64,000 bases of DNA. Source: Mariniphaga anaerophila. GTDB lineage: Bacteria > Bacteroidota > Bacteroidia > Bacteroidales > Prolixibacteraceae. A program made the translations under genes and the position numbers. Below the pieces are notes generated by a model. It had not been told where the DNA came from. It was given only the letters and a program-made list of their open reading frames with translations, and did no database searches. How positions within the stretch are numbered: position 1 is the first letter of the stretch; every line of letters begins with the position of its first letter. The stretch lies in the NCBI RefSeq assembly GCF_900129025.1, contig NZ_FQUM01000008.1, positions 1 through 64,000 of the forward strand, in the 5' to 3' direction. Shown here in pieces: positions 1 through 64,000 of this stretch.

Positions 1-144
1 GTTTCTTATGCCCCCACCATTGATAAGCTGAAAACAAAAGAAGAGCGCCGGAAGGCATATGCAGAAGCGTTAACCGCAAAGCCTGACATTGTGGAATCTG
101 ACCGGCCGGTGGAAGTGTGGCCGCTTGTTGCCTCTGAAAAATAG
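1..144 (+). CDS. C-terminal end of an unidentified protein (5' truncated by window edge)
   Basis: Frame 1 is open from the first base to a TAG at 142-144 and gives the last 47 residues of a protein. The tail is charged (Lys/Glu-rich around the KTKEERRKAY stretch) and ends in a hydrophobic stretch followed by SEK. There are no cysteines or recognisable motifs, so no family is assigned. It ends about 70 bp before the SusC gene on the same strand, so it could be the last gene of a preceding unit or the first member of the SusCD operon. The sequence upstream of the window is needed to identify it. Confidence 0.6.
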   Translation, partial: VSYAPTIDKLKTKEERRKAYAEALTAKPDIVESDRPVEVWPLVASEK

Positions 145-215
145 GATAGAAACTAATACCTCTCGGCTAAAATCGAGTGAAATTCAAACAATTAATAACT
201 AATAATTTAATATCT

Positions 216-3200
216 ATGAAAAGAGATGGCGTAGTCCATAGATACCTTTTATGGGTAATTCTAAACTCAATAAAGTCAGGATTGGCGGTAAGTATGTTAG
301 CAACACTGCTTTTTACCTGTATCACATCCGGCGCTGTAGCCCAAACCACAGGCGAAGCTGCAACAGCACAACAAAAAAATTGGTCTGTTTCAGGAAAAGT
401 GACTGATTCTGCCGGGTTACCTTTACCCGGAGTTACTATTGTTCAGAAAGGTACAACAAATGGGATAGTTACTGATTTTGACGGAAATTATTCTTTCTCA
501 GGTATTTATAGTGACGCTGTTTTGGTATTCTCTTTTGTGGGGATGCAGACTGAGGAAATCAGTGTTAATGGCAGAAAAGAGCTTAATCTAAAAATGGAGG
601 CTCAAAATGTTGCCATCGAAGAAGTTGTTGCCATTGGTTATGGAACAATGCGAAAAAAGGATTTAACAGGAGCGGTTGCTACGGTTAATGGCGATTTGGT
701 TGCAAAAAGGCAGGCAACTCAACTTTCGCAGGCATTACAGGGCTCGATGCCCGGTGTTACCATCACAAGGAGCAATTCCGAACCAGGAGCAAGTGCAACT
801 ATTCGTGTACGCGGGATTACAACTATTAGCGATAGCAATCCGCTGATTATTGTTGACGGAGTCCCGGTTAGTAATATCAACGATATAAACCCCAACGATA
901 TTCAGGATATTTCGGTTTTAAAAGATGCGGCTTCCGCTTCAATTTACGGTGCAAGGGCAGCGTCGGGAGTTGTGCTTATCACTACCCGGAGAGCGAAAAA
1001 AGGCCAGATAAATATGGAGTACAGCGCCAGCTTCGGAATAGAAAAGCCCACGGAATTTCCTGAGGTGGTAGATGCAGTTCGTTACATGGAAATGTCGAAC
1101 GAACAAACCTGGAATGATGCCGGTAATAAAGAAGGCGGCGAGTACGGAGTTTATTCAAAAGACGAAATAGAAAACTGGATGGAATGGAATAAAACCAATC
1201 CTAATGAATACCCGGTTACCGACTGGGTTGGCCTTTTGTTAAACGATTACGCACCGAGGCAAACGCATAATCTTTCGTTGTCTCACGGCGGCGAAAAAGT
1301 GAAAACAAACGCTTCTATTAACTACGAGTACAGCGAAGCATTGTACGATTATAATAGTTACGAAAGAATATCTACCCGGGTGAATAACACCATTAATATT
1401 AACGACTATTTATCCGGAACAATTGATTTTTCTTTTAACTCCTCCTTGTCTGAAAATCCGGTAGGTAACCCGGTTTACGACGCTTTGCGTTATGCTCCGA
1501 TTTATGCTGCAGTTTGGTCTGATGGTAGAGTTGCAGAAGGGAAAAGTAGCTCAAATGAATACGCTGCATTAAATTATGGCGGGTATAATAATTTGAGAAA
1601 CAATAAATTGTTCGGTAAAATTGCCCTCGATTTTAAACCCGTAAAAAACCTTACCATTACCGGAGTAGTGGCGCCTACGTTACATTTTGCAAAAAACAAA
1701 AAGTTTGTAAAACAAATCCCTTATTACGATGCCGACGACCCGACAACGTTTTTGGGATATATTGCCGGTCACGAAAATACTTCATTGAAAGAGGAACGAA
1801 ACGACAAGAAAACCATGACCAAACAGTTGTTGGTAAAATACTTGAATTCGTTTAACGATGCACACAATGTAAACTTAATGGCCGGTTACGAAGATTTTGA
1901 GCTTTTCAACGAATCGCTTTCTGCTTTTCGGGATAAGTATTTATTGTCAAATTTCCCCTATCTCGATTTGGGGCCGTTAGATTATCAGGAAAACTCGGGT
2001 TCTGCATTGGAATCTGCATACAGATCTTATTTTGGACGGGTAATTTACGACTACAAAAGCAAGTATTTTGCCCAGGCAAATATTCGCTACGATGGCTCTT
2101 CCCGGTTTCATCCCGATTACCGCTGGGCCGCCTTCCCTTCTTTTTCTGCCGGATGGGCAATTTCCGAAGAAGATTTCATGAAAGATGTTTCTGCTTTGTC
2201 GTTTCTGAAGCTTCGCGCATCATGGGGAACACTGGGGAACGAAAGAATTGGAAATTATCCGTACCAGGCTTCAATCGGATTTTCTAATGCGTTGTTTTAT
2301 CAGAACGGCTCAATTGTTTCGTCAACAACTGCTGCTCAATATCAATACGCTATTCCCGATATTACCTGGGAAACTACAGAAACCTGGGATGTGGGGATTG
2401 ATGCCAATTTTTTCGATAACAGATTATTGTTCTCCGGAGATTATTACGTGAAGAAAACCAAAGATATGTTGTTGGAGCTGGAAGTTCCGGATTTCATGGG
2501 ATATGAAAATCCTGACCAGAACACCGGGACAATGGACACCAAAGGATGGGAAATTCAGCTGTCGTGGAGAGATAAGGTTGGCGAACTTAACTATGCTGCT
2601 TCTTTTAATGTGTCCGACTATATTTCAAAAATGGGCGACCTTGGCGGAATTGTTTTTGACGGAAGCATAATTAAAAGAGAAGGAAGTGAGTACAACGAAT
2701 GGTACGGATACCTGTCTGACGGGTTATTTCAGACCCAGAAAGAAATTGACGATTCGCCGCTTTTGTACTCTTCTGTAAAACCGGGCGATGTAAAATATAT
2801 TGACATAAGTGGCCCCGACGGCGTTCCTGACGGACAAATTACCCCAGATTATGACAGGGTGTTGCTTGGCGGTTCGTTGCCCCGTTTTGTTTACGGAGGA
2901 AATATTAGTGCTGATTATAAAGGGTTTGACCTTTCTGTTGTTGTTCAGGGAGTTGGAAAACAGAACAGCAGGGTTGTGCCTCAAATGGTTAAACCGTTCT
3001 ACAGCGGGTGGACAAATGCCCCGAAAATAATTGACGGAAATTACTGGAGTCTTTACAATACCGAAGAGCAAAATCTCAACGCAAAATACCCGCGTTTATC
3101 ATACGTAGGCGCCGAAAATAATAACTACGAAATGTCAGACTTCTGGTTAATAAACGGCGCTTATTTCAGGCTAAAAAACATAACTCTGGGTTATACATTG

Positions 3201-3365
3201 CCAAAACAGGTGGTTCAAAGAGTTCGTTTAAACGGTGTTCGCCTTTTTGCATCGGCTTCAGATTTGTTCTCGTTTAACCATTATCCAAAAGGTTGGGACC
3301 CTGAGGTTTCCTACAACTCTTACATCTCAAAATCATTTAATGTTGGACTTTCTGTTAAATTTTAA
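216..3365 (+). CDS. SusC/RagA-family TonB-linked outer-membrane transporter
   Basis: A TonB-dependent outer-membrane channel of the SusC family, which imports ligands captured by its SusD partner using energy from TonB-ExbBD. From the ATG at 216 it is 1049 residues, normal for the family. The N-terminus has a long signal region ending near AVAQ (about residue 43). A carboxypeptidase-regulatory-like beta domain follows (about 55-140, VSGKVTDSAG...DGNYSF), then the plug domain beginning at the AIGYGTMRKKDLTGAV signature, then the barrel, ending in the aromatic C-terminal residue typical of outer-membrane barrels (SVKF). An in-frame GTG at 177 would add 13 residues; the ATG is preferred because it follows an AT-rich leader and starts a normal signal peptide. 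It lies 11 bp upstream of its SusD gene. The neighbours suggest a phosphorylated or phosphodiester ligand rather than a plain glycan; this is inference. Confidence 0.95.
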   Translation: MKRDGVVHRYLLWVILNSIKSGLAVSMLATLLFTCITSGAVAQTTGEAATAQQKNWSVSGKVTDSAGLPLPGVTIVQKGTTNGIVTDFDGNYSFSGIYSDAVLVFSFVGMQTEEISVNGRKELNLKMEAQNVAIEEVVAIGYGTMRKKDLTGAVATVNGDLVAKRQATQLSQALQGSMPGVTITRSNSEPGASATIRVRGITTISDSNPLIIVDGVPVSNINDINPNDIQDISVLKDAASASIYGARAASGVVLITTRRAKKGQINMEYSASFGIEKPTEFPEVVDAVRYMEMSNEQTWNDAGNKEGGEYGVYSKDEIENWMEWNKTNPNEYPVTDWVGLLLNDYAPRQTHNLSLSHGGEKVKTNASINYEYSEALYDYNSYERISTRVNNTININDYLSGTIDFSFNSSLSENPVGNPVYDALRYAPIYAAVWSDGRVAEGKSSSNEYAALNYGGYNNLRNNKLFGKIALDFKPVKNLTITGVVAPTLHFAKNKKFVKQIPYYDADDPTTFLGYIAGHENTSLKEERNDKKTMTKQLLVKYLNSFNDAHNVNLMAGYEDFELFNESLSAFRDKYLLSNFPYLDLGPLDYQENSGSALESAYRSYFGRVIYDYKSKYFAQANIRYDGSSRFHPDYRWAAFPSFSAGWAISEEDFMKDVSALSFLKLRASWGTLGNERIGNYPYQASIGFSNALFYQNGSIVSSTTAAQYQYAIPDITWETTETWDVGIDANFFDNRLLFSGDYYVKKTKDMLLELEVPDFMGYENPDQNTGTMDTKGWEIQLSWRDKVGELNYAASFNVSDYISKMGDLGGIVFDGSIIKREGSEYNEWYGYLSDGLFQTQKEIDDSPLLYSSVKPGDVKYIDISGPDGVPDGQITPDYDRVLLGGSLPRFVYGGNISADYKGFDLSVVVQGVGKQNSRVVPQMVKPFYSGWTNAPKIIDGNYWSLYNTEEQNLNAKYPRLSYVGAENNNYEMSDFWLINGAYFRLKNITLGYTLPKQVVQRVRLNGVRLFASASDLFSFNHYPKGWDPEVSYNSYISKSFNVGLSVKF

Positions 3366-3376
3366 AGCTGAAAACA

Positions 3377-5074
3377 ATGACTAATAAAATTATAATAGGC
3401 TTTCTGGGTATATTTTTACTCATGTCGTGCGCAGAGCTGGATTTAAACCCGCTATCTGAAGGGTCCAGCGAAAACTGGTATTCCGATGAAGTTGAAATAA
3501 ACATGGCGCTGAACGATTTGTATCGCACCTATTTATGGGATATGGAAACTAATTTCGAGATGGATCGCTTTACCGATGACTGGAGTCAGCGTCAGGCGAC
3601 AAATCCAGTTCGAAACGGGACTGTTACCAGCGAATGGAACACCATTGAAAATCTTTGGTTAAGTACCTACAAAGGAATTGCGCGTGCCAATAAAATTCTG
3701 AATAATTTGTATAAGGTTGAAGGCGAAATTCCTCAGGAAATGTTTGACCAATTTACCGGTGAAGCAATGTTTGTAAGAGCTGCCCTTTATTCAAGATTGG
3801 TGTTTTATTTCGGAAACGTGCCCTTTTTTACAAATGATATAACAATTGAGGAAGCGTTTGCAATGGGGCGTACCGATAAAGACGTCATTCTGGAAACAGT
3901 GTATCAGGATTTTGATGAAGCCATCAAAAAGTTACCGGTTTCTTATAAAGGAACGGAATTGAGCCGGGCAACCAGGGGCGCTGCTTTGGCCTTTAAAGCA
4001 AGAACGGCCTTGTGCTTTTCCGACTGGGAAATTGTCAGAGATGCTGCCAAAGCCTGCATCGATCTTGGAGTTTATTCTCTGCATCCCGATTTTGCAGATT
4101 ACTTTTTATCGAAAACGAAAAATTCAGAAGAAACCATTTTTGCGCTGCCTCGCCTGGCAGAATTGGGATCTACCTGGAAAACGAAAAACTTTATTCCACG
4201 AACTGCCGGAGGTTCGGCTGTTGCACAACCTTCATGGGATTTGTTCAGCTCATTTCTATGTACCGACGGGCTGCCAATTGACGAGTCGCCCCTCTACGAT
4301 CCAAGAGAGCCGTTCAAAAACAGAGACCCGCGTTGTGCAATGACCATTGTTGAGTTCGGAACAGAGTTCCTGGGATATGTTTACGATCCTCATCCGGACA
4401 GTAAAAAGGTACTGAACGTAGCAACAGGCGGAATGGTTAAAAACAAAGATTCGCGCGGTGTTGACAGGTACGCTTCTTATAACGGATTGAGCTTGAAAAA
4501 AGGAGTGGATGAAGACTGGGCCGGGGACACTGAATCAGACTTCGACATTATTATTATGAGGTATGCCGATGTGTTGCTGATGTATGCCGAAGCAAAAATT
4601 GAGCTGAATGAAATCGACGATTTGGCAATTAATGCCATTAATCAGGTTCGTGCCCGCGCTTATGGTGTTAATGTATCTGATGTACAAAGTTATCCAGCGG
4701 TAGCAAAAGAATCACAGGCCAAAATGCGTACTGTTTTGCGAATGGAAAGACGTGTTGAACTCGCCTGGGAAAACCGCAGGTATTTCGATTTAATTCGTTG
4801 GAAAATTGCAGGGAAAGCATTAGGTACGCCTATTTATGGTTTGCTTGATGTTGCAGAGTTAAAAGATAAAGTTGTAGATGAAGGTTTGTGGTTTTTTCCG
4901 GGAGTACCTGAAATTGACGAAAATGGCATTCCTGATTTTGAACCCATGTACGAAAACGGCCTCATAAAGCTTTTGGTCGAACGAAACTTTGATGAGTCCA
5001 GGCAATATTTGTGGCCGATTCCTTCAAAAGAAATTATGATAAACGATAATTTGAAACAAAACCCCGGATATTAA
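3377..5074 (+). CDS. SusD/RagB-family surface nutrient-binding lipoprotein
   Basis: The extracellular lid of the SusCD complex, which binds the substrate at the cell surface and passes it to SusC. The protein has 565 residues. The signal peptide ends in a lipobox (LLMSC, lipidated Cys18). The SusD N-terminal pattern follows (LDLNPLSEGS...NMALNDLYR), then TPR-like helices and the conserved C-terminal RagB segment (MRTVLRMERRVELAWENRRYFDLIRW; ending LWPIPSKEIMINDNLKQNPGY-like, shown in shortened form). It lies 11 bp after SusC and is followed by a strong intercistronic hairpin at 5106-5142. The ligand cannot be read from sequence; the phosphoesterases and organic-anion transporter downstream point to a phosphate-bearing compound. 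Confidence 0.94.
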   Translation: MTNKIIIGFLGIFLLMSCAELDLNPLSEGSSENWYSDEVEINMALNDLYRTYLWDMETNFEMDRFTDDWSQRQATNPVRNGTVTSEWNTIENLWLSTYKGIARANKILNNLYKVEGEIPQEMFDQFTGEAMFVRAALYSRLVFYFGNVPFFTNDITIEEAFAMGRTDKDVILETVYQDFDEAIKKLPVSYKGTELSRATRGAALAFKARTALCFSDWEIVRDAAKACIDLGVYSLHPDFADYFLSKTKNSEETIFALPRLAELGSTWKTKNFIPRTAGGSAVAQPSWDLFSSFLCTDGLPIDESPLYDPREPFKNRDPRCAMTIVEFGTEFLGYVYDPHPDSKKVLNVATGGMVKNKDSRGVDRYASYNGLSLKKGVDEDWAGDTESDFDIIIMRYADVLLMYAEAKIELNEIDDLAINAINQVRARAYGVNVSDVQSYPAVAKESQAKMRTVLRMERRVELAWENRRYFDLIRWKIAGKALGTPIYGLLDVAELKDKVVDEGLWFFPGVPEIDENGIPDFEPMYENGLIKLLVERNFDESRQYLWPIPSKEIMINDNLKQNPGY

Positions 5075-5105
5075 AATCCGAAGGATTGTTTCTGGAAATG
5101 TAAGC

Positions 5106-5142
5106 TGTTGAGTTATTCCGGTAAATCCGGGGTAACTCAACA
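5106..5142 (+). other. Strong intercistronic hairpin between susD and the phosphoesterase gene
   Basis: Arms 5106-5121 and 5127-5142 pair over 16 base pairs (ten Watson-Crick pairs, two G-U pairs, then CCGG with CCGG) around the five-base loop TAAAT. The following bases (TGCTGCTTTATTTT) are only loosely U-rich. It may be a partial terminator or an mRNA-stabilising end that keeps SusCD transcripts more abundant than those of the downstream enzymes. Pairing was checked base by base; the function is inferred. Confidence 0.7.
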
Positions 5143-5167
5143 TGCTGCTTTATTTTAATCCAATAAA

Positions 5168-6673
5168 ATGGCAAACAAGTATTTTTCTCTCAGAGGCTGG
5201 TTGTTCCTTCTTTCCGTGTTTTTTGCATTCGGCATTTTTGCTGCAGAAAACAGTGCGGAAAAACAGGTGTCCGGAATTGTTTCCGGGCAGGTTGCAGAGA
5301 ATGGTGCCGGCATTGAGGGAGTAGTGGTGAGTGACGGTTTTGAAACAACGCTTACCGATGGTTCAGGAAATTACAGGCTGGAAGTAAATTCGGAAGCCGA
5401 ATTCATTTTTATTTCGGTGCCTTCTGGCTATAAATTTCCCAACGAAAACGGGGTTGCTAAGTTTTACGAAATCTTACCTGCCGGTATGAGTAGCCGGAAG
5501 ATTAATTTTGAACTGCAACGGAATGCGCTGGATGATACCCGCCATGCCTTTATAGTCTGGGCCGATCCGCAGGTGAAAACCACGGGAGATGTGCAACGGA
5601 TGATGACCGAATCTGTACCAGATATCGCTGCTCACATTGGCGAGCTGGGAAATATTCCTGTGCATGGAATTACATGTGGCGACATTGTTTTCGAAAAGTT
5701 CAACCTGTATGCCGATTACAAAAAGGCAGTCAGGCAAATGAATGTTCCTTTTTTTCAGGTGGTAGGTAATCACGATATCGATTATTCGGCTCTCACAGCA
5801 AAAGCATCAACACATCAGTTTAAAGAAAATTTTGGTCCCACGTATTATTCGTTTAATCGCGGTAAAATACATTATGTGGTGCTGAACGATGTGTTTTTTA
5901 AAGGCGACGACGAAGCATATAAAAACAAAAGGAGAAAATACATGGGACATATTGCCGGCGAACAGCTCCGGTGGCTGAAAAAAGACCTTCAGTATGTTCC
6001 GCAGGGAAGCACGGTTGTTGTTTCTCTCCATATTCCGGTTTTTGAAATTACCTTTCTGAAAAGCGCGGTTCGGAACGAATTAAAAACAGCAACGGTTGGT
6101 AACCGGAATGAGCTTTACGATATAATAAAACCTTATCGGGTGCATATTATGTCGGGGCACACGCATTACAACGAAACAGCAGAGAATGACAACTGGATGG
6201 AACATAACCATGCTTCGGCCTGTAATGCCTGGTGGATCGGAAATATTTGCACCGACGGGACACCGGGTGGATACGCAGTTTATCAGGTTTCGGGAGATGA
6301 CATTTCGTGGTACTATAAACCTACTGGAATTGAGCGCTCTTTTCAGCTCAGATTGTATCCGAAAGGGGAGAGCCCTGAACGCCCTGAGAATATTGTTGCA
6401 AATGTATGGAACTGGGACGACGACTGGCGGGTTATTTGGTTTGAAGACGGTGTGAGGAAAGGAGAGATGGAACGCTATCTGGGTTACGATCCGCAGGCTT
6501 ACAAAAATATGTTTGGCAGCGAAATGCCCGAAGAAAAAGGTTCGCTGGAACCCACCCGCACAGAGCATGTTTTCTCTGCAAAACCATCGGAAAATGCTAA
6601 AGAAATAAGAGTAGAGGTAACCGACCGTTTTGGAACTGTGTATTCCGAATTGCTTCGTTTAAAAGGTGAATAA
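5168..6673 (+). CDS. Exported calcineurin-like phosphoesterase with N- and C-terminal accessory domains
   Basis: A metallophosphoesterase of 501 residues, probably periplasmic, with a signal peptide of about 26 residues. An N-terminal carboxypeptidase-regulatory-like beta domain (about 35-115, GVVVSDG...GNYRLEV) matches the family usually called MetallophosN. The catalytic domain shows metal-site motifs in order: D133-P-Q135, GD171-172, GNHD200-203, SLHIP286-290 and GHTH330-333. A C-terminal beta domain follows (about 385-501). The first motif has Gln where the classical DxH motif has His. It is paralogous to the lipoprotein at 34201-36189 (both share the GTPGGYA segment after the catalytic core), which links the two SusCD loci. 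The likely reaction is phosphomono- or diester hydrolysis on the SusCD ligand; the substrate is unknown. Confidence 0.88.
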   Translation: MANKYFSLRGWLFLLSVFFAFGIFAAENSAEKQVSGIVSGQVAENGAGIEGVVVSDGFETTLTDGSGNYRLEVNSEAEFIFISVPSGYKFPNENGVAKFYEILPAGMSSRKINFELQRNALDDTRHAFIVWADPQVKTTGDVQRMMTESVPDIAAHIGELGNIPVHGITCGDIVFEKFNLYADYKKAVRQMNVPFFQVVGNHDIDYSALTAKASTHQFKENFGPTYYSFNRGKIHYVVLNDVFFKGDDEAYKNKRRKYMGHIAGEQLRWLKKDLQYVPQGSTVVVSLHIPVFEITFLKSAVRNELKTATVGNRNELYDIIKPYRVHIMSGHTHYNETAENDNWMEHNHASACNAWWIGNICTDGTPGGYAVYQVSGDDISWYYKPTGIERSFQLRLYPKGESPERPENIVANVWNWDDDWRVIWFEDGVRKGEMERYLGYDPQAYKNMFGSEMPEEKGSLEPTRTEHVFSAKPSENAKEIRVEVTDRFGTVYSELLRLKGE

Positions 6674-6724
6674 ATTAAAATGCAATATTTAGAATTTTAT
6701 AAAATATATTTTGAGCAATGAAAT

Positions 6725-6732
6725 TAATTTTG
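6725..6732 (+). promoter_or_regulatory. Possible internal promoter (-7 element only)
   Basis: TAATTTTG matches the Bacteroidota -7 consensus TAnnTTTG exactly in the 243-bp gap before the MFS gene. No TTTG lies 19-21 bp upstream (the nearest ends only 11 bp before), so support is weak. The size of the gap nevertheless suggests that the second half of the operon may have its own start. Confidence 0.25.
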
Positions 6733-6916
6733 TCGGGTTCTACCTGAAAAAGCAATGCGTTTGAAGGTTGGCGAAGAATTGATTTGCAGAGTCGCTATCG
6801 GTTATAGAACTCAGTGGCGGCGGGTGTGACCAGAAGGAATTGTTGCAAACCGATTAACAGATTTGTAGAGAAAAAGAAGTAGTCAAAAATTAAATAGAAC
6901 TAATCAAAAAGAGATT

Positions 6917-8170
6917 ATGTCATCATTCATAAGCCCAGAGAAGAGGCGTTGGTTTATAGTAGCAATAATATTTGTAATTACTGTTTTTAGTTATGTGGAT
7001 CGTCAGGTTGTATCGATTTTAAAACCGATATTGAAAGAAGAGTTTTCGCTTGACGATGCCGGGTATGCGTTAATCATAAATGTGTTTACCATATGTTACG
7101 CAGTAATGTATCCCATTTCCGGCTGGCTGGTAGATAAGTTCGGTGCGCGTAAAATTATGTTTTGGGGTGTGCTTACCTGGTCATTCAGCTCAATTGGTAG
7201 CGGGTTGGCCCGAACGTTGTTTCCGTTTGCAATTTTTAGAAGCCTTTTGGGACTGGCAGAGCCAACAACATATCCGGCGCAAATAAAAGTGGTGACTAAA
7301 TGGTTTTCAGGAAAATTGCGTGCGACGGCAAATTCTATTTCAGTGGCCGGTGGTACAATCGGTTCTGTAATTGCTCCGCCTTTTATAGCCTGGCTGGTAC
7401 TTACGTTTACCTGGCATTCAGCATTTATCATTCCCGGAATTGTGGGCATTGTTGTCGCTTTAGTCTGGTTTTTCCTTTATAAAGAACCGCCAAAAGGATA
7501 TGTTAAAGATACGGTTTCGGGCGACAGCGTTAGCGAAAATTCGCCGGCGTTCAGCTGGGGAAAACTATGGACCCGGAAAAGTTTGTGGGGAATTGTGCTG
7601 ATTCGTTTTATTACCGACCCGGTGTGGTATTTCATCCTGTTTTGGTTGCCCGGTTTTCTGATGGAAGAATCAGGATTGAGCCTTTCGCAACTTGGAATGG
7701 TTGGCTGGATTCCTTTTCTGGCTGCCAGCCTGGGAGGAATCGCTTCTTCTGCCTGGTCTGACTGGATGGTGCGTCGCGGAAAACCCGCTCTTCGTTCGCG
7801 TAAGGTTATGCTGAGCTACGTTGCTTTTCTGGCTCCGGTTATTCTGTTACCCGATAGCTGGGGCGTGGCAGTAACCATCATCAAATTTAGTGTTTTGGCA
7901 GCCGTTGCCCTGAGCTGGATTTACACCGAAAGCGTACTTATTGCCGAAACGTTTCCCATAAATAATGTTGCCAGTGTATTAGGAATTGCCGGTGGTTTTG
8001 GAGCTGCCGGTGCCGTAATCTTTAATTACTTAATTGGGCATTTTATGACCTCGGTCGGGACCGGCTGGATTTTTATGGTAATGGCGGTTCTTCACCCGTT
8101 AACCTTATTCATTTTGTGGAAAATGATTCGTCCGGAAATTCCGAAAGAAACCGCAATTGCAAAACAATAA
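6917..8170 (+). CDS. MFS transporter of the organic-anion (ACS/ExuT-like) type
   Basis: A 417-residue inner-membrane secondary transporter with the twelve hydrophobic segments of the major facilitator superfamily. The N-terminus carries FVITVFSYVDRQ, a pattern typical of the anion:cation symporter group (hexuronate, glucarate and phthalate transporters). The loop after helix 2 has the MFS signature DKFGARK. The family imports small organic anions with protons or Na+. Its position between two phosphoesterases suggests it carries the dephosphorylated or anionic product into the cytoplasm for the oxidoreductase encoded downstream. It is not GlpT-like in detail; the GlpT of this window is at 31076. 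The next gene starts 13 bp after its stop. Confidence 0.88.
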   Translation: MSSFISPEKRRWFIVAIIFVITVFSYVDRQVVSILKPILKEEFSLDDAGYALIINVFTICYAVMYPISGWLVDKFGARKIMFWGVLTWSFSSIGSGLARTLFPFAIFRSLLGLAEPTTYPAQIKVVTKWFSGKLRATANSISVAGGTIGSVIAPPFIAWLVLTFTWHSAFIIPGIVGIVVALVWFFLYKEPPKGYVKDTVSGDSVSENSPAFSWGKLWTRKSLWGIVLIRFITDPVWYFILFWLPGFLMEESGLSLSQLGMVGWIPFLAASLGGIASSAWSDWMVRRGKPALRSRKVMLSYVAFLAPVILLPDSWGVAVTIIKFSVLAAVALSWIYTESVLIAETFPINNVASVLGIAGGFGAAGAVIFNYLIGHFMTSVGTGWIFMVMAVLHPLTLFILWKMIRPEIPKETAIAKQ

Positions 8171-8183
8171 ATCCAAAGGAAAT

Positions 8184-9134
8184 ATGTATTTATCAAAAAT
8201 GTTCAATGCAATTTGTATCATTTTTTTTCTGTTTAATGGCACTGTTGATGCGCAGACAGACACGCTCTCTTTTTTGCACATAACCGACTTGCATACAATT
8301 TTTAACCAGCCGGGTTATTTGGATGAAATGATTGAGTCGCGCAAACTAAAGCTGTACGACCAGGGGGAAAATCGTCTGAGGAACTTTCTGCAAACAATGC
8401 CCGAAAAGACAGGTAGTGATATGGTTATTGCAACCGGTGATTTAGTCGATTTTTTCGAAGCAAATACTGCAACGGAACAAAATCTAAATGTCCAAATCGT
8501 GCAGTTTTCCCGCTTGCTGGATGACTACCGTACTCCGGTTTTTCTGGCTCTGGGTAATCACGACCTGTTTAGTTTTAACTGGGCAAACAATAAGCTGAAA
8601 CATCATCAGAATAATTCGGGAAGTGCCCGCGCGGCCTGGATTCGCAATGTTCACTGTTTTAAAAACGGAACTTATTACAGCGAACTGTTTCAGGTAGGAA
8701 CAACCACCTACCGGTTCATCTTTCTCGACAATGCATTTTATAAATTTCAGAAAGACGAAAAGTACAAAGTGCCATGTATTAATGATGCTCAGCGGTATTG
8801 GCTAAGCGCTCAGTTAAATGAATCGGACGACGATATCGAGATTGTATTTATGCATATTCCCATGAAGAGTGTTACTCCCGACGAGAATTATTCAAACCAG
8901 ATTTATTCGGTATTGAAAAGCAGCCCCAATGCAAAACTCATTCTGGCAGGGCATCGTCACAAAAACCTGGTGGATTATTTCCCGGTTGGGGACAATTCGA
9001 AAATGGTTCAGGTGCAAACCGGCTCTTTGGTGCAAGGACCCGATAACTGGAGACTTGTTCGTCTTACCGAAGATAAAATTTTTGTTTCTGCTCCCGGACG
9101 TTCCGGGGAGGAACTGGTAATCCCGGTAAAATAG
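8184..9134 (+). CDS. Secreted calcineurin-like metallophosphoesterase
   Basis: A periplasmic or secreted phosphoesterase of 316 residues. A signal peptide (MYLSKMFNAICIIFFLFNG...DAQ) ends near residue 24. The five metal-binding motifs are complete: D35-x-H37, GD (ATGDLVDF), GNHD, the MHIP histidine and GHRH near the C-terminus. Unlike the 5168 and 34201 enzymes it has no added beta domains. An in-frame ATG at 8157 would overlap the MFS gene and place a polar stretch before the signal peptide; the ATG at 8184, after AAAGGAAAT, is preferred. It probably hydrolyses a phosphomonoester or diester released from the SusCD ligand; the exact substrate is unknown. Confidence 0.88.
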   Translation: MYLSKMFNAICIIFFLFNGTVDAQTDTLSFLHITDLHTIFNQPGYLDEMIESRKLKLYDQGENRLRNFLQTMPEKTGSDMVIATGDLVDFFEANTATEQNLNVQIVQFSRLLDDYRTPVFLALGNHDLFSFNWANNKLKHHQNNSGSARAAWIRNVHCFKNGTYYSELFQVGTTTYRFIFLDNAFYKFQKDEKYKVPCINDAQRYWLSAQLNESDDDIEIVFMHIPMKSVTPDENYSNQIYSVLKSSPNAKLILAGHRHKNLVDYFPVGDNSKMVQVQTGSLVQGPDNWRLVRLTEDKIFVSAPGRSGEELVIPVK

Positions 9135-9262
9135 GATTGATAAATAGACTAATAAAAAAAAACATGCAAATGAAACGACCATGAGAAAAATATTCACACA
9201 AACGCGAAATATAAGCACCATGGGAGTTTCATCTTAAGCCTTTAATAACAAATAATAATAAG

Positions 9263-10642
9263 ATGAGAGAAGAAATGAAATACGTTGTGGAACCGGAAAG
9301 GAAATTGCCGGTACGAATGGATGTTGACGTGTTGGTAGTTGGTGGCGGCCCGTCAGGAATTATTGCTGCCCAGGCTGCTGCCGAAGACGGAATGAAAGTA
9401 GCTTTGATTGAAGGTCGTAGTTTCCTCGGCGGAAATATGACAATCGGTTTGCCTATTCTCGGTTTCCTCGGGCAAAAAGGAAATCAGATTATTAAGGGGC
9501 TGCCACAAAAATTCATCGACCGTTTAACCGAGTTGAAAGCCGCAAGCGAACACCGTCCGTGTCCGCTGCATATGGGAATTACGTTGGTAGAACCTGAGGC
9601 AGTGAAATCAGTAGCATTTAACATGCTCAAGGAAAAAGGTGTTGATGTAATGCTTTACACCATGTTTGCCGGGATAATCAAAGAAGAAAACAATTTGAAA
9701 GGAATTATTATTGAAAGCAAGGCCGGTCGCGAAGCCATTCTTGCAAAAGTAATAATCGATTGTACCGGCGATGCCGATGTGGCATACCAGGCTGGTGTTC
9801 CCTGTGAAAAAGGAAACGAAAACGGTGGCATGCAACCGCCAACGCTAATGTTCAGCCTTGGCGACGTGGATACCGATAAACTGCGCATGAGCATTGCGGA
9901 AGAACCGCGTACCTACCTTACCGATTTTATTCCTGCTGAATATTTTGGACAAAACAACCAGTTTATTCTGGTAGGATTGAGAAATATTATGCAGAAAGCA
10001 AAGAATGATGGCATGTCGCTGCCAACCGACAGAACCATTGTAATTACCGGACTGCGGAAAGGTGAGGCGTGGATAAACATGACCCGCGTTAACGGAGTGG
10101 ACGGAACCGATCCGGTGAGTCTTACCGAAGGCGAACTGATTTCGAGAAAGCAAATTGATTCTGTGTTTAAATATCTGGTGAAATACGTTCCCGGGTTCGA
10201 AAATGCACGAATGTTGCGCACTGCACCATTCCTTGGTATTCGCGAAAGCCGGCGTATTGTCGGGAAATATATAATGAACCGACATGACATATTAGGCCGT
10301 GGCCGTTTTGACGATGCCATTGCTGTGGCCAGTTATCCTTTGGATATTCACCATCCGGAAGGTGGCGATTGCACGCTCGAATGGAGTGGCGACTGCTACG
10401 ATATTCCGTATCGCTCGCTGGTTCCGCTTAATGTAGAAAACCTGTTGGTAGCCGGAAGAAGTATTTCCACTACTCATGAAGCCATGTCTGCCATTCGGGT
10501 TATGGCGCCGTGTATGGCAATGGGAGAAGCTGCCGGAAGGGCGGCCAGAATCGCCATTAAAGACAATGTTCTTCCATCGGAAGTTAATGTTGAAAAATTG
10601 CAAAAAGAACTGCTGGAGCAGGGCGCGTACCTTCGTCCCTGA
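9263..10642 (+). CDS. FAD-dependent oxidoreductase (FAD_oxidored family)
   Basis: A 459-residue cytoplasmic flavoprotein. The Rossmann dinucleotide-binding loop is at residues 27-32 (GGGPSG) after a beta strand. The ATG/DG-type motif occurs as IIDCTGDADVAYQAG in the middle, and a C-terminal FAD contact as NLLVAGRSISTTHEAM. No signal peptide is visible, so it acts in the cytoplasm, presumably on the compound brought in by the MFS protein. Members of this family are common in catabolic operons of Bacteroidota, Planctomycetes and Verrucomicrobia, but their substrates are mostly unassigned. It lies 128 bp after the phosphoesterase and 96 bp before the first EEP gene. Oxidation of an alcohol or polyol moiety is a reasonable guess and no more. 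Confidence 0.85.
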   Translation: MREEMKYVVEPERKLPVRMDVDVLVVGGGPSGIIAAQAAAEDGMKVALIEGRSFLGGNMTIGLPILGFLGQKGNQIIKGLPQKFIDRLTELKAASEHRPCPLHMGITLVEPEAVKSVAFNMLKEKGVDVMLYTMFAGIIKEENNLKGIIIESKAGREAILAKVIIDCTGDADVAYQAGVPCEKGNENGGMQPPTLMFSLGDVDTDKLRMSIAEEPRTYLTDFIPAEYFGQNNQFILVGLRNIMQKAKNDGMSLPTDRTIVITGLRKGEAWINMTRVNGVDGTDPVSLTEGELISRKQIDSVFKYLVKYVPGFENARMLRTAPFLGIRESRRIVGKYIMNRHDILGRGRFDDAIAVASYPLDIHHPEGGDCTLEWSGDCYDIPYRSLVPLNVENLLVAGRSISTTHEAMSAIRVMAPCMAMGEAAGRAARIAIKDNVLPSEVNVEKLQKELLEQGAYLRP

Positions 10643-10738
10643 TTGCGAACAGAGAGTAGAGTAGGGGAATGAGCCCCGTTAGGATTGCGGATTGCAGCCT
10701 TTTGTGCCGGAGTGACTTGATTTTGAATTTCAAAAAAA

Positions 10739-11611
10739 ATGGAAAGTAATATGTTGTATTCGTCAGATAGATTTTTAGTTAAAGTTTTTACAATTGTTGT
10801 CGGAGTGTTTTTCCTGTTTGCTTGTGAAAAAGAGCAGGAAATTCCCGAAAAAGAAGAGGATAAACCGGACACGGAAGAACCGGTTTCCATGGAATTCAGT
10901 GTTATGTCATTCAACCTCAGAAATCAAAAGGATAGTGATCCGCAATCTCTTGATCTGCGAAAAGAGAATATCCGCAAAGTGATTTTGGACAATAAACCGG
11001 ATGTGTTGGGTGTTCAGGAACTGGCTGCTGACTGGATGTCGGACTGGCTGAGCGAGCAGTTGAACAATGCCGGCTACGACAAGTATCTCTCGTCCGGACA
11101 GTATGGGTCTCCAAAAATTATTTATTACAGGCGATCCCGGTTTTCCCGAAAGGCACAAGGTACTTTTCAAATGCAGTTTTCTGACAACAGGGCAGGAACG
11201 TGGGCGATTTTGATGGATAATGAAACAAAGGAACGTTATTTCTTTTGTAACAGTCACTGGACAACTGCTTCGTCCGAAGATAGGGTTGCTACGGCAAACA
11301 TCATTTCGAATGTTGTAAAAACTAATTCTGCCGGGTTGCCGGTTGTTGTTCTGGGTGATTTTAATGCAAAACCAAATACGCCCGAAATACTGGCATTAAA
11401 AAACAATGGAAGCATTAAACTTGCGTGCGCCCATCAAGAAAAGGGAAATACGTATCATGCATGGACTGGCACCGGAAGTAAAAAAATCGATTGGATTTTT
11501 TATTCCAACCAATTGGACGTGATGGATGCTACCGTAATTATAACAAGTTACAGCGGATACTATCCTTCCGACCATTTTCCGATTAGGGCGTCTTTTAAGT
11601 TGAAAGAATAA
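10739..11611 (+). CDS. Endonuclease/exonuclease/phosphatase-family lipoprotein
   Basis: A 290-residue lipoprotein: the signal peptide ends in FLFAC (Cys29) and is followed by a Glu/Lys-rich linker. The EEP fold (DNase I, sphingomyelinase and inositol-phosphatase type) is indicated by SFNLR, the metal-binding Glu in VQE, GDFNAKPNTPE, KIDWIF and the terminal SDHFPI histidine. Surface or periplasmic members of this superfamily cleave phosphodiester or phosphomonoester bonds of lipids and sugars as well as DNA. With the two phosphoesterases in the operon, a small phosphorylated substrate seems likelier than DNA, but this cannot be settled from sequence. The neighbouring gene at 11665 is a related EEP protein with a different export signal. 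Confidence 0.85.
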   Translation: MESNMLYSSDRFLVKVFTIVVGVFFLFACEKEQEIPEKEEDKPDTEEPVSMEFSVMSFNLRNQKDSDPQSLDLRKENIRKVILDNKPDVLGVQELAADWMSDWLSEQLNNAGYDKYLSSGQYGSPKIIYYRRSRFSRKAQGTFQMQFSDNRAGTWAILMDNETKERYFFCNSHWTTASSEDRVATANIISNVVKTNSAGLPVVVLGDFNAKPNTPEILALKNNGSIKLACAHQEKGNTYHAWTGTGSKKIDWIFYSNQLDVMDATVIITSYSGYYPSDHFPIRASFKLKE

Positions 11612-11664
11612 CGGGAGTTTTACTGAATTTTCAAAAAGCAGGAACCGAAATAGTTTAAACAAAA

Positions 11665-12576
11665 ATGAAACGCAGGGAATTTTTCAGGGGAACAGCTTTG
11701 GCATCAGCAGGACTGTTCTTTTTTCGAAATGATTTGATTGCCGGGAAACCAGAAATGCCGGAAAGGCTGGCGCATAAAATTTTAAGTTGCAATATTCGTG
11801 TGGCTCTGCCTGTTGACGATGCAAAAGGTTTGGGCTGGGATGCACGGAAGAAGCTTTGCAGACGGGTTATTCAGCGGCAAAATCCTGATATTATTTGTCT
11901 TCAGGAAGTGCTTAAAATTCAGGATGCCGATATGCGTGAGTTTTTCCCCGGATACGTGTCGTTTGGTTTTCAGGGGCCGGACATGGATCGTTTTTCTGAG
12001 GGGTATCACGGAATTGCTAAGAATACAATTTTGTTTTCAAAACGACGGTACGAGCTGGTTTCAGAAGGGTGTTTCTGGCTTTCTGAAACACCTCACATTG
12101 CCGGCAGTATGTCGTGGGGAACCGCACGAGCCCGGCATGCGAACTGGGTACGTTTAAAAGACCGCCGAACACAAAAGGAGTTCCGGGTGGTGAATATTCA
12201 TCTCGATCATATTTCGGAGGCTGCACGTGAGGCCCAGATGAAAATGATTGTGGAAGAAAGTGCCCAGTATCAAACCGATTTTCCTCAAATACTGGCAGGC
12301 GATTTTAATACCGGTTTCAATAGTCCGGTTTTGCAACAGGCCGTTGGTGCCGGGTGGAATGACAGTTATTCATCTGTGCACGGAGACTCCGACCCTGGTT
12401 TTACTTACCATGCTTTTAAGGGAGAAGAGTACGACGGAAAAAACAAAGGACGCATTGATTTTATCCTCACCCGGGGAAAAGCTAAGACTCTGGGTGCTCA
12501 GGTAATTCGCGATAATGAAAACGGCTTTTTTCCGAGCGACCATTATTTTATATCTGCGGATATTATTTTGAAGTAG
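11665..12576 (+). CDS. Endonuclease/exonuclease/phosphatase-family protein with twin-arginine-type leader
   Basis: A second EEP-fold protein of 303 residues. The N-terminus is MKRREFFRGTALASAG followed by a hydrophobic run, which fits a Tat export signal. Family motifs include NIRVALP at the first strand, LQEV (metal-binding Glu), GDFNTGFNSP, RIDFIL and SDHYFI. It is clearly distinct from the preceding lipoprotein, so this is not a simple tandem duplication. It is the last gene of the operon and converges on the histidine kinase gene. A Tat substrate usually folds, often with a cofactor, before export, which fits a metal-dependent phosphodiesterase. The substrate is unknown. Confidence 0.85.
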   Translation: MKRREFFRGTALASAGLFFFRNDLIAGKPEMPERLAHKILSCNIRVALPVDDAKGLGWDARKKLCRRVIQRQNPDIICLQEVLKIQDADMREFFPGYVSFGFQGPDMDRFSEGYHGIAKNTILFSKRRYELVSEGCFWLSETPHIAGSMSWGTARARHANWVRLKDRRTQKEFRVVNIHLDHISEAAREAQMKMIVEESAQYQTDFPQILAGDFNTGFNSPVLQQAVGAGWNDSYSSVHGDSDPGFTYHAFKGEEYDGKNKGRIDFILTRGKAKTLGAQVIRDNENGFFPSDHYFISADIILK

Positions 12577-12648
12577 GAGCAATAGTCAAACGCTGGTTTT
12601 TGCGTTCAAAATGAATTTTTTGCCGATTGGATTTGCGGTAAAACGGCG

Positions 12649-13776
12649 CTATTTTTTTACTTCGTTGGGCAACGAAATAAAAAAGGTTGTTCCCGTATTT
12701 AACTCGCTTTCAATACTGATTTTCCCGTTGTTTTTTTCCACAAAATCTTTGCAGATAATCAACCCCAACCCGGTTCCTTTTTCGCCTTCGGTACCTGCGC
12801 TCGATTGATTCTCATTGGGAAGAAACAGGTTCGGAATTTTATTGGGCGCAATTCCTATTCCGGTATCTTTTATTTCAAGAACCACCTCTTTTTCAGAAGA
12901 GCGGGCACCAACGGAAATAGTGCCTCCCCGATGCGTAAATTTAATGGCGTTGGACACGAGGTTTCGGATAACCGAAGTTATCATTTCTTCGTCTGCAAAA
13001 ATTACGGTGTCCGGCGGAACAATATTCTTCAGGCGAATTTCTTTATGCAATGCGTTTTGAATGAGCAGGCCGAAACATTTTTCCACGGTAAAACAAACCG
13101 CAATATTGTTGGGCGATACTTTTAGTACATTTCTTTGCGCGCGCGACCAGGTAAGCAGGTTTTCCAACAGGTCGGAAACCGATTGCGAAAGTTTGTAAAT
13201 TAATTTATTGTAGTGTTTTATCTCGTCTGATGAGTAGCTGTCAAACCCCTGTTCAAGCAATTCAGAAAAGCCAAGTATATTGTTTAGCGGCCCTTTTAGG
13301 TCGTGTCCGATAATGGAGAACAGCTTGTCTTTTGTTGCATTAAGCTCCTTCAGCCGGGCTTCGCTTTCTTTCAATGCCTGTTCTGCCTTTTTATGTTCGG
13401 TCACATCTTTCGCTGTGGAAATTACCCCGTCAATTCTCCGGCTGGCATTGCGGTGTGGATAGTAATTCATTTCCAGAATTTTCTCTTTACCGTTGGGCGT
13501 TATTCCCTCATACAGCAAAAAAACCGGTTTCCCCTTCAGGCATTTTTCAATCGAAGGTTGAATTTTATTTTCAAAGTCTGCCAATTCCCAAAGTTCACCA
13601 ACAGTTTTTCCGATTACCTCGTCGGTTTCTTTTTCATAGGTTTTGTTGAATGCACTGTTTACAAATAAATACCGGAAATTTCTATCAATAAAAGAGGCAG
13701 GTTCTGAAATTGTGTTCAGAATTTCTTTCTGATAATGGAAATAGCGGTTTTTATTTTTTCTAATTTTTGGATTCAT
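12649..13776 (-). CDS. Cytoplasmic PAS-domain sensor histidine kinase (orphan)
   Basis: 375 residues and no membrane segment. A PAS domain with its C-terminal PAC motif covers about residues 17-130 (ASFIDRNFRYLFVN...STAKDVTEHKKAE). A short coiled-coil leads to the HisKA domain with phospho-acceptor H158 in IGHDLKGPLNN. The ATPase domain has the N box (NLVSNAIKFT), G1 (DTGIGI) and G2 (GTGLGL). It should sense an intracellular ligand or redox state and phosphorylate a response regulator, but no regulator gene is adjacent. It converges with the EEP gene at a 72-bp gap, so it is probably not part of the SusCD operon. Confidence 0.92.
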   Translation of the reverse strand: MNPKIRKNKNRYFHYQKEILNTISEPASFIDRNFRYLFVNSAFNKTYEKETDEVIGKTVGELWELADFENKIQPSIEKCLKGKPVFLLYEGITPNGKEKILEMNYYPHRNASRRIDGVISTAKDVTEHKKAEQALKESEARLKELNATKDKLFSIIGHDLKGPLNNILGFSELLEQGFDSYSSDEIKHYNKLIYKLSQSVSDLLENLLTWSRAQRNVLKVSPNNIAVCFTVEKCFGLLIQNALHKEIRLKNIVPPDTVIFADEEMITSVIRNLVSNAIKFTHRGGTISVGARSSEKEVVLEIKDTGIGIAPNKIPNLFLPNENQSSAGTEGEKGTGLGLIICKDFVEKNNGKISIESELNTGTTFFISLPNEVKK

Positions 13777-14041
13777 TCGAAAACAGAGTTACAATTGCTG
13801 AAAAAATGTTTTGTGTTGAATGTAGGACGGTGTATCTCTGGTTTTTAACGTCGATGCAATCAAAGCACCAACTGTACATACCGTTCATCCTTTTTTGTTT
13901 AAAATTCAACATAAAACTACTGATGGTTTAAATGCATATTCCGTGGCTAAATGTAAAAATGATTTTGTTCAAAAACAAATTGTGGAAGTAAACAAAATTA
14001 TTGGCGAATTAAATTAGGCGCAGATAATCTGCTTGTTATCC

Positions 14042-14069
14042 CGAAATGCTTTCTGATTTCGAATTTTTT
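14042..14069 (+). terminator. Weak plus-strand terminator-like hairpin
   Basis: Six-base arms CGAAAT (14042-14047) and ATTTCG (14056-14061) around an 8-base loop, followed by AATTTTTT. The shape is right but the stem is short and AT-rich, and no plus-strand gene precedes it. Confidence 0.3.
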
Positions 14070-14178
14070 AGTAGCAAAAACTAGTTGACGAATATTTCTT
14101 GAGTGTTTTTTGTTGGGGCACATTTTTTTACGGTGAAGGGAGTGAACGATACAAATACAGCTTTTTTCTTTTTACCAA

Positions 14179-14210
14179 AAAGCCCAAAATCAGTAACGAC
14201 TTTGGGCTTT
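14179..14210 (-). terminator. Rho-independent terminator of aspS
   Basis: Arms AAAGCCCAAA (14179-14188) and TTTGGGCTTT (14201-14210) pair perfectly over 10 bp around a 12-base loop. Read on the minus strand, the stem sits about 50 bp after the aspS stop and runs into a T-rich tail. On the plus strand it is followed by CTGAAG, so it acts for the minus strand. Confidence 0.75.
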
Positions 14211-14260
14211 CTGAAGAATCTACAGTTTAGTAGAATCCATTCGGAATTGATGAACGGCTT

Positions 14261-16012
14261 TTAATCCAGCTTTTTTAATTGAAGGAAAAGTTCATCCAGT
14301 TGTTCATTAGCAATTGGCGCAGGAGAATCATTCATTACGTCGCGGCCTGCATTGTTTTTTGGGAATGCAATCACGTCGCGGATGGAATCCAGGCCGGCAA
14401 ACATAGAAACCAGTCGGTCGAACCCAAATGCAATTCCTGCATGCGGAGGTGCTCCGTATTTGAATGCGTTCATCAGGAATCCAAACTGAGCCATGGCTTG
14501 TTCGGGAGTGAACCCGAGTATGTCGAACATTTTTGCCTGCAATTCAGAATTGAAAATTCGCACTGAACCACCGCCGATTTCCACCCCGTTTATTACAAGG
14601 TCGTAAGCGTTGGCACGCACTTTCCCCGGGTCAGAATCAAGTAGAACAATGTCTTCCGGGTTTGGCGAGGTAAATGGATGGTGCATGGCAAAAAAGCGTT
14701 TGCTCTCTTCGTTCCATTCCAGAAGTGGAAAATCGATAACCCAAAGTGGTTTGAAAGTACCTTTTTTGCGTAATTCCAGCCGGTTTCCCATTTCCAGGCG
14801 CAATTCGCCCAGCGCAGTTACCGTGTGTGCTTTGTCTCCAGAAAGTACCAGAATTAAGTCACCCGGATTTGCATTTAATTGCTCTGCCCAACCTTTTAAA
14901 TCGTCGGCTGAGTAGAATTTATCTACAGAAGATTTGAAGCTTCCGTCTTCGTTGTATTTAACGTAAACCAATCCTTTTGCTCCAATTTGCGGGCGTTTTA
15001 CCCAATTGGTAAGCTCGTCAATTTGTTTTCTTGAGTACTCGGCACAGCCTTTTGCTGCTATTGCACCAACATATTCTGCCGAATCAAAAATGCTGAATCC
15101 TTTGTTCTGTACTGTCGTTGTAATGTCGTGCAACAACATTTCAAACCTGATGTCGGGCTTGTCAGAACCGTATTTTTCCATGGCTGTTGAGTACGGCATC
15201 CGTGGAAAGTCGTCTAAGTCAACGTCCAATACATTTTTGAACGTGTATTTGGCCAGCTTTTCAAAAGTGTTCAGCACATCTTCCTGTTCAACAAAAGACA
15301 TTTCGCAGTCGATTTGGGTGAATTCAGGCTGACGATCTGCCCTCAAATCTTCATCCCTGAAACACTTAACAATCTGAAAATATTTGTCGAATCCGGCCAC
15401 CATCAACAGTTGTTTAAAAATCTGGGGTGACTGTGGAAGTGCGTAAAACTCGCCGGGATTCATGCGCGACGGAACTACAAAGTCGCGGGCGCCTTCCGGG
15501 GTTGATTTTATAAGTACCGGTGTTTCTGTTTCAATAAAACCGTTTTCGGTAAGGAAATTACGCACCGAATGCGCTACCTGTGCGCGAAGCTCCAGGTTTT
15601 TCCGCACGGCATTTCTTCGTAAATCGAGGTAGCGGTATTTCATTCGTAAATCATCGCCGCCGTCGGTATCATCCTGAATGGTAAAGGGCGGAACAGCAGA
15701 AGGACTCAGAATTTTCAACCCTGAAAGTTCAATTTCGATTTCGCCGGTTGCAATGTTCTTATTTTTGCTGGAACGTTCTCTTACCGTTCCTGTTGCCTGT
15801 ATTACAAATTCGCGGCCCAATTGCTGAAGTGTTTCGGTCACTTTTGCCGATGTGTTTTCGTTGGTTACCAACTGGGTAATGCCGTATCTGTCGCGTAAGT
15901 CAACAAATGACATGGCACCAAAATCCCTGATTTTTTGTACCCATCCGGCAAGAGTTACTTCTTCTCCAACATGGTCTGCCCGTAGTTCTCCGCATGTATG
16001 TGTTCTGTACAT
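14261..16012 (-). CDS. aspS: Aspartate--tRNA ligase
   Basis: A class II aminoacyl-tRNA synthetase that charges tRNA-Asp, 583 residues, the usual length of the bacterial type. An N-terminal OB-fold anticodon-binding domain begins at [19 protein letters not shown]. The catalytic core contains the motif 2 region ([18 protein letters not shown]) and motif 3 (GIAFGFDRL). The inserted GAD domain between them identifies the bacterial enzyme. It is divergent from tadA with 71 bp between the starts, and is followed by a terminator at 14179-14210. Asn/Asp discrimination cannot be judged here. Confidence 0.98.
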
Positions 16013-16024
16013 GATACCTTCTTT

Positions 16025-16032
16025 TAAATTTG
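16025..16032 (+). promoter_or_regulatory. -7 element upstream of tadA
   Basis: TAAATTTG fits TAnnTTTG exactly, about 50 bp before the tadA ATG in the 71-bp gap shared with aspS. No good -33 TTTG is seen at the expected distance, so this is a weak call. Confidence 0.3.
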
Positions 16033-16083
16033 GTTGCGAAAATAAGAAGATTTTAGCAATTTCACGGCCTCAAACTGAGATAT

Positions 16084-16527
16084 ATGATTGAGCCGTTTAG
16101 CGATGAATATTTTATGAAAAGGGCTTTTGCCGAAGCTGTTCAGGCATTTTCCGAAGGCGAAATTCCGGTGGGTGCAGTGGTTGTTGCCAACAACAAAATT
16201 ATTGCCCGTGCACATAATTTAACAGAAACCCTTAACGATGTGACTGCCCACGCCGAAATGCAGGCGATTACTGCAGCCACAAATTTGCTGGGCGGAAAGT
16301 ATCTGAACGATTGCACGCTGTATGTGACGCTTGAGCCCTGTGTAATGTGTGCCGGCGCGCTGGGCTGGGCACAAACTGGCAGAGTTGTTTACGGGGCATC
16401 CGATTCAAAACGCGGATTCCGGAAGTTTGCACCCGATGCTTTGCATCCTAAAACTGAAATAACGGGCGGAGTTTTGGAAACCGAATGCGCAGAATTGATG
16501 CAGGACTTTTTTAAGAATAAGCGGTAG
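16084..16527 (+). CDS. tadA: tRNA-specific adenosine deaminase
   Basis: A zinc-dependent deaminase that converts wobble adenosine-34 of tRNA-Arg(ACG) to inosine. 147 residues. The active site is complete: H56-A-E58 (zinc ligand and proton shuttle) and P85-C86-x-x-C89 (zinc ligands). The start EPFSDEYFMKRAFAEA and the RRGAFGS-equivalent region (SKRGFRKFAPD) fit TadA better than guanine or cytosine deaminases. It is divergent from aspS and converges with the GH20 gene, whose end lies 4 bp away. Confidence 0.93.
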   Translation: MIEPFSDEYFMKRAFAEAVQAFSEGEIPVGAVVVANNKIIARAHNLTETLNDVTAHAEMQAITAATNLLGGKYLNDCTLYVTLEPCVMCAGALGWAQTGRVVYGASDSKRGFRKFAPDALHPKTEITGGVLETECAELMQDFFKNKR

Positions 16528-16531
16528 TGCG

Positions 16532-19132
16532 CTAGTTTACTTCCATTGTCAGGCTTCCTTTTCCTGCTGCATCAAAAGCTTTTATCTTTATTTTTCCAGT
16601 GACTGAAACCGGTTCGAAGTAAACCGTTGAATTTTTTGTGGGTTCAGTACCATCGGTAGTATATCGGATGATTAATCCCGGGTAGGCTGAATTAGCCACC
16701 AACTTGTCGTTCTCTATTTTTGCTCCGGGGGCAGGCACGCGGTAGTTAAATCCTCCGAAAATTCCGGCTAAGCGAGGCAGTTCTTTTTGGGCAAGTGTAT
16801 TGGCAAAGGTGTTCCAGCCGATGTTCATTTCCTTTTCGCGGAGATTGCGGTCTTTTGTGGTTTCCCAGGTTCGTTCGGGCGACCAGGCGCTTTCGGCAAA
16901 ACCAATTAGTTTGGGCAGCAGGTAGTATTCGAGCATCTCTTTTCCTTTTACCGTTTCGCTCCAGATTTGTGCCTGAACTCCTGCAACATTTTTGCGTGCG
17001 TTGGCGTCGAGTCTTTCCAGGGTTGCGTAGTCTGTTTCAATGTCTATTTCTTTTCCCATGGCATCGTGAGTAGTGGTGTAAAATACATTAAATGGAGCAA
17101 CCTGCCACGCGTTGCGGGTGTTGACAAATCCCGGCCAGTAGTGTCCCGGTTCGCGGGGGTCTTTGTTGTAGGCCAGGTCGAAATAGAAGTTAGAAACATT
17201 GCACAAAATAACCGGATAACCGGCGTTAGCCAGTCGGTAAGCCAAATCTGCATTGCTCCCCTGGTTGTTCCAAACATATGGATACACTTGTTCTCCGATG
17301 AATTTTTTATTTGGAGCGTATTCTCCATCCGCCTCTTTTAGCAAAGCTACTTCTTCCCAACCTCCGATTTTCAAATTTTTGGTTTTGAGTATTTCCACAA
17401 TTCTTTCAAAAAAGTAGGCTTGCAGGTTTTTGGGGTCTGTAATCTTCGGCAACGATTTTATCAGTTCTGCACACATTGGAGAAGCAGTCCAGGCACCTTC
17501 CGGAACTTCGTCGCCGCCTGTGTGAAAGAACTCCGGTTCTATTCCGGCTTCGTTGTACATTGCCAGGATGGCGTCAACAACTGTTTCGTAAAATTTGTAA
17601 ACCGATTCGCGCGCTACATTCACCACATTGTCGTTGTACCACTGGGCCGAAAGGTATTTGGAAGTGTCGTCCGGATCGATTAGTCTGAACTCGTTTGCGT
17701 TTTCTTCATCGCCCAGCGCCATGTATTTTTCGTATCGGGCTTCCATCGATTTGATGGCTGCACGCGAATGCCCCGGAAAGTTGACCGCCGGGATAATGTT
17801 TACATGCCGGGATTGGGCGTACTTGAGTATTTCAATGAAATCATTTTTAGTATAGTAGCCGCATCCGTAATGTTCCGCTTCGCATGCGAATGGCCCCGAA
17901 CCGTAGGAAGGGTGGAGCGCATTTGCTTCTTTTGTGGTGTGGCCGCGTTTTGCCCCAATGTCGGTCAGTTCGGGCAAACCGTCAATTTCTATACGCCAGC
18001 CTTCGTCTTCGGTTAAATAAATTACCAGGTAATTGCCTTTGTAAAACGACAAAATATCTATCATTTTTTTGATGGTTTCTTTTGTCTGAAAGTTTCTGGC
18101 AACATCAATTTGCAGCCCTCGGTACGGGAAGCGGGGCGCGTCTTCTATCACTACCTCGTCCAGTGAAATTTGGGCATTGTTCCCTTTGAACACTTCTGCC
18201 GGCAACATGGCCAAAAGGCTTTGAATACCGTAAAACACTCCGGCGGGGTCGCTTCCTGTAATTTGAATCGACCTGTCGGGTTTGATTTGCAGCCGGTATG
18301 CTTCGTCCGTTTTTTCGTTTACCTGAATTTTTTTGATTTCGAGAAAAATGCTGTACGGCGCAGGTTCTGGCGCTTCTTTTACAACCGGCGAAGTGCCGGC
18401 TAATTTTTCCAGGAAGCCGGCAATATAACGCGCTTCGTTTTCCAGCCCTTCGTTATGCAAAACAGACACCATGTCATCGAAAATTACTTTGCTGCCGGTA
18501 GCTTTGTAACTAACCGGCGAAGGAATGAAAGGCAAAAGTTCTTCTTTCCCCAGCAGCGAGAGTGACTGGTTGTTCTCGAAATTCCATTGAGCCGTGGGAA
18601 TGGGTTCGTAATCGTTTTTATGGCGGTTGGCCTGTTCGGGGCGGGTGAACGGAAGAATGGTAAAATCGGCAACCGGAAGAGTATCTGTTTCCATTCCCTT
18701 TTTATCGTAAAAAATAAAGTACGATCCCAGCGGAGCATCAGTTTCTTTTATTATCCATTCTGAATGTTCAGTGGTAATTTCAACTGATTCTCCGGGTTTG
18801 AGCCTGAAATTATCTTTGGGTTCCATAACAAACCAGTCGCCACTGAGGAAACGGATTTTTACGTTGTTGTCGGCAGAGAGCGGAGTTCGTGACATCTGGC
18901 TAAAATAGAGTGCCCAGTTCTTGTCATTTAATGTAAAACGGCTGTTGTTTTCTATATGAAATTTAGCCATTGCTTTTGGCGTATCGGAATACTCGTTACT
19001 AACGAGCTCCCAACTCATTTTTATTTCGCCGGGGGCGGGAAATTTTTGTGTGCAACTAAATAAAAGTGATAAAACCATTGAAAAAGCAATTACATTATTT
19101 TTCATTTTAGACATTTTATTTAAGTTTGACAT
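16532..19132 (-). CDS. Glycoside hydrolase family 20 beta-N-acetylhexosaminidase, lipoprotein
   Basis: An exo-acting hexosaminidase that removes terminal GlcNAc or GalNAc from chitobiose, glycans or muropeptides. 866 residues from the ATG at 19132; an alternative ATG at 19105 still leaves a complete lipoprotein signal peptide (SLLFSC). Domains in order: a chitobiase-type N-terminal carbohydrate-binding domain (about 30-170), a GH20b alpha/beta domain (about 195-335), the TIM-barrel catalytic domain with the acid/base pair in FHTGGDEVPEGAW, and a C-terminal chitobiase-like beta domain. The N- and C-terminal domains make it one of the larger GH20 types. It is divergent from the NagX-like gene with a 15-bp palindrome between them, which suggests shared regulation of amino-sugar use. 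Confidence 0.93.
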   Translation of the reverse strand: MSNLNKMSKMKNNVIAFSMVLSLLFSCTQKFPAPGEIKMSWELVSNEYSDTPKAMAKFHIENNSRFTLNDKNWALYFSQMSRTPLSADNNVKIRFLSGDWFVMEPKDNFRLKPGESVEITTEHSEWIIKETDAPLGSYFIFYDKKGMETDTLPVADFTILPFTRPEQANRHKNDYEPIPTAQWNFENNQSLSLLGKEELLPFIPSPVSYKATGSKVIFDDMVSVLHNEGLENEARYIAGFLEKLAGTSPVVKEAPEPAPYSIFLEIKKIQVNEKTDEAYRLQIKPDRSIQITGSDPAGVFYGIQSLLAMLPAEVFKGNNAQISLDEVVIEDAPRFPYRGLQIDVARNFQTKETIKKMIDILSFYKGNYLVIYLTEDEGWRIEIDGLPELTDIGAKRGHTTKEANALHPSYGSGPFACEAEHYGCGYYTKNDFIEILKYAQSRHVNIIPAVNFPGHSRAAIKSMEARYEKYMALGDEENANEFRLIDPDDTSKYLSAQWYNDNVVNVARESVYKFYETVVDAILAMYNEAGIEPEFFHTGGDEVPEGAWTASPMCAELIKSLPKITDPKNLQAYFFERIVEILKTKNLKIGGWEEVALLKEADGEYAPNKKFIGEQVYPYVWNNQGSNADLAYRLANAGYPVILCNVSNFYFDLAYNKDPREPGHYWPGFVNTRNAWQVAPFNVFYTTTHDAMGKEIDIETDYATLERLDANARKNVAGVQAQIWSETVKGKEMLEYYLLPKLIGFAESAWSPERTWETTKDRNLREKEMNIGWNTFANTLAQKELPRLAGIFGGFNYRVPAPGAKIENDKLVANSAYPGLIIRYTTDGTEPTKNSTVYFEPVSVTGKIKIKAFDAAGKGSLTMEVN

Positions 19133-19147
19133 CCTCAAATTTTGAGG
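19133..19147. promoter_or_regulatory. Palindrome between divergent GH20 and NagX-like genes
   Basis: CCTCAAATTTTGAGG is a perfect 7-bp inverted repeat around one base, in the 60-bp gap between two divergent genes. Its position suits an operator acting on both promoters. No regulator is encoded nearby, so this is a sequence-only candidate. Confidence 0.4.
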
Positions 19148-19192
19148 AAGATAGGAATTTCATTTTGAATATGTTGATTAACCTAAAATAAA

Positions 19193-20287
19193 ATGGCTGA
19201 GACAAAACGACTGATTTCCCTGGACGCATTTCGCGGATTTACAATTGCTGCAATGATTATGGTAAACAACCCCGGAAGCTGGAGTCATGTTTACAAACCG
19301 CTGCTGCACGTTGAGTGGAACGGACTGACTCCAACCGATTTGATATTTCCTTTTTTCATTTTTATAGTGGGCGTTTCTATTACGCTGGCATACACTAAAC
19401 GGTTGCAGGCAGGTGTTCCTAAAGTGCCCATGTACAAAAAAATCGTGTTCCGGTCGTTAAAAATATTTGTGGTGGGCGTGTTGCTGTGGCTGTTCCCGAA
19501 ATTCGATTTTGAAAGTATCAGGTATGCGGGCGTTTTACAGCGTATTGCCGTAGTGTTTTTGTTCTCTGCCCTGCTTTTTCTCAACTCAAAATGGAAAACT
19601 CAGGCCATTGTTGCCGCCGTATTAGTTGTAGGCTACTGGCTGGCGATGGTTTTAATTCCGACTCCCGGTTACGGAGAGGCAATGCTGGAGCCGGGGGCAA
19701 ACCTTGCTGCATGGATAGATACAAAATTATTGCCCGGTTATATGTGGCAGAAAACCTGGGATCCCGAAGGACTTTTTAGTACACTTCCGGCCATTGCCAC
19801 GGCTATTTCAGGAATGCTGGCCGGCCATTTGATTCTGAGCAAAATACCACAGGAAAGGAAAGTGATTTACATGTTCTCCTTTGGCTTTTTTGCTTTTGTA
19901 ATTGGCTACTGGTGGGATTTTATTTTTCCCATTAACAAGAATATCTGGACCAGCTCATTTGTTATGGTGACTTCGGGGTTAGCAGCCATGGTGCTGGCAA
20001 TAAGCCTGTTTTTTGTGGATGTGATGGGACGTACCCGCTTCACCAAACCGGGGATTATTTTCGGCTCAAATGCCATTGCAGTTTACGTGCTGTCAGATGT
20101 GTGGAGACTTTTTTTCTATCAATTAAAGATTGCCGGAAACAGCTTAAATGTACATTTTCTTGATATGTTTGAATCTGCCGGATGGAGTCTGAAATTTGGA
20201 AGTTTGCTTTTTGCCCTTCTGTTTATCTGTTTCAATTTTATTCCCGCGTGGATACTTTACAAGAAAAAGATTTTTATAAAACTTTAA
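19193..20287 (+). CDS. NagX-like heparan-alpha-glucosaminide N-acetyltransferase-family membrane protein
   Basis: A 364-residue polytopic inner-membrane protein with about ten hydrophobic segments. The N-terminus (ISLDAFRGFTIAAMIMVNNPG) and the following LTPTDLIFPFFIFIVG segment are signatures of the DUF5009/HGSNAT group; the family member NagX occurs in N-acetylglucosamine operons. The human homologue transfers acetyl groups across the lysosomal membrane to glucosamine residues. The bacterial role is less certain, but pairing with a GH20 hexosaminidase supports amino-sugar handling. The 3' end overlaps the convergent aroA gene by 14 bp. Confidence 0.85.
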   Translation: MAETKRLISLDAFRGFTIAAMIMVNNPGSWSHVYKPLLHVEWNGLTPTDLIFPFFIFIVGVSITLAYTKRLQAGVPKVPMYKKIVFRSLKIFVVGVLLWLFPKFDFESIRYAGVLQRIAVVFLFSALLFLNSKWKTQAIVAAVLVVGYWLAMVLIPTPGYGEAMLEPGANLAAWIDTKLLPGYMWQKTWDPEGLFSTLPAIATAISGMLAGHLILSKIPQERKVIYMFSFGFFAFVIGYWWDFIFPINKNIWTSSFVMVTSGLAAMVLAISLFFVDVMGRTRFTKPGIIFGSNAIAVYVLSDVWRLFFYQLKIAGNSLNVHFLDMFESAGWSLKFGSLLFALLFICFNFIPAWILYKKKIFIKL

Positions 20288-21509
20288 CGGCAAATCCCAC
20301 TTGCTTCAGGTCTTCCCAAAACGACGGGTAGGATTTGGTAACAACCATGGGGTCTTCAATGTCGAGATTGTAACCGGCCAGTACCATTGGAGCAAAAGCC
20401 AGCGCCATACGATGATCGTGGTATGTTTTTATGATCGGAATTTTTTCTGCTGTTGACGCATCGATTGTGCCGTCCCAAGCCAGTTCTCCGTGAGCCGGTT
20501 CTGTTACGGTGGCGCCGAATTTTTTCAGTTCGTTTTGTAATGCGGCAATCCTGTCTGTTTCTTTAATTTTCAGTGTTTTTAGCCCTGAAAAATAAAACGG
20601 AATTTTTTTTGCCACACACAAACATGCCATTGTTTGCGCTACATCTGGGTTTTCAATAAAATCGAACTCCAGTTTCGCGGGGAGCGAAGACGTGGATTTT
20701 GAAAGCAAAATACCATCGCTTTTTTGTGTTGATTGAACGCCCAGTTGTTTAAACCATCCGGCAATGTTTGCATCGCCCTGCAGGCTGTCGATTTGCAGAT
20801 TCTCCAACAGTATTTCTCCTTTTTCGGCAAGCGCCAGCATCTGATACCAGTACGAGGCACCAGACCAGTCAGCTTCAACGGTGAATTCTCCGGGCAGGTA
20901 GTTTTGTTCGGGAACCGTTATGGTGTTCCCTTCCCATTTGTATTGAATACCAAAACGCGCCATTAATTTCAGGGTCAGTTCAATGTACGAGCGCGAGGTT
21001 ATTTCTCCTTTTAAAGCGAGAGTCAGTCCGTTTTCAATGGTTGGTGCAATTAATAGCAACGCCGAAATGTATTGGCTGGAGATGCTGCCATCCAGTTCCA
21101 GCGTTTTGCCTTTTAGATGCGACCCAAATATTTTCAGTGGCGGAAACCCATCTTTTTCGATGTATTCAATTCGCGCACCCAACTCGTTTAGTGCATCCAC
21201 CAAAATTCCTATGGGGCGCTGTTTCATTCGTTCCGAACCGGTAATTTCCCATTCGCCTACAATTTTAGAGAGAAAAGCTGTGAGAAAACGCATGGCTGTT
21301 CCGGCGTGCCCAATATCAAATTTATTGCTGTTGGAGAACAGTGCCTGTTCCAAAACACGGGTGTCATCGGAGTCTGACAGGTTTTTTGCCACGTACGGAT
21401 TGTAACAAAGCGCATTTATAATTAGTACGCGGTTGCTGATGCTTTTGGATGCAGGAAGGTTAATGCATCCGTTTATTTCAGTTCGAGTTGCGGTTACCTG
21501 GTATTTCAT
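20274..21509 (-). CDS. aroA: 3-phosphoshikimate 1-carboxyvinyltransferase (EPSP synthase)
   Basis: Transfers the enolpyruvyl group of PEP to shikimate-3-phosphate in chorismate synthesis. 411 residues, at the short end for AroA and typical of Bacteroidota forms. Recognised by LPASKSISNRVL near the N-terminus (substrate-binding Lys and Arg), GHAGTAMRFLTA (in place of the more common GNAGTAMR), KETDRIAALQNELKKFGA and YHDHRMALAFAP near the C-terminus. It lies 4 bp downstream of aroB on the same strand, forming a shikimate-pathway operon. It overlaps the convergent NagX-like gene at the 3' end. Confidence 0.96.
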   Translation of the reverse strand: MKYQVTATRTEINGCINLPASKSISNRVLIINALCYNPYVAKNLSDSDDTRVLEQALFSNSNKFDIGHAGTAMRFLTAFLSKIVGEWEITGSERMKQRPIGILVDALNELGARIEYIEKDGFPPLKIFGSHLKGKTLELDGSISSQYISALLLIAPTIENGLTLALKGEITSRSYIELTLKLMARFGIQYKWEGNTITVPEQNYLPGEFTVEADWSGASYWYQMLALAEKGEILLENLQIDSLQGDANIAGWFKQLGVQSTQKSDGILLSKSTSSLPAKLEFDFIENPDVAQTMACLCVAKKIPFYFSGLKTLKIKETDRIAALQNELKKFGATVTEPAHGELAWDGTIDASTAEKIPIIKTYHDHRMALAFAPMVLAGYNLDIEDPMVVTKSYPSFWEDLKQVGFAVKVL

Positions 21510-21513
21510 GAAA

Positions 21514-22578
21514 TTAAAGTTCGCTGTAATATTTTAAGGCGTCGAAAATGAGTTCCTTCTCGCAGTTGTGGTTAATTTTCATTTTTCCCGGTTCAGAAAT
21601 CAGTGTGAAATTGATTCTACCCGATTCATTCTTTTTGTCGTGGGTCATTAATTCAAACAACCTGTCAAAATCACTTTCGTTGATTTCAAACTTCCCATAA
21701 ATTTTTAACAGCCATTGAGTTAGTTCGTTGCTGTAGGTCTCGTCCAGTTCGCAGTTTTTTACTGACAGAAACAGTTCTACAATCATTCCCCAGGCAACTG
21801 CAAAACCGTGCAATACCGGACGGTTCTGTTCCATTGCCAGGCTTTCAAACGCATGTCCGGCAGTGTGTCCGAGATTCAGCGCTTTGCGAATGTTTTTTTC
21901 GGTAGGGTCGTTAAAAACAAAATATTCTTTTATGTCAACCGAGTGCTGGATAATCTGAAGCAGGCTTTTGTAATCGATGTCATTAAGGTTAAAGCCTTTT
22001 AGTTCATCCAAATGGTCGGTGCTTTTAATCAGCCCGTGTTTTATCATTTCGGCAAAACCCGACAAGAAGTTGGGGTGGTCGATGGTTTCCAGAAAATCGG
22101 TGTTAATGATGACTGCAACAGGATTTTTAAATGTGCCGATTTCGTTTTTCAGCCCGTTAAAGTTGATGCCTGTTTTCCCACCAACCGATGCATCTACCTG
22201 AGAAAGCAGGGTAGTGGGGACGTTAATGAAATCGACTCCGCGTTTGAATGTTGACGCTGCAAACCCTGCAAGGTCGGTTAGCATTCCGCCGCCAATGTTA
22301 ATTACCAGAGATTTACGATCGGCTCCGTTTTTTGACAGAAACTCCCAGATTTTGATTACTGACTCCAGCTTTTTGTTGCTTTCTCCTGCCGGCAGGACTA
22401 TTTTTTTTATGGATTGAAATTCGATGAATTTACTGAATTTTGGCAGCCACAATTTATCCACATTTTCTTCTGTTACCAGAAAAACTTTCCCTTTGTCGTA
22501 ACCGGCTGCCCAATCGGTGAGTTCAATTTCCGGAGAATCAGTGTAGATTATTTTCGAGTATACTTTTGAATTTTCCAT
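21514..22578 (-). CDS. aroB: 3-dehydroquinate synthase
   Basis: NAD- and metal-dependent second enzyme of the shikimate pathway, converting DAHP to 3-dehydroquinate. 354 residues, normal length. Signatures include GESNKKLES, NIGGGMLTDLAGFAASTFKRG (in part), VPTTLLSQVDASVGGKTG and the metal-ligand region LNLGHTAGHAFESL. The start at 22578 lies 20-30 bp downstream of an exact -7 element on the minus strand (22599-22606). It is followed after 4 bp by aroA. Confidence 0.97.
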   Translation of the reverse strand: MENSKVYSKIIYTDSPEIELTDWAAGYDKGKVFLVTEENVDKLWLPKFSKFIEFQSIKKIVLPAGESNKKLESVIKIWEFLSKNGADRKSLVINIGGGMLTDLAGFAASTFKRGVDFINVPTTLLSQVDASVGGKTGINFNGLKNEIGTFKNPVAVIINTDFLETIDHPNFLSGFAEMIKHGLIKSTDHLDELKGFNLNDIDYKSLLQIIQHSVDIKEYFVFNDPTEKNIRKALNLGHTAGHAFESLAMEQNRPVLHGFAVAWGMIVELFLSVKNCELDETYSNELTQWLLKIYGKFEINESDFDRLFELMTHDKKNESGRINFTLISEPGKMKINHNCEKELIFDALKYYSEL

Positions 22579-22598
22579 AGTTACCTGCTAAATTGCGG

Positions 22599-22606
22599 CA
22601 AAGTTA
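22599..22606 (-). promoter_or_regulatory. -7 element of the aroBA operon
   Basis: On the minus strand TAACTTTG matches TAnnTTTG exactly and places transcription start about 12-15 bp before the aroB ATG. No TTTG is seen at the -33 distance. It lies back to back with the plus-strand element at 22610-22617. Confidence 0.4.
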
Positions 22607-22609
22607 CAA

Positions 22610-22617
22610 TAAATTTG
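22610..22617 (+). promoter_or_regulatory. -7 element upstream of the 22673 gene and dprA
   Basis: TAAATTTG matches TAnnTTTG exactly, 55 bp before the ATG at 22673. The -33 position lacks TTTG. With the minus-strand element it forms the near-palindrome CAAAGTTACAATAAATTTG, so two divergent promoters almost touch. Confidence 0.4.
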
Positions 22618-22672
22618 TTCTCAACTTTTTTTTGCGCTGTAAGGCCACGGGTTTTCATAAAAAATTAGGATA

Positions 22673-23125
22673 ATGACCATTTCGAATAAACAAAAGATTG
22701 CTTTTTTACGCCGCATTTTTTTTCTGGTTAGTTTAATTATCGCATTAATAATACTGGCGCTTTTTTTATTGGACTACACACTTTACGGGCTGGCAGGAAT
22801 AGGAGTTTTTGCGCTGTGGTTTCTTTACTTTCAGGTGGCCGATTATCAGTTTATTGAATTTGACGATGCCAACGGAAAGGTGTTACTGCGCTATTACAAA
22901 GCGGTTAGGTTTGGGAAAGTAAGTTTTAATTCGATAGAGTTTCCCCAGTCAATGTTGTACAGTGCGCATTTCGATAATTCCGTTTTTGGGCGGATGTCGG
23001 ATTTAACGCTGGTGGTTAAAACCCGAAGAGGAATTGCCGAGTACCCTTCGGTAAGTTTAACCGCGCTTACGAAAGAACAACGAAGATTTTTGCAGGAAAG
23101 GTTGTTGCAAATATTAGGTGTTTAA
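22673..23125 (+). CDS. Small two-helix membrane protein with a cytoplasmic beta domain
   Basis: 150 residues with no family assigned with confidence. Two hydrophobic segments (about 13-35 and 38-55) form a hairpin at the N-terminus. They are followed by a soluble domain with alternating beta-strand patterns (ADYQFIEFDD...KVLLRYYKAVRFGKVSFNSIEF), which resembles the bacterial PH-like domains found after such hairpins. It lies 18 bp upstream of dprA on the same strand and is probably co-transcribed, but no functional link is evident. Confidence 0.7.
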   Translation: MTISNKQKIAFLRRIFFLVSLIIALIILALFLLDYTLYGLAGIGVFALWFLYFQVADYQFIEFDDANGKVLLRYYKAVRFGKVSFNSIEFPQSMLYSAHFDNSVFGRMSDLTLVVKTRRGIAEYPSVSLTALTKEQRRFLQERLLQILGV

Positions 23126-23143
23126 TTTTTTTTCTCCGGACAC

Positions 23144-24250
23144 ATGGAACAAAATGTATTATTTTATAAAATAGCGCTTTCAATGGTTCCCGGCATTGGC
23201 GGAGTTTTGGCACGCAATCTGGTGGCGTACACCGGCAGTGCCGAAAACGTTTTTTCAGAGCCGGACAAAGCGCTGATAAAAATTCCGGGAATTGGAAAGG
23301 TGAATGCCAAACGCTTGAAAAACAGTGCTGTGTTTGAAAGAGCAGAGAAGGAGCTTGAGTTTATCCGAAAATACAATATTGATGTTCGTTTTTATACTGA
23401 TAAATGCTATCCGCGCCGACTGAAAGCCTGTCCGGATGCACCTGTTATTTTGTACTCCAAAGGAAATGTAAATGCTGACGAAGAACGGGTTGTAAGTATC
23501 GTGGGTACCAGAAATGCAACTGATTACGGCAAAATGATTTGCGAACAGTTGATTTCTAAGTTTGCCGAACGCAATTACCCGATACTGATTGTGAGCGGGC
23601 TGGCTTACGGAATAGATATTCAGGCGCACAAAATGGCGCTGAAATACGGGGTGCCGACAGCCGGCGTGGTGGGTCACGGATTGGATGTAATTTATCCGTC
23701 ATTACATGCTGAAACTGCCCGGAAAATGATGGGAAACGGAGGATTGATTACCGATTTTCCCAGCGGAACTAAAATTGACCCGTCCAATTTTGTTCGGCGC
23801 AATCGTGTAATTGCCGGCCTTGCCGATGCTACTATTGTTGTTGAATCTGCAGAAAAAGGTGGTGCGTTAATTACTGCAGAAATTGCATCGTCATACAACC
23901 GTGACGTATTTGCTTTCCCGGGGAGGGTAGATGAAACTTATTCGCGAGGCTGCAATCGCATTATCCGGCTTAATGGCGCAAGCCTAATTCAGGATATTGA
24001 TGACCTCGAATTTTTTATGGGATGGGAAACTCAGCAAAAAGTACAGACAGTGCAACCTTCTCTTTTTGTGGAACTAACTGCCGACGAAAAAAAGGTTGTA
24101 GAACTTCTGCAAAGGGAAGGTGAATTGTTTATCGATCAGATTTCCTCAGAACTAAGAATGCCCGGGAGCAAAGTTTCAGCATTGCTGCTGAACATGGAGT
24201 TTAAAAGTTTGCTCGTGGTTTTGCCCGGGAAAATGTATAAGTTGAAATAA
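23144..24250 (+). CDS. dprA: DNA-processing protein DprA
   Basis: Binds incoming single-stranded DNA during natural transformation and loads RecA. 368 residues. An N-terminal helix-hairpin-helix region shows two HhH-like motifs (MVPGIGGVLARNL and KIPGIGKVNAKRL). The central Rossmann-like DNA-binding domain has SIVGTRNATDYGK, VSGLAYGIDIQAH and the later FVRRNRVIAGLADATIVVES. A C-terminal winged-helix domain covers about 305-368. The complete architecture suggests a functional protein. It follows the small membrane protein by 18 bp. Confidence 0.96.
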   Translation: MEQNVLFYKIALSMVPGIGGVLARNLVAYTGSAENVFSEPDKALIKIPGIGKVNAKRLKNSAVFERAEKELEFIRKYNIDVRFYTDKCYPRRLKACPDAPVILYSKGNVNADEERVVSIVGTRNATDYGKMICEQLISKFAERNYPILIVSGLAYGIDIQAHKMALKYGVPTAGVVGHGLDVIYPSLHAETARKMMGNGGLITDFPSGTKIDPSNFVRRNRVIAGLADATIVVESAEKGGALITAEIASSYNRDVFAFPGRVDETYSRGCNRIIRLNGASLIQDIDDLEFFMGWETQQKVQTVQPSLFVELTADEKKVVELLQREGELFIDQISSELRMPGSKVSALLLNMEFKSLLVVLPGKMYKLK

Positions 24251-24295
24251 CTTGGTATCAGTTCAAAAATAAATATTTCGAATCAAATTAACGGA

Positions 24296-24454
24296 TTAGA
24301 GCTCGCATGCAGGAATACGCACTACCCTTCCTTCATCGTCTGAAACTACCAGTTCCAGGTTACGTGCTTTTTTTGTCTGAATGAGTTTTTCCTGATAGAT
24401 CTCAAGTCCTTTTAAAATTTTCTCGCGAATTTCATTTTTATTTTTCATCTCCAT
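24296..24454 (-). CDS. 52-residue partner protein overlapping the zeta-like ATPase gene
   Basis: A small ORF starting with ATG at 24454-24452, inside the last codons of the zeta-like gene, and ending with TAA at 24296-24298. The protein starts MEMKNKNEIREKILKGLEIY, contains QTKKARNLELVVSDDEGRVV and ends in IPACEL. Its helix-rich first half and the later [KR]N-x-x-LVV...G-x-V-x-x-I-P/K pattern resemble, from memory, small proteins often encoded next to COG4185/zeta-like ATPases, where the partner usually lies upstream. Translational coupling through the 17-bp overlap is likely. It may be an antitoxin or a regulatory subunit; this is inference. A second in-frame ATG two codons later is an alternative start. 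Confidence 0.65.
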   Translation of the reverse strand: MEMKNKNEIREKILKGLEIYQEKLIQTKKARNLELVVSDDEGRVVRIPACEL

Positions 24455-25025
24455 TAACTAAAGATTTTAAGCGGCCAAATTTAGTAATATTTTTGATAAT
24501 CGACGACTTGCTTTTTGTCCCCTCGGCGATCAGCTCCGATGACATTTTTTGTGAATTGTCGAAAATCATCCAATAGTCACTTATAGGAATGTAGATGTCA
24601 AATAGGTTTTTTATGCCTGCATAATATCTCCTGCCGATAACATGCTTGGGTACATGGTGGCCCCCTTCAAGCACTCTGTTTTCAACCCTTTCGTAAGCCA
24701 GCTCAACTGAGTTTAGCCAAAAGAAAATGAGCGTAGTTTCATAACCCGACTTCTTCGATTTGAAAATTGTGTTCCGAAATGTTCGGGAAGATAACGTGGT
24801 TTCAAAGGCAAAATCTTTCTGAAGAGGGAAGAAATCATTAATCTTTTTTAACATTATTCTACCTGCTTCGATGGAAGATAATTCCGGATTTAATGGTGAA
24901 AGTCCACGTGCAATTTCATCTGCATTGATAAAAATGTCGCATTTAAGCATCTCCGGCAACACCGTAAACGATGCCGTAGTTTTTCCTGCGCCGTTGCACC
25001 CGGCAATGATATATAAATTTGGCAT
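24438..25025 (-). CDS. Zeta-toxin-like P-loop ATPase/kinase (COG4185 type)
   Basis: 195 residues from the ATG at 25025. A Walker A motif starts almost immediately (residues 9-16, GCNGAGKT), followed by FINADEIARGLSPLNPE, the Asp/Glu pattern of the zeta-toxin family that binds the UDP-sugar or other phosphoacceptor. A further conserved segment is FAFETTLSSRTF, and RRYY...IKNLFDIYIPISDYW is typical of this group. The upstream in-frame extension to 25070 is rejected because the P-loop normally lies within the first ten residues. Zeta-type enzymes phosphorylate UDP-GlcNAc-like substrates as toxins, but COG4185 members are mostly uncharacterised. It overlaps the 52-residue ORF at its 3' end. Confidence 0.82.
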   Translation of the reverse strand: MPNLYIIAGCNGAGKTTASFTVLPEMLKCDIFINADEIARGLSPLNPELSSIEAGRIMLKKINDFFPLQKDFAFETTLSSRTFRNTIFKSKKSGYETTLIFFWLNSVELAYERVENRVLEGGHHVPKHVIGRRYYAGIKNLFDIYIPISDYWMIFDNSQKMSSELIAEGTKSKSSIIKNITKFGRLKSLVNGDEK

Positions 25026-25097
25026 ATTTTTGTATTCTGGGCTAAAGATAAAAATTAAACCTGTAACCAATAGAAGTTAGTATCAACCAACTTTTCC

Positions 25098-25105
25098 TAT
25101 TTTTG
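25098..25105 (+). promoter_or_regulatory. -7 element immediately before the helicase gene
   Basis: TATTTTTG matches TAnnTTTG exactly and ends four bases before the ATG at 25110. If it is used, the transcript would start at or near the start codon. No -33 TTTG is at the right distance. Confidence 0.3.
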
Positions 25106-25109
25106 CACA

Positions 25110-26432
25110 ATGAATAAAACATTTGAGGATCTCAAAATTGCCAAGTCAATATTAAAGTCGTTGAACGACATCGGTTTTAAAACGCCTACCCCAATTCAGC
25201 AGGAGGCCATTCCGAAAATTAATTCGGGGGTGAATGTGGTGGGAGTTGCGCAAACCGGAACCGGAAAAACAGCGGCGTACCTTCTGCCTCTGCTCACCAA
25301 GCTGAAGAAGCCGGAAGGAACAGATCCCCGGGTGGTTGTGTTGGTTCCGACCCGCGAACTTTCTATTCAGGTAGGGGAGGATGTGGCCGAGCTCACTTCG
25401 TGGTCTGAATTACGCCATGCAGCAGTTTTTGGCGGAATTGGCTGGACCAAACATGCCGAATTACTAGCTCCCGGAATTGACGTTCTGGTGGCAACTCCTG
25501 GCCGATTAATGGATTTGTATCAGGCGGGTGCGTTGTCGCTAAAAAAGGTAAAATACCTGGTTATTGATGAAGCCGACCGAATGCTTGACATGGGGTTTCA
25601 GCCTCAGCTACGTAAGCTTTTTGAAATTCTTCCGAGTAAAAGGCAGAATCTTCTTTTCTCCGCTACTTTTTCTGAGGCAATTGAAAAACTGGCCGAAGAG
25701 TTCCTCGATTTTTATGACAAGCTTGAAGTTGCGCCTTCTGCTACTCCGGTGCAGGAAGTGAATCAGGTTGCTTACAAAGTGCCCAATTACCGCACAAAAC
25801 TTAACCTGATTAAATATTTGTTAGCCGATGAGGAGACATTTTCGCGAATCATCATTTTCGTGAAAACCAAGGAGCATGCCGACGGGGTGTTCAAGGTTAT
25901 TCAGCGGAAGGTGGAAGGGGAGAAAAGAATTCTGCACTCCAATAAAGGCCAAAATGCACGAATAAATGCTATTCAGGCGTTTAAAAATGGCGAAGTCCGT
26001 ATTTTAATTACAACCGATGTGTCGGCAAGAGGACTGGATGCCAGCATGGTGAGCCACGTTATAAATTTTGACGTTCCTCCAAATTACGAAGACTATGTTC
26101 ACCGGATTGGACGAACAGCACGCGCCGGAAATCGTGGTGATGCAATTACCTTAATTGATGCTTCGGAAGAGTGGCACTGGAAAAAAATTGAGGAACTGGT
26201 GCGCATGGAAATTCCGCTTCAGGAAATGCCGGAAGGTGCGGAAATAGTTGACACTGAGTTTGATGAACGCCAGCAGCAATTGCGTGAGATTGACCGCCAG
26301 CGTAAGATTGATGATCCTTCCTATCAGGGCGCTTTTCATCAAAAGAAAAGGAAAATTCAGTCGAAAAGGTCGTTCGAAGATAAATTTAAGCGTACCAAGC
26401 CCAAGCAGAAAAAGCAAAAAGGAAGAAGATAG
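25110..26432 (+). CDS. DEAD-box RNA helicase (RhlE-like)
   Basis: An ATP-dependent RNA-remodelling helicase of 440 residues. Motifs in order: Q motif (GFKTPTPIQQEAIP), I (AQTGTGKT), Ia (PTRELSIQ), II (IDEADRM, the DEAD box), III (FSATF), IV-V (ITTDVSARGLD) and VI (HRIGRTARAG). The C-terminus is a short basic tail rich in Lys and Arg, as in RhlE and CsdA types that act in ribosome assembly or RNA decay at low temperature. A more precise assignment would need a tree. It converges with the acyltransferase gene. Confidence 0.93.
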   Translation: MNKTFEDLKIAKSILKSLNDIGFKTPTPIQQEAIPKINSGVNVVGVAQTGTGKTAAYLLPLLTKLKKPEGTDPRVVVLVPTRELSIQVGEDVAELTSWSELRHAAVFGGIGWTKHAELLAPGIDVLVATPGRLMDLYQAGALSLKKVKYLVIDEADRMLDMGFQPQLRKLFEILPSKRQNLLFSATFSEAIEKLAEEFLDFYDKLEVAPSATPVQEVNQVAYKVPNYRTKLNLIKYLLADEETFSRIIIFVKTKEHADGVFKVIQRKVEGEKRILHSNKGQNARINAIQAFKNGEVRILITTDVSARGLDASMVSHVINFDVPPNYEDYVHRIGRTARAGNRGDAITLIDASEEWHWKKIEELVRMEIPLQEMPEGAEIVDTEFDERQQQLREIDRQRKIDDPSYQGAFHQKKRKIQSKRSFEDKFKRTKPKQKKQKGRR

Positions 26433-26570
26433 TCATTGCCCGGGATGCAACTAATAAATGTTGTGTCTTTTGATGAGGGGTGTTCGTGTTTACTATATTT
26501 TTGAATTCAAAAGGGAAGGAGTGGTTAGTTGGAATTTTCTAAATAGCATATTCCTGTTTTTCGCTCAATT

Positions 26571-27917
26571 TTAATTCGAAATATGTTTGTCCAGAAGGTC
26601 GAATAGTTCTTTTTGACTCGTTTTTATTTGATTGTAGGTTTTCTTTTTGAACCATTTTAAGACAAGCAGCCGGCACCGGCCAATGTTTTTCCGTAACAGA
26701 ATGTACCAGTTGAATGCAATTTTCCCCGTAAAAGGTAAACTTGCCAGAAATCCTGCTTTTAGCCAGAACCCCGGGATGAGCCACGATACTGCCAGTAGCT
26801 CGAGGAGGTAAAAAATGGGGAACAGGACAATTCCTGCCACCAGAAAGAAGGTGCTCCAGAACGATTGATCTTTTATTTTCTTTCGGGTTACCCTGTCAAT
26901 AAGAAAAAAAGGAATGGCATTGAAAATAAATCCATATAAGAACAGAGGGAATCCAATCAATAAGATGATTGAGCTAAGGAGAAATTTTATGATATGCTTC
27001 TGATTTTCATCAAGCAGCCAGCTCTTCAGTCGGTAATTGCGCAGAAGTTTTGCATACTGTTTTGCTTTGTTAACTGCTTTTTCTGCTTCTTCCGGATGAG
27101 CTGCCTCCAGTTTGTCTAATCCATTTACTAGTTTTTGGTCGGAGTTAAAAAGGTTTAATGCAGACAATTTAATATTGTCTCTTTTTAGAAAATGTCTGCC
27201 ATAAACTGCTCTGATACGCTCAAACTCTTCGTAATATTTTTTGCTTTTGATATTAATGGTCAGCGGCGAAATAGCGTCGTAAATTTCATTTTTCAGGGCA
27301 ATTGTCGCGGCATTTTGGTTCTGTTTGTGTGTGGCAAGAAATTGTTTTACAGAAATAGGTTCACCAAAATTAACAATCACTGTTCCGTTGAACTTCCAGT
27401 AATGACTGTAATAAATGCCGGTTGGAATAATTTGAATGTCAAGCTGGTTGTTGGTTTTTTCTTCTGCCATGAAAACAATCCGCGGCACTGCTTTTTTATG
27501 AACCAGCATTTGGCGTTTGGCCGAGTGAGCAGCTTCCGGGAAAAGTGCCAGAGCTGAGTTGTGTTCAAGTACTTTTATGGAATTAGCAAAAGTTTGTTCG
27601 TTTTTTTCGAGGTTTTCCATGCCGTCGCGCAGTCGGTAAACCGGCATAATTTTCAGGAATTTTAAAATGGCATCTATCGTTTTCGACTTTCCGAAAATAT
27701 CTGCGCGTGCCAGCCAAACCGGCTGAAAATGTGTGTTCAATAAAATAGCCATCGGGTCGCTCAGCGCATTTTGATGGTTGGGCGCAAACACAATCGGTTT
27801 ATTATCCGGAATTTTTTCTTCACCGGTAATAATCGTCTTTTTGTGAGTTGCCCAATCCGCAAATTTGATGTACTGTTTTAGTGTCCAGTACCCCCATGAC
27901 CATTTTTCGTAACTCAT
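26571..27917 (-). CDS. PlsC-family glycerolipid acyltransferase
   Basis: 448 residues from the ATG at 27917. This start overlaps the stop of the upstream gene as ATGA; a start at 28001 would overlap it by 88 bp. The acyltransferase domain (about 35-250) carries the catalytic histidine in APNHQNALSDPM and the acceptor-binding LALFPEAAHS, in place of the usual FPEGTRS. Two or three hydrophobic segments follow in the C-terminal half (around 310-400). It probably acylates lysophosphatidate or a related glycerolipid at the membrane. Its position downstream of a sodium symporter gene has no obvious logic. Confidence 0.82.
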   Translation of the reverse strand: MSYEKWSWGYWTLKQYIKFADWATHKKTIITGEEKIPDNKPIVFAPNHQNALSDPMAILLNTHFQPVWLARADIFGKSKTIDAILKFLKIMPVYRLRDGMENLEKNEQTFANSIKVLEHNSALALFPEAAHSAKRQMLVHKKAVPRIVFMAEEKTNNQLDIQIIPTGIYYSHYWKFNGTVIVNFGEPISVKQFLATHKQNQNAATIALKNEIYDAISPLTINIKSKKYYEEFERIRAVYGRHFLKRDNIKLSALNLFNSDQKLVNGLDKLEAAHPEEAEKAVNKAKQYAKLLRNYRLKSWLLDENQKHIIKFLLSSIILLIGFPLFLYGFIFNAIPFFLIDRVTRKKIKDQSFWSTFFLVAGIVLFPIFYLLELLAVSWLIPGFWLKAGFLASLPFTGKIAFNWYILLRKNIGRCRLLVLKWFKKKTYNQIKTSQKELFDLLDKHISN

Positions 27918-28873
27918 CTTACTGCGGGTTGATATAACGGTTTTTTTGCCCATAAAGCTGAAAGGGTGAGACCACTGACAATGTGCCAAACTCCCCACCA
28001 AGCCGCAATAAAAGTCATTCCTCCCAACTCCAGTTCCGGCGGAAAAATCTTTGGATTGAACATCAATACCAATGCCAGTCCCGAATTTTGAATACCGGTT
28101 TCCAGCGTAACTGTTCGCCTGTCAACCCGGGGCAGCCGTGCCAGAGAACTGACCGAAAAACCTGCTCCCAATGCCAACCCGTTGTGGACTAATACAATCA
28201 GGAAAATGATGTGGATGTATTTAATAAAGTTGCTGAAATTAGCCGACAATAAAATAATGACAAACCCGATAAAAATGATGATGGATGCTTGTCGGATCGG
28301 TTTCTTTATCTTTTTTGTAAGTTTCGGGAAATACTGCGAGAAGAAAAGTCCCAGAATCACCGGGATTCCCAACAGAATAACGACGGTTTGCACCATCTGA
28401 AAAAAATCTATTTCAATAGGAACGAGAAAACTTCCGGCTCCGGCTTTGTTGTAATATTTAAGGAATAGTTTTCCCCAAAGGGCAAAGTTTAGCGGCGTCA
28501 TAAATGTTGCCCCCAGCGTGGCCACTGCGGTCAGACTCACCGATAGGGCAATATTCCCTTTCGCCATGGCGCTCATAAAATTTGAAATGTTTCCGCCCGG
28601 ACACGATGCAATCAGAATCATACCAAGTGCAACTGTTGGCGTTGGGTTGAGTACCAAAACCAAAAGAAAGGTTATAAACGGTAGTAGAAAAAACTGTGAT
28701 ATCATTCCAATAATAGCCGATTTGGGCTTCATGATAACATCTTTAAAATGCTCCATCTTAATATCTAAAGCCACACCAAACATGATAAAGGCGATGGTGA
28801 CATTTAATGCAAACAGACCCGAAGGGGAAAAATTTAACCGGACGTGATCGAGGACTTCCAGCGCTTCTTTCAT
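27914..28873 (-). CDS. Bile acid:sodium symporter family (BASS) protein
   Basis: A 319-residue inner-membrane Na+-coupled transporter with nine to ten hydrophobic segments. Family features include the N-terminal FGVALDIKMEHF region, the helix 4 crossover motif CPGGNISNFMSAMAKGNIALS and a second crossover near TLETGIQNSGLAL. Bacterial BASS proteins move bile acids, pantoate, pyruvate or other organic acids, and the substrate is not clear here. The start at 28873 is preferred over 28927 because the latter lies inside the proposed promoter (28898-28928). It is coupled by an ATGA overlap to the acyltransferase. Confidence 0.87.
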   Translation of the reverse strand: MKEALEVLDHVRLNFSPSGLFALNVTIAFIMFGVALDIKMEHFKDVIMKPKSAIIGMISQFFLLPFITFLLVLVLNPTPTVALGMILIASCPGGNISNFMSAMAKGNIALSVSLTAVATLGATFMTPLNFALWGKLFLKYYNKAGAGSFLVPIEIDFFQMVQTVVILLGIPVILGLFFSQYFPKLTKKIKKPIRQASIIIFIGFVIILLSANFSNFIKYIHIIFLIVLVHNGLALGAGFSVSSLARLPRVDRRTVTLETGIQNSGLALVLMFNPKIFPPELELGGMTFIAAWWGVWHIVSGLTLSALWAKKPLYQPAVR

Positions 28874-28897
28874 AACATTTTCATTAAAAACTAACCC

Positions 28898-28928
28898 CGA
28901 AAATAGAAAAACAAATGGGAATGACAAT
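28898..28928 (-). promoter_or_regulatory. Predicted promoter of the BASS-acyltransferase operon
   Basis: Read on the minus strand: ATTG (28928-28925), a 19-bp spacer, then TATTTTCG (28905-28898). Each box has one mismatch from TTTG and TAnnTTTG. Transcription would start about 20 bp before the ATG at 28873. Confidence 0.4.
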
Positions 28929-29341
28929 GAAACGATTTTTTGAAATTAGACATACTTCCTTTTTTGCCTTCTTTGAAAACAACAAAAGTTGGTGTATACA
29001 GATTTGAAAAATTTACTTTATTTTCTGTAAGTTGTTTTCCTGCATTCTTTTAGTTCTTTCCTGATGGCGCCGGACTTTTTACTTGTATTGCCTCCAAAAC
29101 AGGTATTAATTTTTCGTTTGCCTTTTTGTGAAATAAGTGGCTGAATAAAATGAATCGTCTATCCTTTTTCAATATTTATTGGTTTCGTGTCGAAGTTTAA
29201 ATATCAGGAGCTTTTGCTGTCGGCATAATTTTGTTCTAAAAGATTTGGTTTTGAGGTTTGTATTTGCGTTGTGTTGTGGAGAGAGTTATGTTTTGCGTTG
29301 GATGGAGAGAGTGTCGTTTGTTATGGTTGTTATAAAATTTG

Positions 29342-29377
29342 TTTCGATATATTTCAGAAAATTTCGATTTTGTTTTG
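29342..29377 (+). repeat. Phased TTTC(G/A) direct repeats upstream of glpD
   Basis: TTTCG at 29342, TTTCA at 29352, TTTCG at 29362 and TTTTG at 29373 recur every 10-11 bp, about one helical turn. The last copy merges with the -33 box of the promoter. Direct repeats on one helix face just upstream of or across a -33 box suit binding of a transcriptional regulator; a DeoR/GlpR protein is encoded at 46083-46865. Confidence 0.5.
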
Positions 29378-29404
29378 ATTTGTTGTCGGGACTTTTTAAT
29401 TTTG
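29374..29404 (+). promoter_or_regulatory. Full-consensus promoter of the glpD-glpT-SusCD operon
   Basis: TTTG (29374-29377), a 19-bp spacer and TAATTTTG (29397-29404) match both Bacteroidota promoter boxes without mismatch. Transcription would begin about 16 bp before the ATG at 29427. Confidence 0.65.
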
Positions 29405-29426
29405 AACAAATAACTTAATATCAGAT

Positions 29427-30998
29427 ATGAAACGGGAAGATGATATTCAACAATTGAGAGACTCAAAGGATAGTTGGGATTTCATTGTAATAGGTGGAGG
29501 TGCCACCGGGCTGGGGACAGCAGTTGACGCTGCGAGCCGCGGGTACAAAACAATTTTGCTGGAGCAGGCTGACTTTGCAAAAGCAACATCGAGCCGAAGT
29601 ACAAAGCTTGTTCACGGCGGCGTAAGGTATTTGCAAAAAGGCGATGTTGCATTGGTTCGCGAGGCTCTGCGTGAACGTGGTTACCTGAGTAGAAATGCTC
29701 CGCATCTGGTAAAAAACCAGCGTTTTATCATTGGGAACTATCAATGGTGGGAGAAGCCTTTTTATACAATTGGTCTGACGGTGTACGATGTTTTGGCAGG
29801 CCGGATGGGACTGGGGCATTCGCTCCCGATGGGGAAGAAAGATGTAATTAAACACATTCCGCAGATTGAGCAAAATAGCTTAAAAGGTGGCGTATCTTAT
29901 CAGGATGGACAGTTTGATGACTCCCGCCTGGCGGTTAATTTAATGCAGACAGCTGTTGAGAACGGTGCCACAATTTTGAATTATACCAAGGTGACACAGC
30001 TTTTAAAGGATACCGATGGAAAAGTTTCGGGAGTTGTTGTTGAAGATAAAATTGGCGGAGAAAGTTTCGAATTGAAAGGTAGTTGTATTGTAAATGCGAC
30101 TGGAATTTTTGTAGATGACATCATAAAAATGGATAGCCCGGAAGAAAGACCGATGGTGCGTCCAAGCCAGGGCGTTCATCTTGTGGTTGATAAATCATTT
30201 TTGGGTGGAGACGATGCTATTATGGTACCAAAAACCAGTGATGGCAGGGTGATGTTTGGCGTTCCCTGGCACAATCGGGTAATATTGGGAACTACCGATA
30301 CACCTGTTGATGAGTTTGTGCTTGAGCCGAAAGCATTAGAGCAGGAAGTCGATTTTATATTGGAAACCGCCGGCAGGTACCTGGCTAAAAAACCTCAGCG
30401 GAAAGATGTCCTTTGCGTTTTTGCCGGTCTGCGCCCGTTAGCCGCTCCAAAAAAACATTCAGAAGAAGCAAAAACAAAAGAGATTTCACGCAGTCATAAA
30501 TTGGTGACTTCAGATTCCGGGTTGGTTACTATAACCGGCGGAAAATGGACGACTTACCGAATAATGGCAGAAGAGACGGTTGACCTTGCCATAAAAACCA
30601 AAGCTATCGCGTTTAAGCCTTGCAAAACAAAGCATCTGAAAATACACGGATATCTACAAAGTCCCGATAGAAATAATCATCTATATATATATGGTAGCGA
30701 TCAGGAAAAAGTTGTTCAACTACAAAAAAGCAATCCTGAATATGCGAAAAGGCTGAGCGATAAACTGGAATTTACTGCAGCAGAAGTAGTTTGGGCTGTG
30801 CGCGAAGAAATGGCTCTTACTGTTGACGATGTGCTTGCACGCAGAGTCAGGGCTTTGTATTTGGATGCCAGGGCTTCAATTGAAATGGCGCCCGCTGTTG
30901 CCGCTATTTTGGCCAAGGAACTTAATAAAGATAAAGCCTGGGAAGAAGACCAGGTTCAGCAGTTTACTGAATTGGCAAAAGGCTACTTTTTGTCATAG
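29427..30998 (+). CDS. glpD: Aerobic-type glycerol-3-phosphate dehydrogenase (FAD)
   Basis: Oxidises sn-glycerol-3-phosphate to dihydroxyacetone phosphate, passing electrons to the respiratory quinones at the inner membrane. 523 residues, normal for GlpD/GlpA catalytic subunits. The FAD-binding loop GGGATGLG lies at about residues 22-29, followed by the family signature SSRSTKLVHGGVRYLQ and the C-terminal DAO domain (ITGGKWTTYRIMAEE; EEMALTVDDVLARRVRAL). No GlpB/GlpC-like gene follows, favouring the single-subunit form. First gene of an eight-gene operon that begins at the promoter 29374-29404. No glycerol kinase or facilitator is nearby, so its G3P probably comes from GlpT import. Confidence 0.94.
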   Translation: MKREDDIQQLRDSKDSWDFIVIGGGATGLGTAVDAASRGYKTILLEQADFAKATSSRSTKLVHGGVRYLQKGDVALVREALRERGYLSRNAPHLVKNQRFIIGNYQWWEKPFYTIGLTVYDVLAGRMGLGHSLPMGKKDVIKHIPQIEQNSLKGGVSYQDGQFDDSRLAVNLMQTAVENGATILNYTKVTQLLKDTDGKVSGVVVEDKIGGESFELKGSCIVNATGIFVDDIIKMDSPEERPMVRPSQGVHLVVDKSFLGGDDAIMVPKTSDGRVMFGVPWHNRVILGTTDTPVDEFVLEPKALEQEVDFILETAGRYLAKKPQRKDVLCVFAGLRPLAAPKKHSEEAKTKEISRSHKLVTSDSGLVTITGGKWTTYRIMAEETVDLAIKTKAIAFKPCKTKHLKIHGYLQSPDRNNHLYIYGSDQEKVVQLQKSNPEYAKRLSDKLEFTAAEVVWAVREEMALTVDDVLARRVRALYLDARASIEMAPAVAAILAKELNKDKAWEEDQVQQFTELAKGYFLS

Positions 30999-31075
30999 AA
31001 ATGTAACAAATACTTTACTCGAAAATAATATTGGCTGCATACATTTGCCGCCGATTAAATAAAAGATGAATTAAA

Positions 31076-32410
31076 ATGATAAAATTTCTAAAACCTGCAC
31101 CTCACAAAGAACTATTGCCCAAAGAAAAAATAGACCCTGAATATAAAAAACTTCGTTTTCAGGTTTTTATGGGCATTTTTGTCGGGTACGCAGGATATTA
31201 CCTGGTACGGAAAAACTTCTCCCTGGTAATGCCCGATTTAATAGAACAAGGATACTCCAGAGGTGCTCTGGGTATTATTTCATCGGCAGTTTCAATTTCA
31301 TATGGCCTCAGCAAATTTTTAATGGGTGGTGTTTCGGACAGAAGCAACGCCCGTATTTTTTTAAGCCTGGGACTGTTGTTGTCCGGAATCACAATATTTA
31401 GTCTAGGTACTATTCCGGTGCTTACCTCATCAGTTACCATTATGTTTATGGTTATGCTGGTAAATGGTTGGTTTCAGGGAATGGGGTGGCCGCCCTCTGG
31501 TCGCGTAATGGTGCATTGGTTTTCCACAAAAGAAAGAGGAACAAAAATGTCGATTTGGAATGTCGCTCACAATGTTGGCGGCGGACTTATCGGTCCTTTG
31601 GCAGTGTTGGGGGTTGCAATTTTTGGCGACTGGCACAGTAAACTGTACTTCCCGGCAATGATTGCCATCTTAATCTCATTTATTGCCTATTTGCTTATTC
31701 GGGATACACCGCAATCTTGCGGGCTGCCCAATATCGAAAAGTATAAAAATGATTATCCCAAAGACTATAATGAGAAGTACGAAAAAGAGTTTTCTCCCAG
31801 AGAGATATTTTTCACTTACGTTTTCAGAAATAAATTTTTGTGGCTGATTGCCATTGCAAATATCATGGTGTATCTGGTTCGCTACGGCATACTCGACTGG
31901 GCTCCAACCTACCTGAAAGAAGCTAAAGATTTTTCGGTGCAAGAGTCTGGCTGGGCATATTTTGCATACGAATATGCAGGAATTCCGGGAACTCTGCTTT
32001 GCGGATGGATATCGGATAAAGTGTTTAAAGGAAGGAGGGCCCCTGCCATTGTAATTTACATGGTATTGGTAATGGCGGCAATTTACGTGTACTGGAAGAA
32101 CCCTCCCGGACACGTGATGCTCGATAATATTGCACTTATTGCAATCGGTTTTCTGATATACGGACCGGTAATGTTAATTGGAGTTCAGGCACTCGATTTG
32201 GTGCCCAAAAAAGCAGCAGGTACCGCTGCCGGTCTTACCGGGCTATTTGGTTACCTGGGAGGCGCGCTCGGCGCAAATATCGCCATCGGTTTTATTGTTG
32301 ACCACATGGGATGGGATGCCGCATTTATATTAATGTTGGTAGCCTGTGTTATTGCAATTTTGTTTACTGCTCTCACCTGGAACACCGAGAAAAAACGTTT
32401 ATTGGCTTAA
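31076..32410 (+). CDS. glpT: Glycerol-3-phosphate transporter
   Basis: An organophosphate:phosphate antiporter of the inner membrane, 444 residues with twelve hydrophobic segments. Both substrate-binding arginine motifs of E. coli GlpT are recognisable: YYLVRKNFSLVMP in helix 1 (Arg45 equivalent) and YLVRYGILDWAP in helix 7 (Arg269 equivalent). The motif GWFQGMGWPPSGRVMVHWFS is also characteristic. This supports import of sn-glycerol-3-phosphate in exchange for phosphate. It lies between glpD and exported phosphatase and phosphodiesterase genes, so the operon couples extracytoplasmic release of G3P, uptake and oxidation. The gap after glpD is 77 bp. Confidence 0.94.
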   Translation: MIKFLKPAPHKELLPKEKIDPEYKKLRFQVFMGIFVGYAGYYLVRKNFSLVMPDLIEQGYSRGALGIISSAVSISYGLSKFLMGGVSDRSNARIFLSLGLLLSGITIFSLGTIPVLTSSVTIMFMVMLVNGWFQGMGWPPSGRVMVHWFSTKERGTKMSIWNVAHNVGGGLIGPLAVLGVAIFGDWHSKLYFPAMIAILISFIAYLLIRDTPQSCGLPNIEKYKNDYPKDYNEKYEKEFSPREIFFTYVFRNKFLWLIAIANIMVYLVRYGILDWAPTYLKEAKDFSVQESGWAYFAYEYAGIPGTLLCGWISDKVFKGRRAPAIVIYMVLVMAAIYVYWKNPPGHVMLDNIALIAIGFLIYGPVMLIGVQALDLVPKKAAGTAAGLTGLFGYLGGALGANIAIGFIVDHMGWDAAFILMLVACVIAILFTALTWNTEKKRLLA

Positions 32411-32430
32411 ACCAAAAAATCAAAATTAAA

Positions 32431-33372
32431 ATGCTTGAACAGATGAAACGAATATTAATTGCCTTTTCTCTTTTTGTGTTTTGCCTGGCACAAACAACAC
32501 ATGCACAAACGTTCAGAACAATTAAAGGTTGGTCTGATGACGTTAACAATCGGTTAGAGAGTTTTCTGAACTCAACCATTGTTATGAAAGAACGAAAAGT
32601 TGCGGTGTTCGATTGCGACGGAACAACTTTTGGTCAGGTACCGCATTATTTGGCAGATGAGGCATTGTACCAGTATGCCGACGATGTTTTGAAAACAAGA
32701 AGCGACAAAGCGTCCAAAGAAAAGCTTGATATTTTGGATCGCATGGTAAAGAATGGAAACAATGTTGGAAAGGTTTATGTGGAAGATCGGATTCATTTTT
32801 TAGCCGGTCTCACCCCGGAGCAGATTGAAACAATTGGGTACGATTGCTACAGAAAATCATATAAAGGGAAATTTTATCCTGAAATGAAAGAGCTGATTGC
32901 AAACCTGAAGGAATATGACTTTGAGGTTTGGATATTAACGGCATCTCCTGAGTTGCTTTACCAGAAATTTGTAGCCGAAGAACTTGGCTTGTCCACCATT
33001 AATATTTTAGGTGCAAAATGTGTAATTGAAGGCGGAAAAACAACGGGCGAAATAATTCCGCCAATTCCGCAGGACGATGGCAAAGCACATACCATCGAAA
33101 CATTCATAAAAGCGCGCCCTCTTATTGTTGGTGGAAATAGCCGGGGCGACATGGATATGTTAAATGAATCTTTCGGGCTGCAAATCGTGGTTAATCCTGA
33201 TGACAAAACAGTAAGAGGGCCGGAAGACGGCCCCATGAACGGACACACGGTAAAGTCGTACTGGGAAAAAGAAGGGGCGCTAATTGTAAAATGCAACGAC
33301 GTAGCCGATCCCAAAATGGATTTTCATACAACAAAATGGAAAATCAGGCAGAACAGGCCGAATCCTAAGTAA
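32431..33372 (+). CDS. Secreted HAD-superfamily phosphatase
   Basis: 313 residues from the ATG at 32431, with a signal peptide ending near THAQ (about residue 26). Motif I is AVFDCDGTTFG (nucleophile D61 and general acid D63), motif II is WILTASPELL, and the C-terminal motif (GGNSRGDMDML) binds Mg2+. This resembles the phosphoserine-phosphatase/PHOSPHO1 branch of HAD enzymes, but export to the periplasm is uncommon for it. It may dephosphorylate a phospho-head-group released by the GDPD (for example phosphocholine or phosphoethanolamine), though that is a guess. A longer frame from 32311 overlaps glpT by 100 bp and is rejected. Confidence 0.88.
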   Translation: MLEQMKRILIAFSLFVFCLAQTTHAQTFRTIKGWSDDVNNRLESFLNSTIVMKERKVAVFDCDGTTFGQVPHYLADEALYQYADDVLKTRSDKASKEKLDILDRMVKNGNNVGKVYVEDRIHFLAGLTPEQIETIGYDCYRKSYKGKFYPEMKELIANLKEYDFEVWILTASPELLYQKFVAEELGLSTINILGAKCVIEGGKTTGEIIPPIPQDDGKAHTIETFIKARPLIVGGNSRGDMDMLNESFGLQIVVNPDDKTVRGPEDGPMNGHTVKSYWEKEGALIVKCNDVADPKMDFHTTKWKIRQNRPNPK

Positions 33373-33420
33373 AGAGGTATTATTTTTTTAATTTTATTTT
33401 AACGGATTATTTGTTTGACT

Positions 33421-34179
33421 ATGAGAAGAATATTGTTTTTTGCGTTGTTTTTATTTCTAACAGTTTTTACCATGCATGCGCAAGTGAAGGTAATAGCTCA
33501 TCGCGGGTACTGGAAGGCGCCCGGATCTACTCAAAATTCGTTGTCTTCCTTCGCTAAAGCGGATTCCGTTGGAGCATTCGGCTCCGAGTTTGACGTTTGG
33601 ATGACGATAGATGGAAAATTGGTTGTTAATCATGATAAACAGTTTAAAGGGGTGAACATGGAAACTACACCGTTTTCCGAAATCCGCAAAGTGCGTTTGG
33701 ATAATGGTGAGCAAATTCCTACTCTGGATGAATATCTGAAAATGGCAGCAGGTAAACCGGAAACGCGTATTGTTTTGGAAATGAAATCGCTGACCGATCT
33801 CTCCAGAGAAGACGAGTCCGCAGCAAAAATTGTAAAAGCTCTGAAAAAGCATAAACTGCTGGACAGAACTGATATTATAGCCTTTTCTATAAATGCTTGT
33901 TTGGCTTTCAAAAAATTGATTCCCGACACCAAAATTTATTATTTGGATGGCGATTTGTCTCCGAAGAAAATAAAAAAATTAGGGCTGGCAGGGATTGATT
34001 ACTCGGTCAAAACATTGAGAAAGCATCCCGAATGGATAGAGGAGTCGCACAAACTGGGATTGGAAGTGAATGTTTGGACAGTGGACAAAGAAGAGGACAT
34101 GAAGTATTTTATCGAAATGGGTGTGGATTATATTACAACGAATTATCCGGAACATTTACAGAAATTGCTTGCGGAATAA
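33421..34179 (+). CDS. Periplasmic glycerophosphodiester phosphodiesterase
   Basis: Hydrolyses glycerophosphodiesters (deacylated phospholipids) to sn-glycerol-3-phosphate and an alcohol. 252 residues from the ATG at 33421, with a signal peptide of about 20 residues (MRRILFFALFLFLTVF...HA). Catalytic elements: H27-R28-G in the opening strand, the metal pair E56-x-D58 (GSEFDVW) and H71 (VVNHD). The C-terminal TIM-barrel segments include EVNVWTVDKEEDMKYFIEMG and ITTNYPE. The TTG six bases upstream is not needed. Its product is the substrate of GlpT and GlpD in the same operon. It is of the GlpQ/UgpQ type and secreted like GlpQ, but shorter. Confidence 0.92.
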   Translation: MRRILFFALFLFLTVFTMHAQVKVIAHRGYWKAPGSTQNSLSSFAKADSVGAFGSEFDVWMTIDGKLVVNHDKQFKGVNMETTPFSEIRKVRLDNGEQIPTLDEYLKMAAGKPETRIVLEMKSLTDLSREDESAAKIVKALKKHKLLDRTDIIAFSINACLAFKKLIPDTKIYYLDGDLSPKKIKKLGLAGIDYSVKTLRKHPEWIEESHKLGLEVNVWTVDKEEDMKYFIEMGVDYITTNYPEHLQKLLAE

Positions 34180-34200
34180 GAATAGATAGATTTTAAACGA

Positions 34201-36189
34201 ATGAGAAAAATGAAAAATATACTGGAATACAATAAAATTCTATTGTATTTGGTCTTGGCTGTAATTTTATCGCTTTACGGTTGCAATGGAGGGAATGACC
34301 ACGAAGAACCTGTAGATGATTTCAATATACAGATTAGTCTTCCTTCTGCAATTGACGTAACCCAGGGGGGCGAATATGTTTTTACGGCGCAAGGTGGAGG
34401 CGGACTAAAAATGTCCGATTCATTCCTTCTGGAGTCGGGAGGCATTTCTTACGTTTGCCCTGTCACCGCTGTTTCTTCCACAGGATTCACGGTGCAGATT
34501 TCCAATGAATGTAAAACCGGCGAATACAATGTTTCCGTTAAACGGGATTTACGGAAGAAGCCAGTTGGGAAAATATACATCAATATTGTTGACTTTTTGT
34601 TTACGCCTGACGAAGGCACTACAATATATGGCATTGTTAAATCGGAAGAAGGCGGCGTGAAAGGCGTCGTGGTTTCAGACGGTGTGGAAGTGACCACCAC
34701 CGATGAAAAAGGCATTTATCAACTCAAGTCTGCGAAGAAAAGAAATTATGTCTTTATTTCTGTTCCGAGCAATTACGAAGCGCCCTCTTCGGGTGTGCTT
34801 CCTCAGTTTTTTCAAACATTAAAAGCCAATGCCAACACGGTAGAACGGGTAGACTTTACGCTTAACAAGGTTGCCGGACAGGATGCCTACAAAGTATTTA
34901 TGCTTGGCGACATGCACCTGGCTGCCCGAACAAACGACCTTAGCCAGTTTTCGGCTTTTACTACTGACCTGAACAACTACAGGAACGCCAACGCTTCAAA
35001 AAAAATGTACGCAATTACCCTGGGAGACATGACCTGGGATTTGTACTGGTATTCAAATAATTTTGGCTTATCCGAATACCTGAACACCATAAACAGTCAG
35101 GTGAAAAATTTGCAGATATTCCACACCATCGGCAACCACGATTACGATTACCAAGCGACTTCCGATTTTACTGCGGAGCTCCAATATATGAACTACATTG
35201 CCCCTACCTATTACTCTTTTAATATAGGTGAAATTCATTATGTTGTGATGGATGATATCGATTGCAGTGAGTACGACGGAACAACTTCCCGCAAATACAA
35301 AAAACTGACTTCTGCAGAACAGTTGAGCTGGCTTGAAAAAGATCTCTCTTATATCGACAAGTCAACGCCTTTGGTTGTTGTAATGCACGCACAAGTATAT
35401 TATCCTTTGCAAACTGGCGAATTTAGGATAGACCACGACATAGCCAGTACCGAGCAACTATTCAACATTTTGAGCGGTTATAAAGTGCATTTTGTGACGG
35501 GGCATACACACATGACTTTCAACGTTACGCCGGAATCAGCGGTTACAGGCGGAAATGATTTCTACGAACATAACACAGGAGCTGTCTGCGCCTCGTGGTG
35601 GTGGTCCGGAAATTTAACGCCGGGTATTCACATCAGCCCCGACGGTACGCCGGGCGGATATGCGATTTGGGATGTTTCGGGGAAAGATTTGCAATATGTT
35701 TACAAGGCCACCGGATGGTCGGAAGACTACCAATTCCGCAGTTACGACCTGAACAATGTACATTTTTCGCTGGCAGATGTTCCGCTGATGCCATCCTCTG
35801 TTCCCGCTTCGGTTAAGAATAAGTATATGCAGTATGTTGATGCCTACCCGGCAAACAATAACAACGAGTTGCTGATAAACATCTGGAACTGGAATCCGAA
35901 CTGGACGCTGACCGTAACTGACGAATACGGAAAGAGACTGACTCCTGAAAAAGTTTGGGCATACGACCCGCTGCATATTGCAGCCCTTTCTGTGAAGCGC
36001 TTCAACTCGGCTAGTCTGAAGTCTACTCCCAGTTTTATTACCGAAAAGTTTACTCACTTTTTTAAGGTGAAAGCCGATAATCCCGATACAGATATGATCA
36101 TTACCGTTAAAGATGAGTTTGGGCACATCTGGACGGAAAACATGCAACGTCCCAAAGTCTTCTCTACAGATTCTTATAAAACAAAATAA
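34201..36189 (+). CDS. Calcineurin-like phosphoesterase lipoprotein with Ig-like and MetallophosN/C domains
   Basis: 662 residues, lipidated at Cys28 (LSLYGC). Domains in order: an Ig-like beta domain (about 38-135), a MetallophosN-type domain (about 145-225, GIVKSEEGGVKGVVVSDG), the catalytic domain and a C-terminal beta domain (about 500-650). Metal motifs are complete: FMLGDMHLA, TLGDMTWD, IGNHDYD, VVMHAQVY and VTGHTHM. Here the first motif is DxH, whereas the paralogue at 5168 has DxQ. The protein probably sits on the cell surface or in the periplasm and cleaves a phosphoester of the SusCD ligand before or after uptake. It directly precedes SusC (27 bp gap). Confidence 0.9.
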   Translation: MRKMKNILEYNKILLYLVLAVILSLYGCNGGNDHEEPVDDFNIQISLPSAIDVTQGGEYVFTAQGGGGLKMSDSFLLESGGISYVCPVTAVSSTGFTVQISNECKTGEYNVSVKRDLRKKPVGKIYINIVDFLFTPDEGTTIYGIVKSEEGGVKGVVVSDGVEVTTTDEKGIYQLKSAKKRNYVFISVPSNYEAPSSGVLPQFFQTLKANANTVERVDFTLNKVAGQDAYKVFMLGDMHLAARTNDLSQFSAFTTDLNNYRNANASKKMYAITLGDMTWDLYWYSNNFGLSEYLNTINSQVKNLQIFHTIGNHDYDYQATSDFTAELQYMNYIAPTYYSFNIGEIHYVVMDDIDCSEYDGTTSRKYKKLTSAEQLSWLEKDLSYIDKSTPLVVVMHAQVYYPLQTGEFRIDHDIASTEQLFNILSGYKVHFVTGHTHMTFNVTPESAVTGGNDFYEHNTGAVCASWWWSGNLTPGIHISPDGTPGGYAIWDVSGKDLQYVYKATGWSEDYQFRSYDLNNVHFSLADVPLMPSSVPASVKNKYMQYVDAYPANNNNELLINIWNWNPNWTLTVTDEYGKRLTPEKVWAYDPLHIAALSVKRFNSASLKSTPSFITEKFTHFFKVKADNPDTDMIITVKDEFGHIWTENMQRPKVFSTDSYKTK

Positions 36190-36216
36190 AAAATTAATTT
36201 AAACACTTATGAATCA

Positions 36217-39200
36217 ATGAAAGCAATCAAATTCTCTATTTTGTTGCTACTGTTATTTGCGTTGGAGGGCTTTTCGGTTCTTTCCGCTCAGAACAGAACG
36301 GTATCGGGAAAAGTTTTTGATACCCAGCAAGAACCTCTTATCGGAGTAACCATTCAGCTCGAAGGTACCACTCAAGGCACTGTTACTGCCACTGATGGAT
36401 CTTTTAGCATTACGGTTCCATCAGAGGCTGTTGTTTTGAATATCTCTTATGTGGGTTACATGGCTCAGAAAGTCAGTGTGGCTCCGGATCAAAATGACAT
36501 CGAGATTTACATGGAAGAAGATGTCATTTTAATGAATGAAATGGTAGTTGTCGGTTATGGAACACAGAAAAAGGTTAACCTGACCGGCGCAGTTACAACG
36601 GTAGATAGCAAAGGGCTTGAAAACCGTGTGTCCCATTCGGTGACCAATATGCTGCAAGGCTCAGTTCCGGGTCTTAACATCACTACTTCTTCGGGCGTAC
36701 CCGGCAGTTCGCCCAACATCAATATTCGTGGTGTAACTTCCATTAACGGCGCTTCGCCGTTGGTGCTGATCGACGGTGCTGTTGGCGACCTGAACCGTGT
36801 TAACGCAAACGACGTAGAATCAATTTCGGTCATTAAAGATGCGTCGGCTGCTGCTGTTTACGGTGCGCGCGCGGCTTTTGGGGTTATCCTGGTTACAACA
36901 AAATCGGGGGCGGCGCAAGAGAATAAAGCGACAGTTCGTTACAGCGGCCGCTATGGATGGGAAAGCCCAACAACTTCTACCGAGTATGAAACTACCGGAT
37001 ATTGGTCGGTATATACCGTCAACAAGTTCTGGAAAGCTGACTCTGGAACACTTTACGTCAATTATACTGACCGCGATATGCAGCAGTTATTAGCCCGTGT
37101 AAATGATAAGACCGAGAATCCCGACCGTCCCTGGGTAGTCGAAGAAGTGAGAAACGGACGGAACCAGTGGGTTTATTACGGTAACTACGACTGGTGGCAC
37201 ATGCAATATCGGGATAGCCATCCTGTGCAACAACAGAATATTTCCATCAGTGGAGGAACGGAGGACGTTAAGTATCTTGTATCGGGTGCTTATGATCGTC
37301 GGGAGGGTATTCTGAAAGTTCATCCTGATATTTTTAATAGATACAATTTGCGTTCGAAGATTGATTTCCGGATTAACAAGTGGATGACGATGACAAATAA
37401 TACCTCGTTCTTCGCTTCTGAATATAACTTTCAGGGAGATGGCAGCGTTGAGAATACGATTGCCTATGGCGCAAGGCATGCACTTGCAAATTTCCCGATG
37501 AAAAACCCTGATGGTTCATGGCTTTACAGTACCCCATATCTGAACTATAAAGTAGGTAACGGTCGTCACATTATGCTTGGCGAAGGGTCGCACCGTAACG
37601 TAAACAGGGCATCTGATTTTTCTAACACTACCCGTCTTGTACTCACTCCGATAAAACAGTTGAGCATTACGGCAGACTTTACTTATCGTCAGTACCAGAC
37701 ACGTAATACAAGTCGTTCCAATAACCTTTTTTTCCGGGAGTATCCGGATGCGCCGCTTGACTCGTATGCAACCGGCGCCGGCGCCAACCGGCTCGACGAA
37801 TCGGTTAATACGCGTAATTACTACTCAACAAATATGTTTGCCAATTATAGCCAAACGTTTGGCGAGCACAATTTGTCGGGTGTTGTCGGGGTCAATTACG
37901 AAACCCTGAAACTGAAAAATCTGTCAGCATACGGCGAATATCTGTCTTCTTCAACACTGGATGATTTGAATCTCGTTGGGCAAAATTCTGAGGGGCAAAC
38001 AATTACAGGTGTAGGAGGCGGGCAAAATGCATACGCTTTGGCCGGTGTTTTCGGTCGTATCAACTACGATTATAAGAACCGCTATCTGTTTGAGGTCAGC
38101 GGCCGTTACGACGGAACTTCGCGTTTTGACGCCGACAGCCGGTGGGGATGGTTCCCTTCTGCTTCGGCAGGCTGGCGTATTTCTGAAGAGTCTTTCTTTG
38201 AATCGGCTCGGAACATGATCGACAACCTGAAGCTGAGGGCCTCTTTTGGAAGCCTGGGTAATCAAAATGTTTCTTCTTATTATACCTATTTGCGGTTGGT
38301 GTCTATCAATGACTTCGCAGGATATTCATTCAACGAAGGCAGCACTATGGGCAAATATTCGTCGCTGGGCGCCCCTGTGGCTTCCGACCTGACCTGGGAA
38401 ACGGCAGCGCAGTGGGATGTCGGTTTCGACCTTACCATGGTTAATAACCGGCTGAACTTTACGGCCGACGTCTATATTCGCGATACCAAAAACATGTTGA
38501 CCGACGGTATTGAATTGCCTTCAGTATACGGAGCTTCTGTTCCGAAAATGAATACGGCCGATTTGCGCACAAAAGGTTACGAGTTGTCTGCCTCTTGGAG
38601 AGACCAGCTAACCGTGATCAGCAAACCACTGGAGTACAGTATTGGGGTAAACGTCAGCAACTACATAAGTACCATTACTAAGTACGATAATGCCGATAAA
38701 ACTTTTGCCAAAAGCTATTACGAAGGTATGCGCCTTGGAGAGATTTGGGGGTTTGTTACCGACGGACTGTATCAGAGCACCGAAGAAGCGCAGGCATATG
38801 CCCAAGAGGTTGATTTAAGTTTTATCAACAGCCGGATCACCGGAGGATGGCAGGCAGGTGACCTTAAGTTTTTAGACCTTGACGGGGATAAAATACTGGG
38901 TATCGGCAGCAATAGTGTTAACGATCCGGGCGACCGGAAAATTCTGGGGAACTCGCTTCCGAGTTTTTCTTATGGTATTAATACAAGCATTCGCTGGTAT
39001 GGTTTCGATGTATCTGCATTCTTCCAGGGAACCGGAAACCATTACTGGTATCCTACCGGACAGTCAATGCCATTCTGGGGACCTTATTCGTATCCTTATC
39101 TCACTTATTTGCAGAAAGATTTTCTGAAAGATGTATGGGCAGAAGATAACCGGGATGCGTACTTCACGCGACCAATGGCTTATTCAGCTACTTCCGGCCC

Positions 39201-39480
39201 TTTGAGTAAAGTCAACGACCGTTATCTCCAGAATCTGCGCTATCTGCGTTTCAAAAACCTGACCATCGGTTACACTATTCCGTCTGGTTTGACGAATAAA
39301 GCGGGCATTGATGTGGTTCGTTTCTATTTTTCGGGTGAAAATCTTTGCTATTGGTCGCCCCTTAAGAAACGTACGAAATACATTGATCCCGAAGGAGCAC
39401 TTGATAGAAGCGGTGCTTACAACAACAGTTTTTATCCCTGGCAAAAGACCTTTATGTTTGGTGTAGATATTACTTTTTAA
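36217..39480 (+). CDS. SusC/RagA-family TonB-linked outer-membrane transporter
   Basis: 1087 residues. The signal peptide ends near SVLSAQ. A carboxypeptidase-regulatory-like domain (about 27-110, VSGKVFDTQQEPLIGVTI) is followed by the plug at VVGYGTQKKVNLTGAV, then the 22-strand barrel with the terminal Phe of a typical outer-membrane protein (MFGVDITF). It forms the channel of the second SusCD complex in the window and shares the ordinary SusC layout with the 216-3365 protein, though the two differ widely in the barrel. Preceded by a phosphoesterase lipoprotein and followed after 12 bp by SusD. Co-transcription with glpD and glpT suggests glycerophospho-type ligands. Confidence 0.95.
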   Translation: MKAIKFSILLLLLFALEGFSVLSAQNRTVSGKVFDTQQEPLIGVTIQLEGTTQGTVTATDGSFSITVPSEAVVLNISYVGYMAQKVSVAPDQNDIEIYMEEDVILMNEMVVVGYGTQKKVNLTGAVTTVDSKGLENRVSHSVTNMLQGSVPGLNITTSSGVPGSSPNINIRGVTSINGASPLVLIDGAVGDLNRVNANDVESISVIKDASAAAVYGARAAFGVILVTTKSGAAQENKATVRYSGRYGWESPTTSTEYETTGYWSVYTVNKFWKADSGTLYVNYTDRDMQQLLARVNDKTENPDRPWVVEEVRNGRNQWVYYGNYDWWHMQYRDSHPVQQQNISISGGTEDVKYLVSGAYDRREGILKVHPDIFNRYNLRSKIDFRINKWMTMTNNTSFFASEYNFQGDGSVENTIAYGARHALANFPMKNPDGSWLYSTPYLNYKVGNGRHIMLGEGSHRNVNRASDFSNTTRLVLTPIKQLSITADFTYRQYQTRNTSRSNNLFFREYPDAPLDSYATGAGANRLDESVNTRNYYSTNMFANYSQTFGEHNLSGVVGVNYETLKLKNLSAYGEYLSSSTLDDLNLVGQNSEGQTITGVGGGQNAYALAGVFGRINYDYKNRYLFEVSGRYDGTSRFDADSRWGWFPSASAGWRISEESFFESARNMIDNLKLRASFGSLGNQNVSSYYTYLRLVSINDFAGYSFNEGSTMGKYSSLGAPVASDLTWETAAQWDVGFDLTMVNNRLNFTADVYIRDTKNMLTDGIELPSVYGASVPKMNTADLRTKGYELSASWRDQLTVISKPLEYSIGVNVSNYISTITKYDNADKTFAKSYYEGMRLGEIWGFVTDGLYQSTEEAQAYAQEVDLSFINSRITGGWQAGDLKFLDLDGDKILGIGSNSVNDPGDRKILGNSLPSFSYGINTSIRWYGFDVSAFFQGTGNHYWYPTGQSMPFWGPYSYPYLTYLQKDFLKDVWAEDNRDAYFTRPMAYSATSGPLSKVNDRYLQNLRYLRFKNLTIGYTIPSGLTNKAGIDVVRFYFSGENLCYWSPLKKRTKYIDPEGALDRSGAYNNSFYPWQKTFMFGVDITF

Positions 39481-39492
39481 CACGATAAAGCT

Positions 39493-41301
39493 ATGATTAA
39501 GATGAAACGTTTTACTATAATAGCCATAACATTGCTTATGGGGCTTTCGGCTTGTAATGATCTTCTTGATCTGAAGCCTTTGAGCCAGATTTCACAGGCG
39601 GATTATTTCCAGACGGAAACAGATCTTCAGCTTTTCAGCAACCCTTTCTACAATAACTTGCTGGACAAATCACCCTACGATTTGCAGAGCGACCTTTATG
39701 TTTGCCAAAATCTGTCGGACATAATGTTGGGAGGCACCAAGCGCACCGTTCCCGCTTCGGGTGGCGGATGGTCGTGGACAGACTTGCGCAGGATGAATAC
39801 ATTGATAGCCTATGCCGATCAGTGCAAGGACGAGAATGCTGTTATTAAATACACTGCATTAACCCGATTCTTCCGTGCTTTTTTCTATTTCGAAAAGATA
39901 AAACGCTTCGGCGATGTGCCGTGGTACGAAGTTGAACTGGGTTCGGCAGATGAAGCACTCTACAATGCCCGCGATTCGCGCGAATTGGTTATGACCAAAA
40001 TGATTGAGGACATTGATTACGCCATTGCTAATCTTCCTAGCAAGGCAAATGAAACAAGTAGTCCGTACCGTGTTAACAAATATGCCGCTATGGCGCTGAA
40101 AGCTCAGTTTTGCCTGTACGAAGGTACATACCGGAAATATCACGCCCTCAATCTGGAAGGACACGACTATAATTATTATCTGGAACAAGCGGTAACAGCG
40201 GCGCAGAACTTAATGAATGATGGCGCATACAGCCTGTACAGTACTAATCATCCGGAAAGCGATTACCTGACGCTTTTTGCACAAGAAAATGCTGATCCGA
40301 ACGAGTATATTCTCGCTATTAAATTCGACTACGGGCTTAATATATACCATAATGCTACAGCCCATACGCTGGTACCAACACAGGGACGACCTGGACTAAC
40401 CCGCAAGATGGTGAATACTTATCTGAAAAAAGACGGTACGGCATTCACCAATCAGTCGGGCTGGCAGGAGATGTCATTCCTCGAAGAAATGACAGACCGC
40501 GATCCTCGTCTGGCTCAAAGTATCCGTACACCGGGCTATACACGCATTGGGCAAACAACAGTGCTGGCACCCGACCTTTCGATAAGTGTTACCGGTTATC
40601 AGCCCATTAAGTTTGTTCAGGATCCAAAAGCATCGGGTGGCAACGTAGATCGTAACGACCGTTCTACTTGCGACTTGCCGGTTTACCGGTATGCCGAAGT
40701 GCTTCTCAATTATGCTGAAGCAAAGGCAGAACTTGGTACCTTGATGCAGTCCGACCTCGACGAATCTGTCAATCTGATCCGTCAGCGTGCAGGAATGCCT
40801 AACCTTGATATGAACGTTGCCAACGCTAATCCCGACAGATATCTTTCTGACGCAGAAACAGGATATCCGAATGTTACGGGTGCAAACAAAGGTGTCATCC
40901 TCGAAATTCGTCGCGAACGGGCCATTGAACTGAATCAGGAAGGATTTCGCTTCGACGACCTGACACGCTGGAAAGCCGGTTATTGTATCGACCAGTCTAC
41001 TTACGGCATGTATTTCCCCGGTCCGGGAGCATACGATTTGAGTGGCAACGGACAGGCTGATGTAACACTTTATGCCAATGGAACACCTAAACCTGACGTT
41101 ACTTCCGGAGTAGCGTATGAGATAGGAAGTGAAATTATTCTTTCAGGAGGCGATAAAGGTTATATTTACTACCACAAAAGTATTGAACGCACTCCTTTCA
41201 ACGAGGGGCGCGATTATCTGTACCCGATTCCGATTAACGAGCGTTCGCTCAACCACAATCTTACGCAAAACCCGGGTTGGAACGATGGACTCTCTTTTTA
41301 A
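39493..41301 (+). CDS. SusD/RagB-family surface nutrient-binding lipoprotein
   Basis: 602 residues. A lipobox (LLMGLSAC, Cys21) precedes the family start CNDLLDLKPLSQISQADYF. TPR-like helices follow (KYTALTRFFRAFFYFEKIKRF) and the C-terminal RagB part includes VILEIRRERAIELNQEGFRFDDLTRW and PIPINERSLNHNLTQNPGW (quoted in part). It covers the extracellular side of the SusC pore and gives ligand specificity. An in-frame ATG at 39502 is a possible alternative start. The gaps on either side are 12 and 34 bp, consistent with a single transcript. Confidence 0.94.
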   Translation: MIKMKRFTIIAITLLMGLSACNDLLDLKPLSQISQADYFQTETDLQLFSNPFYNNLLDKSPYDLQSDLYVCQNLSDIMLGGTKRTVPASGGGWSWTDLRRMNTLIAYADQCKDENAVIKYTALTRFFRAFFYFEKIKRFGDVPWYEVELGSADEALYNARDSRELVMTKMIEDIDYAIANLPSKANETSSPYRVNKYAAMALKAQFCLYEGTYRKYHALNLEGHDYNYYLEQAVTAAQNLMNDGAYSLYSTNHPESDYLTLFAQENADPNEYILAIKFDYGLNIYHNATAHTLVPTQGRPGLTRKMVNTYLKKDGTAFTNQSGWQEMSFLEEMTDRDPRLAQSIRTPGYTRIGQTTVLAPDLSISVTGYQPIKFVQDPKASGGNVDRNDRSTCDLPVYRYAEVLLNYAEAKAELGTLMQSDLDESVNLIRQRAGMPNLDMNVANANPDRYLSDAETGYPNVTGANKGVILEIRRERAIELNQEGFRFDDLTRWKAGYCIDQSTYGMYFPGPGAYDLSGNGQADVTLYANGTPKPDVTSGVAYEIGSEIILSGGDKGYIYYHKSIERTPFNEGRDYLYPIPINERSLNHNLTQNPGWNDGLSF

Positions 41302-41335
41302 CTGAAAATGGTAATTGATAAAAAATTGCAAAATC

Positions 41336-42838
41336 ATGAAACGTACAAATTATATCATCTTCTCTATTCTACTGGTGTTTGCAAGCCTCTTGCAGGGCTG
41401 CAACGATGAAGAGAGCGGACTGTCGAAGGCTGTTTTGGCGAGCGCCGCTACGCTAAATTTTGAAGCGACCGGAACATCGGAGAAAATCATCACTGTTTAT
41501 GCTGATGCCGACTGGATTACGGAAGTTCCCGAATGGGTAACAGTCACGCCCACTTCCGGTACAGGAACCATGGATGTTACAATTAATGTAACGGAAAATA
41601 TTCGCGAAGGCTCTGTTGACAATCCCCGCAAGGCTGCGCTTGTATTCAAGGGCGGCACGCTGGCTAGCCGCGCCGAAGTGGTAATTTTTCAGGAAGGAGA
41701 CAAGTATCGCGACTGTGAAGAGTACACGCTTGCCGAATTGGCCGAATTGGAAAACGAAACGGTTGTTATTGTTCCGCAGGTTACTGTAACGGCAGCCACA
41801 ACAAAAGGCTTCATTGTAAGCGATGGAACTGTAAATATTTTTATGCAAAGTTCCTCTGTTGTAGGCGTTGGCGACAACGTTTCGGTAAAAGGAACAAAGC
41901 TCTACGACACTCATTCGCTTTCATACGTAGAATGCGACGAAGCGACTGTTAATGCTACGGGTGGCGAGGTAAACTATCCTGCCGCAGTAGATATTACTGA
42001 TAAGCTGGATACTTACACCTCCACCTCGAGAACTTTTATTACGGTCAACGGTATACTAAATGGTAATAACGTAACAGTGGAAGGCGCTGATTATTCTGTT
42101 GCAATAACAGATGCTCCGGAAAATTTTGACCTTGCTCCGTTGAATGGGCATAAAGTAAAAGCTACTGGTTATTTTGCAGGTGTGGCCGCTCCCGTTGTTA
42201 AGCTAAACGCTACTGCTGTTGAAGATCTCGGCGTAGTGGAAATTATCTATTTTGCTGAGGATTTTGAGTGGTTGAACCCTTGGGCTGAAGCAAGCTCAGC
42301 CGGGCAAACAGTTGAGACGGACAATCTTAGCGCGACTGCACCTCAGATATCGTCTTCGTCTACAGTTGTTGACGGCATTACCGCCAATGATGCGCTTCTC
42401 CAAAAAGGTTATCAATTCCTCCGTGTTACTCCTACAAGTACCGATGCGGGAGAGTGTATTTATCTTCAGAACAATTACCTTAAGTTCGGAAAAACGGGTT
42501 ACCAGGCCGGTGCCGTTTTACCAAAAATTGAAGATATTCCTTCTGGTGTAACAACCGTTCTGTCGTTCGACTGGTGCCCGATGAGGCAGGGATCGGGCAA
42601 AATAGATCCCGTGAACCTGGTCGTCATTGTTACTAACGGAAGCGATGAAGTAACATTCGAGATACCCGAATCGGGTTTCGAGAGTGGTCATGTGCTAGAG
42701 TGGGTCAGAGCCGAAGTAGAGCTCACCGGTGTTACGATTAGTAACGATACTAAGATTACGATCCATGCGACTCAATGGCAGGTATCTACAGCCAATCGCT
42801 GGTTCCTCGATAATATTAAACTTGTAAAGGCTAATTAA
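41336..42838 (+). CDS. BACON-domain surface lipoprotein, probable accessory binding protein of the SusCD complex
   Basis: 500 residues, lipidated at Cys22 (SLLQGC). A BACON-type beta sandwich (about 28-115, LNFEATGTSEKIITVYADADW and VTPTSGTGTMDVTINV, quoted in part) is followed by two OB-fold-like repeats (about 120-310; KGFIVSDGTVNIFMQ and FITVNGILNGNNVTV). The C-terminal region (about 315-500) is a jelly-roll-like domain ending in WFLDNIKLV. There are no catalytic motifs. Its place directly after SusD is where surface glycan-binding proteins normally lie, so it is probably a ligand-binding accessory. Last gene of the operon; the terminator follows within 20 bp. A start at 41315 would add seven non-signal residues. 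Confidence 0.82.
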   Translation: MKRTNYIIFSILLVFASLLQGCNDEESGLSKAVLASAATLNFEATGTSEKIITVYADADWITEVPEWVTVTPTSGTGTMDVTINVTENIREGSVDNPRKAALVFKGGTLASRAEVVIFQEGDKYRDCEEYTLAELAELENETVVIVPQVTVTAATTKGFIVSDGTVNIFMQSSSVVGVGDNVSVKGTKLYDTHSLSYVECDEATVNATGGEVNYPAAVDITDKLDTYTSTSRTFITVNGILNGNNVTVEGADYSVAITDAPENFDLAPLNGHKVKATGYFAGVAAPVVKLNATAVEDLGVVEIIYFAEDFEWLNPWAEASSAGQTVETDNLSATAPQISSSSTVVDGITANDALLQKGYQFLRVTPTSTDAGECIYLQNNYLKFGKTGYQAGAVLPKIEDIPSGVTTVLSFDWCPMRQGSGKIDPVNLVVIVTNGSDEVTFEIPESGFESGHVLEWVRAEVELTGVTISNDTKITIHATQWQVSTANRWFLDNIKLVKAN

Positions 42839-42855
42839 CAAATTGCCGGATTACC

Positions 42856-42900
42856 AGAGAGACCGCCCGATATCTTTTGGGTGGCCTCTTTGTTGTTTCT
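42856..42900 (+). terminator. Terminator of the glp-SusCD operon
   Basis: Arms 42856-42868 and 42879-42891 pair over 13 positions with one A-C mismatch and two G-U pairs around a 10-base loop. The stem is followed by TTGTTGTTT. It lies 17 bp after the last stop codon. A second hairpin (42901-42940) follows immediately. Confidence 0.65.
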
Positions 42901-42940
42901 AGTTGGTTCTGCTTATTCTTTATATTGCAGAAAGCCAACT
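42901..42940 (+). other. Second hairpin downstream of the operon terminator
   Basis: AGTTGG-TTCTGC pairs with GCAGAA-(AG)-CCAACT (12 bp with a two-base bulge, 14-base loop). There is no T run after it. It may stabilise or finish the 3' end of the operon transcript. Confidence 0.4.
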
Positions 42941-43241
42941 TGAAAAGAATAATTTACGAGAAGAAAGCTTGACGAATCGGAAAATCGTTTACAAACAGTA
43001 TATTTCAGACGAATGACTGTGTTGATTTAATTAACCGATTGTTAAAGAATGTGTTATTGGAAAACATGCTTCTATTCAAATACAATGCCATCGGCCGGGT
43101 GCATGTTGCGGCTGGCAAACCGCTAACCCCGGTATGCAATATGCACATTGTTAAGCGCTGGCATTTTGTCTTTCATTGTTATCAGTTGTTGCTGAGTTAT
43201 TGCCCGCGTTGACAAAATAACAAGAAGGAATGATAAAATAG
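42941..43241. other. Intergenic stretch with a cassette-end-like hairpin
   Basis: No gene is supported. The notable element is at 43099-43146: arms GTGCATGTTGC and GCAATATGCAC (11 bp with one G-U pair) around a 26-base loop, followed at 43150 by GTTAAGC. This is discussed as a possible recombination-site remnant at the edge of the AraC/SDR block. Confidence 0.4.
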
Positions 43242-44153
43242 TTAATTAAACGATTGTCTGAACTCCAAAGGTGAAATGTTTGTCTTTGTTTTGAAAAGTT
43301 TGCTGAATGATTGTGAATGCTCAAAACCCAATTCGTAAGCAATTTCGCTCACAGAAAGATTTGTTGTAGATAGTTTTTCTTTGGCCACTTCAATCAGTTT
43401 GTTATGAATGTGTTGCTGTGTACTTTGTCCTGTCAACGTTTTTAACAATCCACTTAAATACTTTGGTGATATATGTAATGCGTCCGCTATATCTTGAACT
43501 TTGGGTAATCCTTTGATTATTAATTCTTCCTGATTGAAATAGTTGGCAAGTAGTTTCTCCAGTCGGGCAAGAATTTCGTGATTTGAAATTTTGCGTGTAA
43601 TGAATTGGCGTTGATAAAACCGCTCGGAATAATTCAGCAAGGTTTCAATTTGTGAAATGATAATGTCCTGACTGAATTTATCAATGTTACTATGGTATTC
43701 CTGTTGGATGTTTTGAACAATGTTATTTAAAATATCTTCTTCTTTTTCAGAAAGAAAGAGGGCTTCATTGACCGAATAATCAAAGTATTCGTATTTCTTA
43801 ATTTTTGTTGCCAATGACGTGTTCCACAAAAAATCGGGATGTATCAGTAATAACCAACCCGAACGATTTTCATTTAGGCTGTTATTGGTTCTTAAAATCT
43901 GATTTGGTGCCATAAAATACAATACCCCTTCATCAAAATCGTATTGCTGTTGTCCGTAAAACATCTTACTCACACCACGCTTTAATGAAATGGTGTAGTA
44001 ACCAAAAAGTAAGGTTGTTGACTCTTGGTTTGTCGTGCGATGCAATTTTGCATAGTCCACAATACTGATAAGCGGATGTTCGGGTTTAGGCAAACCATTC
44101 AACTGATGAAATTCACTGATTGTTTTTATACGAATAAGTTTTTGATTTGCCAT
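43242..44153 (-). CDS. AraC-family transcriptional regulator
   Basis: 303 residues. The N-terminal half is a cupin-like sensing domain (FGYYTISLKRGVSKMFYGQQQYDFDEG, quoted in part). The C-terminal 100 residues form the double helix-turn-helix AraC/XylS domain, with HISPKYLSGLLKTLTGQS in the first HTH and ELGFEHSQSFSKLFKTKTN in the second. It lies 19 bp downstream of the SDR gene on the same strand and probably controls these two oxidoreductases. The coding sequence is visibly more AT-rich than the flanking operons, as for the two genes upstream of it. Confidence 0.9.
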   Translation of the reverse strand: MANQKLIRIKTISEFHQLNGLPKPEHPLISIVDYAKLHRTTNQESTTLLFGYYTISLKRGVSKMFYGQQQYDFDEGVLYFMAPNQILRTNNSLNENRSGWLLLIHPDFLWNTSLATKIKKYEYFDYSVNEALFLSEKEEDILNNIVQNIQQEYHSNIDKFSQDIIISQIETLLNYSERFYQRQFITRKISNHEILARLEKLLANYFNQEELIIKGLPKVQDIADALHISPKYLSGLLKTLTGQSTQQHIHNKLIEVAKEKLSTTNLSVSEIAYELGFEHSQSFSKLFKTKTNISPLEFRQSFN

Positions 44154-44172
44154 ATTGCAAAGATAATTTTAA

Positions 44173-44937
44173 TTATAAAGATTGCCCGCCAGATACTTCA
44201 ATGCGTTGCCCGTTTACCCAATATGCATCTTTGGTGCAAAGAAAAGCAACGACGCTCCCGATATCGTCGGGAAGTCCAACTCGTCCCAATGCCGTATTGG
44301 ATGCTATAAATTTGTTCATATCTTGATTGTCTCTTACAACTCCACCACCAAAATCTGTTTCAATGGCTCCGGGTGCAATTACATTCGCTCTGATTTGTCT
44401 TTCGCCCAACTCTTTCGCCTGGTATTTTGTCATAATTTCAATGGCTCCTTTCATTGAAGCATATGCCGAAAATCCATTTAAACAAAACCTTGTAAGACCG
44501 GTAGAAACATTGATTATTCCGCCTCCGTTATTTAAAATTTTCAGTGCATTTTGAGTTAATAGATATGTTCCTTTAAATTGAATATTATAGAGTGTATCCA
44601 ATTGTTCTTCGGTTGTTTCAGAAAAAGGTGTATGAATCCCGATTCCTGCGTTGTTTACGAGATAATCAATTTTATCAACACCAAATTGAGATTGAATTGA
44701 TTGCTGAACGTTATCGAAAAACTCTTCGAATTTTCCGAAATCTGTAACATTCAATTGAATTGCAATGGCTTTTTGTCCTAAGTTTTCAATTTCTTTAATT
44801 ACTTCATTGGCTTTTCCTTTATTGTTGTTGTAGGTCAGAACAATATCAAGACCTTTTTTAGCAATTGAGAGTGCCATATTTCTGCCTAATCCACGACTTC
44901 CGCCTGTTACTAATGCGATTTTATTTTTCATACTCAT
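44173..44937 (-). CDS. Short-chain dehydrogenase/reductase (SDR)
   Basis: 254 residues from the ATG at 44937. The classical SDR elements are present: TGGSRGLGRNMA (dinucleotide-binding TGxxxGxG), NNAGIG, the catalytic Ser region (GIINVSTG), the Y-x-x-x-K pair (AYASMKGAI, with catalytic Tyr and Lys) and the PG motif (NVIAPGAIETDFGG). It is probably NADP-dependent given the Arg after the glycine motif. The substrate is unknown. It lies 10 bp downstream of the epimerase-like gene and 19 bp upstream of the AraC gene, so the three form one unit. Confidence 0.92.
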   Translation of the reverse strand: MSMKNKIALVTGGSRGLGRNMALSIAKKGLDIVLTYNNNKGKANEVIKEIENLGQKAIAIQLNVTDFGKFEEFFDNVQQSIQSQFGVDKIDYLVNNAGIGIHTPFSETTEEQLDTLYNIQFKGTYLLTQNALKILNNGGGIINVSTGLTRFCLNGFSAYASMKGAIEIMTKYQAKELGERQIRANVIAPGAIETDFGGGVVRDNQDMNKFIASNTALGRVGLPDDIGSVVAFLCTKDAYWVNGQRIEVSGGQSL

Positions 44938-44947
44938 TTTCTGTTTT

Positions 44948-45829
44948 TTATTGTTTAAAATAATTTTCACGCATATCTTCCAATAAATCAATATGTGTCG
45001 GTTTCCAACTCAGTTGTGCTTGTGTTATTAAGTTTGATGCAGGGCTGTCAATTGAAATAAAGCGGCTCATCCATTTAAAATGTTTTTCAATTTCATCTGC
45101 GGATAATGAAACGACTGGTAACTTTAGTTTCTCGCCAATCACTTCTGCAATATTTTTTATTTCAACTCCTGTATCGCTTACCGCGTTGTACAATGCTCCT
45201 TTTGCAGATTTTTCAATGGCTAAACGAAAAATCTTTGCTGCATCTAAACGATGTACCGCTGGCCAATGATTATTGCCATTTTCGGGATAAGCGGAAACTC
45301 CATTTTTACTTGCCTGCTCAATAATAAACGGGATAAAACCTTTGTCGCCTTTATCGTGAACAGATGGGGACAAACGAACTACAGAAGCATTTACACCTTT
45401 TTCTGACAGAACCAGCGCCATTGTTTCGGAAGAACGTGGAATGCCCGTCGATTTACTTCCTTCCGTAACGTTTCCATTGATGAGTGGCAAGCCCAAAATT
45501 CCTGCTGTTACCACAATTGGTTTGTTGGTTCCAATCAAAACTTCACCCATTGCATTTATTGCGTTTTTGTCTATTTCTACTGCTTTTGCAAATTGAGTAA
45601 AGTCGTGGAAAAATCCTGCGTGAATAACACCATCGGCATTTTTAGCACCTTGTCTTAATATTTCCAAGTCTTCAAGGTCTCCTTTTAATACTTCTGCACC
45701 TATTTGGCTAATTGCGTTCGCCGATTTTTCCGAACGAGCCAAACCAATTACCTGATGTCCTGCACCAAGTAACTCTTTTGCAATAGCAGAGCCTACAAAT
45801 CCCGAAGCTCCTGTTACAAATACTTTCAT
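44948..45829 (-). CDS. NAD-dependent epimerase/dehydratase-like SDR protein
   Basis: An extended or atypical SDR of 293 residues. The N-terminus MKVFVTGASGFVGSAIAKEL is the NAD(P)-binding Rossmann start (TGxxGxxG). ADGVIHAGFFHDF resembles the HXAA region of epimerases, but the usual Tyr-x-x-x-Lys is not clear. Close relatives are commonly annotated as NAD-dependent epimerases or 3-beta-hydroxysteroid dehydrogenases of unknown substrate. The start at 45829 is preferred to 45889 since it gives the standard opening. First gene of the AT-rich AraC unit; a 16-bp inverted repeat (GTACA/TGTAC, 45851-45866) lies just upstream. Confidence 0.87.
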   Translation of the reverse strand: MKVFVTGASGFVGSAIAKELLGAGHQVIGLARSEKSANAISQIGAEVLKGDLEDLEILRQGAKNADGVIHAGFFHDFTQFAKAVEIDKNAINAMGEVLIGTNKPIVVTAGILGLPLINGNVTEGSKSTGIPRSSETMALVLSEKGVNASVVRLSPSVHDKGDKGFIPFIIEQASKNGVSAYPENGNNHWPAVHRLDAAKIFRLAIEKSAKGALYNAVSDTGVEIKNIAEVIGEKLKLPVVSLSADEIEKHFKWMSRFISIDSPASNLITQAQLSWKPTHIDLLEDMRENYFKQ

Positions 45830-45850
45830 TTTATTACTGTTTATTGTTAG

Positions 45851-45866
45851 TACAAAGGTCTGTACA
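45851..45866. promoter_or_regulatory. Inverted repeat upstream of the epimerase-SDR-AraC unit
   Basis: GTACA and TGTAC are perfect arms separated by six bases, 22 bp upstream of the ATG at 45829. The location suits an operator for the AraC protein encoded at the end of the unit. Confidence 0.3.
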
Positions 45867-46082
45867 AGGCAAGAAACAGATGTAGTCAAAAGTCAGATTG
45901 TTGTAGTTGAAAAGGAAATGTCAATTGTAGAGAGTTTTGGTTATTTCTTCGTAATAGTCAGATTTTTCATTAACGGTTACGTTGTTCTAACGCTTGTGCT
46001 TAACTAATTTATATCGAAACATTCAAGGTATGCCGAGTCAAACTCCGGGGCTTGGAATAAAATTACTCTGAATGGCAGTTTA

Positions 46083-46865
46083 TCAAACCAAGGTAACTTT
46101 AATGCCTTTTTCTCTGATCATTTGCAACGCACTGGCCGGAGCATTTTTGTCTGTAATAATATGATGTATCCTGTCGATATTGCAAATTTTGCCAAATCCC
46201 TGTTTCCCAAACTTAGAAGAGTCGGCCAGAACAATAACTTCTTTGGCGGCATCCAGCATGTATTGGTTCAGGTGAGCTTCGCCAATATTGCTGGTTGTTA
46301 ATCCGAAATCGATGTCGATTCCATCTACTCCTATGAAAAGTTTATTGCACATTAGTCCGCTTAAAAACTGCTCGGCATAAGGCCCGATAACTGTGGCAGA
46401 GCTTTTTCGCATTGCTCCGCCCAGCTGAATAATTTCGATGTTTGGGTTGTAACATAGCGTTAATGATACTTTAACAGAGGGGGTTATAACAGTAAGAGGT
46501 TCTGTCATGGAAATTTTCCGGGCAAAATACAAAAGTGTGGTGCCCGATGCAATAATTATTCTGTCGTCTTTTTTTACCAGTAAGTTTGCTGCATCGGCAA
46601 TTCGCAATTTTTCTTCCACCATAATTTTTTCTTTTTCGTCAATATGGCGGTCATTTATCAGCGAACTCAGCGGGCTTGCTCCACCGTGGCTGCGCACGAG
46701 CAGTTTTCTGCTTTCCAACTCTTTTAAGTCTTTGCGGATGGTCACTTCCGATACTCCTATCTGTTCACTGATATCCTGCACGCGGACATACCCTTGCTTT
46801 TCCATTTCATTTAAAATAAACCGATGCCTTTGTGCGCTGTTTCTTTTGCCTGAACTCTCTTTCAT
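46083..46865 (-). CDS. DeoR/GlpR-family transcriptional repressor
   Basis: 260 residues from the ATG at 46865. An N-terminal winged HTH (RHRFILNEMEKQGYVRVQDI and SEQIGVSEVTIRKDLKELE, quoted in part) precedes the DeoR signature LVRSHGGA. A sugar-phosphate-sensing DeoRC domain follows, with IASGTTLLYFA, the IQLGGAMRKSSATVIGP segment and FIGVDGID. DeoR-type repressors usually respond to a phosphorylated intermediate; GlpR responds to G3P. As the only such regulator near the glpD-glpT operon, it is the likely repressor of it. Its own promoter (46986-47016) is overlapped by a perfect inverted repeat, suggesting autoregulation. The frame could extend to 46988, but that start falls inside the -7 box. 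Confidence 0.9.
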   Translation of the reverse strand: MKESSGKRNSAQRHRFILNEMEKQGYVRVQDISEQIGVSEVTIRKDLKELESRKLLVRSHGGASPLSSLINDRHIDEKEKIMVEEKLRIADAANLLVKKDDRIIIASGTTLLYFARKISMTEPLTVITPSVKVSLTLCYNPNIEIIQLGGAMRKSSATVIGPYAEQFLSGLMCNKLFIGVDGIDIDFGLTTSNIGEAHLNQYMLDAAKEVIVLADSSKFGKQGFGKICNIDRIHHIITDKNAPASALQMIREKGIKVTLV

Positions 46866-46959
46866 TATCTGTTGTTTCAAATTGTGTTTTAAATATAGGT
46901 TATCTGTTGATTTTATAAGGAATTTTGGTTTCAGTTTAATTGATGGTGTGGTTGAACAA

Positions 46960-46981
46960 TGTTCGGCATTAAAACCGAACA
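46960..46981. promoter_or_regulatory. Operator-like inverted repeat at the deoR/glpR transcription start
   Basis: Arms TGTTCGG (46960-46966) and CCGAACA (46975-46981) are perfect complements separated by CATTAAAA. The repeat covers the expected transcription start of the repressor gene. The TGTTCG half resembles the half-site of E. coli GlpR operators, though the spacing differs. Confidence 0.55.
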
Positions 46982-46985
46982 CGAG

Positions 46986-47016
46986 CAAATTTACGAATAA
47001 GAATCAGTTACACAAA
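46986..47016 (-). promoter_or_regulatory. Full-consensus promoter of the deoR/glpR gene
   Basis: On the minus strand TTTG (47016-47013), a 19-bp spacer and TAAATTTG (46993-46986) match both boxes exactly. The leader to the ATG at 46865 is about 115 bp, long for this window. Confidence 0.6.
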
Positions 47017-47097
47017 GCAGAAGGCCGATTCTGCCACACAGAAATGCAGCGTTGGAGGGGATTTTCACAAAGTGCTCCTGTTTGTTTCGCGGGTAAA

Positions 47098-47148
47098 GTT
47101 TGTTCCGGCATTTAACAAGAATTGTTATTTTCGTCTGTCGGAACAAAC
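47098..47148. promoter_or_regulatory. Second, wider inverted repeat upstream of the deoR/glpR promoter
   Basis: GTTTGTTCCG (47098-47107) and CGGAACAAAC (47139-47148) are perfect 10-bp complements 31 bases apart, with a smaller hairpin AACAA-GAA-TTGTT inside. The TGTTC cores echo the operator at 46960-46981. It may be a distal operator or a structured RNA element. Confidence 0.4.
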
Positions 47149-47296
47149 AGACATTATTAGTAAAGACGAATTTTTTAGTTTTTAGGGGTGAATTTCAAGC
47201 TGAATAAAAAAGTAGTTTGTTCTTTTGGGTTAAGATTGAAAACATTCAGGAAGTATGGATTTCCTGTTGTTTTTTTCAAAATAAAAAATTAGGAAG

Positions 47297-47743
47297 ATGT
47301 TAATACGAGAAGCAAAGCCGGAGGATTTGGAATACATACTGGATTTTCAGTTGAAAATGGCCAGCGAAACCGAAAATATTGAGTTGGATCGCGCCACTGT
47401 AAAATCTGGGGTTCAAGCTGTATTGGAAGATCAGAGAAAAGGACAGTATTATGTGGCAGAAATTGGCGGACAGGTTGTTGGTTCTTTGCTAACTACCTTC
47501 GAGTGGAGCGACTGGCGCAACGGCACAGTACTGTGGATTCAATCTGTATACGTGCTCCCCGGCCACCGGAGAAAGGGAGTTTACAGTAAGCTTTACGAAT
47601 ACGTGCAGAAAAAGGTGCTTGATAATTCAGCGCTTAAAGGAATAAGGTTGTATGCCGATAAATCAAATGAAAAGGCGCAGAATGTGTATCGGAGATTGGG
47701 AATGAATCCCGATCATTATACTACATTTGAGTGGTTAAAATAG
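47297..47743 (+). CDS. GNAT-family N-acetyltransferase
   Basis: 148 residues forming a single GNAT fold, starting MLIREAKPEDLEYI. Strand 4 and the acetyl-CoA loop appear as VLWIQSVYVLPGHRRKGVYSK (quoted in part; the Q/RxxGxG/A motif is represented by HRRKGV). The C-terminus (LYADKSNEKAQNVYRRLGM) is the common substrate-adjacent helix. Acceptor substrate unknown. It is followed after 6 bp by an AlbA_2-domain gene. Confidence 0.88.
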   Translation: MLIREAKPEDLEYILDFQLKMASETENIELDRATVKSGVQAVLEDQRKGQYYVAEIGGQVVGSLLTTFEWSDWRNGTVLWIQSVYVLPGHRRKGVYSKLYEYVQKKVLDNSALKGIRLYADKSNEKAQNVYRRLGMNPDHYTTFEWLK

Positions 47744-47749
47744 CGGGTT

Positions 47750-48412
47750 TTGAGCACAGCACTTTATAAACTGATTGACGAAGGAGAGCACCAGCAGCAG
47801 GATTTTAAATTCTGTATTAACGATTCAAAAAAAATTGCAAAATCGCTGGTAGCATTCGCCAATACCGATGGCGGACGGTTGCTCATTGGCGTAAAAGATA
47901 ATGGCAAAGTTGCCGGTATTAGTACCGACGAGGAGTTTTACATGATTGAGGCTGCTGCCAAAATTTACAGTAATCCGCCGGTTGATTTTTCTACAAAGCA
48001 GTGGCACGTGGATGGCAAAACGGTGTTGGAAATCGATGTCCATCCGAGCGAACAGAAACCGCATTTGGCCAAGGACGAGAGCGGAAAATGGCTTGCTTAC
48101 GTTCGCATAAAAGATGAAAATGTACTTGCTCATAAAATTCAGTTGTTGGTTTGGAGGAAAGAAAGCAGCCCGACAGGAATTCATTTTTCTTTTTCTGAAA
48201 ATGAAAGATTCCTGGTGAATTACCTGCAGCATAACAAGAGTATTTCGTTTTCAAAGTTTATTCGCGTAGCTCACACATCCCGAAAAGAAGCCGAAGAAAT
48301 CCTCAGCAATTTTGTATTGATGGGTGTTTTACGAATGCACACCACAAAAGAACGGACACTTTTTTCTTTAGATAACGAGTTCGATACAGAACAGTTTTCC
48401 GGGTTTAAATAA
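47750..48412 (+). CDS. AlbA_2-domain (divergent AAA-4) nucleic-acid-binding protein with TTG start
   Basis: 220 residues. The N-terminal AlbA_2/divergent AAA-4 domain (about 10-125) shows EHQQQDFKFCINDSKKIAKSL (quoted in part) and ANTDGGRLLIGVKDNGKVAGI, the hallmark of this family. A winged-helix-like region covers about 145-215. A stop codon lies in frame nine bases upstream and the first internal ATG would remove half the conserved domain, so the TTG at 47750 is the only sensible start. Members are often regulators. It is translationally close to the GNAT gene (6 bp) and probably shares its transcript. Confidence 0.83.
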   Translation: MSTALYKLIDEGEHQQQDFKFCINDSKKIAKSLVAFANTDGGRLLIGVKDNGKVAGISTDEEFYMIEAAAKIYSNPPVDFSTKQWHVDGKTVLEIDVHPSEQKPHLAKDESGKWLAYVRIKDENVLAHKIQLLVWRKESSPTGIHFSFSENERFLVNYLQHNKSISFSKFIRVAHTSRKEAEEILSNFVLMGVLRMHTTKERTLFSLDNEFDTEQFSGFK

Positions 48413-48484
48413 TGTTGCTGTTACATCATTGTAAAACCTGATTATTTTTCACTTTTTAAAAAACATCTTTCCTGTTTTTCTGTT

Positions 48485-48492
48485 TATTTTTG
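48485..48492 (+). promoter_or_regulatory. -7 element of the alkaline phosphatase gene
   Basis: TATTTTTG matches TAnnTTTG and places transcription start about 20 bp before the ATG at 48520. No TTTG at the -33 distance. The element covers the alternative TTG start at 48490, which supports the later ATG. Confidence 0.4.
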
Positions 48493-48519
48493 AAATTCAT
48501 CATAAAAAAAACAAAACAA

Positions 48520-49671
48520 ATGCAAAAGCTTATTTCTCTGATGTTTGCCCTTTTATTGGGCTTGTCATCTATTGCTCAGGACGAATATCTGAATGCGGAA
48601 GCTGAAAAAAGTGATAAAATTTATCCAGGAGGCGAAGCATACGACGTTACCATATTCCCTCAGAAATTCAGAGGAAAAACCCCGAAAAATATTATTCTGA
48701 TGATTTCGGACGGAATGGGGCTGACACACCTTAATGCTGCGCTTGTGGCTAACAAAGGCCAGCTTTTTTTGAGAAATTTTCACCACATTGGTTTTGCTGA
48801 AACTCAATCGGCAAACAAGTACACAACCGACTCTTCTGCTGCCGGCACTGCAATTGCCACAGGAGTTAGAACAAACAATGGTGCACTGGGTGTCGATCCG
48901 GATAACAATCCCGTGAAATCTATTTTGGAAGATGCTGAAGGGAAAGGCCTTGCTACCGGCTTGGTGTCAACTTCTGCAATAACACATGCAACGCCGGCGT
49001 CGTTTATTGCACACCAGCCAAAACGAAATATGTACGAAGAGATTGCTGCCGATTTTTTAAGTACAGATATAGATGTGTTTATTGGCGGAGGATGCGATCA
49101 TTTTACTGAAAGAAAAGACGGACGTAATTTGGTTAAAGAGCTGAAAAAGAAAGAATACAAAGTTGAACAGGACATCAATAAAATTGAAAAGGTAAAAAAA
49201 GGAAAGTTAGCCGGACTTACTGCTCCTGTCCACAATCCAGCGATGCCGGAACGTGGCGATATGTTGCCAAAAGCTACTAAAACTGCCGTTAATATTTTAG
49301 ACAACAACAAAAAAGGTTTTTTCCTGATGGTAGAAGGTTCTCAGGTTGACTGGGGCGGGCACGCAGGGAGCACCGTAGAGGTTGTTCAGGAGATGCTCGA
49401 CTTTGACCGCGCTGTTGGAAAAGCGCTTGAATTTGCTTCTAAAAACAGGGAAACTTTGGTTATTGTTACTGCCGACCACGAAACGGGCGGAATGGCTATT
49501 CTTGACGGCAACTTTGAAACAGGAATGGTAAAGGGTGAGTTCTCAACCGGTAGCCATACCGGAATTATGGTTCCTATTCTCTCCTGGGGCCCCGGAGCCG
49601 AAGAGTTTACCGGGTTCATGAAAAATACGGACATACACGACAGAATGAAAAAGCTGTTGTTGGGAGAATAA
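48520..49671 (+). CDS. Periplasmic alkaline phosphatase
   Basis: 383 residues from the ATG at 48520, with a signal peptide ending near SIAQ. A metal-dependent phosphomonoesterase of the PhoA-like alkaline phosphatase superfamily: first metal motif MISDGMGLTHL, nucleophilic Ser in TTDSSAAGTAIATG, EGSQVDWGGHA, TADHETGG and the final SHTGIMVPILSWG. Shorter than E. coli PhoA, and similar in length to other Bacteroidota phosphatases. It would release phosphate from many monoesters, complementing the phosphodiesterases of the two SusCD loci. It stands alone; no pho-box was identified. Confidence 0.93.
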   Translation: MQKLISLMFALLLGLSSIAQDEYLNAEAEKSDKIYPGGEAYDVTIFPQKFRGKTPKNIILMISDGMGLTHLNAALVANKGQLFLRNFHHIGFAETQSANKYTTDSSAAGTAIATGVRTNNGALGVDPDNNPVKSILEDAEGKGLATGLVSTSAITHATPASFIAHQPKRNMYEEIAADFLSTDIDVFIGGGCDHFTERKDGRNLVKELKKKEYKVEQDINKIEKVKKGKLAGLTAPVHNPAMPERGDMLPKATKTAVNILDNNKKGFFLMVEGSQVDWGGHAGSTVEVVQEMLDFDRAVGKALEFASKNRETLVIVTADHETGGMAILDGNFETGMVKGEFSTGSHTGIMVPILSWGPGAEEFTGFMKNTDIHDRMKKLLLGE

Positions 49672-49689
49672 AATTTTGTGGATTTTCTC

Positions 49690-49763
49690 CATTTTGCATT
49701 GTTGTTTCTTTGCCGGATTAACTGAATCGTTTCCCGATTAAAATGAAACAGCAGTGCAAAATG
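49690..49763 (+). other. Long hairpin in the gap after alkaline phosphatase
   Basis: Arms 49690-49708 and 49745-49763 pair over 19 bp with two G-U pairs. The 36-base loop contains its own hairpin (AATCG-TTTCC-CGATT, 49725-49739). No T run follows, so it is not a classical terminator. It starts 19 bp after the stop and may be a 3' UTR structure, a processed small RNA or a repeat element. Confidence 0.5.
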
Positions 49764-49785
49764 CGTTATTACGTAATTTAATATA

Positions 49786-49800
49786 TGGTTACGTTAACCA
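49786..49800. promoter_or_regulatory. Palindrome upstream of yjjX
   Basis: TGGTTA-CGT-TAACCA is a perfect 6-bp inverted repeat in the gap before the NTPase gene. It could be an operator; nothing else supports this. Confidence 0.25.
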
Positions 49801-49942
49801 ATTTGGACGCATTGTTTTTGCTTTTCTGATTAGCATTTTTCAATTTTATACGATCAAAATTAAATTTTCCGGTTAGAAAAAATTCTGTTTCACATATTGA
49901 ATTGTATGTTGAATTGCCGGAGTAACAGGTAAAAGGGGAAAA

Positions 49943-50461
49943 ATGAAAATTGTGGTTGCTTCTGAAAATCCGGTTAAATTGAAAGCCGTTGAGAGCGGGT
50001 TTAAAACATTTTTTGGCGATGCCGAGTTTGAAAGTGTGCAGGTTGAATCAGGAGTTTCTGACCAGCCTCTTACCGACAAGGAGACGCTGGTTGGCGCACG
50101 AAACCGGGTGGCTGAAGCAAGAAAGACAATACGCGACGCCGATTTTTGGGTGGGAATAGAAGGCGGTGTTCAGGCCGAAGAAAATGGATTGGCTGCCTTT
50201 GCCTGGATTGTAATAAATGGCGCAGGAAAAAACGGAGAAGCACGTACCGCTGCTTTTATGTTGCCTCAAAAAGTAGCTCACCTTGTTGCCGGAGGAGTGG
50301 AGCTGGGCGTTGCCAACGACATGGTTTTCCACGAATCCAATTCAAAGCAGAAAAGCGGTGCAGTTGGGCTGCTAACCCACAATCAGATTGACCGCACCGA
50401 ACTTTACCGGCAGGGCGTTATTCTGGCGCTGATTCCTTTTGTTAATTCGGGCTTGTACTAG
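49943..50461 (+). CDS. yjjX: Inosine/xanthosine triphosphatase (YjjX family)
   Basis: A house-cleaning NTPase that hydrolyses ITP and XTP so they are not incorporated into RNA or DNA. 172 residues, normal for YjjX. Recognised by the start KIVVASENPVKLKAVESGF and by TLVGARNRVAEAR, DFWVGIEGGV, DMVFHESNSKQKSGAVGLLT (quoted in part) and the terminal LALIPFVNSGLY. Metal-dependent, cytoplasmic. It stands alone between the phosphatase and the convergent NifX-like gene, which ends 30 bp away. Confidence 0.9.
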   Translation: MKIVVASENPVKLKAVESGFKTFFGDAEFESVQVESGVSDQPLTDKETLVGARNRVAEARKTIRDADFWVGIEGGVQAEENGLAAFAWIVINGAGKNGEARTAAFMLPQKVAHLVAGGVELGVANDMVFHESNSKQKSGAVGLLTHNQIDRTELYRQGVILALIPFVNSGLY

Positions 50462-50491
50462 AAACTGTGGCTTGAGAAAGGCTGCGGAAAA

Positions 50492-50815
50492 TTATTTCTT
50501 TTTAATCCGCTCAATAATTTCCTCAATTTTTATTTTTTCTTCGTGCAGAAGCACCAGTTGCATTTTTTCCTGCTCCAACAGGTTGCTTACTTTGGGGCCT
50601 ACTTCTCCGGTAATAATTGTTGAAACACCTTTGTCCTGTAAAAATTTCACCAGATGAATGCCGCTGTGGTCTTCGTTTTTAAACGGATTTTCGAGAATAT
50701 TAACTTCTTCGGTAGCAGTAGTGTAGATTATTATATTTTCGCATTTCCCAAAACGCAGGTCGAGAAAAGATTTTTCAGTTTTTCCGGTTGAAGAAATAGC
50801 ATAGATTTTATTCAT
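50492..50815 (-). CDS. NifX/NifB-type dinitrogenase iron-molybdenum cofactor-binding domain protein
   Basis: 107 residues forming a single NifX-like domain: MNKIYAISSTGKTEKSFLDL, RFGKCENIIIY and GVSTIITGEVGPKVSNLL, the glycine-rich segment typical of the family. Stand-alone proteins of this kind are widespread in anaerobes without nitrogenase and are thought to bind metal or Fe-S clusters. No nif genes are nearby. It lies 49 bp after the AhpD-like gene on the same strand. Its function here is unknown. Confidence 0.82.
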   Translation of the reverse strand: MNKIYAISSTGKTEKSFLDLRFGKCENIIIYTTATEEVNILENPFKNEDHSGIHLVKFLQDKGVSTIITGEVGPKVSNLLEQEKMQLVLLHEEKIKIEEIIERIKKK

Positions 50816-50864
50816 AATATTGAAACTTGATGTGTTGTATATAACAATTCTGAGCCCGAAAGTT

Positions 50865-51215
50865 TTATTTTAATCCTTTGTTTAATTCTTCCCAATATTC
50901 AAGTGCCCGTCGGGTGTGCGGAATAACAATGGTTCCGCCCACTACATTTGCTACCGAGAAAATCTCAAAAATTTCATCGGTTGTAATTCCGTATTCAAAG
51001 CATTTTCCCAAATGGTATTTAATGCAGTCGTCGCATCGAAGCACCATTGACGAAACTAATCCGAGCATCTCTTTTGTTTTTCCGCTCAGCGCACCATCCT
51101 GGTAGGTAAGCGTATCCAAACTGTAAATTCGTTTCATTACTTTGTTGCCGCCGCCAAGTATTTTTTCGTTCATTTTGGCGCGGTAAGCATCGAAATCTTC
51201 AACCAGTTTTCCCAT
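50865..51215 (-). CDS. Carboxymuconolactone decarboxylase-family (AhpD-like) protein
   Basis: 116 residues and all helical. The redox motif is RCDDCIKYH (CxxC followed by His three residues later), as in AhpD-type peroxidase partners. The rest of the fold (GLVSSMVLRCDDC, FEIFSVANVVGGTIVIPHTRR, quoted in part) fits the small CMD family. These proteins act as thiol-disulfide reductants, and the decarboxylase name is historical. It starts 3 bp after miaB, so it is probably translated from the same mRNA. Confidence 0.88.
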   Translation of the reverse strand: MGKLVEDFDAYRAKMNEKILGGGNKVMKRIYSLDTLTYQDGALSGKTKEMLGLVSSMVLRCDDCIKYHLGKCFEYGITTDEIFEIFSVANVVGGTIVIPHTRRALEYWEELNKGLK

Positions 51216-51218
51216 GAT

Positions 51219-52550
51219 TTATTTTTTTACATCTCCGATAAGAGTGGTTTGCGTACACTTTTCAATGATTACTTCAACTTTGTCGCCTTTTTTGAAACTG
51301 TACCTCGGAAAAACTGCCACTTTATTTTGTGAAGTCCTCCCAAAAAGCATTTCGTCCGATTTTTTTGACGTCCCCTCAACAAGCACCTCAACTGTTTTTC
51401 CAATGTCGTTACTATTGCTTTCAAGCGAAAGCTTATTCTGAAGGTGGATAATTTCGTTCAACCGCTTTATTTTTACTTCCTCCGGCACGTCGTCTTTCAA
51501 ATGCTTTGCCGCGTATGTTCCGGGCCTTTCCGAGTATTTAAACATAAAAGCCATGTCAAATTTCACCTCTTCCATCAGCGCGAGGGTCTGGGCATGATCC
51601 TCTTCCGTTTCAGAACAGAACCCTGTAAACACATCGGTAGAGAGGCCGCAGTCTGGAATGATGCTTCGGATAGCTGCAATCCGATCCATGTACCATTCAC
51701 GGTCATATTTTCGGTTCATCAGTTTTAGAATTTTAGAGCTGCCTGATTGTACCGGGAGATGAATGTGCCGGCAAATATTCGGGTATTGCGCAATTTTATG
51801 CAGCACTTTGTCCGACATGTCTTTGGGGTGGGATGTGGTAAACCGAATTCTCAGGTTGGGAGCGGTTCGTGCAACCATTTCCAGCAAGTCCCAAAACCGA
51901 ACAGGTTTTCGTTCCTCCGGCGGTAACCAGTTGTACGAGTTTACATTTTGCCCAAGCAGTGTTACCTCTTTGTAATTATTCTGCGCCAAATCCCGCACTT
52001 CGTTCAGAATGTCCTGTGGATCTCTGCTGCGTTCGCGCCCGCGGGTATACGGTACAATGCAGTATGTGCAGAAATTATTGCATCCCCGGGTGATACTTAC
52101 AAAGCCTGAAATAGCTTTGTCGCCCATTCGAACCGGTGTAATTTTGTCGTAGGTTTCAATGGTCGATAACTCTGTATTCAGTGCCTTTTCTCCGTTCTCC
52201 ACTTTGTCGATGAGGTAGGGGAGATCGCGATAAGCATCGGGCCCGGCAACCAAATCAACCACTCCTTTCTCCAGAAAGGCTTCGCCAACCCGTTCGGCCA
52301 TGCATCCCAGTACGCCGATTACCAGGTTTTTATTCTTTTTTTTCAGGGAGTTGTAATAATTCAATCGTCCCCAAATACGTTGTTCCGCATTGTCTCGAAC
52401 CGAGCAGGTGTTCAGAAAAACGGCATCTGCTTCATCTGCAGTTTGTGCCAGCTCATATTGCCTTTCCTGTAAAATGGCTGCCACCACTTCGCTGTCGGCA
52501 ACATTCATCTGGCAACCGTAGGTCTCAATGTAAAGTTTTTTTGTTTCCAT
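51219..52550 (-). CDS. miaB: tRNA-2-methylthio-N6-dimethylallyladenosine synthase
   Basis: A radical-SAM methylthiotransferase that modifies A37 of tRNAs reading UNN codons. 443 residues from METKKLYIETYGCQMN. The N-terminal UPF0004 domain carries cysteines of the auxiliary cluster (YGCQMN, NTCSVRDNAE, GCMAERVG). The radical-SAM cluster motif is RGCNNFCTYCIVP (CxxxCxxC). A TRAM domain occupies the end (VEVLVEGTSKKS...GRTSQNKV). The start at 52550 is preferred because a -7 element (52566-52573) lies just upstream of it. Followed after 3 bp by the AhpD-like gene. Confidence 0.97.
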   Translation of the reverse strand: METKKLYIETYGCQMNVADSEVVAAILQERQYELAQTADEADAVFLNTCSVRDNAEQRIWGRLNYYNSLKKKNKNLVIGVLGCMAERVGEAFLEKGVVDLVAGPDAYRDLPYLIDKVENGEKALNTELSTIETYDKITPVRMGDKAISGFVSITRGCNNFCTYCIVPYTRGRERSRDPQDILNEVRDLAQNNYKEVTLLGQNVNSYNWLPPEERKPVRFWDLLEMVARTAPNLRIRFTTSHPKDMSDKVLHKIAQYPNICRHIHLPVQSGSSKILKLMNRKYDREWYMDRIAAIRSIIPDCGLSTDVFTGFCSETEEDHAQTLALMEEVKFDMAFMFKYSERPGTYAAKHLKDDVPEEVKIKRLNEIIHLQNKLSLESNSNDIGKTVEVLVEGTSKKSDEMLFGRTSQNKVAVFPRYSFKKGDKVEVIIEKCTQTTLIGDVKK

Positions 52551-52565
52551 ATTAAAAATTCGTTG

Positions 52566-52573
52566 CAAATTTA
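52566..52573 (-). promoter_or_regulatory. -7 element of miaB
   Basis: TAAATTTG on the minus strand matches TAnnTTTG and puts transcription start 5-10 bp before the ATG at 52550. No -33 TTTG at the usual distance. Confidence 0.35.
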
Positions 52574-52673
52574 GCTCATTTTCCCAAACATGCCGGATTT
52601 GAAAAATTATTTCCTTTTTTTCTGTTTCTTTTACTTTTTCTATTTTTAACGGAAACTTAAAAATTTCAAAATA

Positions 52674-53426
52674 ATGTCAGGTCATAGTAAGTGGTCAACT
52701 ATTAAGAGAAAAAAGGGAGCGCTCGACGCAAAGCGTTCCAAAATATTTTCAAAATTATCAAAAGAGATTACCGTTGCAGCGAAAATGGGAGGCAGCGATA
52801 TTGATGCCAATTCGCGGCTGCGGCTGGCGGTGCAGAATGCCAAAGGACAAAACATGTCCAAAGATGTGATTGAACGTGCTATTAATAAAGCAGAGAAAGA
52901 CACTTCCAATTTTGAGGAGATGACTTTCGAAGGTTATGGTCCGGGAGGGATTGCCATATTTGTAGAATGCCTGTCTGACAACAACAACCGCACGGTGGGA
53001 AATGTGCGTTCGTATTTCACAAAACACAACGGACACCTTGGAACCAACGGTTCAGTGGCTTTCCTTTTCGATTCCAAAGGAGTTTTTGTGATTCCGGTAA
53101 GTGCAAAGACGCACGCCGAAGAGTTTGAGCTTGAAATGATTGAGGCGGGTGCCGAAGAGATGGAGGAAAGCGATGGCTTTATTGAAGTTACCTCGGCCAT
53201 GGAAGATTTCGGAAGCATTTCGAAAAAGCTGGAAGAGCTTGGTATTGAAGCCGAGAGCCAGGAACTGCAACGAATTCCGAATACAACAAACGCCTTGGAT
53301 GTTGAAGAGGCAAAAAAAGTACTCCGGTTGGTAGAGCGTCTCGAAGAAGATGATGATGTGCAGAATGTGTACCATGCGCTTGAAATTACTCCGGAACTGG
53401 AAACTGCCCTGGAAGAAGACAACTGA
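52674..53426 (+). CDS. YebC/TACO1-family protein
   Basis: 250 residues, the usual length. The opening GHSKWSTIKRKKGALDAKRSK and the segments SRLRLAVQNAKGQNMSKDVI (quoted in part), FEGYGPGGIAIFVE and NDNNRTVGNVRSYF-like sequence define the family. YebC proteins were annotated as transcriptional regulators; more recent work on the family shows that many act in translation of polyproline stretches. It is a single gene with no partners in the window, divergent from miaB. Confidence 0.94.
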   Translation: MSGHSKWSTIKRKKGALDAKRSKIFSKLSKEITVAAKMGGSDIDANSRLRLAVQNAKGQNMSKDVIERAINKAEKDTSNFEEMTFEGYGPGGIAIFVECLSDNNNRTVGNVRSYFTKHNGHLGTNGSVAFLFDSKGVFVIPVSAKTHAEEFELEMIEAGAEEMEESDGFIEVTSAMEDFGSISKKLEELGIEAESQELQRIPNTTNALDVEEAKKVLRLVERLEEDDDVQNVYHALEITPELETALEEDN

Positions 53427-53514
53427 TTGTTGCCTGAAACTTAAATGGTGCCTGTTTTTTTTGCTTTACAATAGAGTGAAGTCGGTACCGTTACATTTAA
53501 AAGGTTTTTTGAAT

Positions 53515-53522
53515 TATATTTG
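53515..53522 (+). promoter_or_regulatory. -7 element of the SPOR-purF operon
   Basis: TATATTTG matches TAnnTTTG exactly and lies 21 bp upstream of the ATG at 53544. The -33 position (TTAC) is poor. Confidence 0.4.
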
Positions 53523-53543
53523 CATCTTCAATTTGTGAGATAG

Positions 53544-54041
53544 ATGAGGCTACCGTTTTTAATTATACTGGGATTACTTTTTAGTCAGTTGTTGGCCGCG
53601 CAGGTCACTTTTCCCGCCGCGCCCGAAATTAATGCGGTAGATTCTTTACCCGCAGATTCCGTTTCCCTTCAGTTTATCGATGATTTAAATATAAATCAGG
53701 ACTCGAGGCTCGAAAGAATTGTGAAGTTGCATGTGGAGAACAACCGAAAACGCGACGGAATAAAAGGTTATCGGGTTGAAATATTCTTCAGCTCGGCATT
53801 AAGCGCCAAAGAGCAGTCGTTAAAAACAAAAAAAGAATTTTTATCGAAATATCCGGATTACAACGTACATGTAAAGTACACCGCGCCCAATTTTAGGGTG
53901 AGGGTTGGTGATTTCCGGACAAAGAACGAAGCGTTAAAGCTACTTAAACAAATTCAGATAGATTATCCCGGTGCTTTTATTGTCCCGGATATTATTGATT
54001 TTCCTTTGTTGAAATCAGAAAATTATGAGCGACCAGATTAA
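53544..54041 (+). CDS. SPOR-domain periplasmic protein
   Basis: 165 residues. The signal peptide ends near LLAAQ (about residue 20). A Pro/Asp-rich linker follows, then a SPOR domain at about 75-155 (KGYRVEIFFSSALSAKEQSL, VKYTAPNFRVRVGDFRTKNE) with the typical FRVRVGDF/A-L pattern. SPOR domains bind denuded peptidoglycan strands, often at the division site. The 3' end overlaps the PurF-like gene by 17 bp, a strong sign of co-translation, although the functional link between the two is obscure. Confidence 0.85.
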   Translation: MRLPFLIILGLLFSQLLAAQVTFPAAPEINAVDSLPADSVSLQFIDDLNINQDSRLERIVKLHVENNRKRDGIKGYRVEIFFSSALSAKEQSLKTKKEFLSKYPDYNVHVKYTAPNFRVRVGDFRTKNEALKLLKQIQIDYPGAFIVPDIIDFPLLKSENYERPD

Positions 54042-55923
54042 GCACGAATGTGGCATTGCATTAATTCGCTTACTTAAGCCCTTATCGTATTATAAAGAAA
54101 AATACGGCACGTGGAGATACGGCCTGAACAAGTTATATCTGCTTATGGAGAAGCAGCACAACCGTGGCCAGGATGGCGCCGGAATGGTTTGTGTAAAAGA
54201 TCATCTTTCTCCGGGCAGTACATATATTAACAGGTACAGGTCAATTGCACAGAATCCTATTCTCGATGTGTTTGATAAAGTAAACAAGCCGCTGAAAAAG
54301 GGAATGCGCAAAGGTATTGATGTTGAAAACTGCGACTGGGCGTATCAACACTACCCATTTGCAGGCGAGCTCTACCTGGGACATCTCCGCTACGGTACTT
54401 TCGGTAAAAACAGCATCGATTTTGTGCACCCCGTAATGAGGCAAAACAATTGGAAATCGAGAAACCTGGTGCTTGCCGGAAACTTTAATCTTACCAATAC
54501 CGACGAACTTTTTGAGGTGTTGATAGAATTGGGGCAACATCCGAAAGCATATACCGACACGGTAACTGCTCTCGAAAAAGTAGGTCATTTTCTCGATGAA
54601 GAAAACCAATTGCTTTTCCGTAAGTATAAAAATGAAGGCTACAAAAACAGTGAAATTTCTCCACTGATTGAGGAAAATCTGGATATTCAGAATATTCTGG
54701 AAAGAGCCACCAAAGATTGGGACGGCGGTTATGCTATGGCAGGTTTGCTGGGGCACGGCGATGCTTTTGTGGTGCGCGACCCCTGGGGAATCCGGCCCGC
54801 GCATTATTATTACGACGACGAGATTGTGGTGGTGGCTTCCGAGCGACCGGTAATTCAGACTGTGATGAACGTTGGCTGGGACCAGGTTCACGAAATTGAA
54901 CCGGGAGAAGCGCTTATTGTCAAAAAGAAAGGAAATGTAAGCCGGCAAATGATTCGGGTGCCACATAAAAGGAGCTCCTGTTCCTTCGAACGTATTTATT
55001 TTTCGCGTGGCAGCGACCGGAGTATTTACAAGGAACGAAAAGAGCTGGGACGCTTGCTGAGTCCGGCAATTTTAAAATCGATTGATTACGATTTCAAAAA
55101 TTCTGTTTTTTCGTATATCCCTAATACGTCGGAAACCGCATTTTACGGAATGATTGAAGGAATCCGCGAGTACCTTACCGATTGGAAGATTGAACGTCTG
55201 AAAGAAGGTAACGGCAGCATGACTGACGATGACATTAAACAGATAATTTCGTTGGAGCCGCGGGTGGAAAAAATTGCCATAAAAGATGTCAAACTGCGAA
55301 CGTTTATTGCCGACGATGCCAGTCGCGATGATCTGGTTGCACACGTTTATGACGTTACTTACGGCGTAATAAAAAACGGAACGGATACTTTGGTCATTAT
55401 TGACGACTCGATTGTGCGCGGAACCACATTAAAAAATAGTATTCTGAAAATTCTGGACAGGTTGCATCCCAAAAAGATAGTGGTTGTTTCATCAGCTCCG
55501 CAAATTCGGTATCCCGATTGCTACGGGATAGACATGGCCCGCCTCGATAAATTTATTGCTTTCAATGCCGTTATCGAACTGCTGAAAGATCACGGAAAAG
55601 AAGGAGTCATTGATGAGATTTATAAGAAGTGTAAAGAGCAGGAGAATCTTCCCAAAGAGGAAATGGTGAACTATGTTCGCGATATTTACAGATTATTTAC
55701 GCTGGAGCAGATTTCTGAAAAGATTGCGGAAATTTTAAAACCCGACGATTGCGAGGCAGAAGTGGAAATTGTTTACCAGTCTGTTGAGAATTTGCACAAA
55801 GCCTGTCCGAACGACACCGGAGACTGGTATTTTACCGGAAATTACCCGACACCAGGAGGAAACAGAGTTGTAAATTCTTCTTTTATTAATTACGTCGAAG
55901 GCAAGAATGAACGCGCCTATTGA
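54025..55923 (+). CDS. Amidophosphoribosyltransferase family protein (long Bacteroidota form)
   Basis: 632 residues, longer than the roughly 500 of typical PurF. A class II glutaminase domain is at the N-terminus: the nucleophilic Cys in HECGIA (residue 9, exposed after propeptide removal) and ARGQDG-like HNRGQDGAGMV. The phosphoribosyltransferase domain carries the PRPP motif VIIDDSIVRGTTL. The extra length is spread through the glutaminase half and the end (NPDDCEAEVEIVYQ-like region and TGDWYFTGNYPTPGG). It should make phosphoribosylamine for purine synthesis, but this long type occurs beside a shorter PurF in many Bacteroidota, so it could be a paralogue with another role. Confidence 0.88.
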   Translation: MSDQIKHECGIALIRLLKPLSYYKEKYGTWRYGLNKLYLLMEKQHNRGQDGAGMVCVKDHLSPGSTYINRYRSIAQNPILDVFDKVNKPLKKGMRKGIDVENCDWAYQHYPFAGELYLGHLRYGTFGKNSIDFVHPVMRQNNWKSRNLVLAGNFNLTNTDELFEVLIELGQHPKAYTDTVTALEKVGHFLDEENQLLFRKYKNEGYKNSEISPLIEENLDIQNILERATKDWDGGYAMAGLLGHGDAFVVRDPWGIRPAHYYYDDEIVVVASERPVIQTVMNVGWDQVHEIEPGEALIVKKKGNVSRQMIRVPHKRSSCSFERIYFSRGSDRSIYKERKELGRLLSPAILKSIDYDFKNSVFSYIPNTSETAFYGMIEGIREYLTDWKIERLKEGNGSMTDDDIKQIISLEPRVEKIAIKDVKLRTFIADDASRDDLVAHVYDVTYGVIKNGTDTLVIIDDSIVRGTTLKNSILKILDRLHPKKIVVVSSAPQIRYPDCYGIDMARLDKFIAFNAVIELLKDHGKEGVIDEIYKKCKEQENLPKEEMVNYVRDIYRLFTLEQISEKIAEILKPDDCEAEVEIVYQSVENLHKACPNDTGDWYFTGNYPTPGGNRVVNSSFINYVEGKNERAY

Positions 55924-56230
55924 TTTTTGTTAATGAAATTTAAAACATTTTCGGGCATAACGTGTTTTAGTTATTGCCTCTGAAAATGGAAGAAACAATT
56001 TGTCATGGCGTATTATTAATCTTTCCCTCGGGAAAAAATTATCTTCCTCTTTTCAGGGGTTTTTTCTTTTTACAGCTTTTAACCAGTGTCAATCTCAGGC
56101 TGTTGTCCCTTTTTTGTCATATGCTTATAAATTTGCTTTTTCAATGCAATCCTGAAAAGGCTTTTTTGTTGATTATTAAAATTTTACAACCTCAGTAAAC
56201 TTTGTACCTTTGCCGGTTAAAAACCGAAAA
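55924..56230. other. Intergenic region with a weak terminator and a promoter
   Basis: No gene is supported. A weak hairpin CCTC-TTTTCA-GGGG followed by TTTTTTCTTTTT (56046-56071) may end the purF transcript, and TTTT-19 bp-TACCTTTG (56182-56212) is a likely promoter for the FemAB-like gene. Confidence 0.4.
56182..56212 (+). promoter_or_regulatory. Promoter of the FemAB-like gene
   Basis: TTTT (56182-56185, one mismatch), a 19-bp spacer and TACCTTTG (56205-56212, exact) fit the Bacteroidota consensus. It puts transcription start about 12 bp before the ATG at 56231 and excludes the TTG at 56210. Confidence 0.45.
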
Positions 56231-57346
56231 ATGCATTGTAAAATAGAAGGAAAAGACTTGCATGATATTGTAACAACCAATATTGTGCAACAGTCTTCGT
56301 TTTGGGGAAAAATTAAAAACAGGCAGGGATTTGACCCTGTTGCCTTTGAATATCATATTTCAGACGATTTGCTATTTCCGGCTTCAACAGGCCGTAAAAC
56401 GATTCAGGATGATTTGCTTGTGCTTCTTCGTTATGTCGACAGAGAGCATTGTATTGCCTATATACCATACGGACCGGAAGAGGAGCCGGTGGGCGAAAAC
56501 CAGGGTGTTTTTATGGAAGAGCTTTCTGAAGTTCTGCGTTCGTGCCTTCCCAAAAATTGTATTTTAATCCGGTACGATTTGCCCTGGGAGAACCAATGGG
56601 CGCGCGAAGAAGATTTTTTCGATAATCAGGGGAACTGGATGGGGCCCCCTTCTCACCAGAACCAGGAGTTCCGCGTGAATTTTAATACTCACAACTGGAA
56701 TCTCATGAAAAGTCCCAGCGATAATCTGCCCTCCAACACCATCTTTTTAGACCTCGCTCAAGGAGAGGACGCATTGCTGAAGAAAATGAAACCGAAAACC
56801 CGCTACAATATCAGGCTGTCATTAAAAAAGGGAGTGCGCGTGGAAAGTTACGGGTTAGGTATGATTGATACGTGGTATGATCTCTACAAAGAGACTTCTG
56901 CCCGGAATAGTTTTACGCTTCATAAAAAAGAAAATTTTCGCACTTTTCTTGAAATGCAGAACAGCGGAGACGTAGATACCCGATTGCTGGTTGCTGATTA
57001 CGACGGGGAGTACCTTGCTGCCATGTTTCTGGTGCTTTCACAAAAGAGGGGAACATATATGTATGGAGCTTCGTCTGGAAATAAGCGAAATCTGATGGCT
57101 ACCTACGCGGTTCAGTGGAAGGGCATTCAGCTGGCAAAACAGGCCGGTTGTGACGAATACGACATGTTTGGTGCAGCCCCCAACCCTAACTCATCTCATC
57201 CTATGCACGGGCTGTATAGGTTCAAAAGTGGTTTTGGCGGTGAAATGATTCACCGGATGGGATGCTGGGATTATCCGCTGGACAAAGAACAGTACAGAAT
57301 TTTTAGAATGCAGGAATTAAACGGCCCGGGGTACCACGTAAATTAG
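56231..57346 (+). CDS. FemAB/BacA-like peptidyl- or lipid-directed aminoacyltransferase
   Basis: 371 residues with two tandem GNAT-like folds, as in FemX and FemA proteins. Segments include KMKPKTRYNIRLSLKKGV (shared tRNA-dependent transferase region), MFLVLSQKRGTYMYGASSGN, LMATYAVQWKGIQLAKQAGC (quoted in part), DMFGAAPNPN and HGLYRFKSGFGGE, the C-terminal Fem signature. Such enzymes attach amino acids from aminoacyl-tRNA to lipid II side chains or to other amine acceptors. In Bacteroidota the acceptor is uncertain. The 3' end overlaps the convergent pssA gene by 4 bp. Confidence 0.85.
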   Translation: MHCKIEGKDLHDIVTTNIVQQSSFWGKIKNRQGFDPVAFEYHISDDLLFPASTGRKTIQDDLLVLLRYVDREHCIAYIPYGPEEEPVGENQGVFMEELSEVLRSCLPKNCILIRYDLPWENQWAREEDFFDNQGNWMGPPSHQNQEFRVNFNTHNWNLMKSPSDNLPSNTIFLDLAQGEDALLKKMKPKTRYNIRLSLKKGVRVESYGLGMIDTWYDLYKETSARNSFTLHKKENFRTFLEMQNSGDVDTRLLVADYDGEYLAAMFLVLSQKRGTYMYGASSGNKRNLMATYAVQWKGIQLAKQAGCDEYDMFGAAPNPNSSHPMHGLYRFKSGFGGEMIHRMGCWDYPLDKEQYRIFRMQELNGPGYHVN

Positions 57347-58089
57347 TACTTGATTCCGGCCAGGTAAAAACCAATATTCAGAAGAATATAAGTTAAGATC
57401 GAAATTGCCAGTCCGTAAACATTTAGCGTAACAAGCAAAATAAGGGTGATAAAAAGAAAAACATAGCGGTACCAGTTTTCTTTAATATTCAGGTTTTTTG
57501 CTTTTAACGAAAACATCGGCATTGTAATTACCATCATTCCTGAAAAAAAGAGCCCCAAAACGCACAATGTTCGGGTAGAAAAAATTGCCTGGAAGAGTTC
57601 CTGGTAACGAGGAACTTCAAGCATTAACCCAACCGATGCCCAGAAAATGCCATTGGCCGGAATTGGCAGCCCTCTGAAAAATGGTTCATCGGCCTGGCTC
57701 ACATTAAACCTTGCCAACCGAACAGCGCCCAAAACAGGCATTATTAATGCAGAAAAGAGGATTAACCATTGATCCCAGCTTGCTGTAATCTGGTAAATGG
57801 GTTGATTTTTTTCAAACATCGAAAACTCCAGCAATGTGAAAAGAATTGCTGCCGGAGCCAACCCGAAAGAGATCAGGTCTGACAACGAGTCAAGTTGTTT
57901 TCCGATTTCGGAATAAGCTTTTAACAGCCGGGCAGAGAACCCGTCTAAAAAGTCGAATACCGCGGCCAAGCATATAAATATCCCGGCCCATACCAAATGC
58001 CCGTCGAGTGCAAAAATAACGGCCATTGACCCTGATGCCAAGTTTAGAGAAGTTATAAAGTTGGGTATTTGTTTGACAATCCGATTCAT
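57343..58089 (-). CDS. pssA: CDP-diacylglycerol--serine O-phosphatidyltransferase
   Basis: Makes phosphatidylserine from CDP-diacylglycerol and serine at the inner membrane. 248 residues with about seven hydrophobic segments. The CDP-alcohol phosphatidyltransferase motif (DGxxAR-x8-G-x3-D-x3-D) appears as DGFSARLLKAYSEIGKQLDSLSD (quoted in part). The start overlaps the psd stop as ATGA. Last gene of the rsfS-ftsH-cdsA-psd-pssA operon, so the three phospholipid head-group enzymes lie together. Confidence 0.94.
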   Translation of the reverse strand: MNRIVKQIPNFITSLNLASGSMAVIFALDGHLVWAGIFICLAAVFDFLDGFSARLLKAYSEIGKQLDSLSDLISFGLAPAAILFTLLEFSMFEKNQPIYQITASWDQWLILFSALIMPVLGAVRLARFNVSQADEPFFRGLPIPANGIFWASVGLMLEVPRYQELFQAIFSTRTLCVLGLFFSGMMVITMPMFSLKAKNLNIKENWYRYVFLFITLILLVTLNVYGLAISILTYILLNIGFYLAGIKY

Positions 58090-58751
58090 TTGGAGTGGTT
58101 TAACAACGCAACAACTGTTTGTCCTCCAACCGTTTTTTGATGAAGTTTAACCTGCACTTCGGAATCCAGAGGCAGAAATAAATCAACCCGCGAACCAAAA
58201 CGGATAAAACCGTATTCATCGCCCTGTTCGATTTTGTGCCCCGGTTTTTTGTAAGTGACAATGCGTTGGGCAACTGTTCCTGCAATTTGGCGCGAGAGAA
58301 CTTCGGTGCCATCATCCATTTTAAAAACAGTAGAGCAACGTTCGTTTAATTCTGATGATTTTTTTACGAAGGCCGGATAATATGCACCCCGTTTATGGTG
58401 CTGATAAACCACCTCTCCGCCAATTGGCGCGCGGTTTTGATGCACGTTAAAAACTGACATAAAAATACTTACCTGCAACCGCTCGTCCTTGAAATATTCT
58501 TTTTCGTATACTTTTATTATTTCAACAATTTCGCCATCGGCGGCAGCCAGTACATGTTTTTTGTTCCGCACAATTTCGCGTTGCGGTACTCTGAAAAAGA
58601 AGACAACCAGCACTGCAAGCGACAGTGATGCGGCCATTAAAACGTAAAATATGAGGTAGTCGCGCAATGTGAAATAGATGATTGCGTCTATAACGGCCAA
58701 AACGAAAAAGGCCACCGGAATTATTTTTTTTCCTTCGTTGTGAATCTGCAT
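58086..58751 (-). CDS. psd: Phosphatidylserine decarboxylase (short form)
   Basis: Converts phosphatidylserine to phosphatidylethanolamine. 221 residues, the short type with two N-terminal hydrophobic segments (about 10-55). The proenzyme cleavage site is in FIRFGSRVDLFL, where the Gly-Ser bond is cleaved to form the pyruvoyl group on Ser. Other family sequences are SIFMSVFNVHQNRAP and YQHHKRGAYYPAF. It lies between cdsA and pssA with a 6-bp gap and an ATGA overlap, so the pathway steps are co-translated. Confidence 0.95.
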   Translation of the reverse strand: MQIHNEGKKIIPVAFFVLAVIDAIIYFTLRDYLIFYVLMAASLSLAVLVVFFFRVPQREIVRNKKHVLAAADGEIVEIIKVYEKEYFKDERLQVSIFMSVFNVHQNRAPIGGEVVYQHHKRGAYYPAFVKKSSELNERCSTVFKMDDGTEVLSRQIAGTVAQRIVTYKKPGHKIEQGDEYGFIRFGSRVDLFLPLDSEVQVKLHQKTVGGQTVVALLNHSK

Positions 58752-58757
58752 AACTAA

Positions 58758-59588
58758 CTATAATAAATTTCCCGACAAATTTAACCAAACATAAACAACT
58801 GGTATCACAAAAAGCAAACTATCGAATCGATCGAGCAGTCCTCCGTGTCCGGGCAGAATTGTTCCCGAGTCCTTTACTTTCAGTCGTCGTTTAATAATGG
58901 ATTCAAAAAGATCGCCTAAAGTGCCGGAAATGACTGAAAGCAGCGCAACCAAAATCCAGTTGAGCATAGAAAGCTGGCCAAAAATCAGCGCGTTGACAAC
59001 TCCCATTGCCAAAGCAAAAACTGCCCCGCCGATAAGACCTTCCCAGGATTTATTGGGCGAAATTGTTTTATGAATCTTATGTTTCCCGAATTTTGAGCCA
59101 AACAGGTAAGCCATCGAATCGTACATCCATACAATAAAAAATACTCCGATTAATATTTTGGCATTAAATTCCGGCGAGTAAGGATACCCCGGGTAAACCA
59201 TGAAATTTAACAGGCTAAAGGGAATTGCCACGTAAACAAAACCGGTGAGTGTTACCGCACTGTTCTGAAGTATTCCTCTGCGTTTACTAAATGCCTCAAA
59301 CAGGAAAATAACCATTAATGCCAGAATGAAAATCAGGTAAAATCTGGTAGGAATGATGTTATTTACCATTCCGAAGCTAATGAGGAACAGGAGCAGCCCC
59401 AGCGTGAGTCCTGTTGTTTTTCTGGGTGAATTACCTGCTGTTTCTACCAGCTTATAAAATTCAAACTGGGTAAGGTACAAAAATGCGCCAAACACCACCA
59501 CAAAAATCAACGGATGAATTGCCGCCCCGGCCAGCATTAAAAAAATGTATACAACCCCCGTTAACGATCGTTTTTCTATCTCTTTCAA
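58758..59588 (-). CDS. cdsA: Phosphatidate cytidylyltransferase
   Basis: Makes CDP-diacylglycerol from phosphatidate and CTP. 276 residues with eight hydrophobic segments. The C-terminal signature SxxKRxxxxKDxxxxxPGHGGxxDRxDxxxF appears as the KRRLKVKDSGTILPGHGGLL stretch followed by DRFDSLLF. The start overlaps the DUF2007 stop by 4 bp. It supplies the substrate for PssA two genes downstream. Confidence 0.95.
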   Translation of the reverse strand: MKEIEKRSLTGVVYIFLMLAGAAIHPLIFVVVFGAFLYLTQFEFYKLVETAGNSPRKTTGLTLGLLLFLISFGMVNNIIPTRFYLIFILALMVIFLFEAFSKRRGILQNSAVTLTGFVYVAIPFSLLNFMVYPGYPYSPEFNAKILIGVFFIVWMYDSMAYLFGSKFGKHKIHKTISPNKSWEGLIGGAVFALAMGVVNALIFGQLSMLNWILVALLSVISGTLGDLFESIIKRRLKVKDSGTILPGHGGLLDRFDSLLFVIPVVYVWLNLSGNLL

Positions 59589-59791
59589 TGCTTCAGTTCT
59601 TTTAATAAATCCAGCGCTTTTTGTTCGTCATGTTCTTCCACATAAATAACAAAATCGCCGAACATTTGGTACGCACTGTCGTGCTGGTTCATTACAACTG
59701 TTTTTAATCCCGCATTTTCAAGAATATCTTTGGCCATAGTGGCCTTGTATTCATGCGCAGTAAGAAATACTTCTTTCCAACCTTTTTCCAT
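59585..59791 (-). CDS. DUF2007-family small protein
   Basis: 68 residues and one small alpha/beta domain: VFLTAHEYKATMAKDILEN followed by the GL-x-x-VVMNQHDSAYQMFGDFVIYV segment (quoted in part). The family is called putative signal-transducing proteins on weak grounds and has no confirmed function; it resembles ferredoxin-like ligand-binding folds. It lies between ftsH (18 bp) and cdsA (4-bp overlap), so it is translationally coupled to phospholipid synthesis. Confidence 0.85.
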   Translation of the reverse strand: MEKGWKEVFLTAHEYKATMAKDILENAGLKTVVMNQHDSAYQMFGDFVIYVEEHDEQKALDLLKELKH

Positions 59792-59809
59792 AGATGTATA
59801 TTTTTGAAA

Positions 59810-61891
59810 TTACACTGAAATAGCTTGGTTTTCTTTATTCTCTGTTGTGTTATTAACAGGCTCTGCTGCTTGTTCTTCTTTTTGTACAGGTTTTTCCTGA
59901 TCGTTTTCATTTTCGATCAGTTTCTGCTCCCAGTGGCGTTTCCCAAAAATGAGCTCCAGGTCTTCGCTGAAAATCACTTCTCTTTCTAACAGTTTTTCAG
60001 CCAGTTTTTTGTGGCCTTCGGCATTTTCTGTCAATACCTTTTTCGCACGCTGGTACTGGCTGTCAATTATCTTTTTAACCTCTTCGTCAATTAATTCAGC
60101 TGTTTTTTCGCTGTAAGGTTTTGTAAAAGAGTAATCCGACTGGCCAGATGAATCGTAGTAACTAACATTACCTACCTTTTCGCTCATTCCGAAATAACTT
60201 ACCATGGCATAAGCCTGTTTGGTAACTTTTTCCAAATCGTTTTGCGCGCCCGAAGAAACTCTTTTAAAGATTAGCTCTTCTGCTGCACGGCCTCCAAGAG
60301 CAGAACACATTTCGTCGAGCAGTTGCTCTTTTGTAGTAATGGAACGCTCTTCCGGCAGGTACCACGCAGCACCCAGTGCTTTTCCCCGGGGTACGATTGT
60401 TACTTTCACCAACGGATGCGCATACTCCAGCAGCCAGCTAATGGTGGCGTGTCCTGCTTCGTGATATGCAATGGTCTTTTTCTCTTCCTTTGAAATGATT
60501 TTATTCTTTTTTTCCAGTCCGCCGATAATCCGGTCAACTGCATCCAGAAAGTCCTGTTTGGTTACGGCATCGCGATTTCTGCGGGCTGCGATAAGAGCAG
60601 CTTCGTTACAAACATTGGCAATGTCGGCACCTGAAAATCCAGGGGTTTGTTTCGAAAGGAATTCAACTTTTACATCTTCTCCCAACTTCAGTGGGCGAAG
60701 GTGTACTTTGAAAATTTCACCACGTTCCTTCAGGTCAGGAAGTTCAACATGAATTTGCCTGTCGAATCGTCCGGCACGCATTAACGCACGGTCGAGTATG
60801 TCGGCACGGTTTGTAGCAGCCAGAATGATAACTCCACTATTAGTGTCAAATCCGTCCATTTCGGTAAGCAATTGGTTGAGTGTATTTTCACGCTCATCGT
60901 TTGAACCGAAGTTGGGGTTTTTTCCTCGGGCGCGGCCAATTGCATCAATTTCGTCAATAAAAATAATACAAGGCGCTTTTTCCTTGGCTTGTTTAAACAA
61001 ATCGCGAACCCGCGAGGCGCCTACTCCCACAAACATTTCAACAAAGTCGGAACCCGACATGGAGAAGAACGGCACACTGGCTTCCCCTGCAACAGCTCGT
61101 GCGAGCAGGGTTTTTCCGGTTCCGGGAGGGCCAACAAGTAGCGCTCCTTTTGGGATTTTTCCACCGAGTTTGGTGAATTTTGCCGGCTGTTTAAGAAATT
61201 CTACAATTTCTTCTACTTCCTGTTTCGCTTCTGCCAGACCGGCTACATCTTTAAAAGTAGTGGTTACCTTTTGGTCTTTATCGAATACTTTGGCTTGTGA
61301 TTTTCCAACATTAAATATTCCTCCTGCACCGCCACCTGCGCCACGGCTCATCCTTCTGAAAATCCAGAGCCACAGTAAAATAATGAGTACAAAAGGGCCA
61401 ATTGTCCAGATAAGCTCGCCAGCCCAGTTTCTCTCTTCTTTATATTCCGGCAGAATTTCTTCGGACGAACCTTCCTGTGCTTCTCTCAGGTTGCGTTCAA
61501 ATGTTTCAACCGAACCAATTGTAAAGGTGAAATGCGGGCCTGCGTCAGACGGCTTGGCGAAATGTTCTTCGAACTGTTGCTTGTATTTTTCAAGGCTGTT
61601 CTTTTTCAGGTATATGTTGGCATTTTTTTCGTTAACTACCACAATGCGTTCAATGTCATTGTTAGCCAACATGGTAGATTTAACTTCGCTCCAGTTGGTT
61701 TCAACGGGGCCACTGGTCGAACTGATGAAATACTGAACGCCAATAAAGACAAGAGCAATTAGTCCGTACACCCAATAAGCGTTGAATTTTGGACCTTTGG
61801 GATTTTTCTTGTCAGTTTTTTTACTTGCTCCCATGAATGGATTATTCGGCGGAGGCGGTGTCTCTTTTCTATTTTTGTCGATTTCTGCCAT
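59810..61891 (-). CDS. ftsH: ATP-dependent zinc metalloprotease FtsH
   Basis: A membrane-anchored AAA+ protease that degrades misfolded membrane proteins and regulators such as LpxC. 693 residues. A Pro/Lys-rich cytoplasmic start precedes TM1 (about 38-58); a periplasmic domain follows, then TM2 (about 160-180). The AAA+ domain has Walker A GPPGTGKT, Walker [10 protein letters not shown] and the second-region signature [13 protein letters not shown]. The protease has the zinc motif HEAGH. The acidic/Gln-rich tail is poorly conserved. It follows rsfS by 8 bp. Confidence 0.98.
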
Positions 61892-61899
61892 AATTGTTA

Positions 61900-62271
61900 C
61901 TAATTTTCCGAATCTGCTTTAATTATTTTTGCATCTGCCCAAAGCCCCTCGAGGTTGTAAAAATTTCGTGTTTGCTCATGAAAAACATGTACTACAATTT
62001 CTCCGTAATCAAGTAAGATCCATGTGGAGTTTTTGTAACCTTCTGCATGCCAAGATTTTTCACCTGTTTCTTCTGCAACTGTTTCCTCTACCGATTGTGC
62101 AATGGCACTCACCTGTGTAGTGGATGTTCCGTGGCAAATAATAAAATAACCGCACTCTGTGTAATGAATTGTATTTAAGTCAATTATTGTTATGTCTTTT
62201 CCTTTTGTTTTATCTATTCCTTCAAGAATCGCGTCTTTCAGGTTTTTTGTAATTTCTTCGTGTTTGTCCAT
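61900..62271 (-). CDS. rsfS: Ribosomal silencing factor RsfS
   Basis: Binds ribosomal protein uL14 and blocks subunit joining under nutrient limitation. 123 residues, normal length. Signatures are KGKDITIIDLNTI, YFIICHGTSTTQV, KSWHAEGYKNSTWILLDYGE and VVHVFHEQTRNFYNLEGLW (quoted in part). First gene of the operon, which continues with ftsH, DUF2007, cdsA, psd and pssA. A -7 element lies about 20 bp upstream. Confidence 0.95.
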   Translation of the reverse strand: MDKHEEITKNLKDAILEGIDKTKGKDITIIDLNTIHYTECGYFIICHGTSTTQVSAIAQSVEETVAEETGEKSWHAEGYKNSTWILLDYGEIVVHVFHEQTRNFYNLEGLWADAKIIKADSEN

Positions 62272-62289
62272 AAATAATTTTTAACCCTA

Positions 62290-62297
62290 CAAAGATA
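62290..62297 (-). promoter_or_regulatory. -7 element of the rsfS-ftsH-phospholipid operon
   Basis: TATCTTTG on the minus strand matches TAnnTTTG exactly, 19 bp before the rsfS ATG at 62271. No -33 TTTG at the usual distance. Confidence 0.4.
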
Positions 62298-62427
62298 TAT
62301 TTTTTGCCTTACTTCTTTTTTTTATTTCCCAATTAGCCTTTTGTTTTTGCTGAATGCGATAAAAAAATCGTCAACTTTGTGTTTTTATAAACCAAAAAAT
62401 TGGTACAAAGTTTCAAATTCAGAAAAA

Positions 62428-63171
62428 ATGCAGGCAGAAAACCAAAATTTTGTGGTATTAAGCGAAACCGATTCAACCAACAACTATGCCAACAGCCTTA
62501 TTACGGCGGGTAAGGCAGTAGAGGGTGCTGTCGTTTTGTCACAATACCAAACGCGGGGCAGAGGCCAGCGGGGTAATTACTGGGAAAGCGACCGGGGAAT
62601 GAACATGTTGTCGAGTATTATTTTGTTCCCGAAATTTCTCCCTCCGTGCAAGCAATTCTACCTTTCGAAAATTGTCAGCCTGGCGTTATTCAACTGGTTA
62701 GATCCAAAGGTGTCAGGGGTTTCGGTTAAATGGCCAAACGATATCTATGTGGGAAAGCGGAAAATTGCAGGCATTCTGATTGAGACGACTATTCAGGGTA
62801 ATTTTTTCCATTCGGCGGTTGCCGGAATCGGTTTGAATTTAAACCAGACCGTTTTTTCAAAGGAACTGCCAAATCCTGTGTCGTTGAAAGAACTGACAGG
62901 GCTTGATTACAATCCGGAAACGGCAGTTGTTGAAATTCGGAACATTTTAATGGGGTGGTATGAAAAATTGCAGGCAGGATTGGTTTCAGAAATAGACGCT
63001 CAATATCTGCAGCATTTGTTCCGCAGGAACGAATGGTCGCAGTATGCAAAAGACGGAAAGCTTTTGGAAGCGCGTATTGCCGGAATCGGGGAATTCGGAC
63101 AGCTGATACTGAAAGACCGTTCAGAAAATTATTCGGAGCACCTGTTTAAGGAGATTGAGTTTGTGCTCTGA
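62428..63171 (+). CDS. birA: Biotin--[acetyl-CoA-carboxylase] ligase
   Basis: Attaches biotin to the carboxyl carrier protein via biotinyl-AMP. 247 residues from the ATG at 62428, starting directly with the catalytic domain (VVLSETDSTNNYA), so it lacks the N-terminal DNA-binding domain and is not a repressor. The biotin/AMP loop is TRGRGQRGNYWES and a further motif is VSVKWPNDIYVGKRKIAGILI (quoted in part). A TTG-started extension to 62341 has no family similarity and is rejected. It converges with the SRPBCC gene at a hairpin (63178-63195). Confidence 0.95.
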   Translation: MQAENQNFVVLSETDSTNNYANSLITAGKAVEGAVVLSQYQTRGRGQRGNYWESDRGMNMLSSIILFPKFLPPCKQFYLSKIVSLALFNWLDPKVSGVSVKWPNDIYVGKRKIAGILIETTIQGNFFHSAVAGIGLNLNQTVFSKELPNPVSLKELTGLDYNPETAVVEIRNILMGWYEKLQAGLVSEIDAQYLQHLFRRNEWSQYAKDGKLLEARIAGIGEFGQLILKDRSENYSEHLFKEIEFVL

Positions 63172-63177
63172 CCCGGA

Positions 63178-63195
63178 AGGAGCTTTTTAGCTCCT
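63178..63195. terminator. Convergent terminator between birA and the SRPBCC gene
   Basis: AGGAGCT (63178-63184) and AGCTCCT (63189-63195) pair perfectly over 7 bp around TTTT. It lies in the 25-bp gap between two convergent genes, so it may serve both strands. The trailing sequence (GTTATTTG on the plus strand) is only weakly U-rich. Confidence 0.5.
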
Positions 63196-63196
63196 G

Positions 63197-63646
63197 TTAT
63201 TTGTACGGCAGATTTTTTAACGTTTCAGCCAAATGGTTGACCCCTTCTTCCAGTTTGCTGCCTACCATCATTTTTATCATCATGCTTAATTCTGCATGCA
63301 ATGTTAAGCGCATTTTAGTTTGAAATGCCGTTGTGGGTATCAGTTGTATCCAGAAAGTGAAACTAAGTGGCAGTCCCCCCGAACTTTCAACCTTAATTGT
63401 TTTGTAAGGTTCGCGGTTTACAATGCGGATTTGTGCGACTCCCATGCCGGTAATTTTAAATTGACAGGAGTCGCGATCCGATTCAAAGTCCGTAATTTTT
63501 ACCTGAGGAATCTGTTTCGTAATTTTCTCAATCAGCCCCGAATTCAGGTATTCAGAAAGATTCTCGAAATTCGAAAGGTAATCGAAAACAATCTGTTGGT
63601 TGTGTTCTACTATTTTAGTTTCGCTTACGTATTTGGTGACTGCCAT
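63197..63646 (-). CDS. SRPBCC-family (START-like) protein
   Basis: 149 residues and one helix-grip domain: KIVEHNQQIVFDYLSNFENL at the start (ligand-cavity helix), a run of beta strands and a long C-terminal helix (KLEEGVNHLAETLKNL). The family binds hydrophobic ligands or acts in aromatic ring reactions, and no function can be given here. It is 7 bp downstream of pyrE on the same strand. Confidence 0.8.
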   Translation of the reverse strand: MAVTKYVSETKIVEHNQQIVFDYLSNFENLSEYLNSGLIEKITKQIPQVKITDFESDRDSCQFKITGMGVAQIRIVNREPYKTIKVESSGGLPLSFTFWIQLIPTTAFQTKMRLTLHAELSMMIKMMVGSKLEEGVNHLAETLKNLPYK

Positions 63647-63653
63647 AATTTTT

Positions 63654-64000
63654 CTATTTCCCCCAACTGGCGGGGTCTTTTCTCCACTTCATTAACGTTT
63701 CAACCTGGTCTTTCGAAATTTCACCGGTTTCCAGTGCTGTATCAATTAAAACCTGGTAGCGGCTGAGCGGAGTCAACTCAATGTTGGCTTTTGCAAATTT
63801 TTCTTTTGCTAAATCAAAATTATAGGTAAAAATGGAAAGCATACCTATTACTTCGCCTCCGAAATTATTAACAGCTTCGGCTGCTTTTAAACTGCTTTCG
63901 CCTGTAGAAACAAGGTCTTCAATAACCACTACTTTTTGTCCGGGTTTCAGATCGCCTTCAATCATGTTTTCCAGGCCGTGTCCTTTTGGTTTCGACCGGA
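63654..64000 (-). CDS. pyrE: Orotate phosphoribosyltransferase (5' part outside the window)
   Basis: Transfers the phosphoribosyl group of PRPP to orotate in pyrimidine synthesis. The last 115 residues are visible, in frame to the window edge; the start lies beyond 64000. Signatures are RSKPKGHGLENMIEGDL (substrate loop) and the PRPP-binding VVVIEDLVSTGESSLKAAEA. An internal ATG at 63965 is not the start, since the frame stays open with PyrE-like sequence past it. Followed after 7 bp by the SRPBCC gene. Confidence 0.93.
   Translation of the reverse strand, partial: RSKPKGHGLENMIEGDLKPGQKVVVIEDLVSTGESSLKAAEAVNNFGGEVIGMLSIFTYNFDLAKEKFAKANIELTPLSRYQVLIDTALETGEISKDQVETLMKWRKDPASWGK

Follow-up and report, generated by a model that had tools for sequence, protein, structure and literature searches.

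A Sus-like locus likely dedicated to glycerol-phosphodiester uptake and catabolism, and a probable second phosphodiester locus, in Mariniphaga anaerophila

In genome annotation, SusCD systems are taken to be glycan importers by default. What, then, might be imported by two SusCD pairs of Mariniphaga anaerophila whose neighbors include phosphodiesterase and phosphatase genes? Both lie in the first 64,000 nucleotides of contig NZ_FQUM01000008.1 (the window; Table 1). In each, the SusC and SusD pairing was confirmed (TIGR04056, PF07980), as was the adjoining phosphoesterase with MetallophosN and MetallophosC domains (PF16371, PF00149, PF16370) that a sequence-only reading had reported. Taken as a whole, the evidence makes it likely that locus 2 is a Sus-like system for glycerol-phosphodiester uptake and catabolism, with locus 1 probably a second, grafted phosphodiester locus.

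Table 1. Features of the two loci and their surroundings; export and lipoprotein signals were judged by eye or simple rule, not by a signal-peptide predictor.
Feature	Position	Strand	Evidence
GDPD, C-terminal 47 codons, cut by contig start	1..144	+	PDB 3mz2 (GDPD), E 1.4e-5 over 44 aa
SusC1, TonB-linked importer	177..3365	+	TIGR04056 926 bits; Plug, CarbopepD_reg_2; alternative ATG start 216
SusD1 lipoprotein	3377..5074	+	PF07980 3e-51; lipobox by simple rule
MPN1, exported Q-type MetallophosN/C phosphoesterase	5168..6673	+	PF16371 4e-24, PF00149, PF16370; DxQ for DxH, no lipobox
MFS1 transporter, organic-anion type at best	6917..8170	+	PF07690 3e-53; TIGR00893 210 bits (cutoff 395)
MPE1, second metallophosphoesterase, exported by eye	8157..9134	+	PF00149 9e-20; likely start 8184
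FAD-dependent oxidoreductase (FAD_oxidored), no signal peptide seen	9263..10642	+	PF12831 9e-124
EEP1, endonuclease/exonuclease/phosphatase fold, lipoprotein by simple rule	10739..11611	+	PF03372 1e-20
EEP2, EEP-fold protein, exported by eye	11665..12576	+	PF03372 3e-17
Triple direct repeat TTTCR-N5, candidate DeoR/GlpR operator	29342..29366	+	noticed after the fact
TAnnTTTG, -7-like element ahead of glpD	29397..29404	+	pattern match
GlpD-like glycerol-3-phosphate dehydrogenase	29427..30998	+	DAO, DAO_C; NF008899 295 bits (cutoff 360)
GlpT glycerol-3-phosphate transporter	31076..32410	+	TIGR00712 724 bits (cutoff 633)
HAD-IB-type phosphatase, exported by eye	32428..33372	+	PF12710 2e-12; 4ovy E 4e-5
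GDPD, exported by eye	33415..34179	+	PF03009 6e-25; 3no3 E 6e-68
MPN2, lipoprotein, H-type MetallophosN/C phosphoesterase, additional N-terminal beta domain	34201..36189	+	PF16371 3e-24, PF00149, PF16370
SusC2	36217..39480	+	TIGR04056 884 bits
SusD2 lipoprotein	39493..41301	+	PF07980 1e-49; lipobox by simple rule
Lipoprotein with BACON-like, OB-like (our reading) and CBM-like jelly-roll parts	41315..42838	+	likely start 41336
Terminator-like hairpin	42863..42884	+	26 such hairpins found, 20.3 expected by shuffling
DeoR-family (GlpR-like) regulator	46083..46844	-	DeoRC, HTH_DeoR; 74% identity to DeoR beside glpD in L012
Alkaline phosphatase, possible accessory	48490..49671	+	PF00245 3.5e-79; NF007810 175 bits (cutoff 540)

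Locus 2 (29427-42838) is a single run of eight genes with intergenic gaps of 12-77 bp, in the order GlpD-like dehydrogenase, GlpT, exported HAD, exported GDPD, MPN2, SusC, SusD and the BACON/CBM-like lipoprotein. Judged from sequence, GDPD, GlpT and the GlpD-like dehydrogenase together would make up a full glycerophosphodiester catabolic gene set. The combination of these three with an exported HAD, as proposed earlier, is indeed present, with the GlpD-like protein below its curated cutoff and HAD export judged by eye. A role of the HAD as phosphocholine phosphatase is unsupported, its sole PDB match up to E 0.1 being 4ovy. The GDPD C-terminus at the contig start, the DeoR/GlpR-like gene and the alkaline phosphatase are additions to that account. 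In the last protein of the run, Cys29 is invariant in 22/22 relatives, although the strict lipobox rule did not catch it as a lipoprotein; its jelly roll is CBM4/16/22-like, which hints at carbohydrate within the ligand.

We infer that locus 2 encodes surface-capture glycerophosphodiester catabolism on the carbon side, regulated by GlpR. Under this scenario, MPN2, together with the BACON/CBM-like lipoprotein, would capture the substrate on the cell surface and nick it there, after which SusCD2 would import the cut pieces. A periplasmic GDPD would then release sn-glycerol-3-phosphate, to be taken into the cell by GlpT and converted to dihydroxyacetone phosphate by GlpD. The HAD, perhaps also the alkaline phosphatase, may dephosphorylate by-products, and the GlpR-like DeoR protein may sense glycerol-3-phosphate. 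By this route the cell would gain carbon and phosphate alike. The glpTQ/glpD regulon of Enterobacteria also comprises a periplasmic glycerophosphodiesterase, GlpT, GlpD and the DeoR-family GlpR; unlike the scheme for locus 2, it is not known to have TonB-linked surface capture or a surface phosphodiesterase. Surface lipoproteins, SusCD, a periplasmic enzyme and an inner-membrane transporter are in turn shared with starch utilisation system-type PULs. Lipid head-groups, teichoic-type polymers and phospho-glycans are all candidate substrates. A tentative, somewhat speculative extension is that such loci serve teichoic-acid-type utilisation, locus 2 allowing Bacteroidota to graze on the glycerol-phosphate polymers that Gram-positive bacteria have in their walls; a phosphodiesterase at the surface would cut in endo fashion, SusCD would import, and a periplasmic GDPD would act in exo fashion.

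With 67 SusD matches across 5 Mb (65 of them outside the window), a SusCD operon could stand beside a housekeeping glp cluster merely by chance. This is highly improbable given the one tight eight-gene run with SusCD towards its end, and given that the linkage recurs in Maribellus, Sphingobacterium, Arenibacter, Gelidibacter, Flagellimonas and Bacteroidales MAGs. Among 80 MPN2-led loci from many other Bacteroidota genomes, some of them cut by contig ends and related ones not independent, SusC was found in 63, GlpT in 19, GDPD in 16, GlpK and GlpF in 10 each, DeoR in six and HAD in four. GlpD-like proteins were found in 16, two of which, in L026 and L061, occupy the GlpA position; GlpB and GlpC score above curated cutoffs in both of those loci. 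At least one of GlpT, GlpD, GDPD, GlpK and GlpF occurs in 27/80 loci (25 also with SusC) and two or more occur in 18/80; all five are absent from the examined stretch in the other 53, some of which are contig-cut. A like-for-like BLAST with the window's GlpD, GlpT and GDPD at 1e-8 found at least one of them in 25/80 MPN2 loci and in 1/40 other SusD stretches (p 1.0e-4), these controls all coming from the M. anaerophila genome. Two or more were found in 16/80 and 0/40, respectively (p 8.7e-4, or 0.0062 once the cut GDPD of L139, described below, is counted). Two SusD types accompany MPN2, with Glp genes in 9/37 and 15/24 loci, and 12 changes of Glp context are needed on the tree. If this recurrent SusCD class serves glycerol-3-phosphate catabolism, part of the Bacteroidota SusCD repertoire would be given over to recycling the head-groups of phospholipids or the phosphate polymers of cell walls, and would tie the carbon cycle to the phosphorus cycle. 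Cultured Maribellus, Sphingobacterium and Arenibacter hold testable gene sets, with the H-type MetallophosN/C lipoprotein as marker clade.

Both loci might instead be glycan PULs whose phosphoesterases trim substituents from a phosphorylated or phosphoglycerol-decorated glycan. The CBM-like and BACON-like parts of the locus 2 lipoprotein fit such a substrate, as do clusters of GH28/pectate-lyase-like genes in 6/80 MPN2 loci and of sulfatases in 5/80. However, no glycoside hydrolase or lyase family was found among the eight genes called in either locus (the locus 1 side begins at the contig start), which sets both apart from starch utilisation system-type PULs. Glycan families are also few among the 25 listed for the MPN2 flanks (GH28 3, pectate-lyase-like 4, sulfatase 4; 106 proteins scanned). 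With GH28/pectate-lyase-like clusters in those 6/80 loci, homologues of locus 2 are not consistently flanked by glycoside hydrolases, a pattern that the sequence-only reading had named as refuting. Together with the complete glycerol-3-phosphate route in locus 2, this leaves the glycan explanation unlikely, and the proposal of a dedicated phosphodiester locus with surface capture has strong comparative support for locus 2.

Phosphate-linked SusCD is already published, and the present loci are a variant of that kind. The PusCD systems of Flavobacterium johnsoniae (PUSI-PUSIV) are described as SusCD beside phosphodiesterases or phosphatases rather than CAZymes, induced by Pi depletion and predicted to import organophosphorus compounds (PMC8115612), and in both M. 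anaerophila loci the SusCD pair likewise adjoins such genes. Locus 2, and with it locus 1, might therefore be a low-phosphate-induced PusCD that scavenges Pi for phosphate rather than carbon. Six Flavobacterium PusCD types with phosphodiesterases and phosphomonoesterases are given as responding to Pi depletion (PMC8115612), and an alkaline phosphatase lies close to locus 2. On the other hand, the carbon-side genes GlpD, GlpB/GlpC, GlpK and GlpF, as well as DeoR, adjoin homologues, and one strict PHO-box pattern is absent from the window, although Bacteroidota boxes may differ. PusCD is defined by low-Pi induction; the passages of PMC8115612 consulted name no Glp catabolic genes, and its main text has the word start 'glycerol' 0 times and 'glycerophosph' once. 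PUSI enzymes are listed there with pf00149 and pf16670, differing from the MetallophosN/C pair here. A purely Pi-scavenging role is accordingly quite unlikely, though it overlaps with the glycerophosphodiester reading and a single locus could do both. In literature searches that left most subscription papers outside, MetallophosN gave no match, and no title or abstract start among the matches listed joined SusCD to a glycerol-phosphate cassette.

The glp genes of locus 2 and the GlpR-like regulator of the window suggest carbon-side use. The TTTCR-N5 triple repeat has one match without mismatch in the window (0.40 expected at one mismatch) and is also exact at L012:4856, ahead of the Maribellus luteus glpD. 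Among the 18 sources listed, just the window and L012 have it in exact form, as do only 2/6 glpD upstream regions, so it remains a candidate operator; it is absent from L011, L066, L069 and L079 even allowing two substitutions. A k-mer search for a common DeoR operator over 11 upstream regions found nothing widely shared. The -7 element consensus is TAnnTTTG.

MPN1 and MPN2 are 29% identical and fall into separate clades, each fully supported on the tree. Two-metal calcineurin-like phosphoesterases carry the motif DxH, GD, GNH, H and GHxH. An alignment of 125 sequences (126 were collected, one being dropped for <380 aa) shows it complete in MPN2 and another 78. In 44/125, including MPN1, DxQ stands at the first position with the remaining ligands kept; 2/125 are gapped at the site. 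D237, H239, D276, N312, H313, H396, H435, H437 and Cys28 are invariant in 48/48 MPN2-set sequences. MPN2 shares its calcineurin-like core with purple acid phosphatases (1xzw is its top match by E-value) and class III phosphodiesterases (Rv0805, 2hyp, TMt 0.72), a group that also includes GpdQ and CpdA, but differs in its MetallophosN and MetallophosC flanks and lipoprotein anchor. MetallophosN matches number five in the 5.05-Mb genome, two of them inside the window. Another MPN1-type copy in this genome adjoins GH16, GHL10, DUF4434 and GlcNAc 2-epimerase genes, a point in favor of the glycan explanation. Q-type enzymes are found beside GDPD as well as beside GH-like genes, so MetallophosN/C was dropped as a general phosphodiester-locus marker for that clade.

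For locus 1 the evidence is mixed. The second metallophosphoesterase, two EEP genes, MFS transporter and FAD_oxidored listed in the sequence-only reading are all there, the organic-anion profile of the transporter scoring below cutoff. MPE1 matches acid-sphingomyelinase-like PDE 3b (E 4e-4), and EEP1 matches include mannosyl-6-phosphatase 4c1r (E 5e-6), as a phosphorylated glycan substrate would predict. The statement that all neighboring enzymes act on phosphoesters fails for the FAD_oxidored, and phosphoester transport by the MFS protein is likewise unsupported. Nor are the two SusCD pairs close paralogues, as had been claimed: SusC identity is 31% and SusD identity 25%, and each pair is closer to others among 40 further SusD-centred stretches of the genome. 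Eleven loci hold SusD1 relatives (46-57% identity); FAD_oxidored is matched in six and an MPN1-type enzyme in one (L104), and several have GH2, Melibiase-, GH97- or GH88-type genes or sulfatases, again as expected of a glycan PUL. GDPD was matched in 0/11, one of which (L117) spans just 3.7 kb. Neither GlpT nor GlpD is present in locus 1, the GDPD tail being its only member of the glycerophosphodiester route. Locus 1 is probably a second phosphodiester locus (GDPD, MPN1, MPE1, EEP1, EEP2), grafted on a SusCD and FAD-oxidoreductase module descended from a glycan type, and may act on a glycan that is phosphorylated or joined by phosphodiester links.

Three full-length proteins align with the GDPD tail through their C-termini, at 51-54%, and one of the three has a 2.2e-93 match to 3mz2. 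The front part of this cut gene was searched for in the assembly and not found. The first 110 bp of the locus 1 contig (C30) and of contig C29 are nearly identical (99%), with no third copy in the assembly. PF03009 has two matches in the genome, in locus 2 and on C40, and misses both cut GDPD tails. The other tail belongs to L139, a related SusCD locus lying where C29 starts. L139 also holds an RbtT-type polyol transporter, a ribulokinase-type kinase, a glycerol-1-phosphate-dehydrogenase-like protein, a HAD-IIA and a GlpT-like transporter; its substrate might be a related polyol-phosphate.

Relatives of MPN2, the MetallophosN/C phosphoesterase of locus 2, recur beside SusCD in other genomes. 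Searching genome contigs with an alignment of five sequences gave at least 593 matching stretches, of which at least 539 were relatives, and the best 80 were kept. The sequence-only reading had proposed looking for this pairing across Bacteroidota, and SusC was indeed present in 63 of these best 80 of at least 539 relatives. Based on clustering and Pfam searches of cluster representatives, the 80 loci encode GlpT in 19 cases (18 by cluster alone), GlpD-like proteins and GDPD in 16 each, GlpK and GlpF in 10 each, DeoR in six and HAD in four. Included in the GlpD count are the genes at the GlpA position in L026 and L061, which resemble the GlpD of the window at 28%; these two loci have GlpB and GlpC above curated cutoffs. 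L036 yielded no MPN ORF by a simple ORF call. At least one of GlpT, GlpD, GDPD, GlpK and GlpF accompanies MPN2 homologues in 27 loci (25 with SusC as well) and two or more in 18; none was seen in 53, several loci being cut by contig ends. Both SusD_RagB and SusD-like_2 types are used, with Glp genes in 9/37 and 15/24 loci, respectively, the latter type being named from one representative.

As a control, 40 stretches around SusD genes elsewhere in the same genome (65 such genes lie outside the window) had no GlpD, GDPD or HAD, one GlpT-like gene (in L139, at the start of contig C29), two EEP, three FAD_oxidored and one MPN. In a like-for-like BLAST count (1e-8) against the GlpD, GlpT and GDPD of the window, at least one match was found in 25/80 MPN2 loci versus 1/40 control stretches (Fisher p 1.0e-4), and two or more in 16/80 versus 0/40 (p 8.7e-4, or 0.0062 if the cut GDPD of L139, invisible to the BLAST control, is counted); as the loci are interrelated and the control is from one genome, these values are a guide only. 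On the tree, where 25 of the 78 labelled tips (the window among them) have Glp context, this trait takes 12 changes, against a shuffled mean of 21.7 and a minimum of 16 in 300; it is clade-linked yet repeatedly gained or lost, with contig cuts inflating the change count. The distribution of MPN2 itself is patchy, as at E 1e-100 a match was found in one of 39 other relatives searched and in none of the three same-genus genomes. The nearest named relatives among the matches listed, in a scan that may omit records of the same genome, are from two Maribellus strains (Prolixibacteraceae, 89-90% identity).

The presence of GlpD or GlpB/GlpC, GlpK, GlpF and DeoR in homologous loci favors a carbon-side reading of locus 2. 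Judging from its anatomy, cutting at the surface would be followed by SusCD import, periplasmic release and inner-membrane transport. SusCD systems for organophosphorus are already known, since PusCD complexes, which respond to Pi depletion and adjoin phosphodiesterases, are described by Lidbury et al. 2020 (PMC8115612), who propose lipid head-groups and nucleic acids as PUSI substrates. Among the matches listed in the open-licence literature searched for it, none describes a GlpR/GlpD/GlpT/GDPD cassette with an H-type (DxH) enzyme. Glycan-type genes also occur near MPN2 homologues, with a GH28/pectate-lyase-like cluster in 6/80 loci (L064, L074, L075, L077, L080 and L090) and a sulfatase cluster in 5/80, including L011 of Maribellus. 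In 106 flank proteins scanned of 211 candidates, sulfatase, Phosphodiest and pectate-lyase-like families led with four each among the 25 of 216 families listed, beside GH28 (3) and iron-sulfur families of GlpC type (3).

The gene calls of the sequence-only reading were upheld at both loci by Pfam and NCBIfam. The window takes up the initial 64 kb of a contig (C30) of 172 kb in a genome of 5.05 Mb. The eight genes of locus 2 lie on one strand in a single run, spaced 12 to 77 bp apart, and a TAnnTTTG (-7-like) element lies upstream of the run. Ahead of this element is a triple TTTCR-N5 repeat (chance expectation at one mismatch, 0.40 matches). Exact copies number two in 2.9 Mb of fetched loci, one ahead of glpD in L012 and the other presumably that of the window itself, covered by L010; allowing two substitutions, the repeat was not found upstream of glpD in L011, L066, L069 and L079.

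Features of the window
Feature	Position	Strand	Remark	Sequence-only reading
GDPD, last 47 residues	1-144		best PDB match 3mz2, E 1.4e-5	missed
MPN1	5168-6673			
PAS histidine kinase	12649-13776	-	adjoins locus 1	
Triple TTTCR-N5 repeat	29342-29366			
MPN2	34201-36189			
Last locus 2 protein	41315-42838			
Terminator-like hairpin	42863-42884		downstream of locus 2 run	
DeoR-family protein	46083-46844		74% identity to DeoR beside glpD, Maribellus luteus (L012)	missed
Alkaline phosphatase	48490-49671			missed

In the AlphaFold2 model of MPN2 (mean pLDDT 91), the core best matches purple acid phosphatase (1xzw) and Rv0805 (2hyp, TMt 0.72), many other matches being antibody chains on small beta domains. 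The last locus 2 protein has no Pfam match. Over 92-96 columns, its model (pLDDT 86, pTM 0.61) resembles a segment, taken to be the BACON domain, of the xyloglucanase 3zmr from Bacteroides ovatus, and the model also resembles CBM4, CBM16 and CBM22 jelly rolls; because several unrelated beta proteins reach similar scores and the whole-chain TM values are low, these are domain-level leads. We read its modelled middle part as possibly OB-like.

The two loci had been described as paralogous, a view the sequences do not favor, as SusC1 and SusC2 share 31% and SusD1 and SusD2 25% identity and each SusC is closer to another stretch of its own genome. Among the 40 stretches, SusC1 is closest to L126 (35%) and SusC2 to L142 (39%), then L139 (37%). 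MPN1 of locus 1 and MPN2 are 29% identical and fall in separate clades of a 125-homologue tree, with one change between them (support 1.0). The clade of MPN2 (79/125) has DxH, a strict lipobox in 53/79 and Cys in the anchor column in 73/79, versus DxQ, 2/44 and 5/44 for that of MPN1 (44/125), the site being gapped in two sequences. Thus, the DxH/DxQ split largely tracks presence or absence of the lipoprotein Cys. In a closer MPN2 set, the metal ligands and Cys28 are invariant (48/48). Both enzyme types co-occur at 18 fetched loci.

Locus 1 begins with a cut GDPD, 51-54% identical to the C-termini of three full-length relatives, one of which was tested against 3mz2 (E 2.2e-93). The tail ends 32 bp before the called SusC1 start and 71 bp before an ATG at 216. 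As C29 and C30 begin almost alike (110 bp, 99%), the contig break probably falls within a duplicated GDPD gene. A third SusCD locus, L139, also carries the tail of a GDPD, which shares 86% identity with the one in the window. Its SusCD is 37-38% related to SusCD2, and it further has genes for an RbtT-type transporter, a glycerol-1-phosphate-dehydrogenase-like protein, HAD-IIA, ribulokinase and a GlpT-like protein. In other genomes of the order, clusters that are SusCD-free in the stretches examined (L168 1870-9085, L169 6402-12000, L170 6244-11698) carry DeoR-like, GDPD-type, glycerol-1-phosphate-dehydrogenase-like, HAD-like and GlpT-like or RbtT-like genes, several named by eye from resemblance to L139.

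SusD1 homologues (46-57% identity) were found at 11 places outside the genome (six by class search, eight by order search, three shared). These loci (L104 and L111-L120) match FAD_oxidored in six cases, MFS1 in two and an MPN1-type enzyme in one (L104); none matches GDPD, EEP or MPE1, the second metallophosphoesterase of locus 1, L117 spanning only 3.7 kb. Their flank proteins (39 of 51 candidates) include FAD_oxidored (6), sulfatase (4), Melibiase (3), GH97 (2) and GH88 (2), with GH2 in L114, and MPN1-type flanks (87 of 121) include GDSL lipase (10), GDPD (6), GHL10 (5), GH16 (3), GH97 (2) and GH31 (2). Accordingly, the part of locus 1 comprising SusCD1 and the FAD oxidoreductase has glycan-type relatives. 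The window copy itself encodes GDPD, MPN1, MPE1, EEP1 and EEP2, and EEP1 weakly matches mannosyl-6-phosphatase 4c1r. Locus 1 may be a second phosphodiester locus or one for a phosphorylated glycan, and we retain both readings.

No response regulator was present among scanned neighbors of the PAS histidine kinase. Elsewhere in the genome, a Q-type (DxQ) MetallophosN/C gene lies in a glycan-like cluster (L006 1039-12899) with GH16, GHL10, DUF4434, GlcNAc 2-epimerase and FAD_oxidored. In L142 (8642-14122), the closest relative of SusC2 among the stretches examined adjoins a BLAST match to EEP1, with a second EEP-like protein and a possible PHP protein, both recognized by eye.
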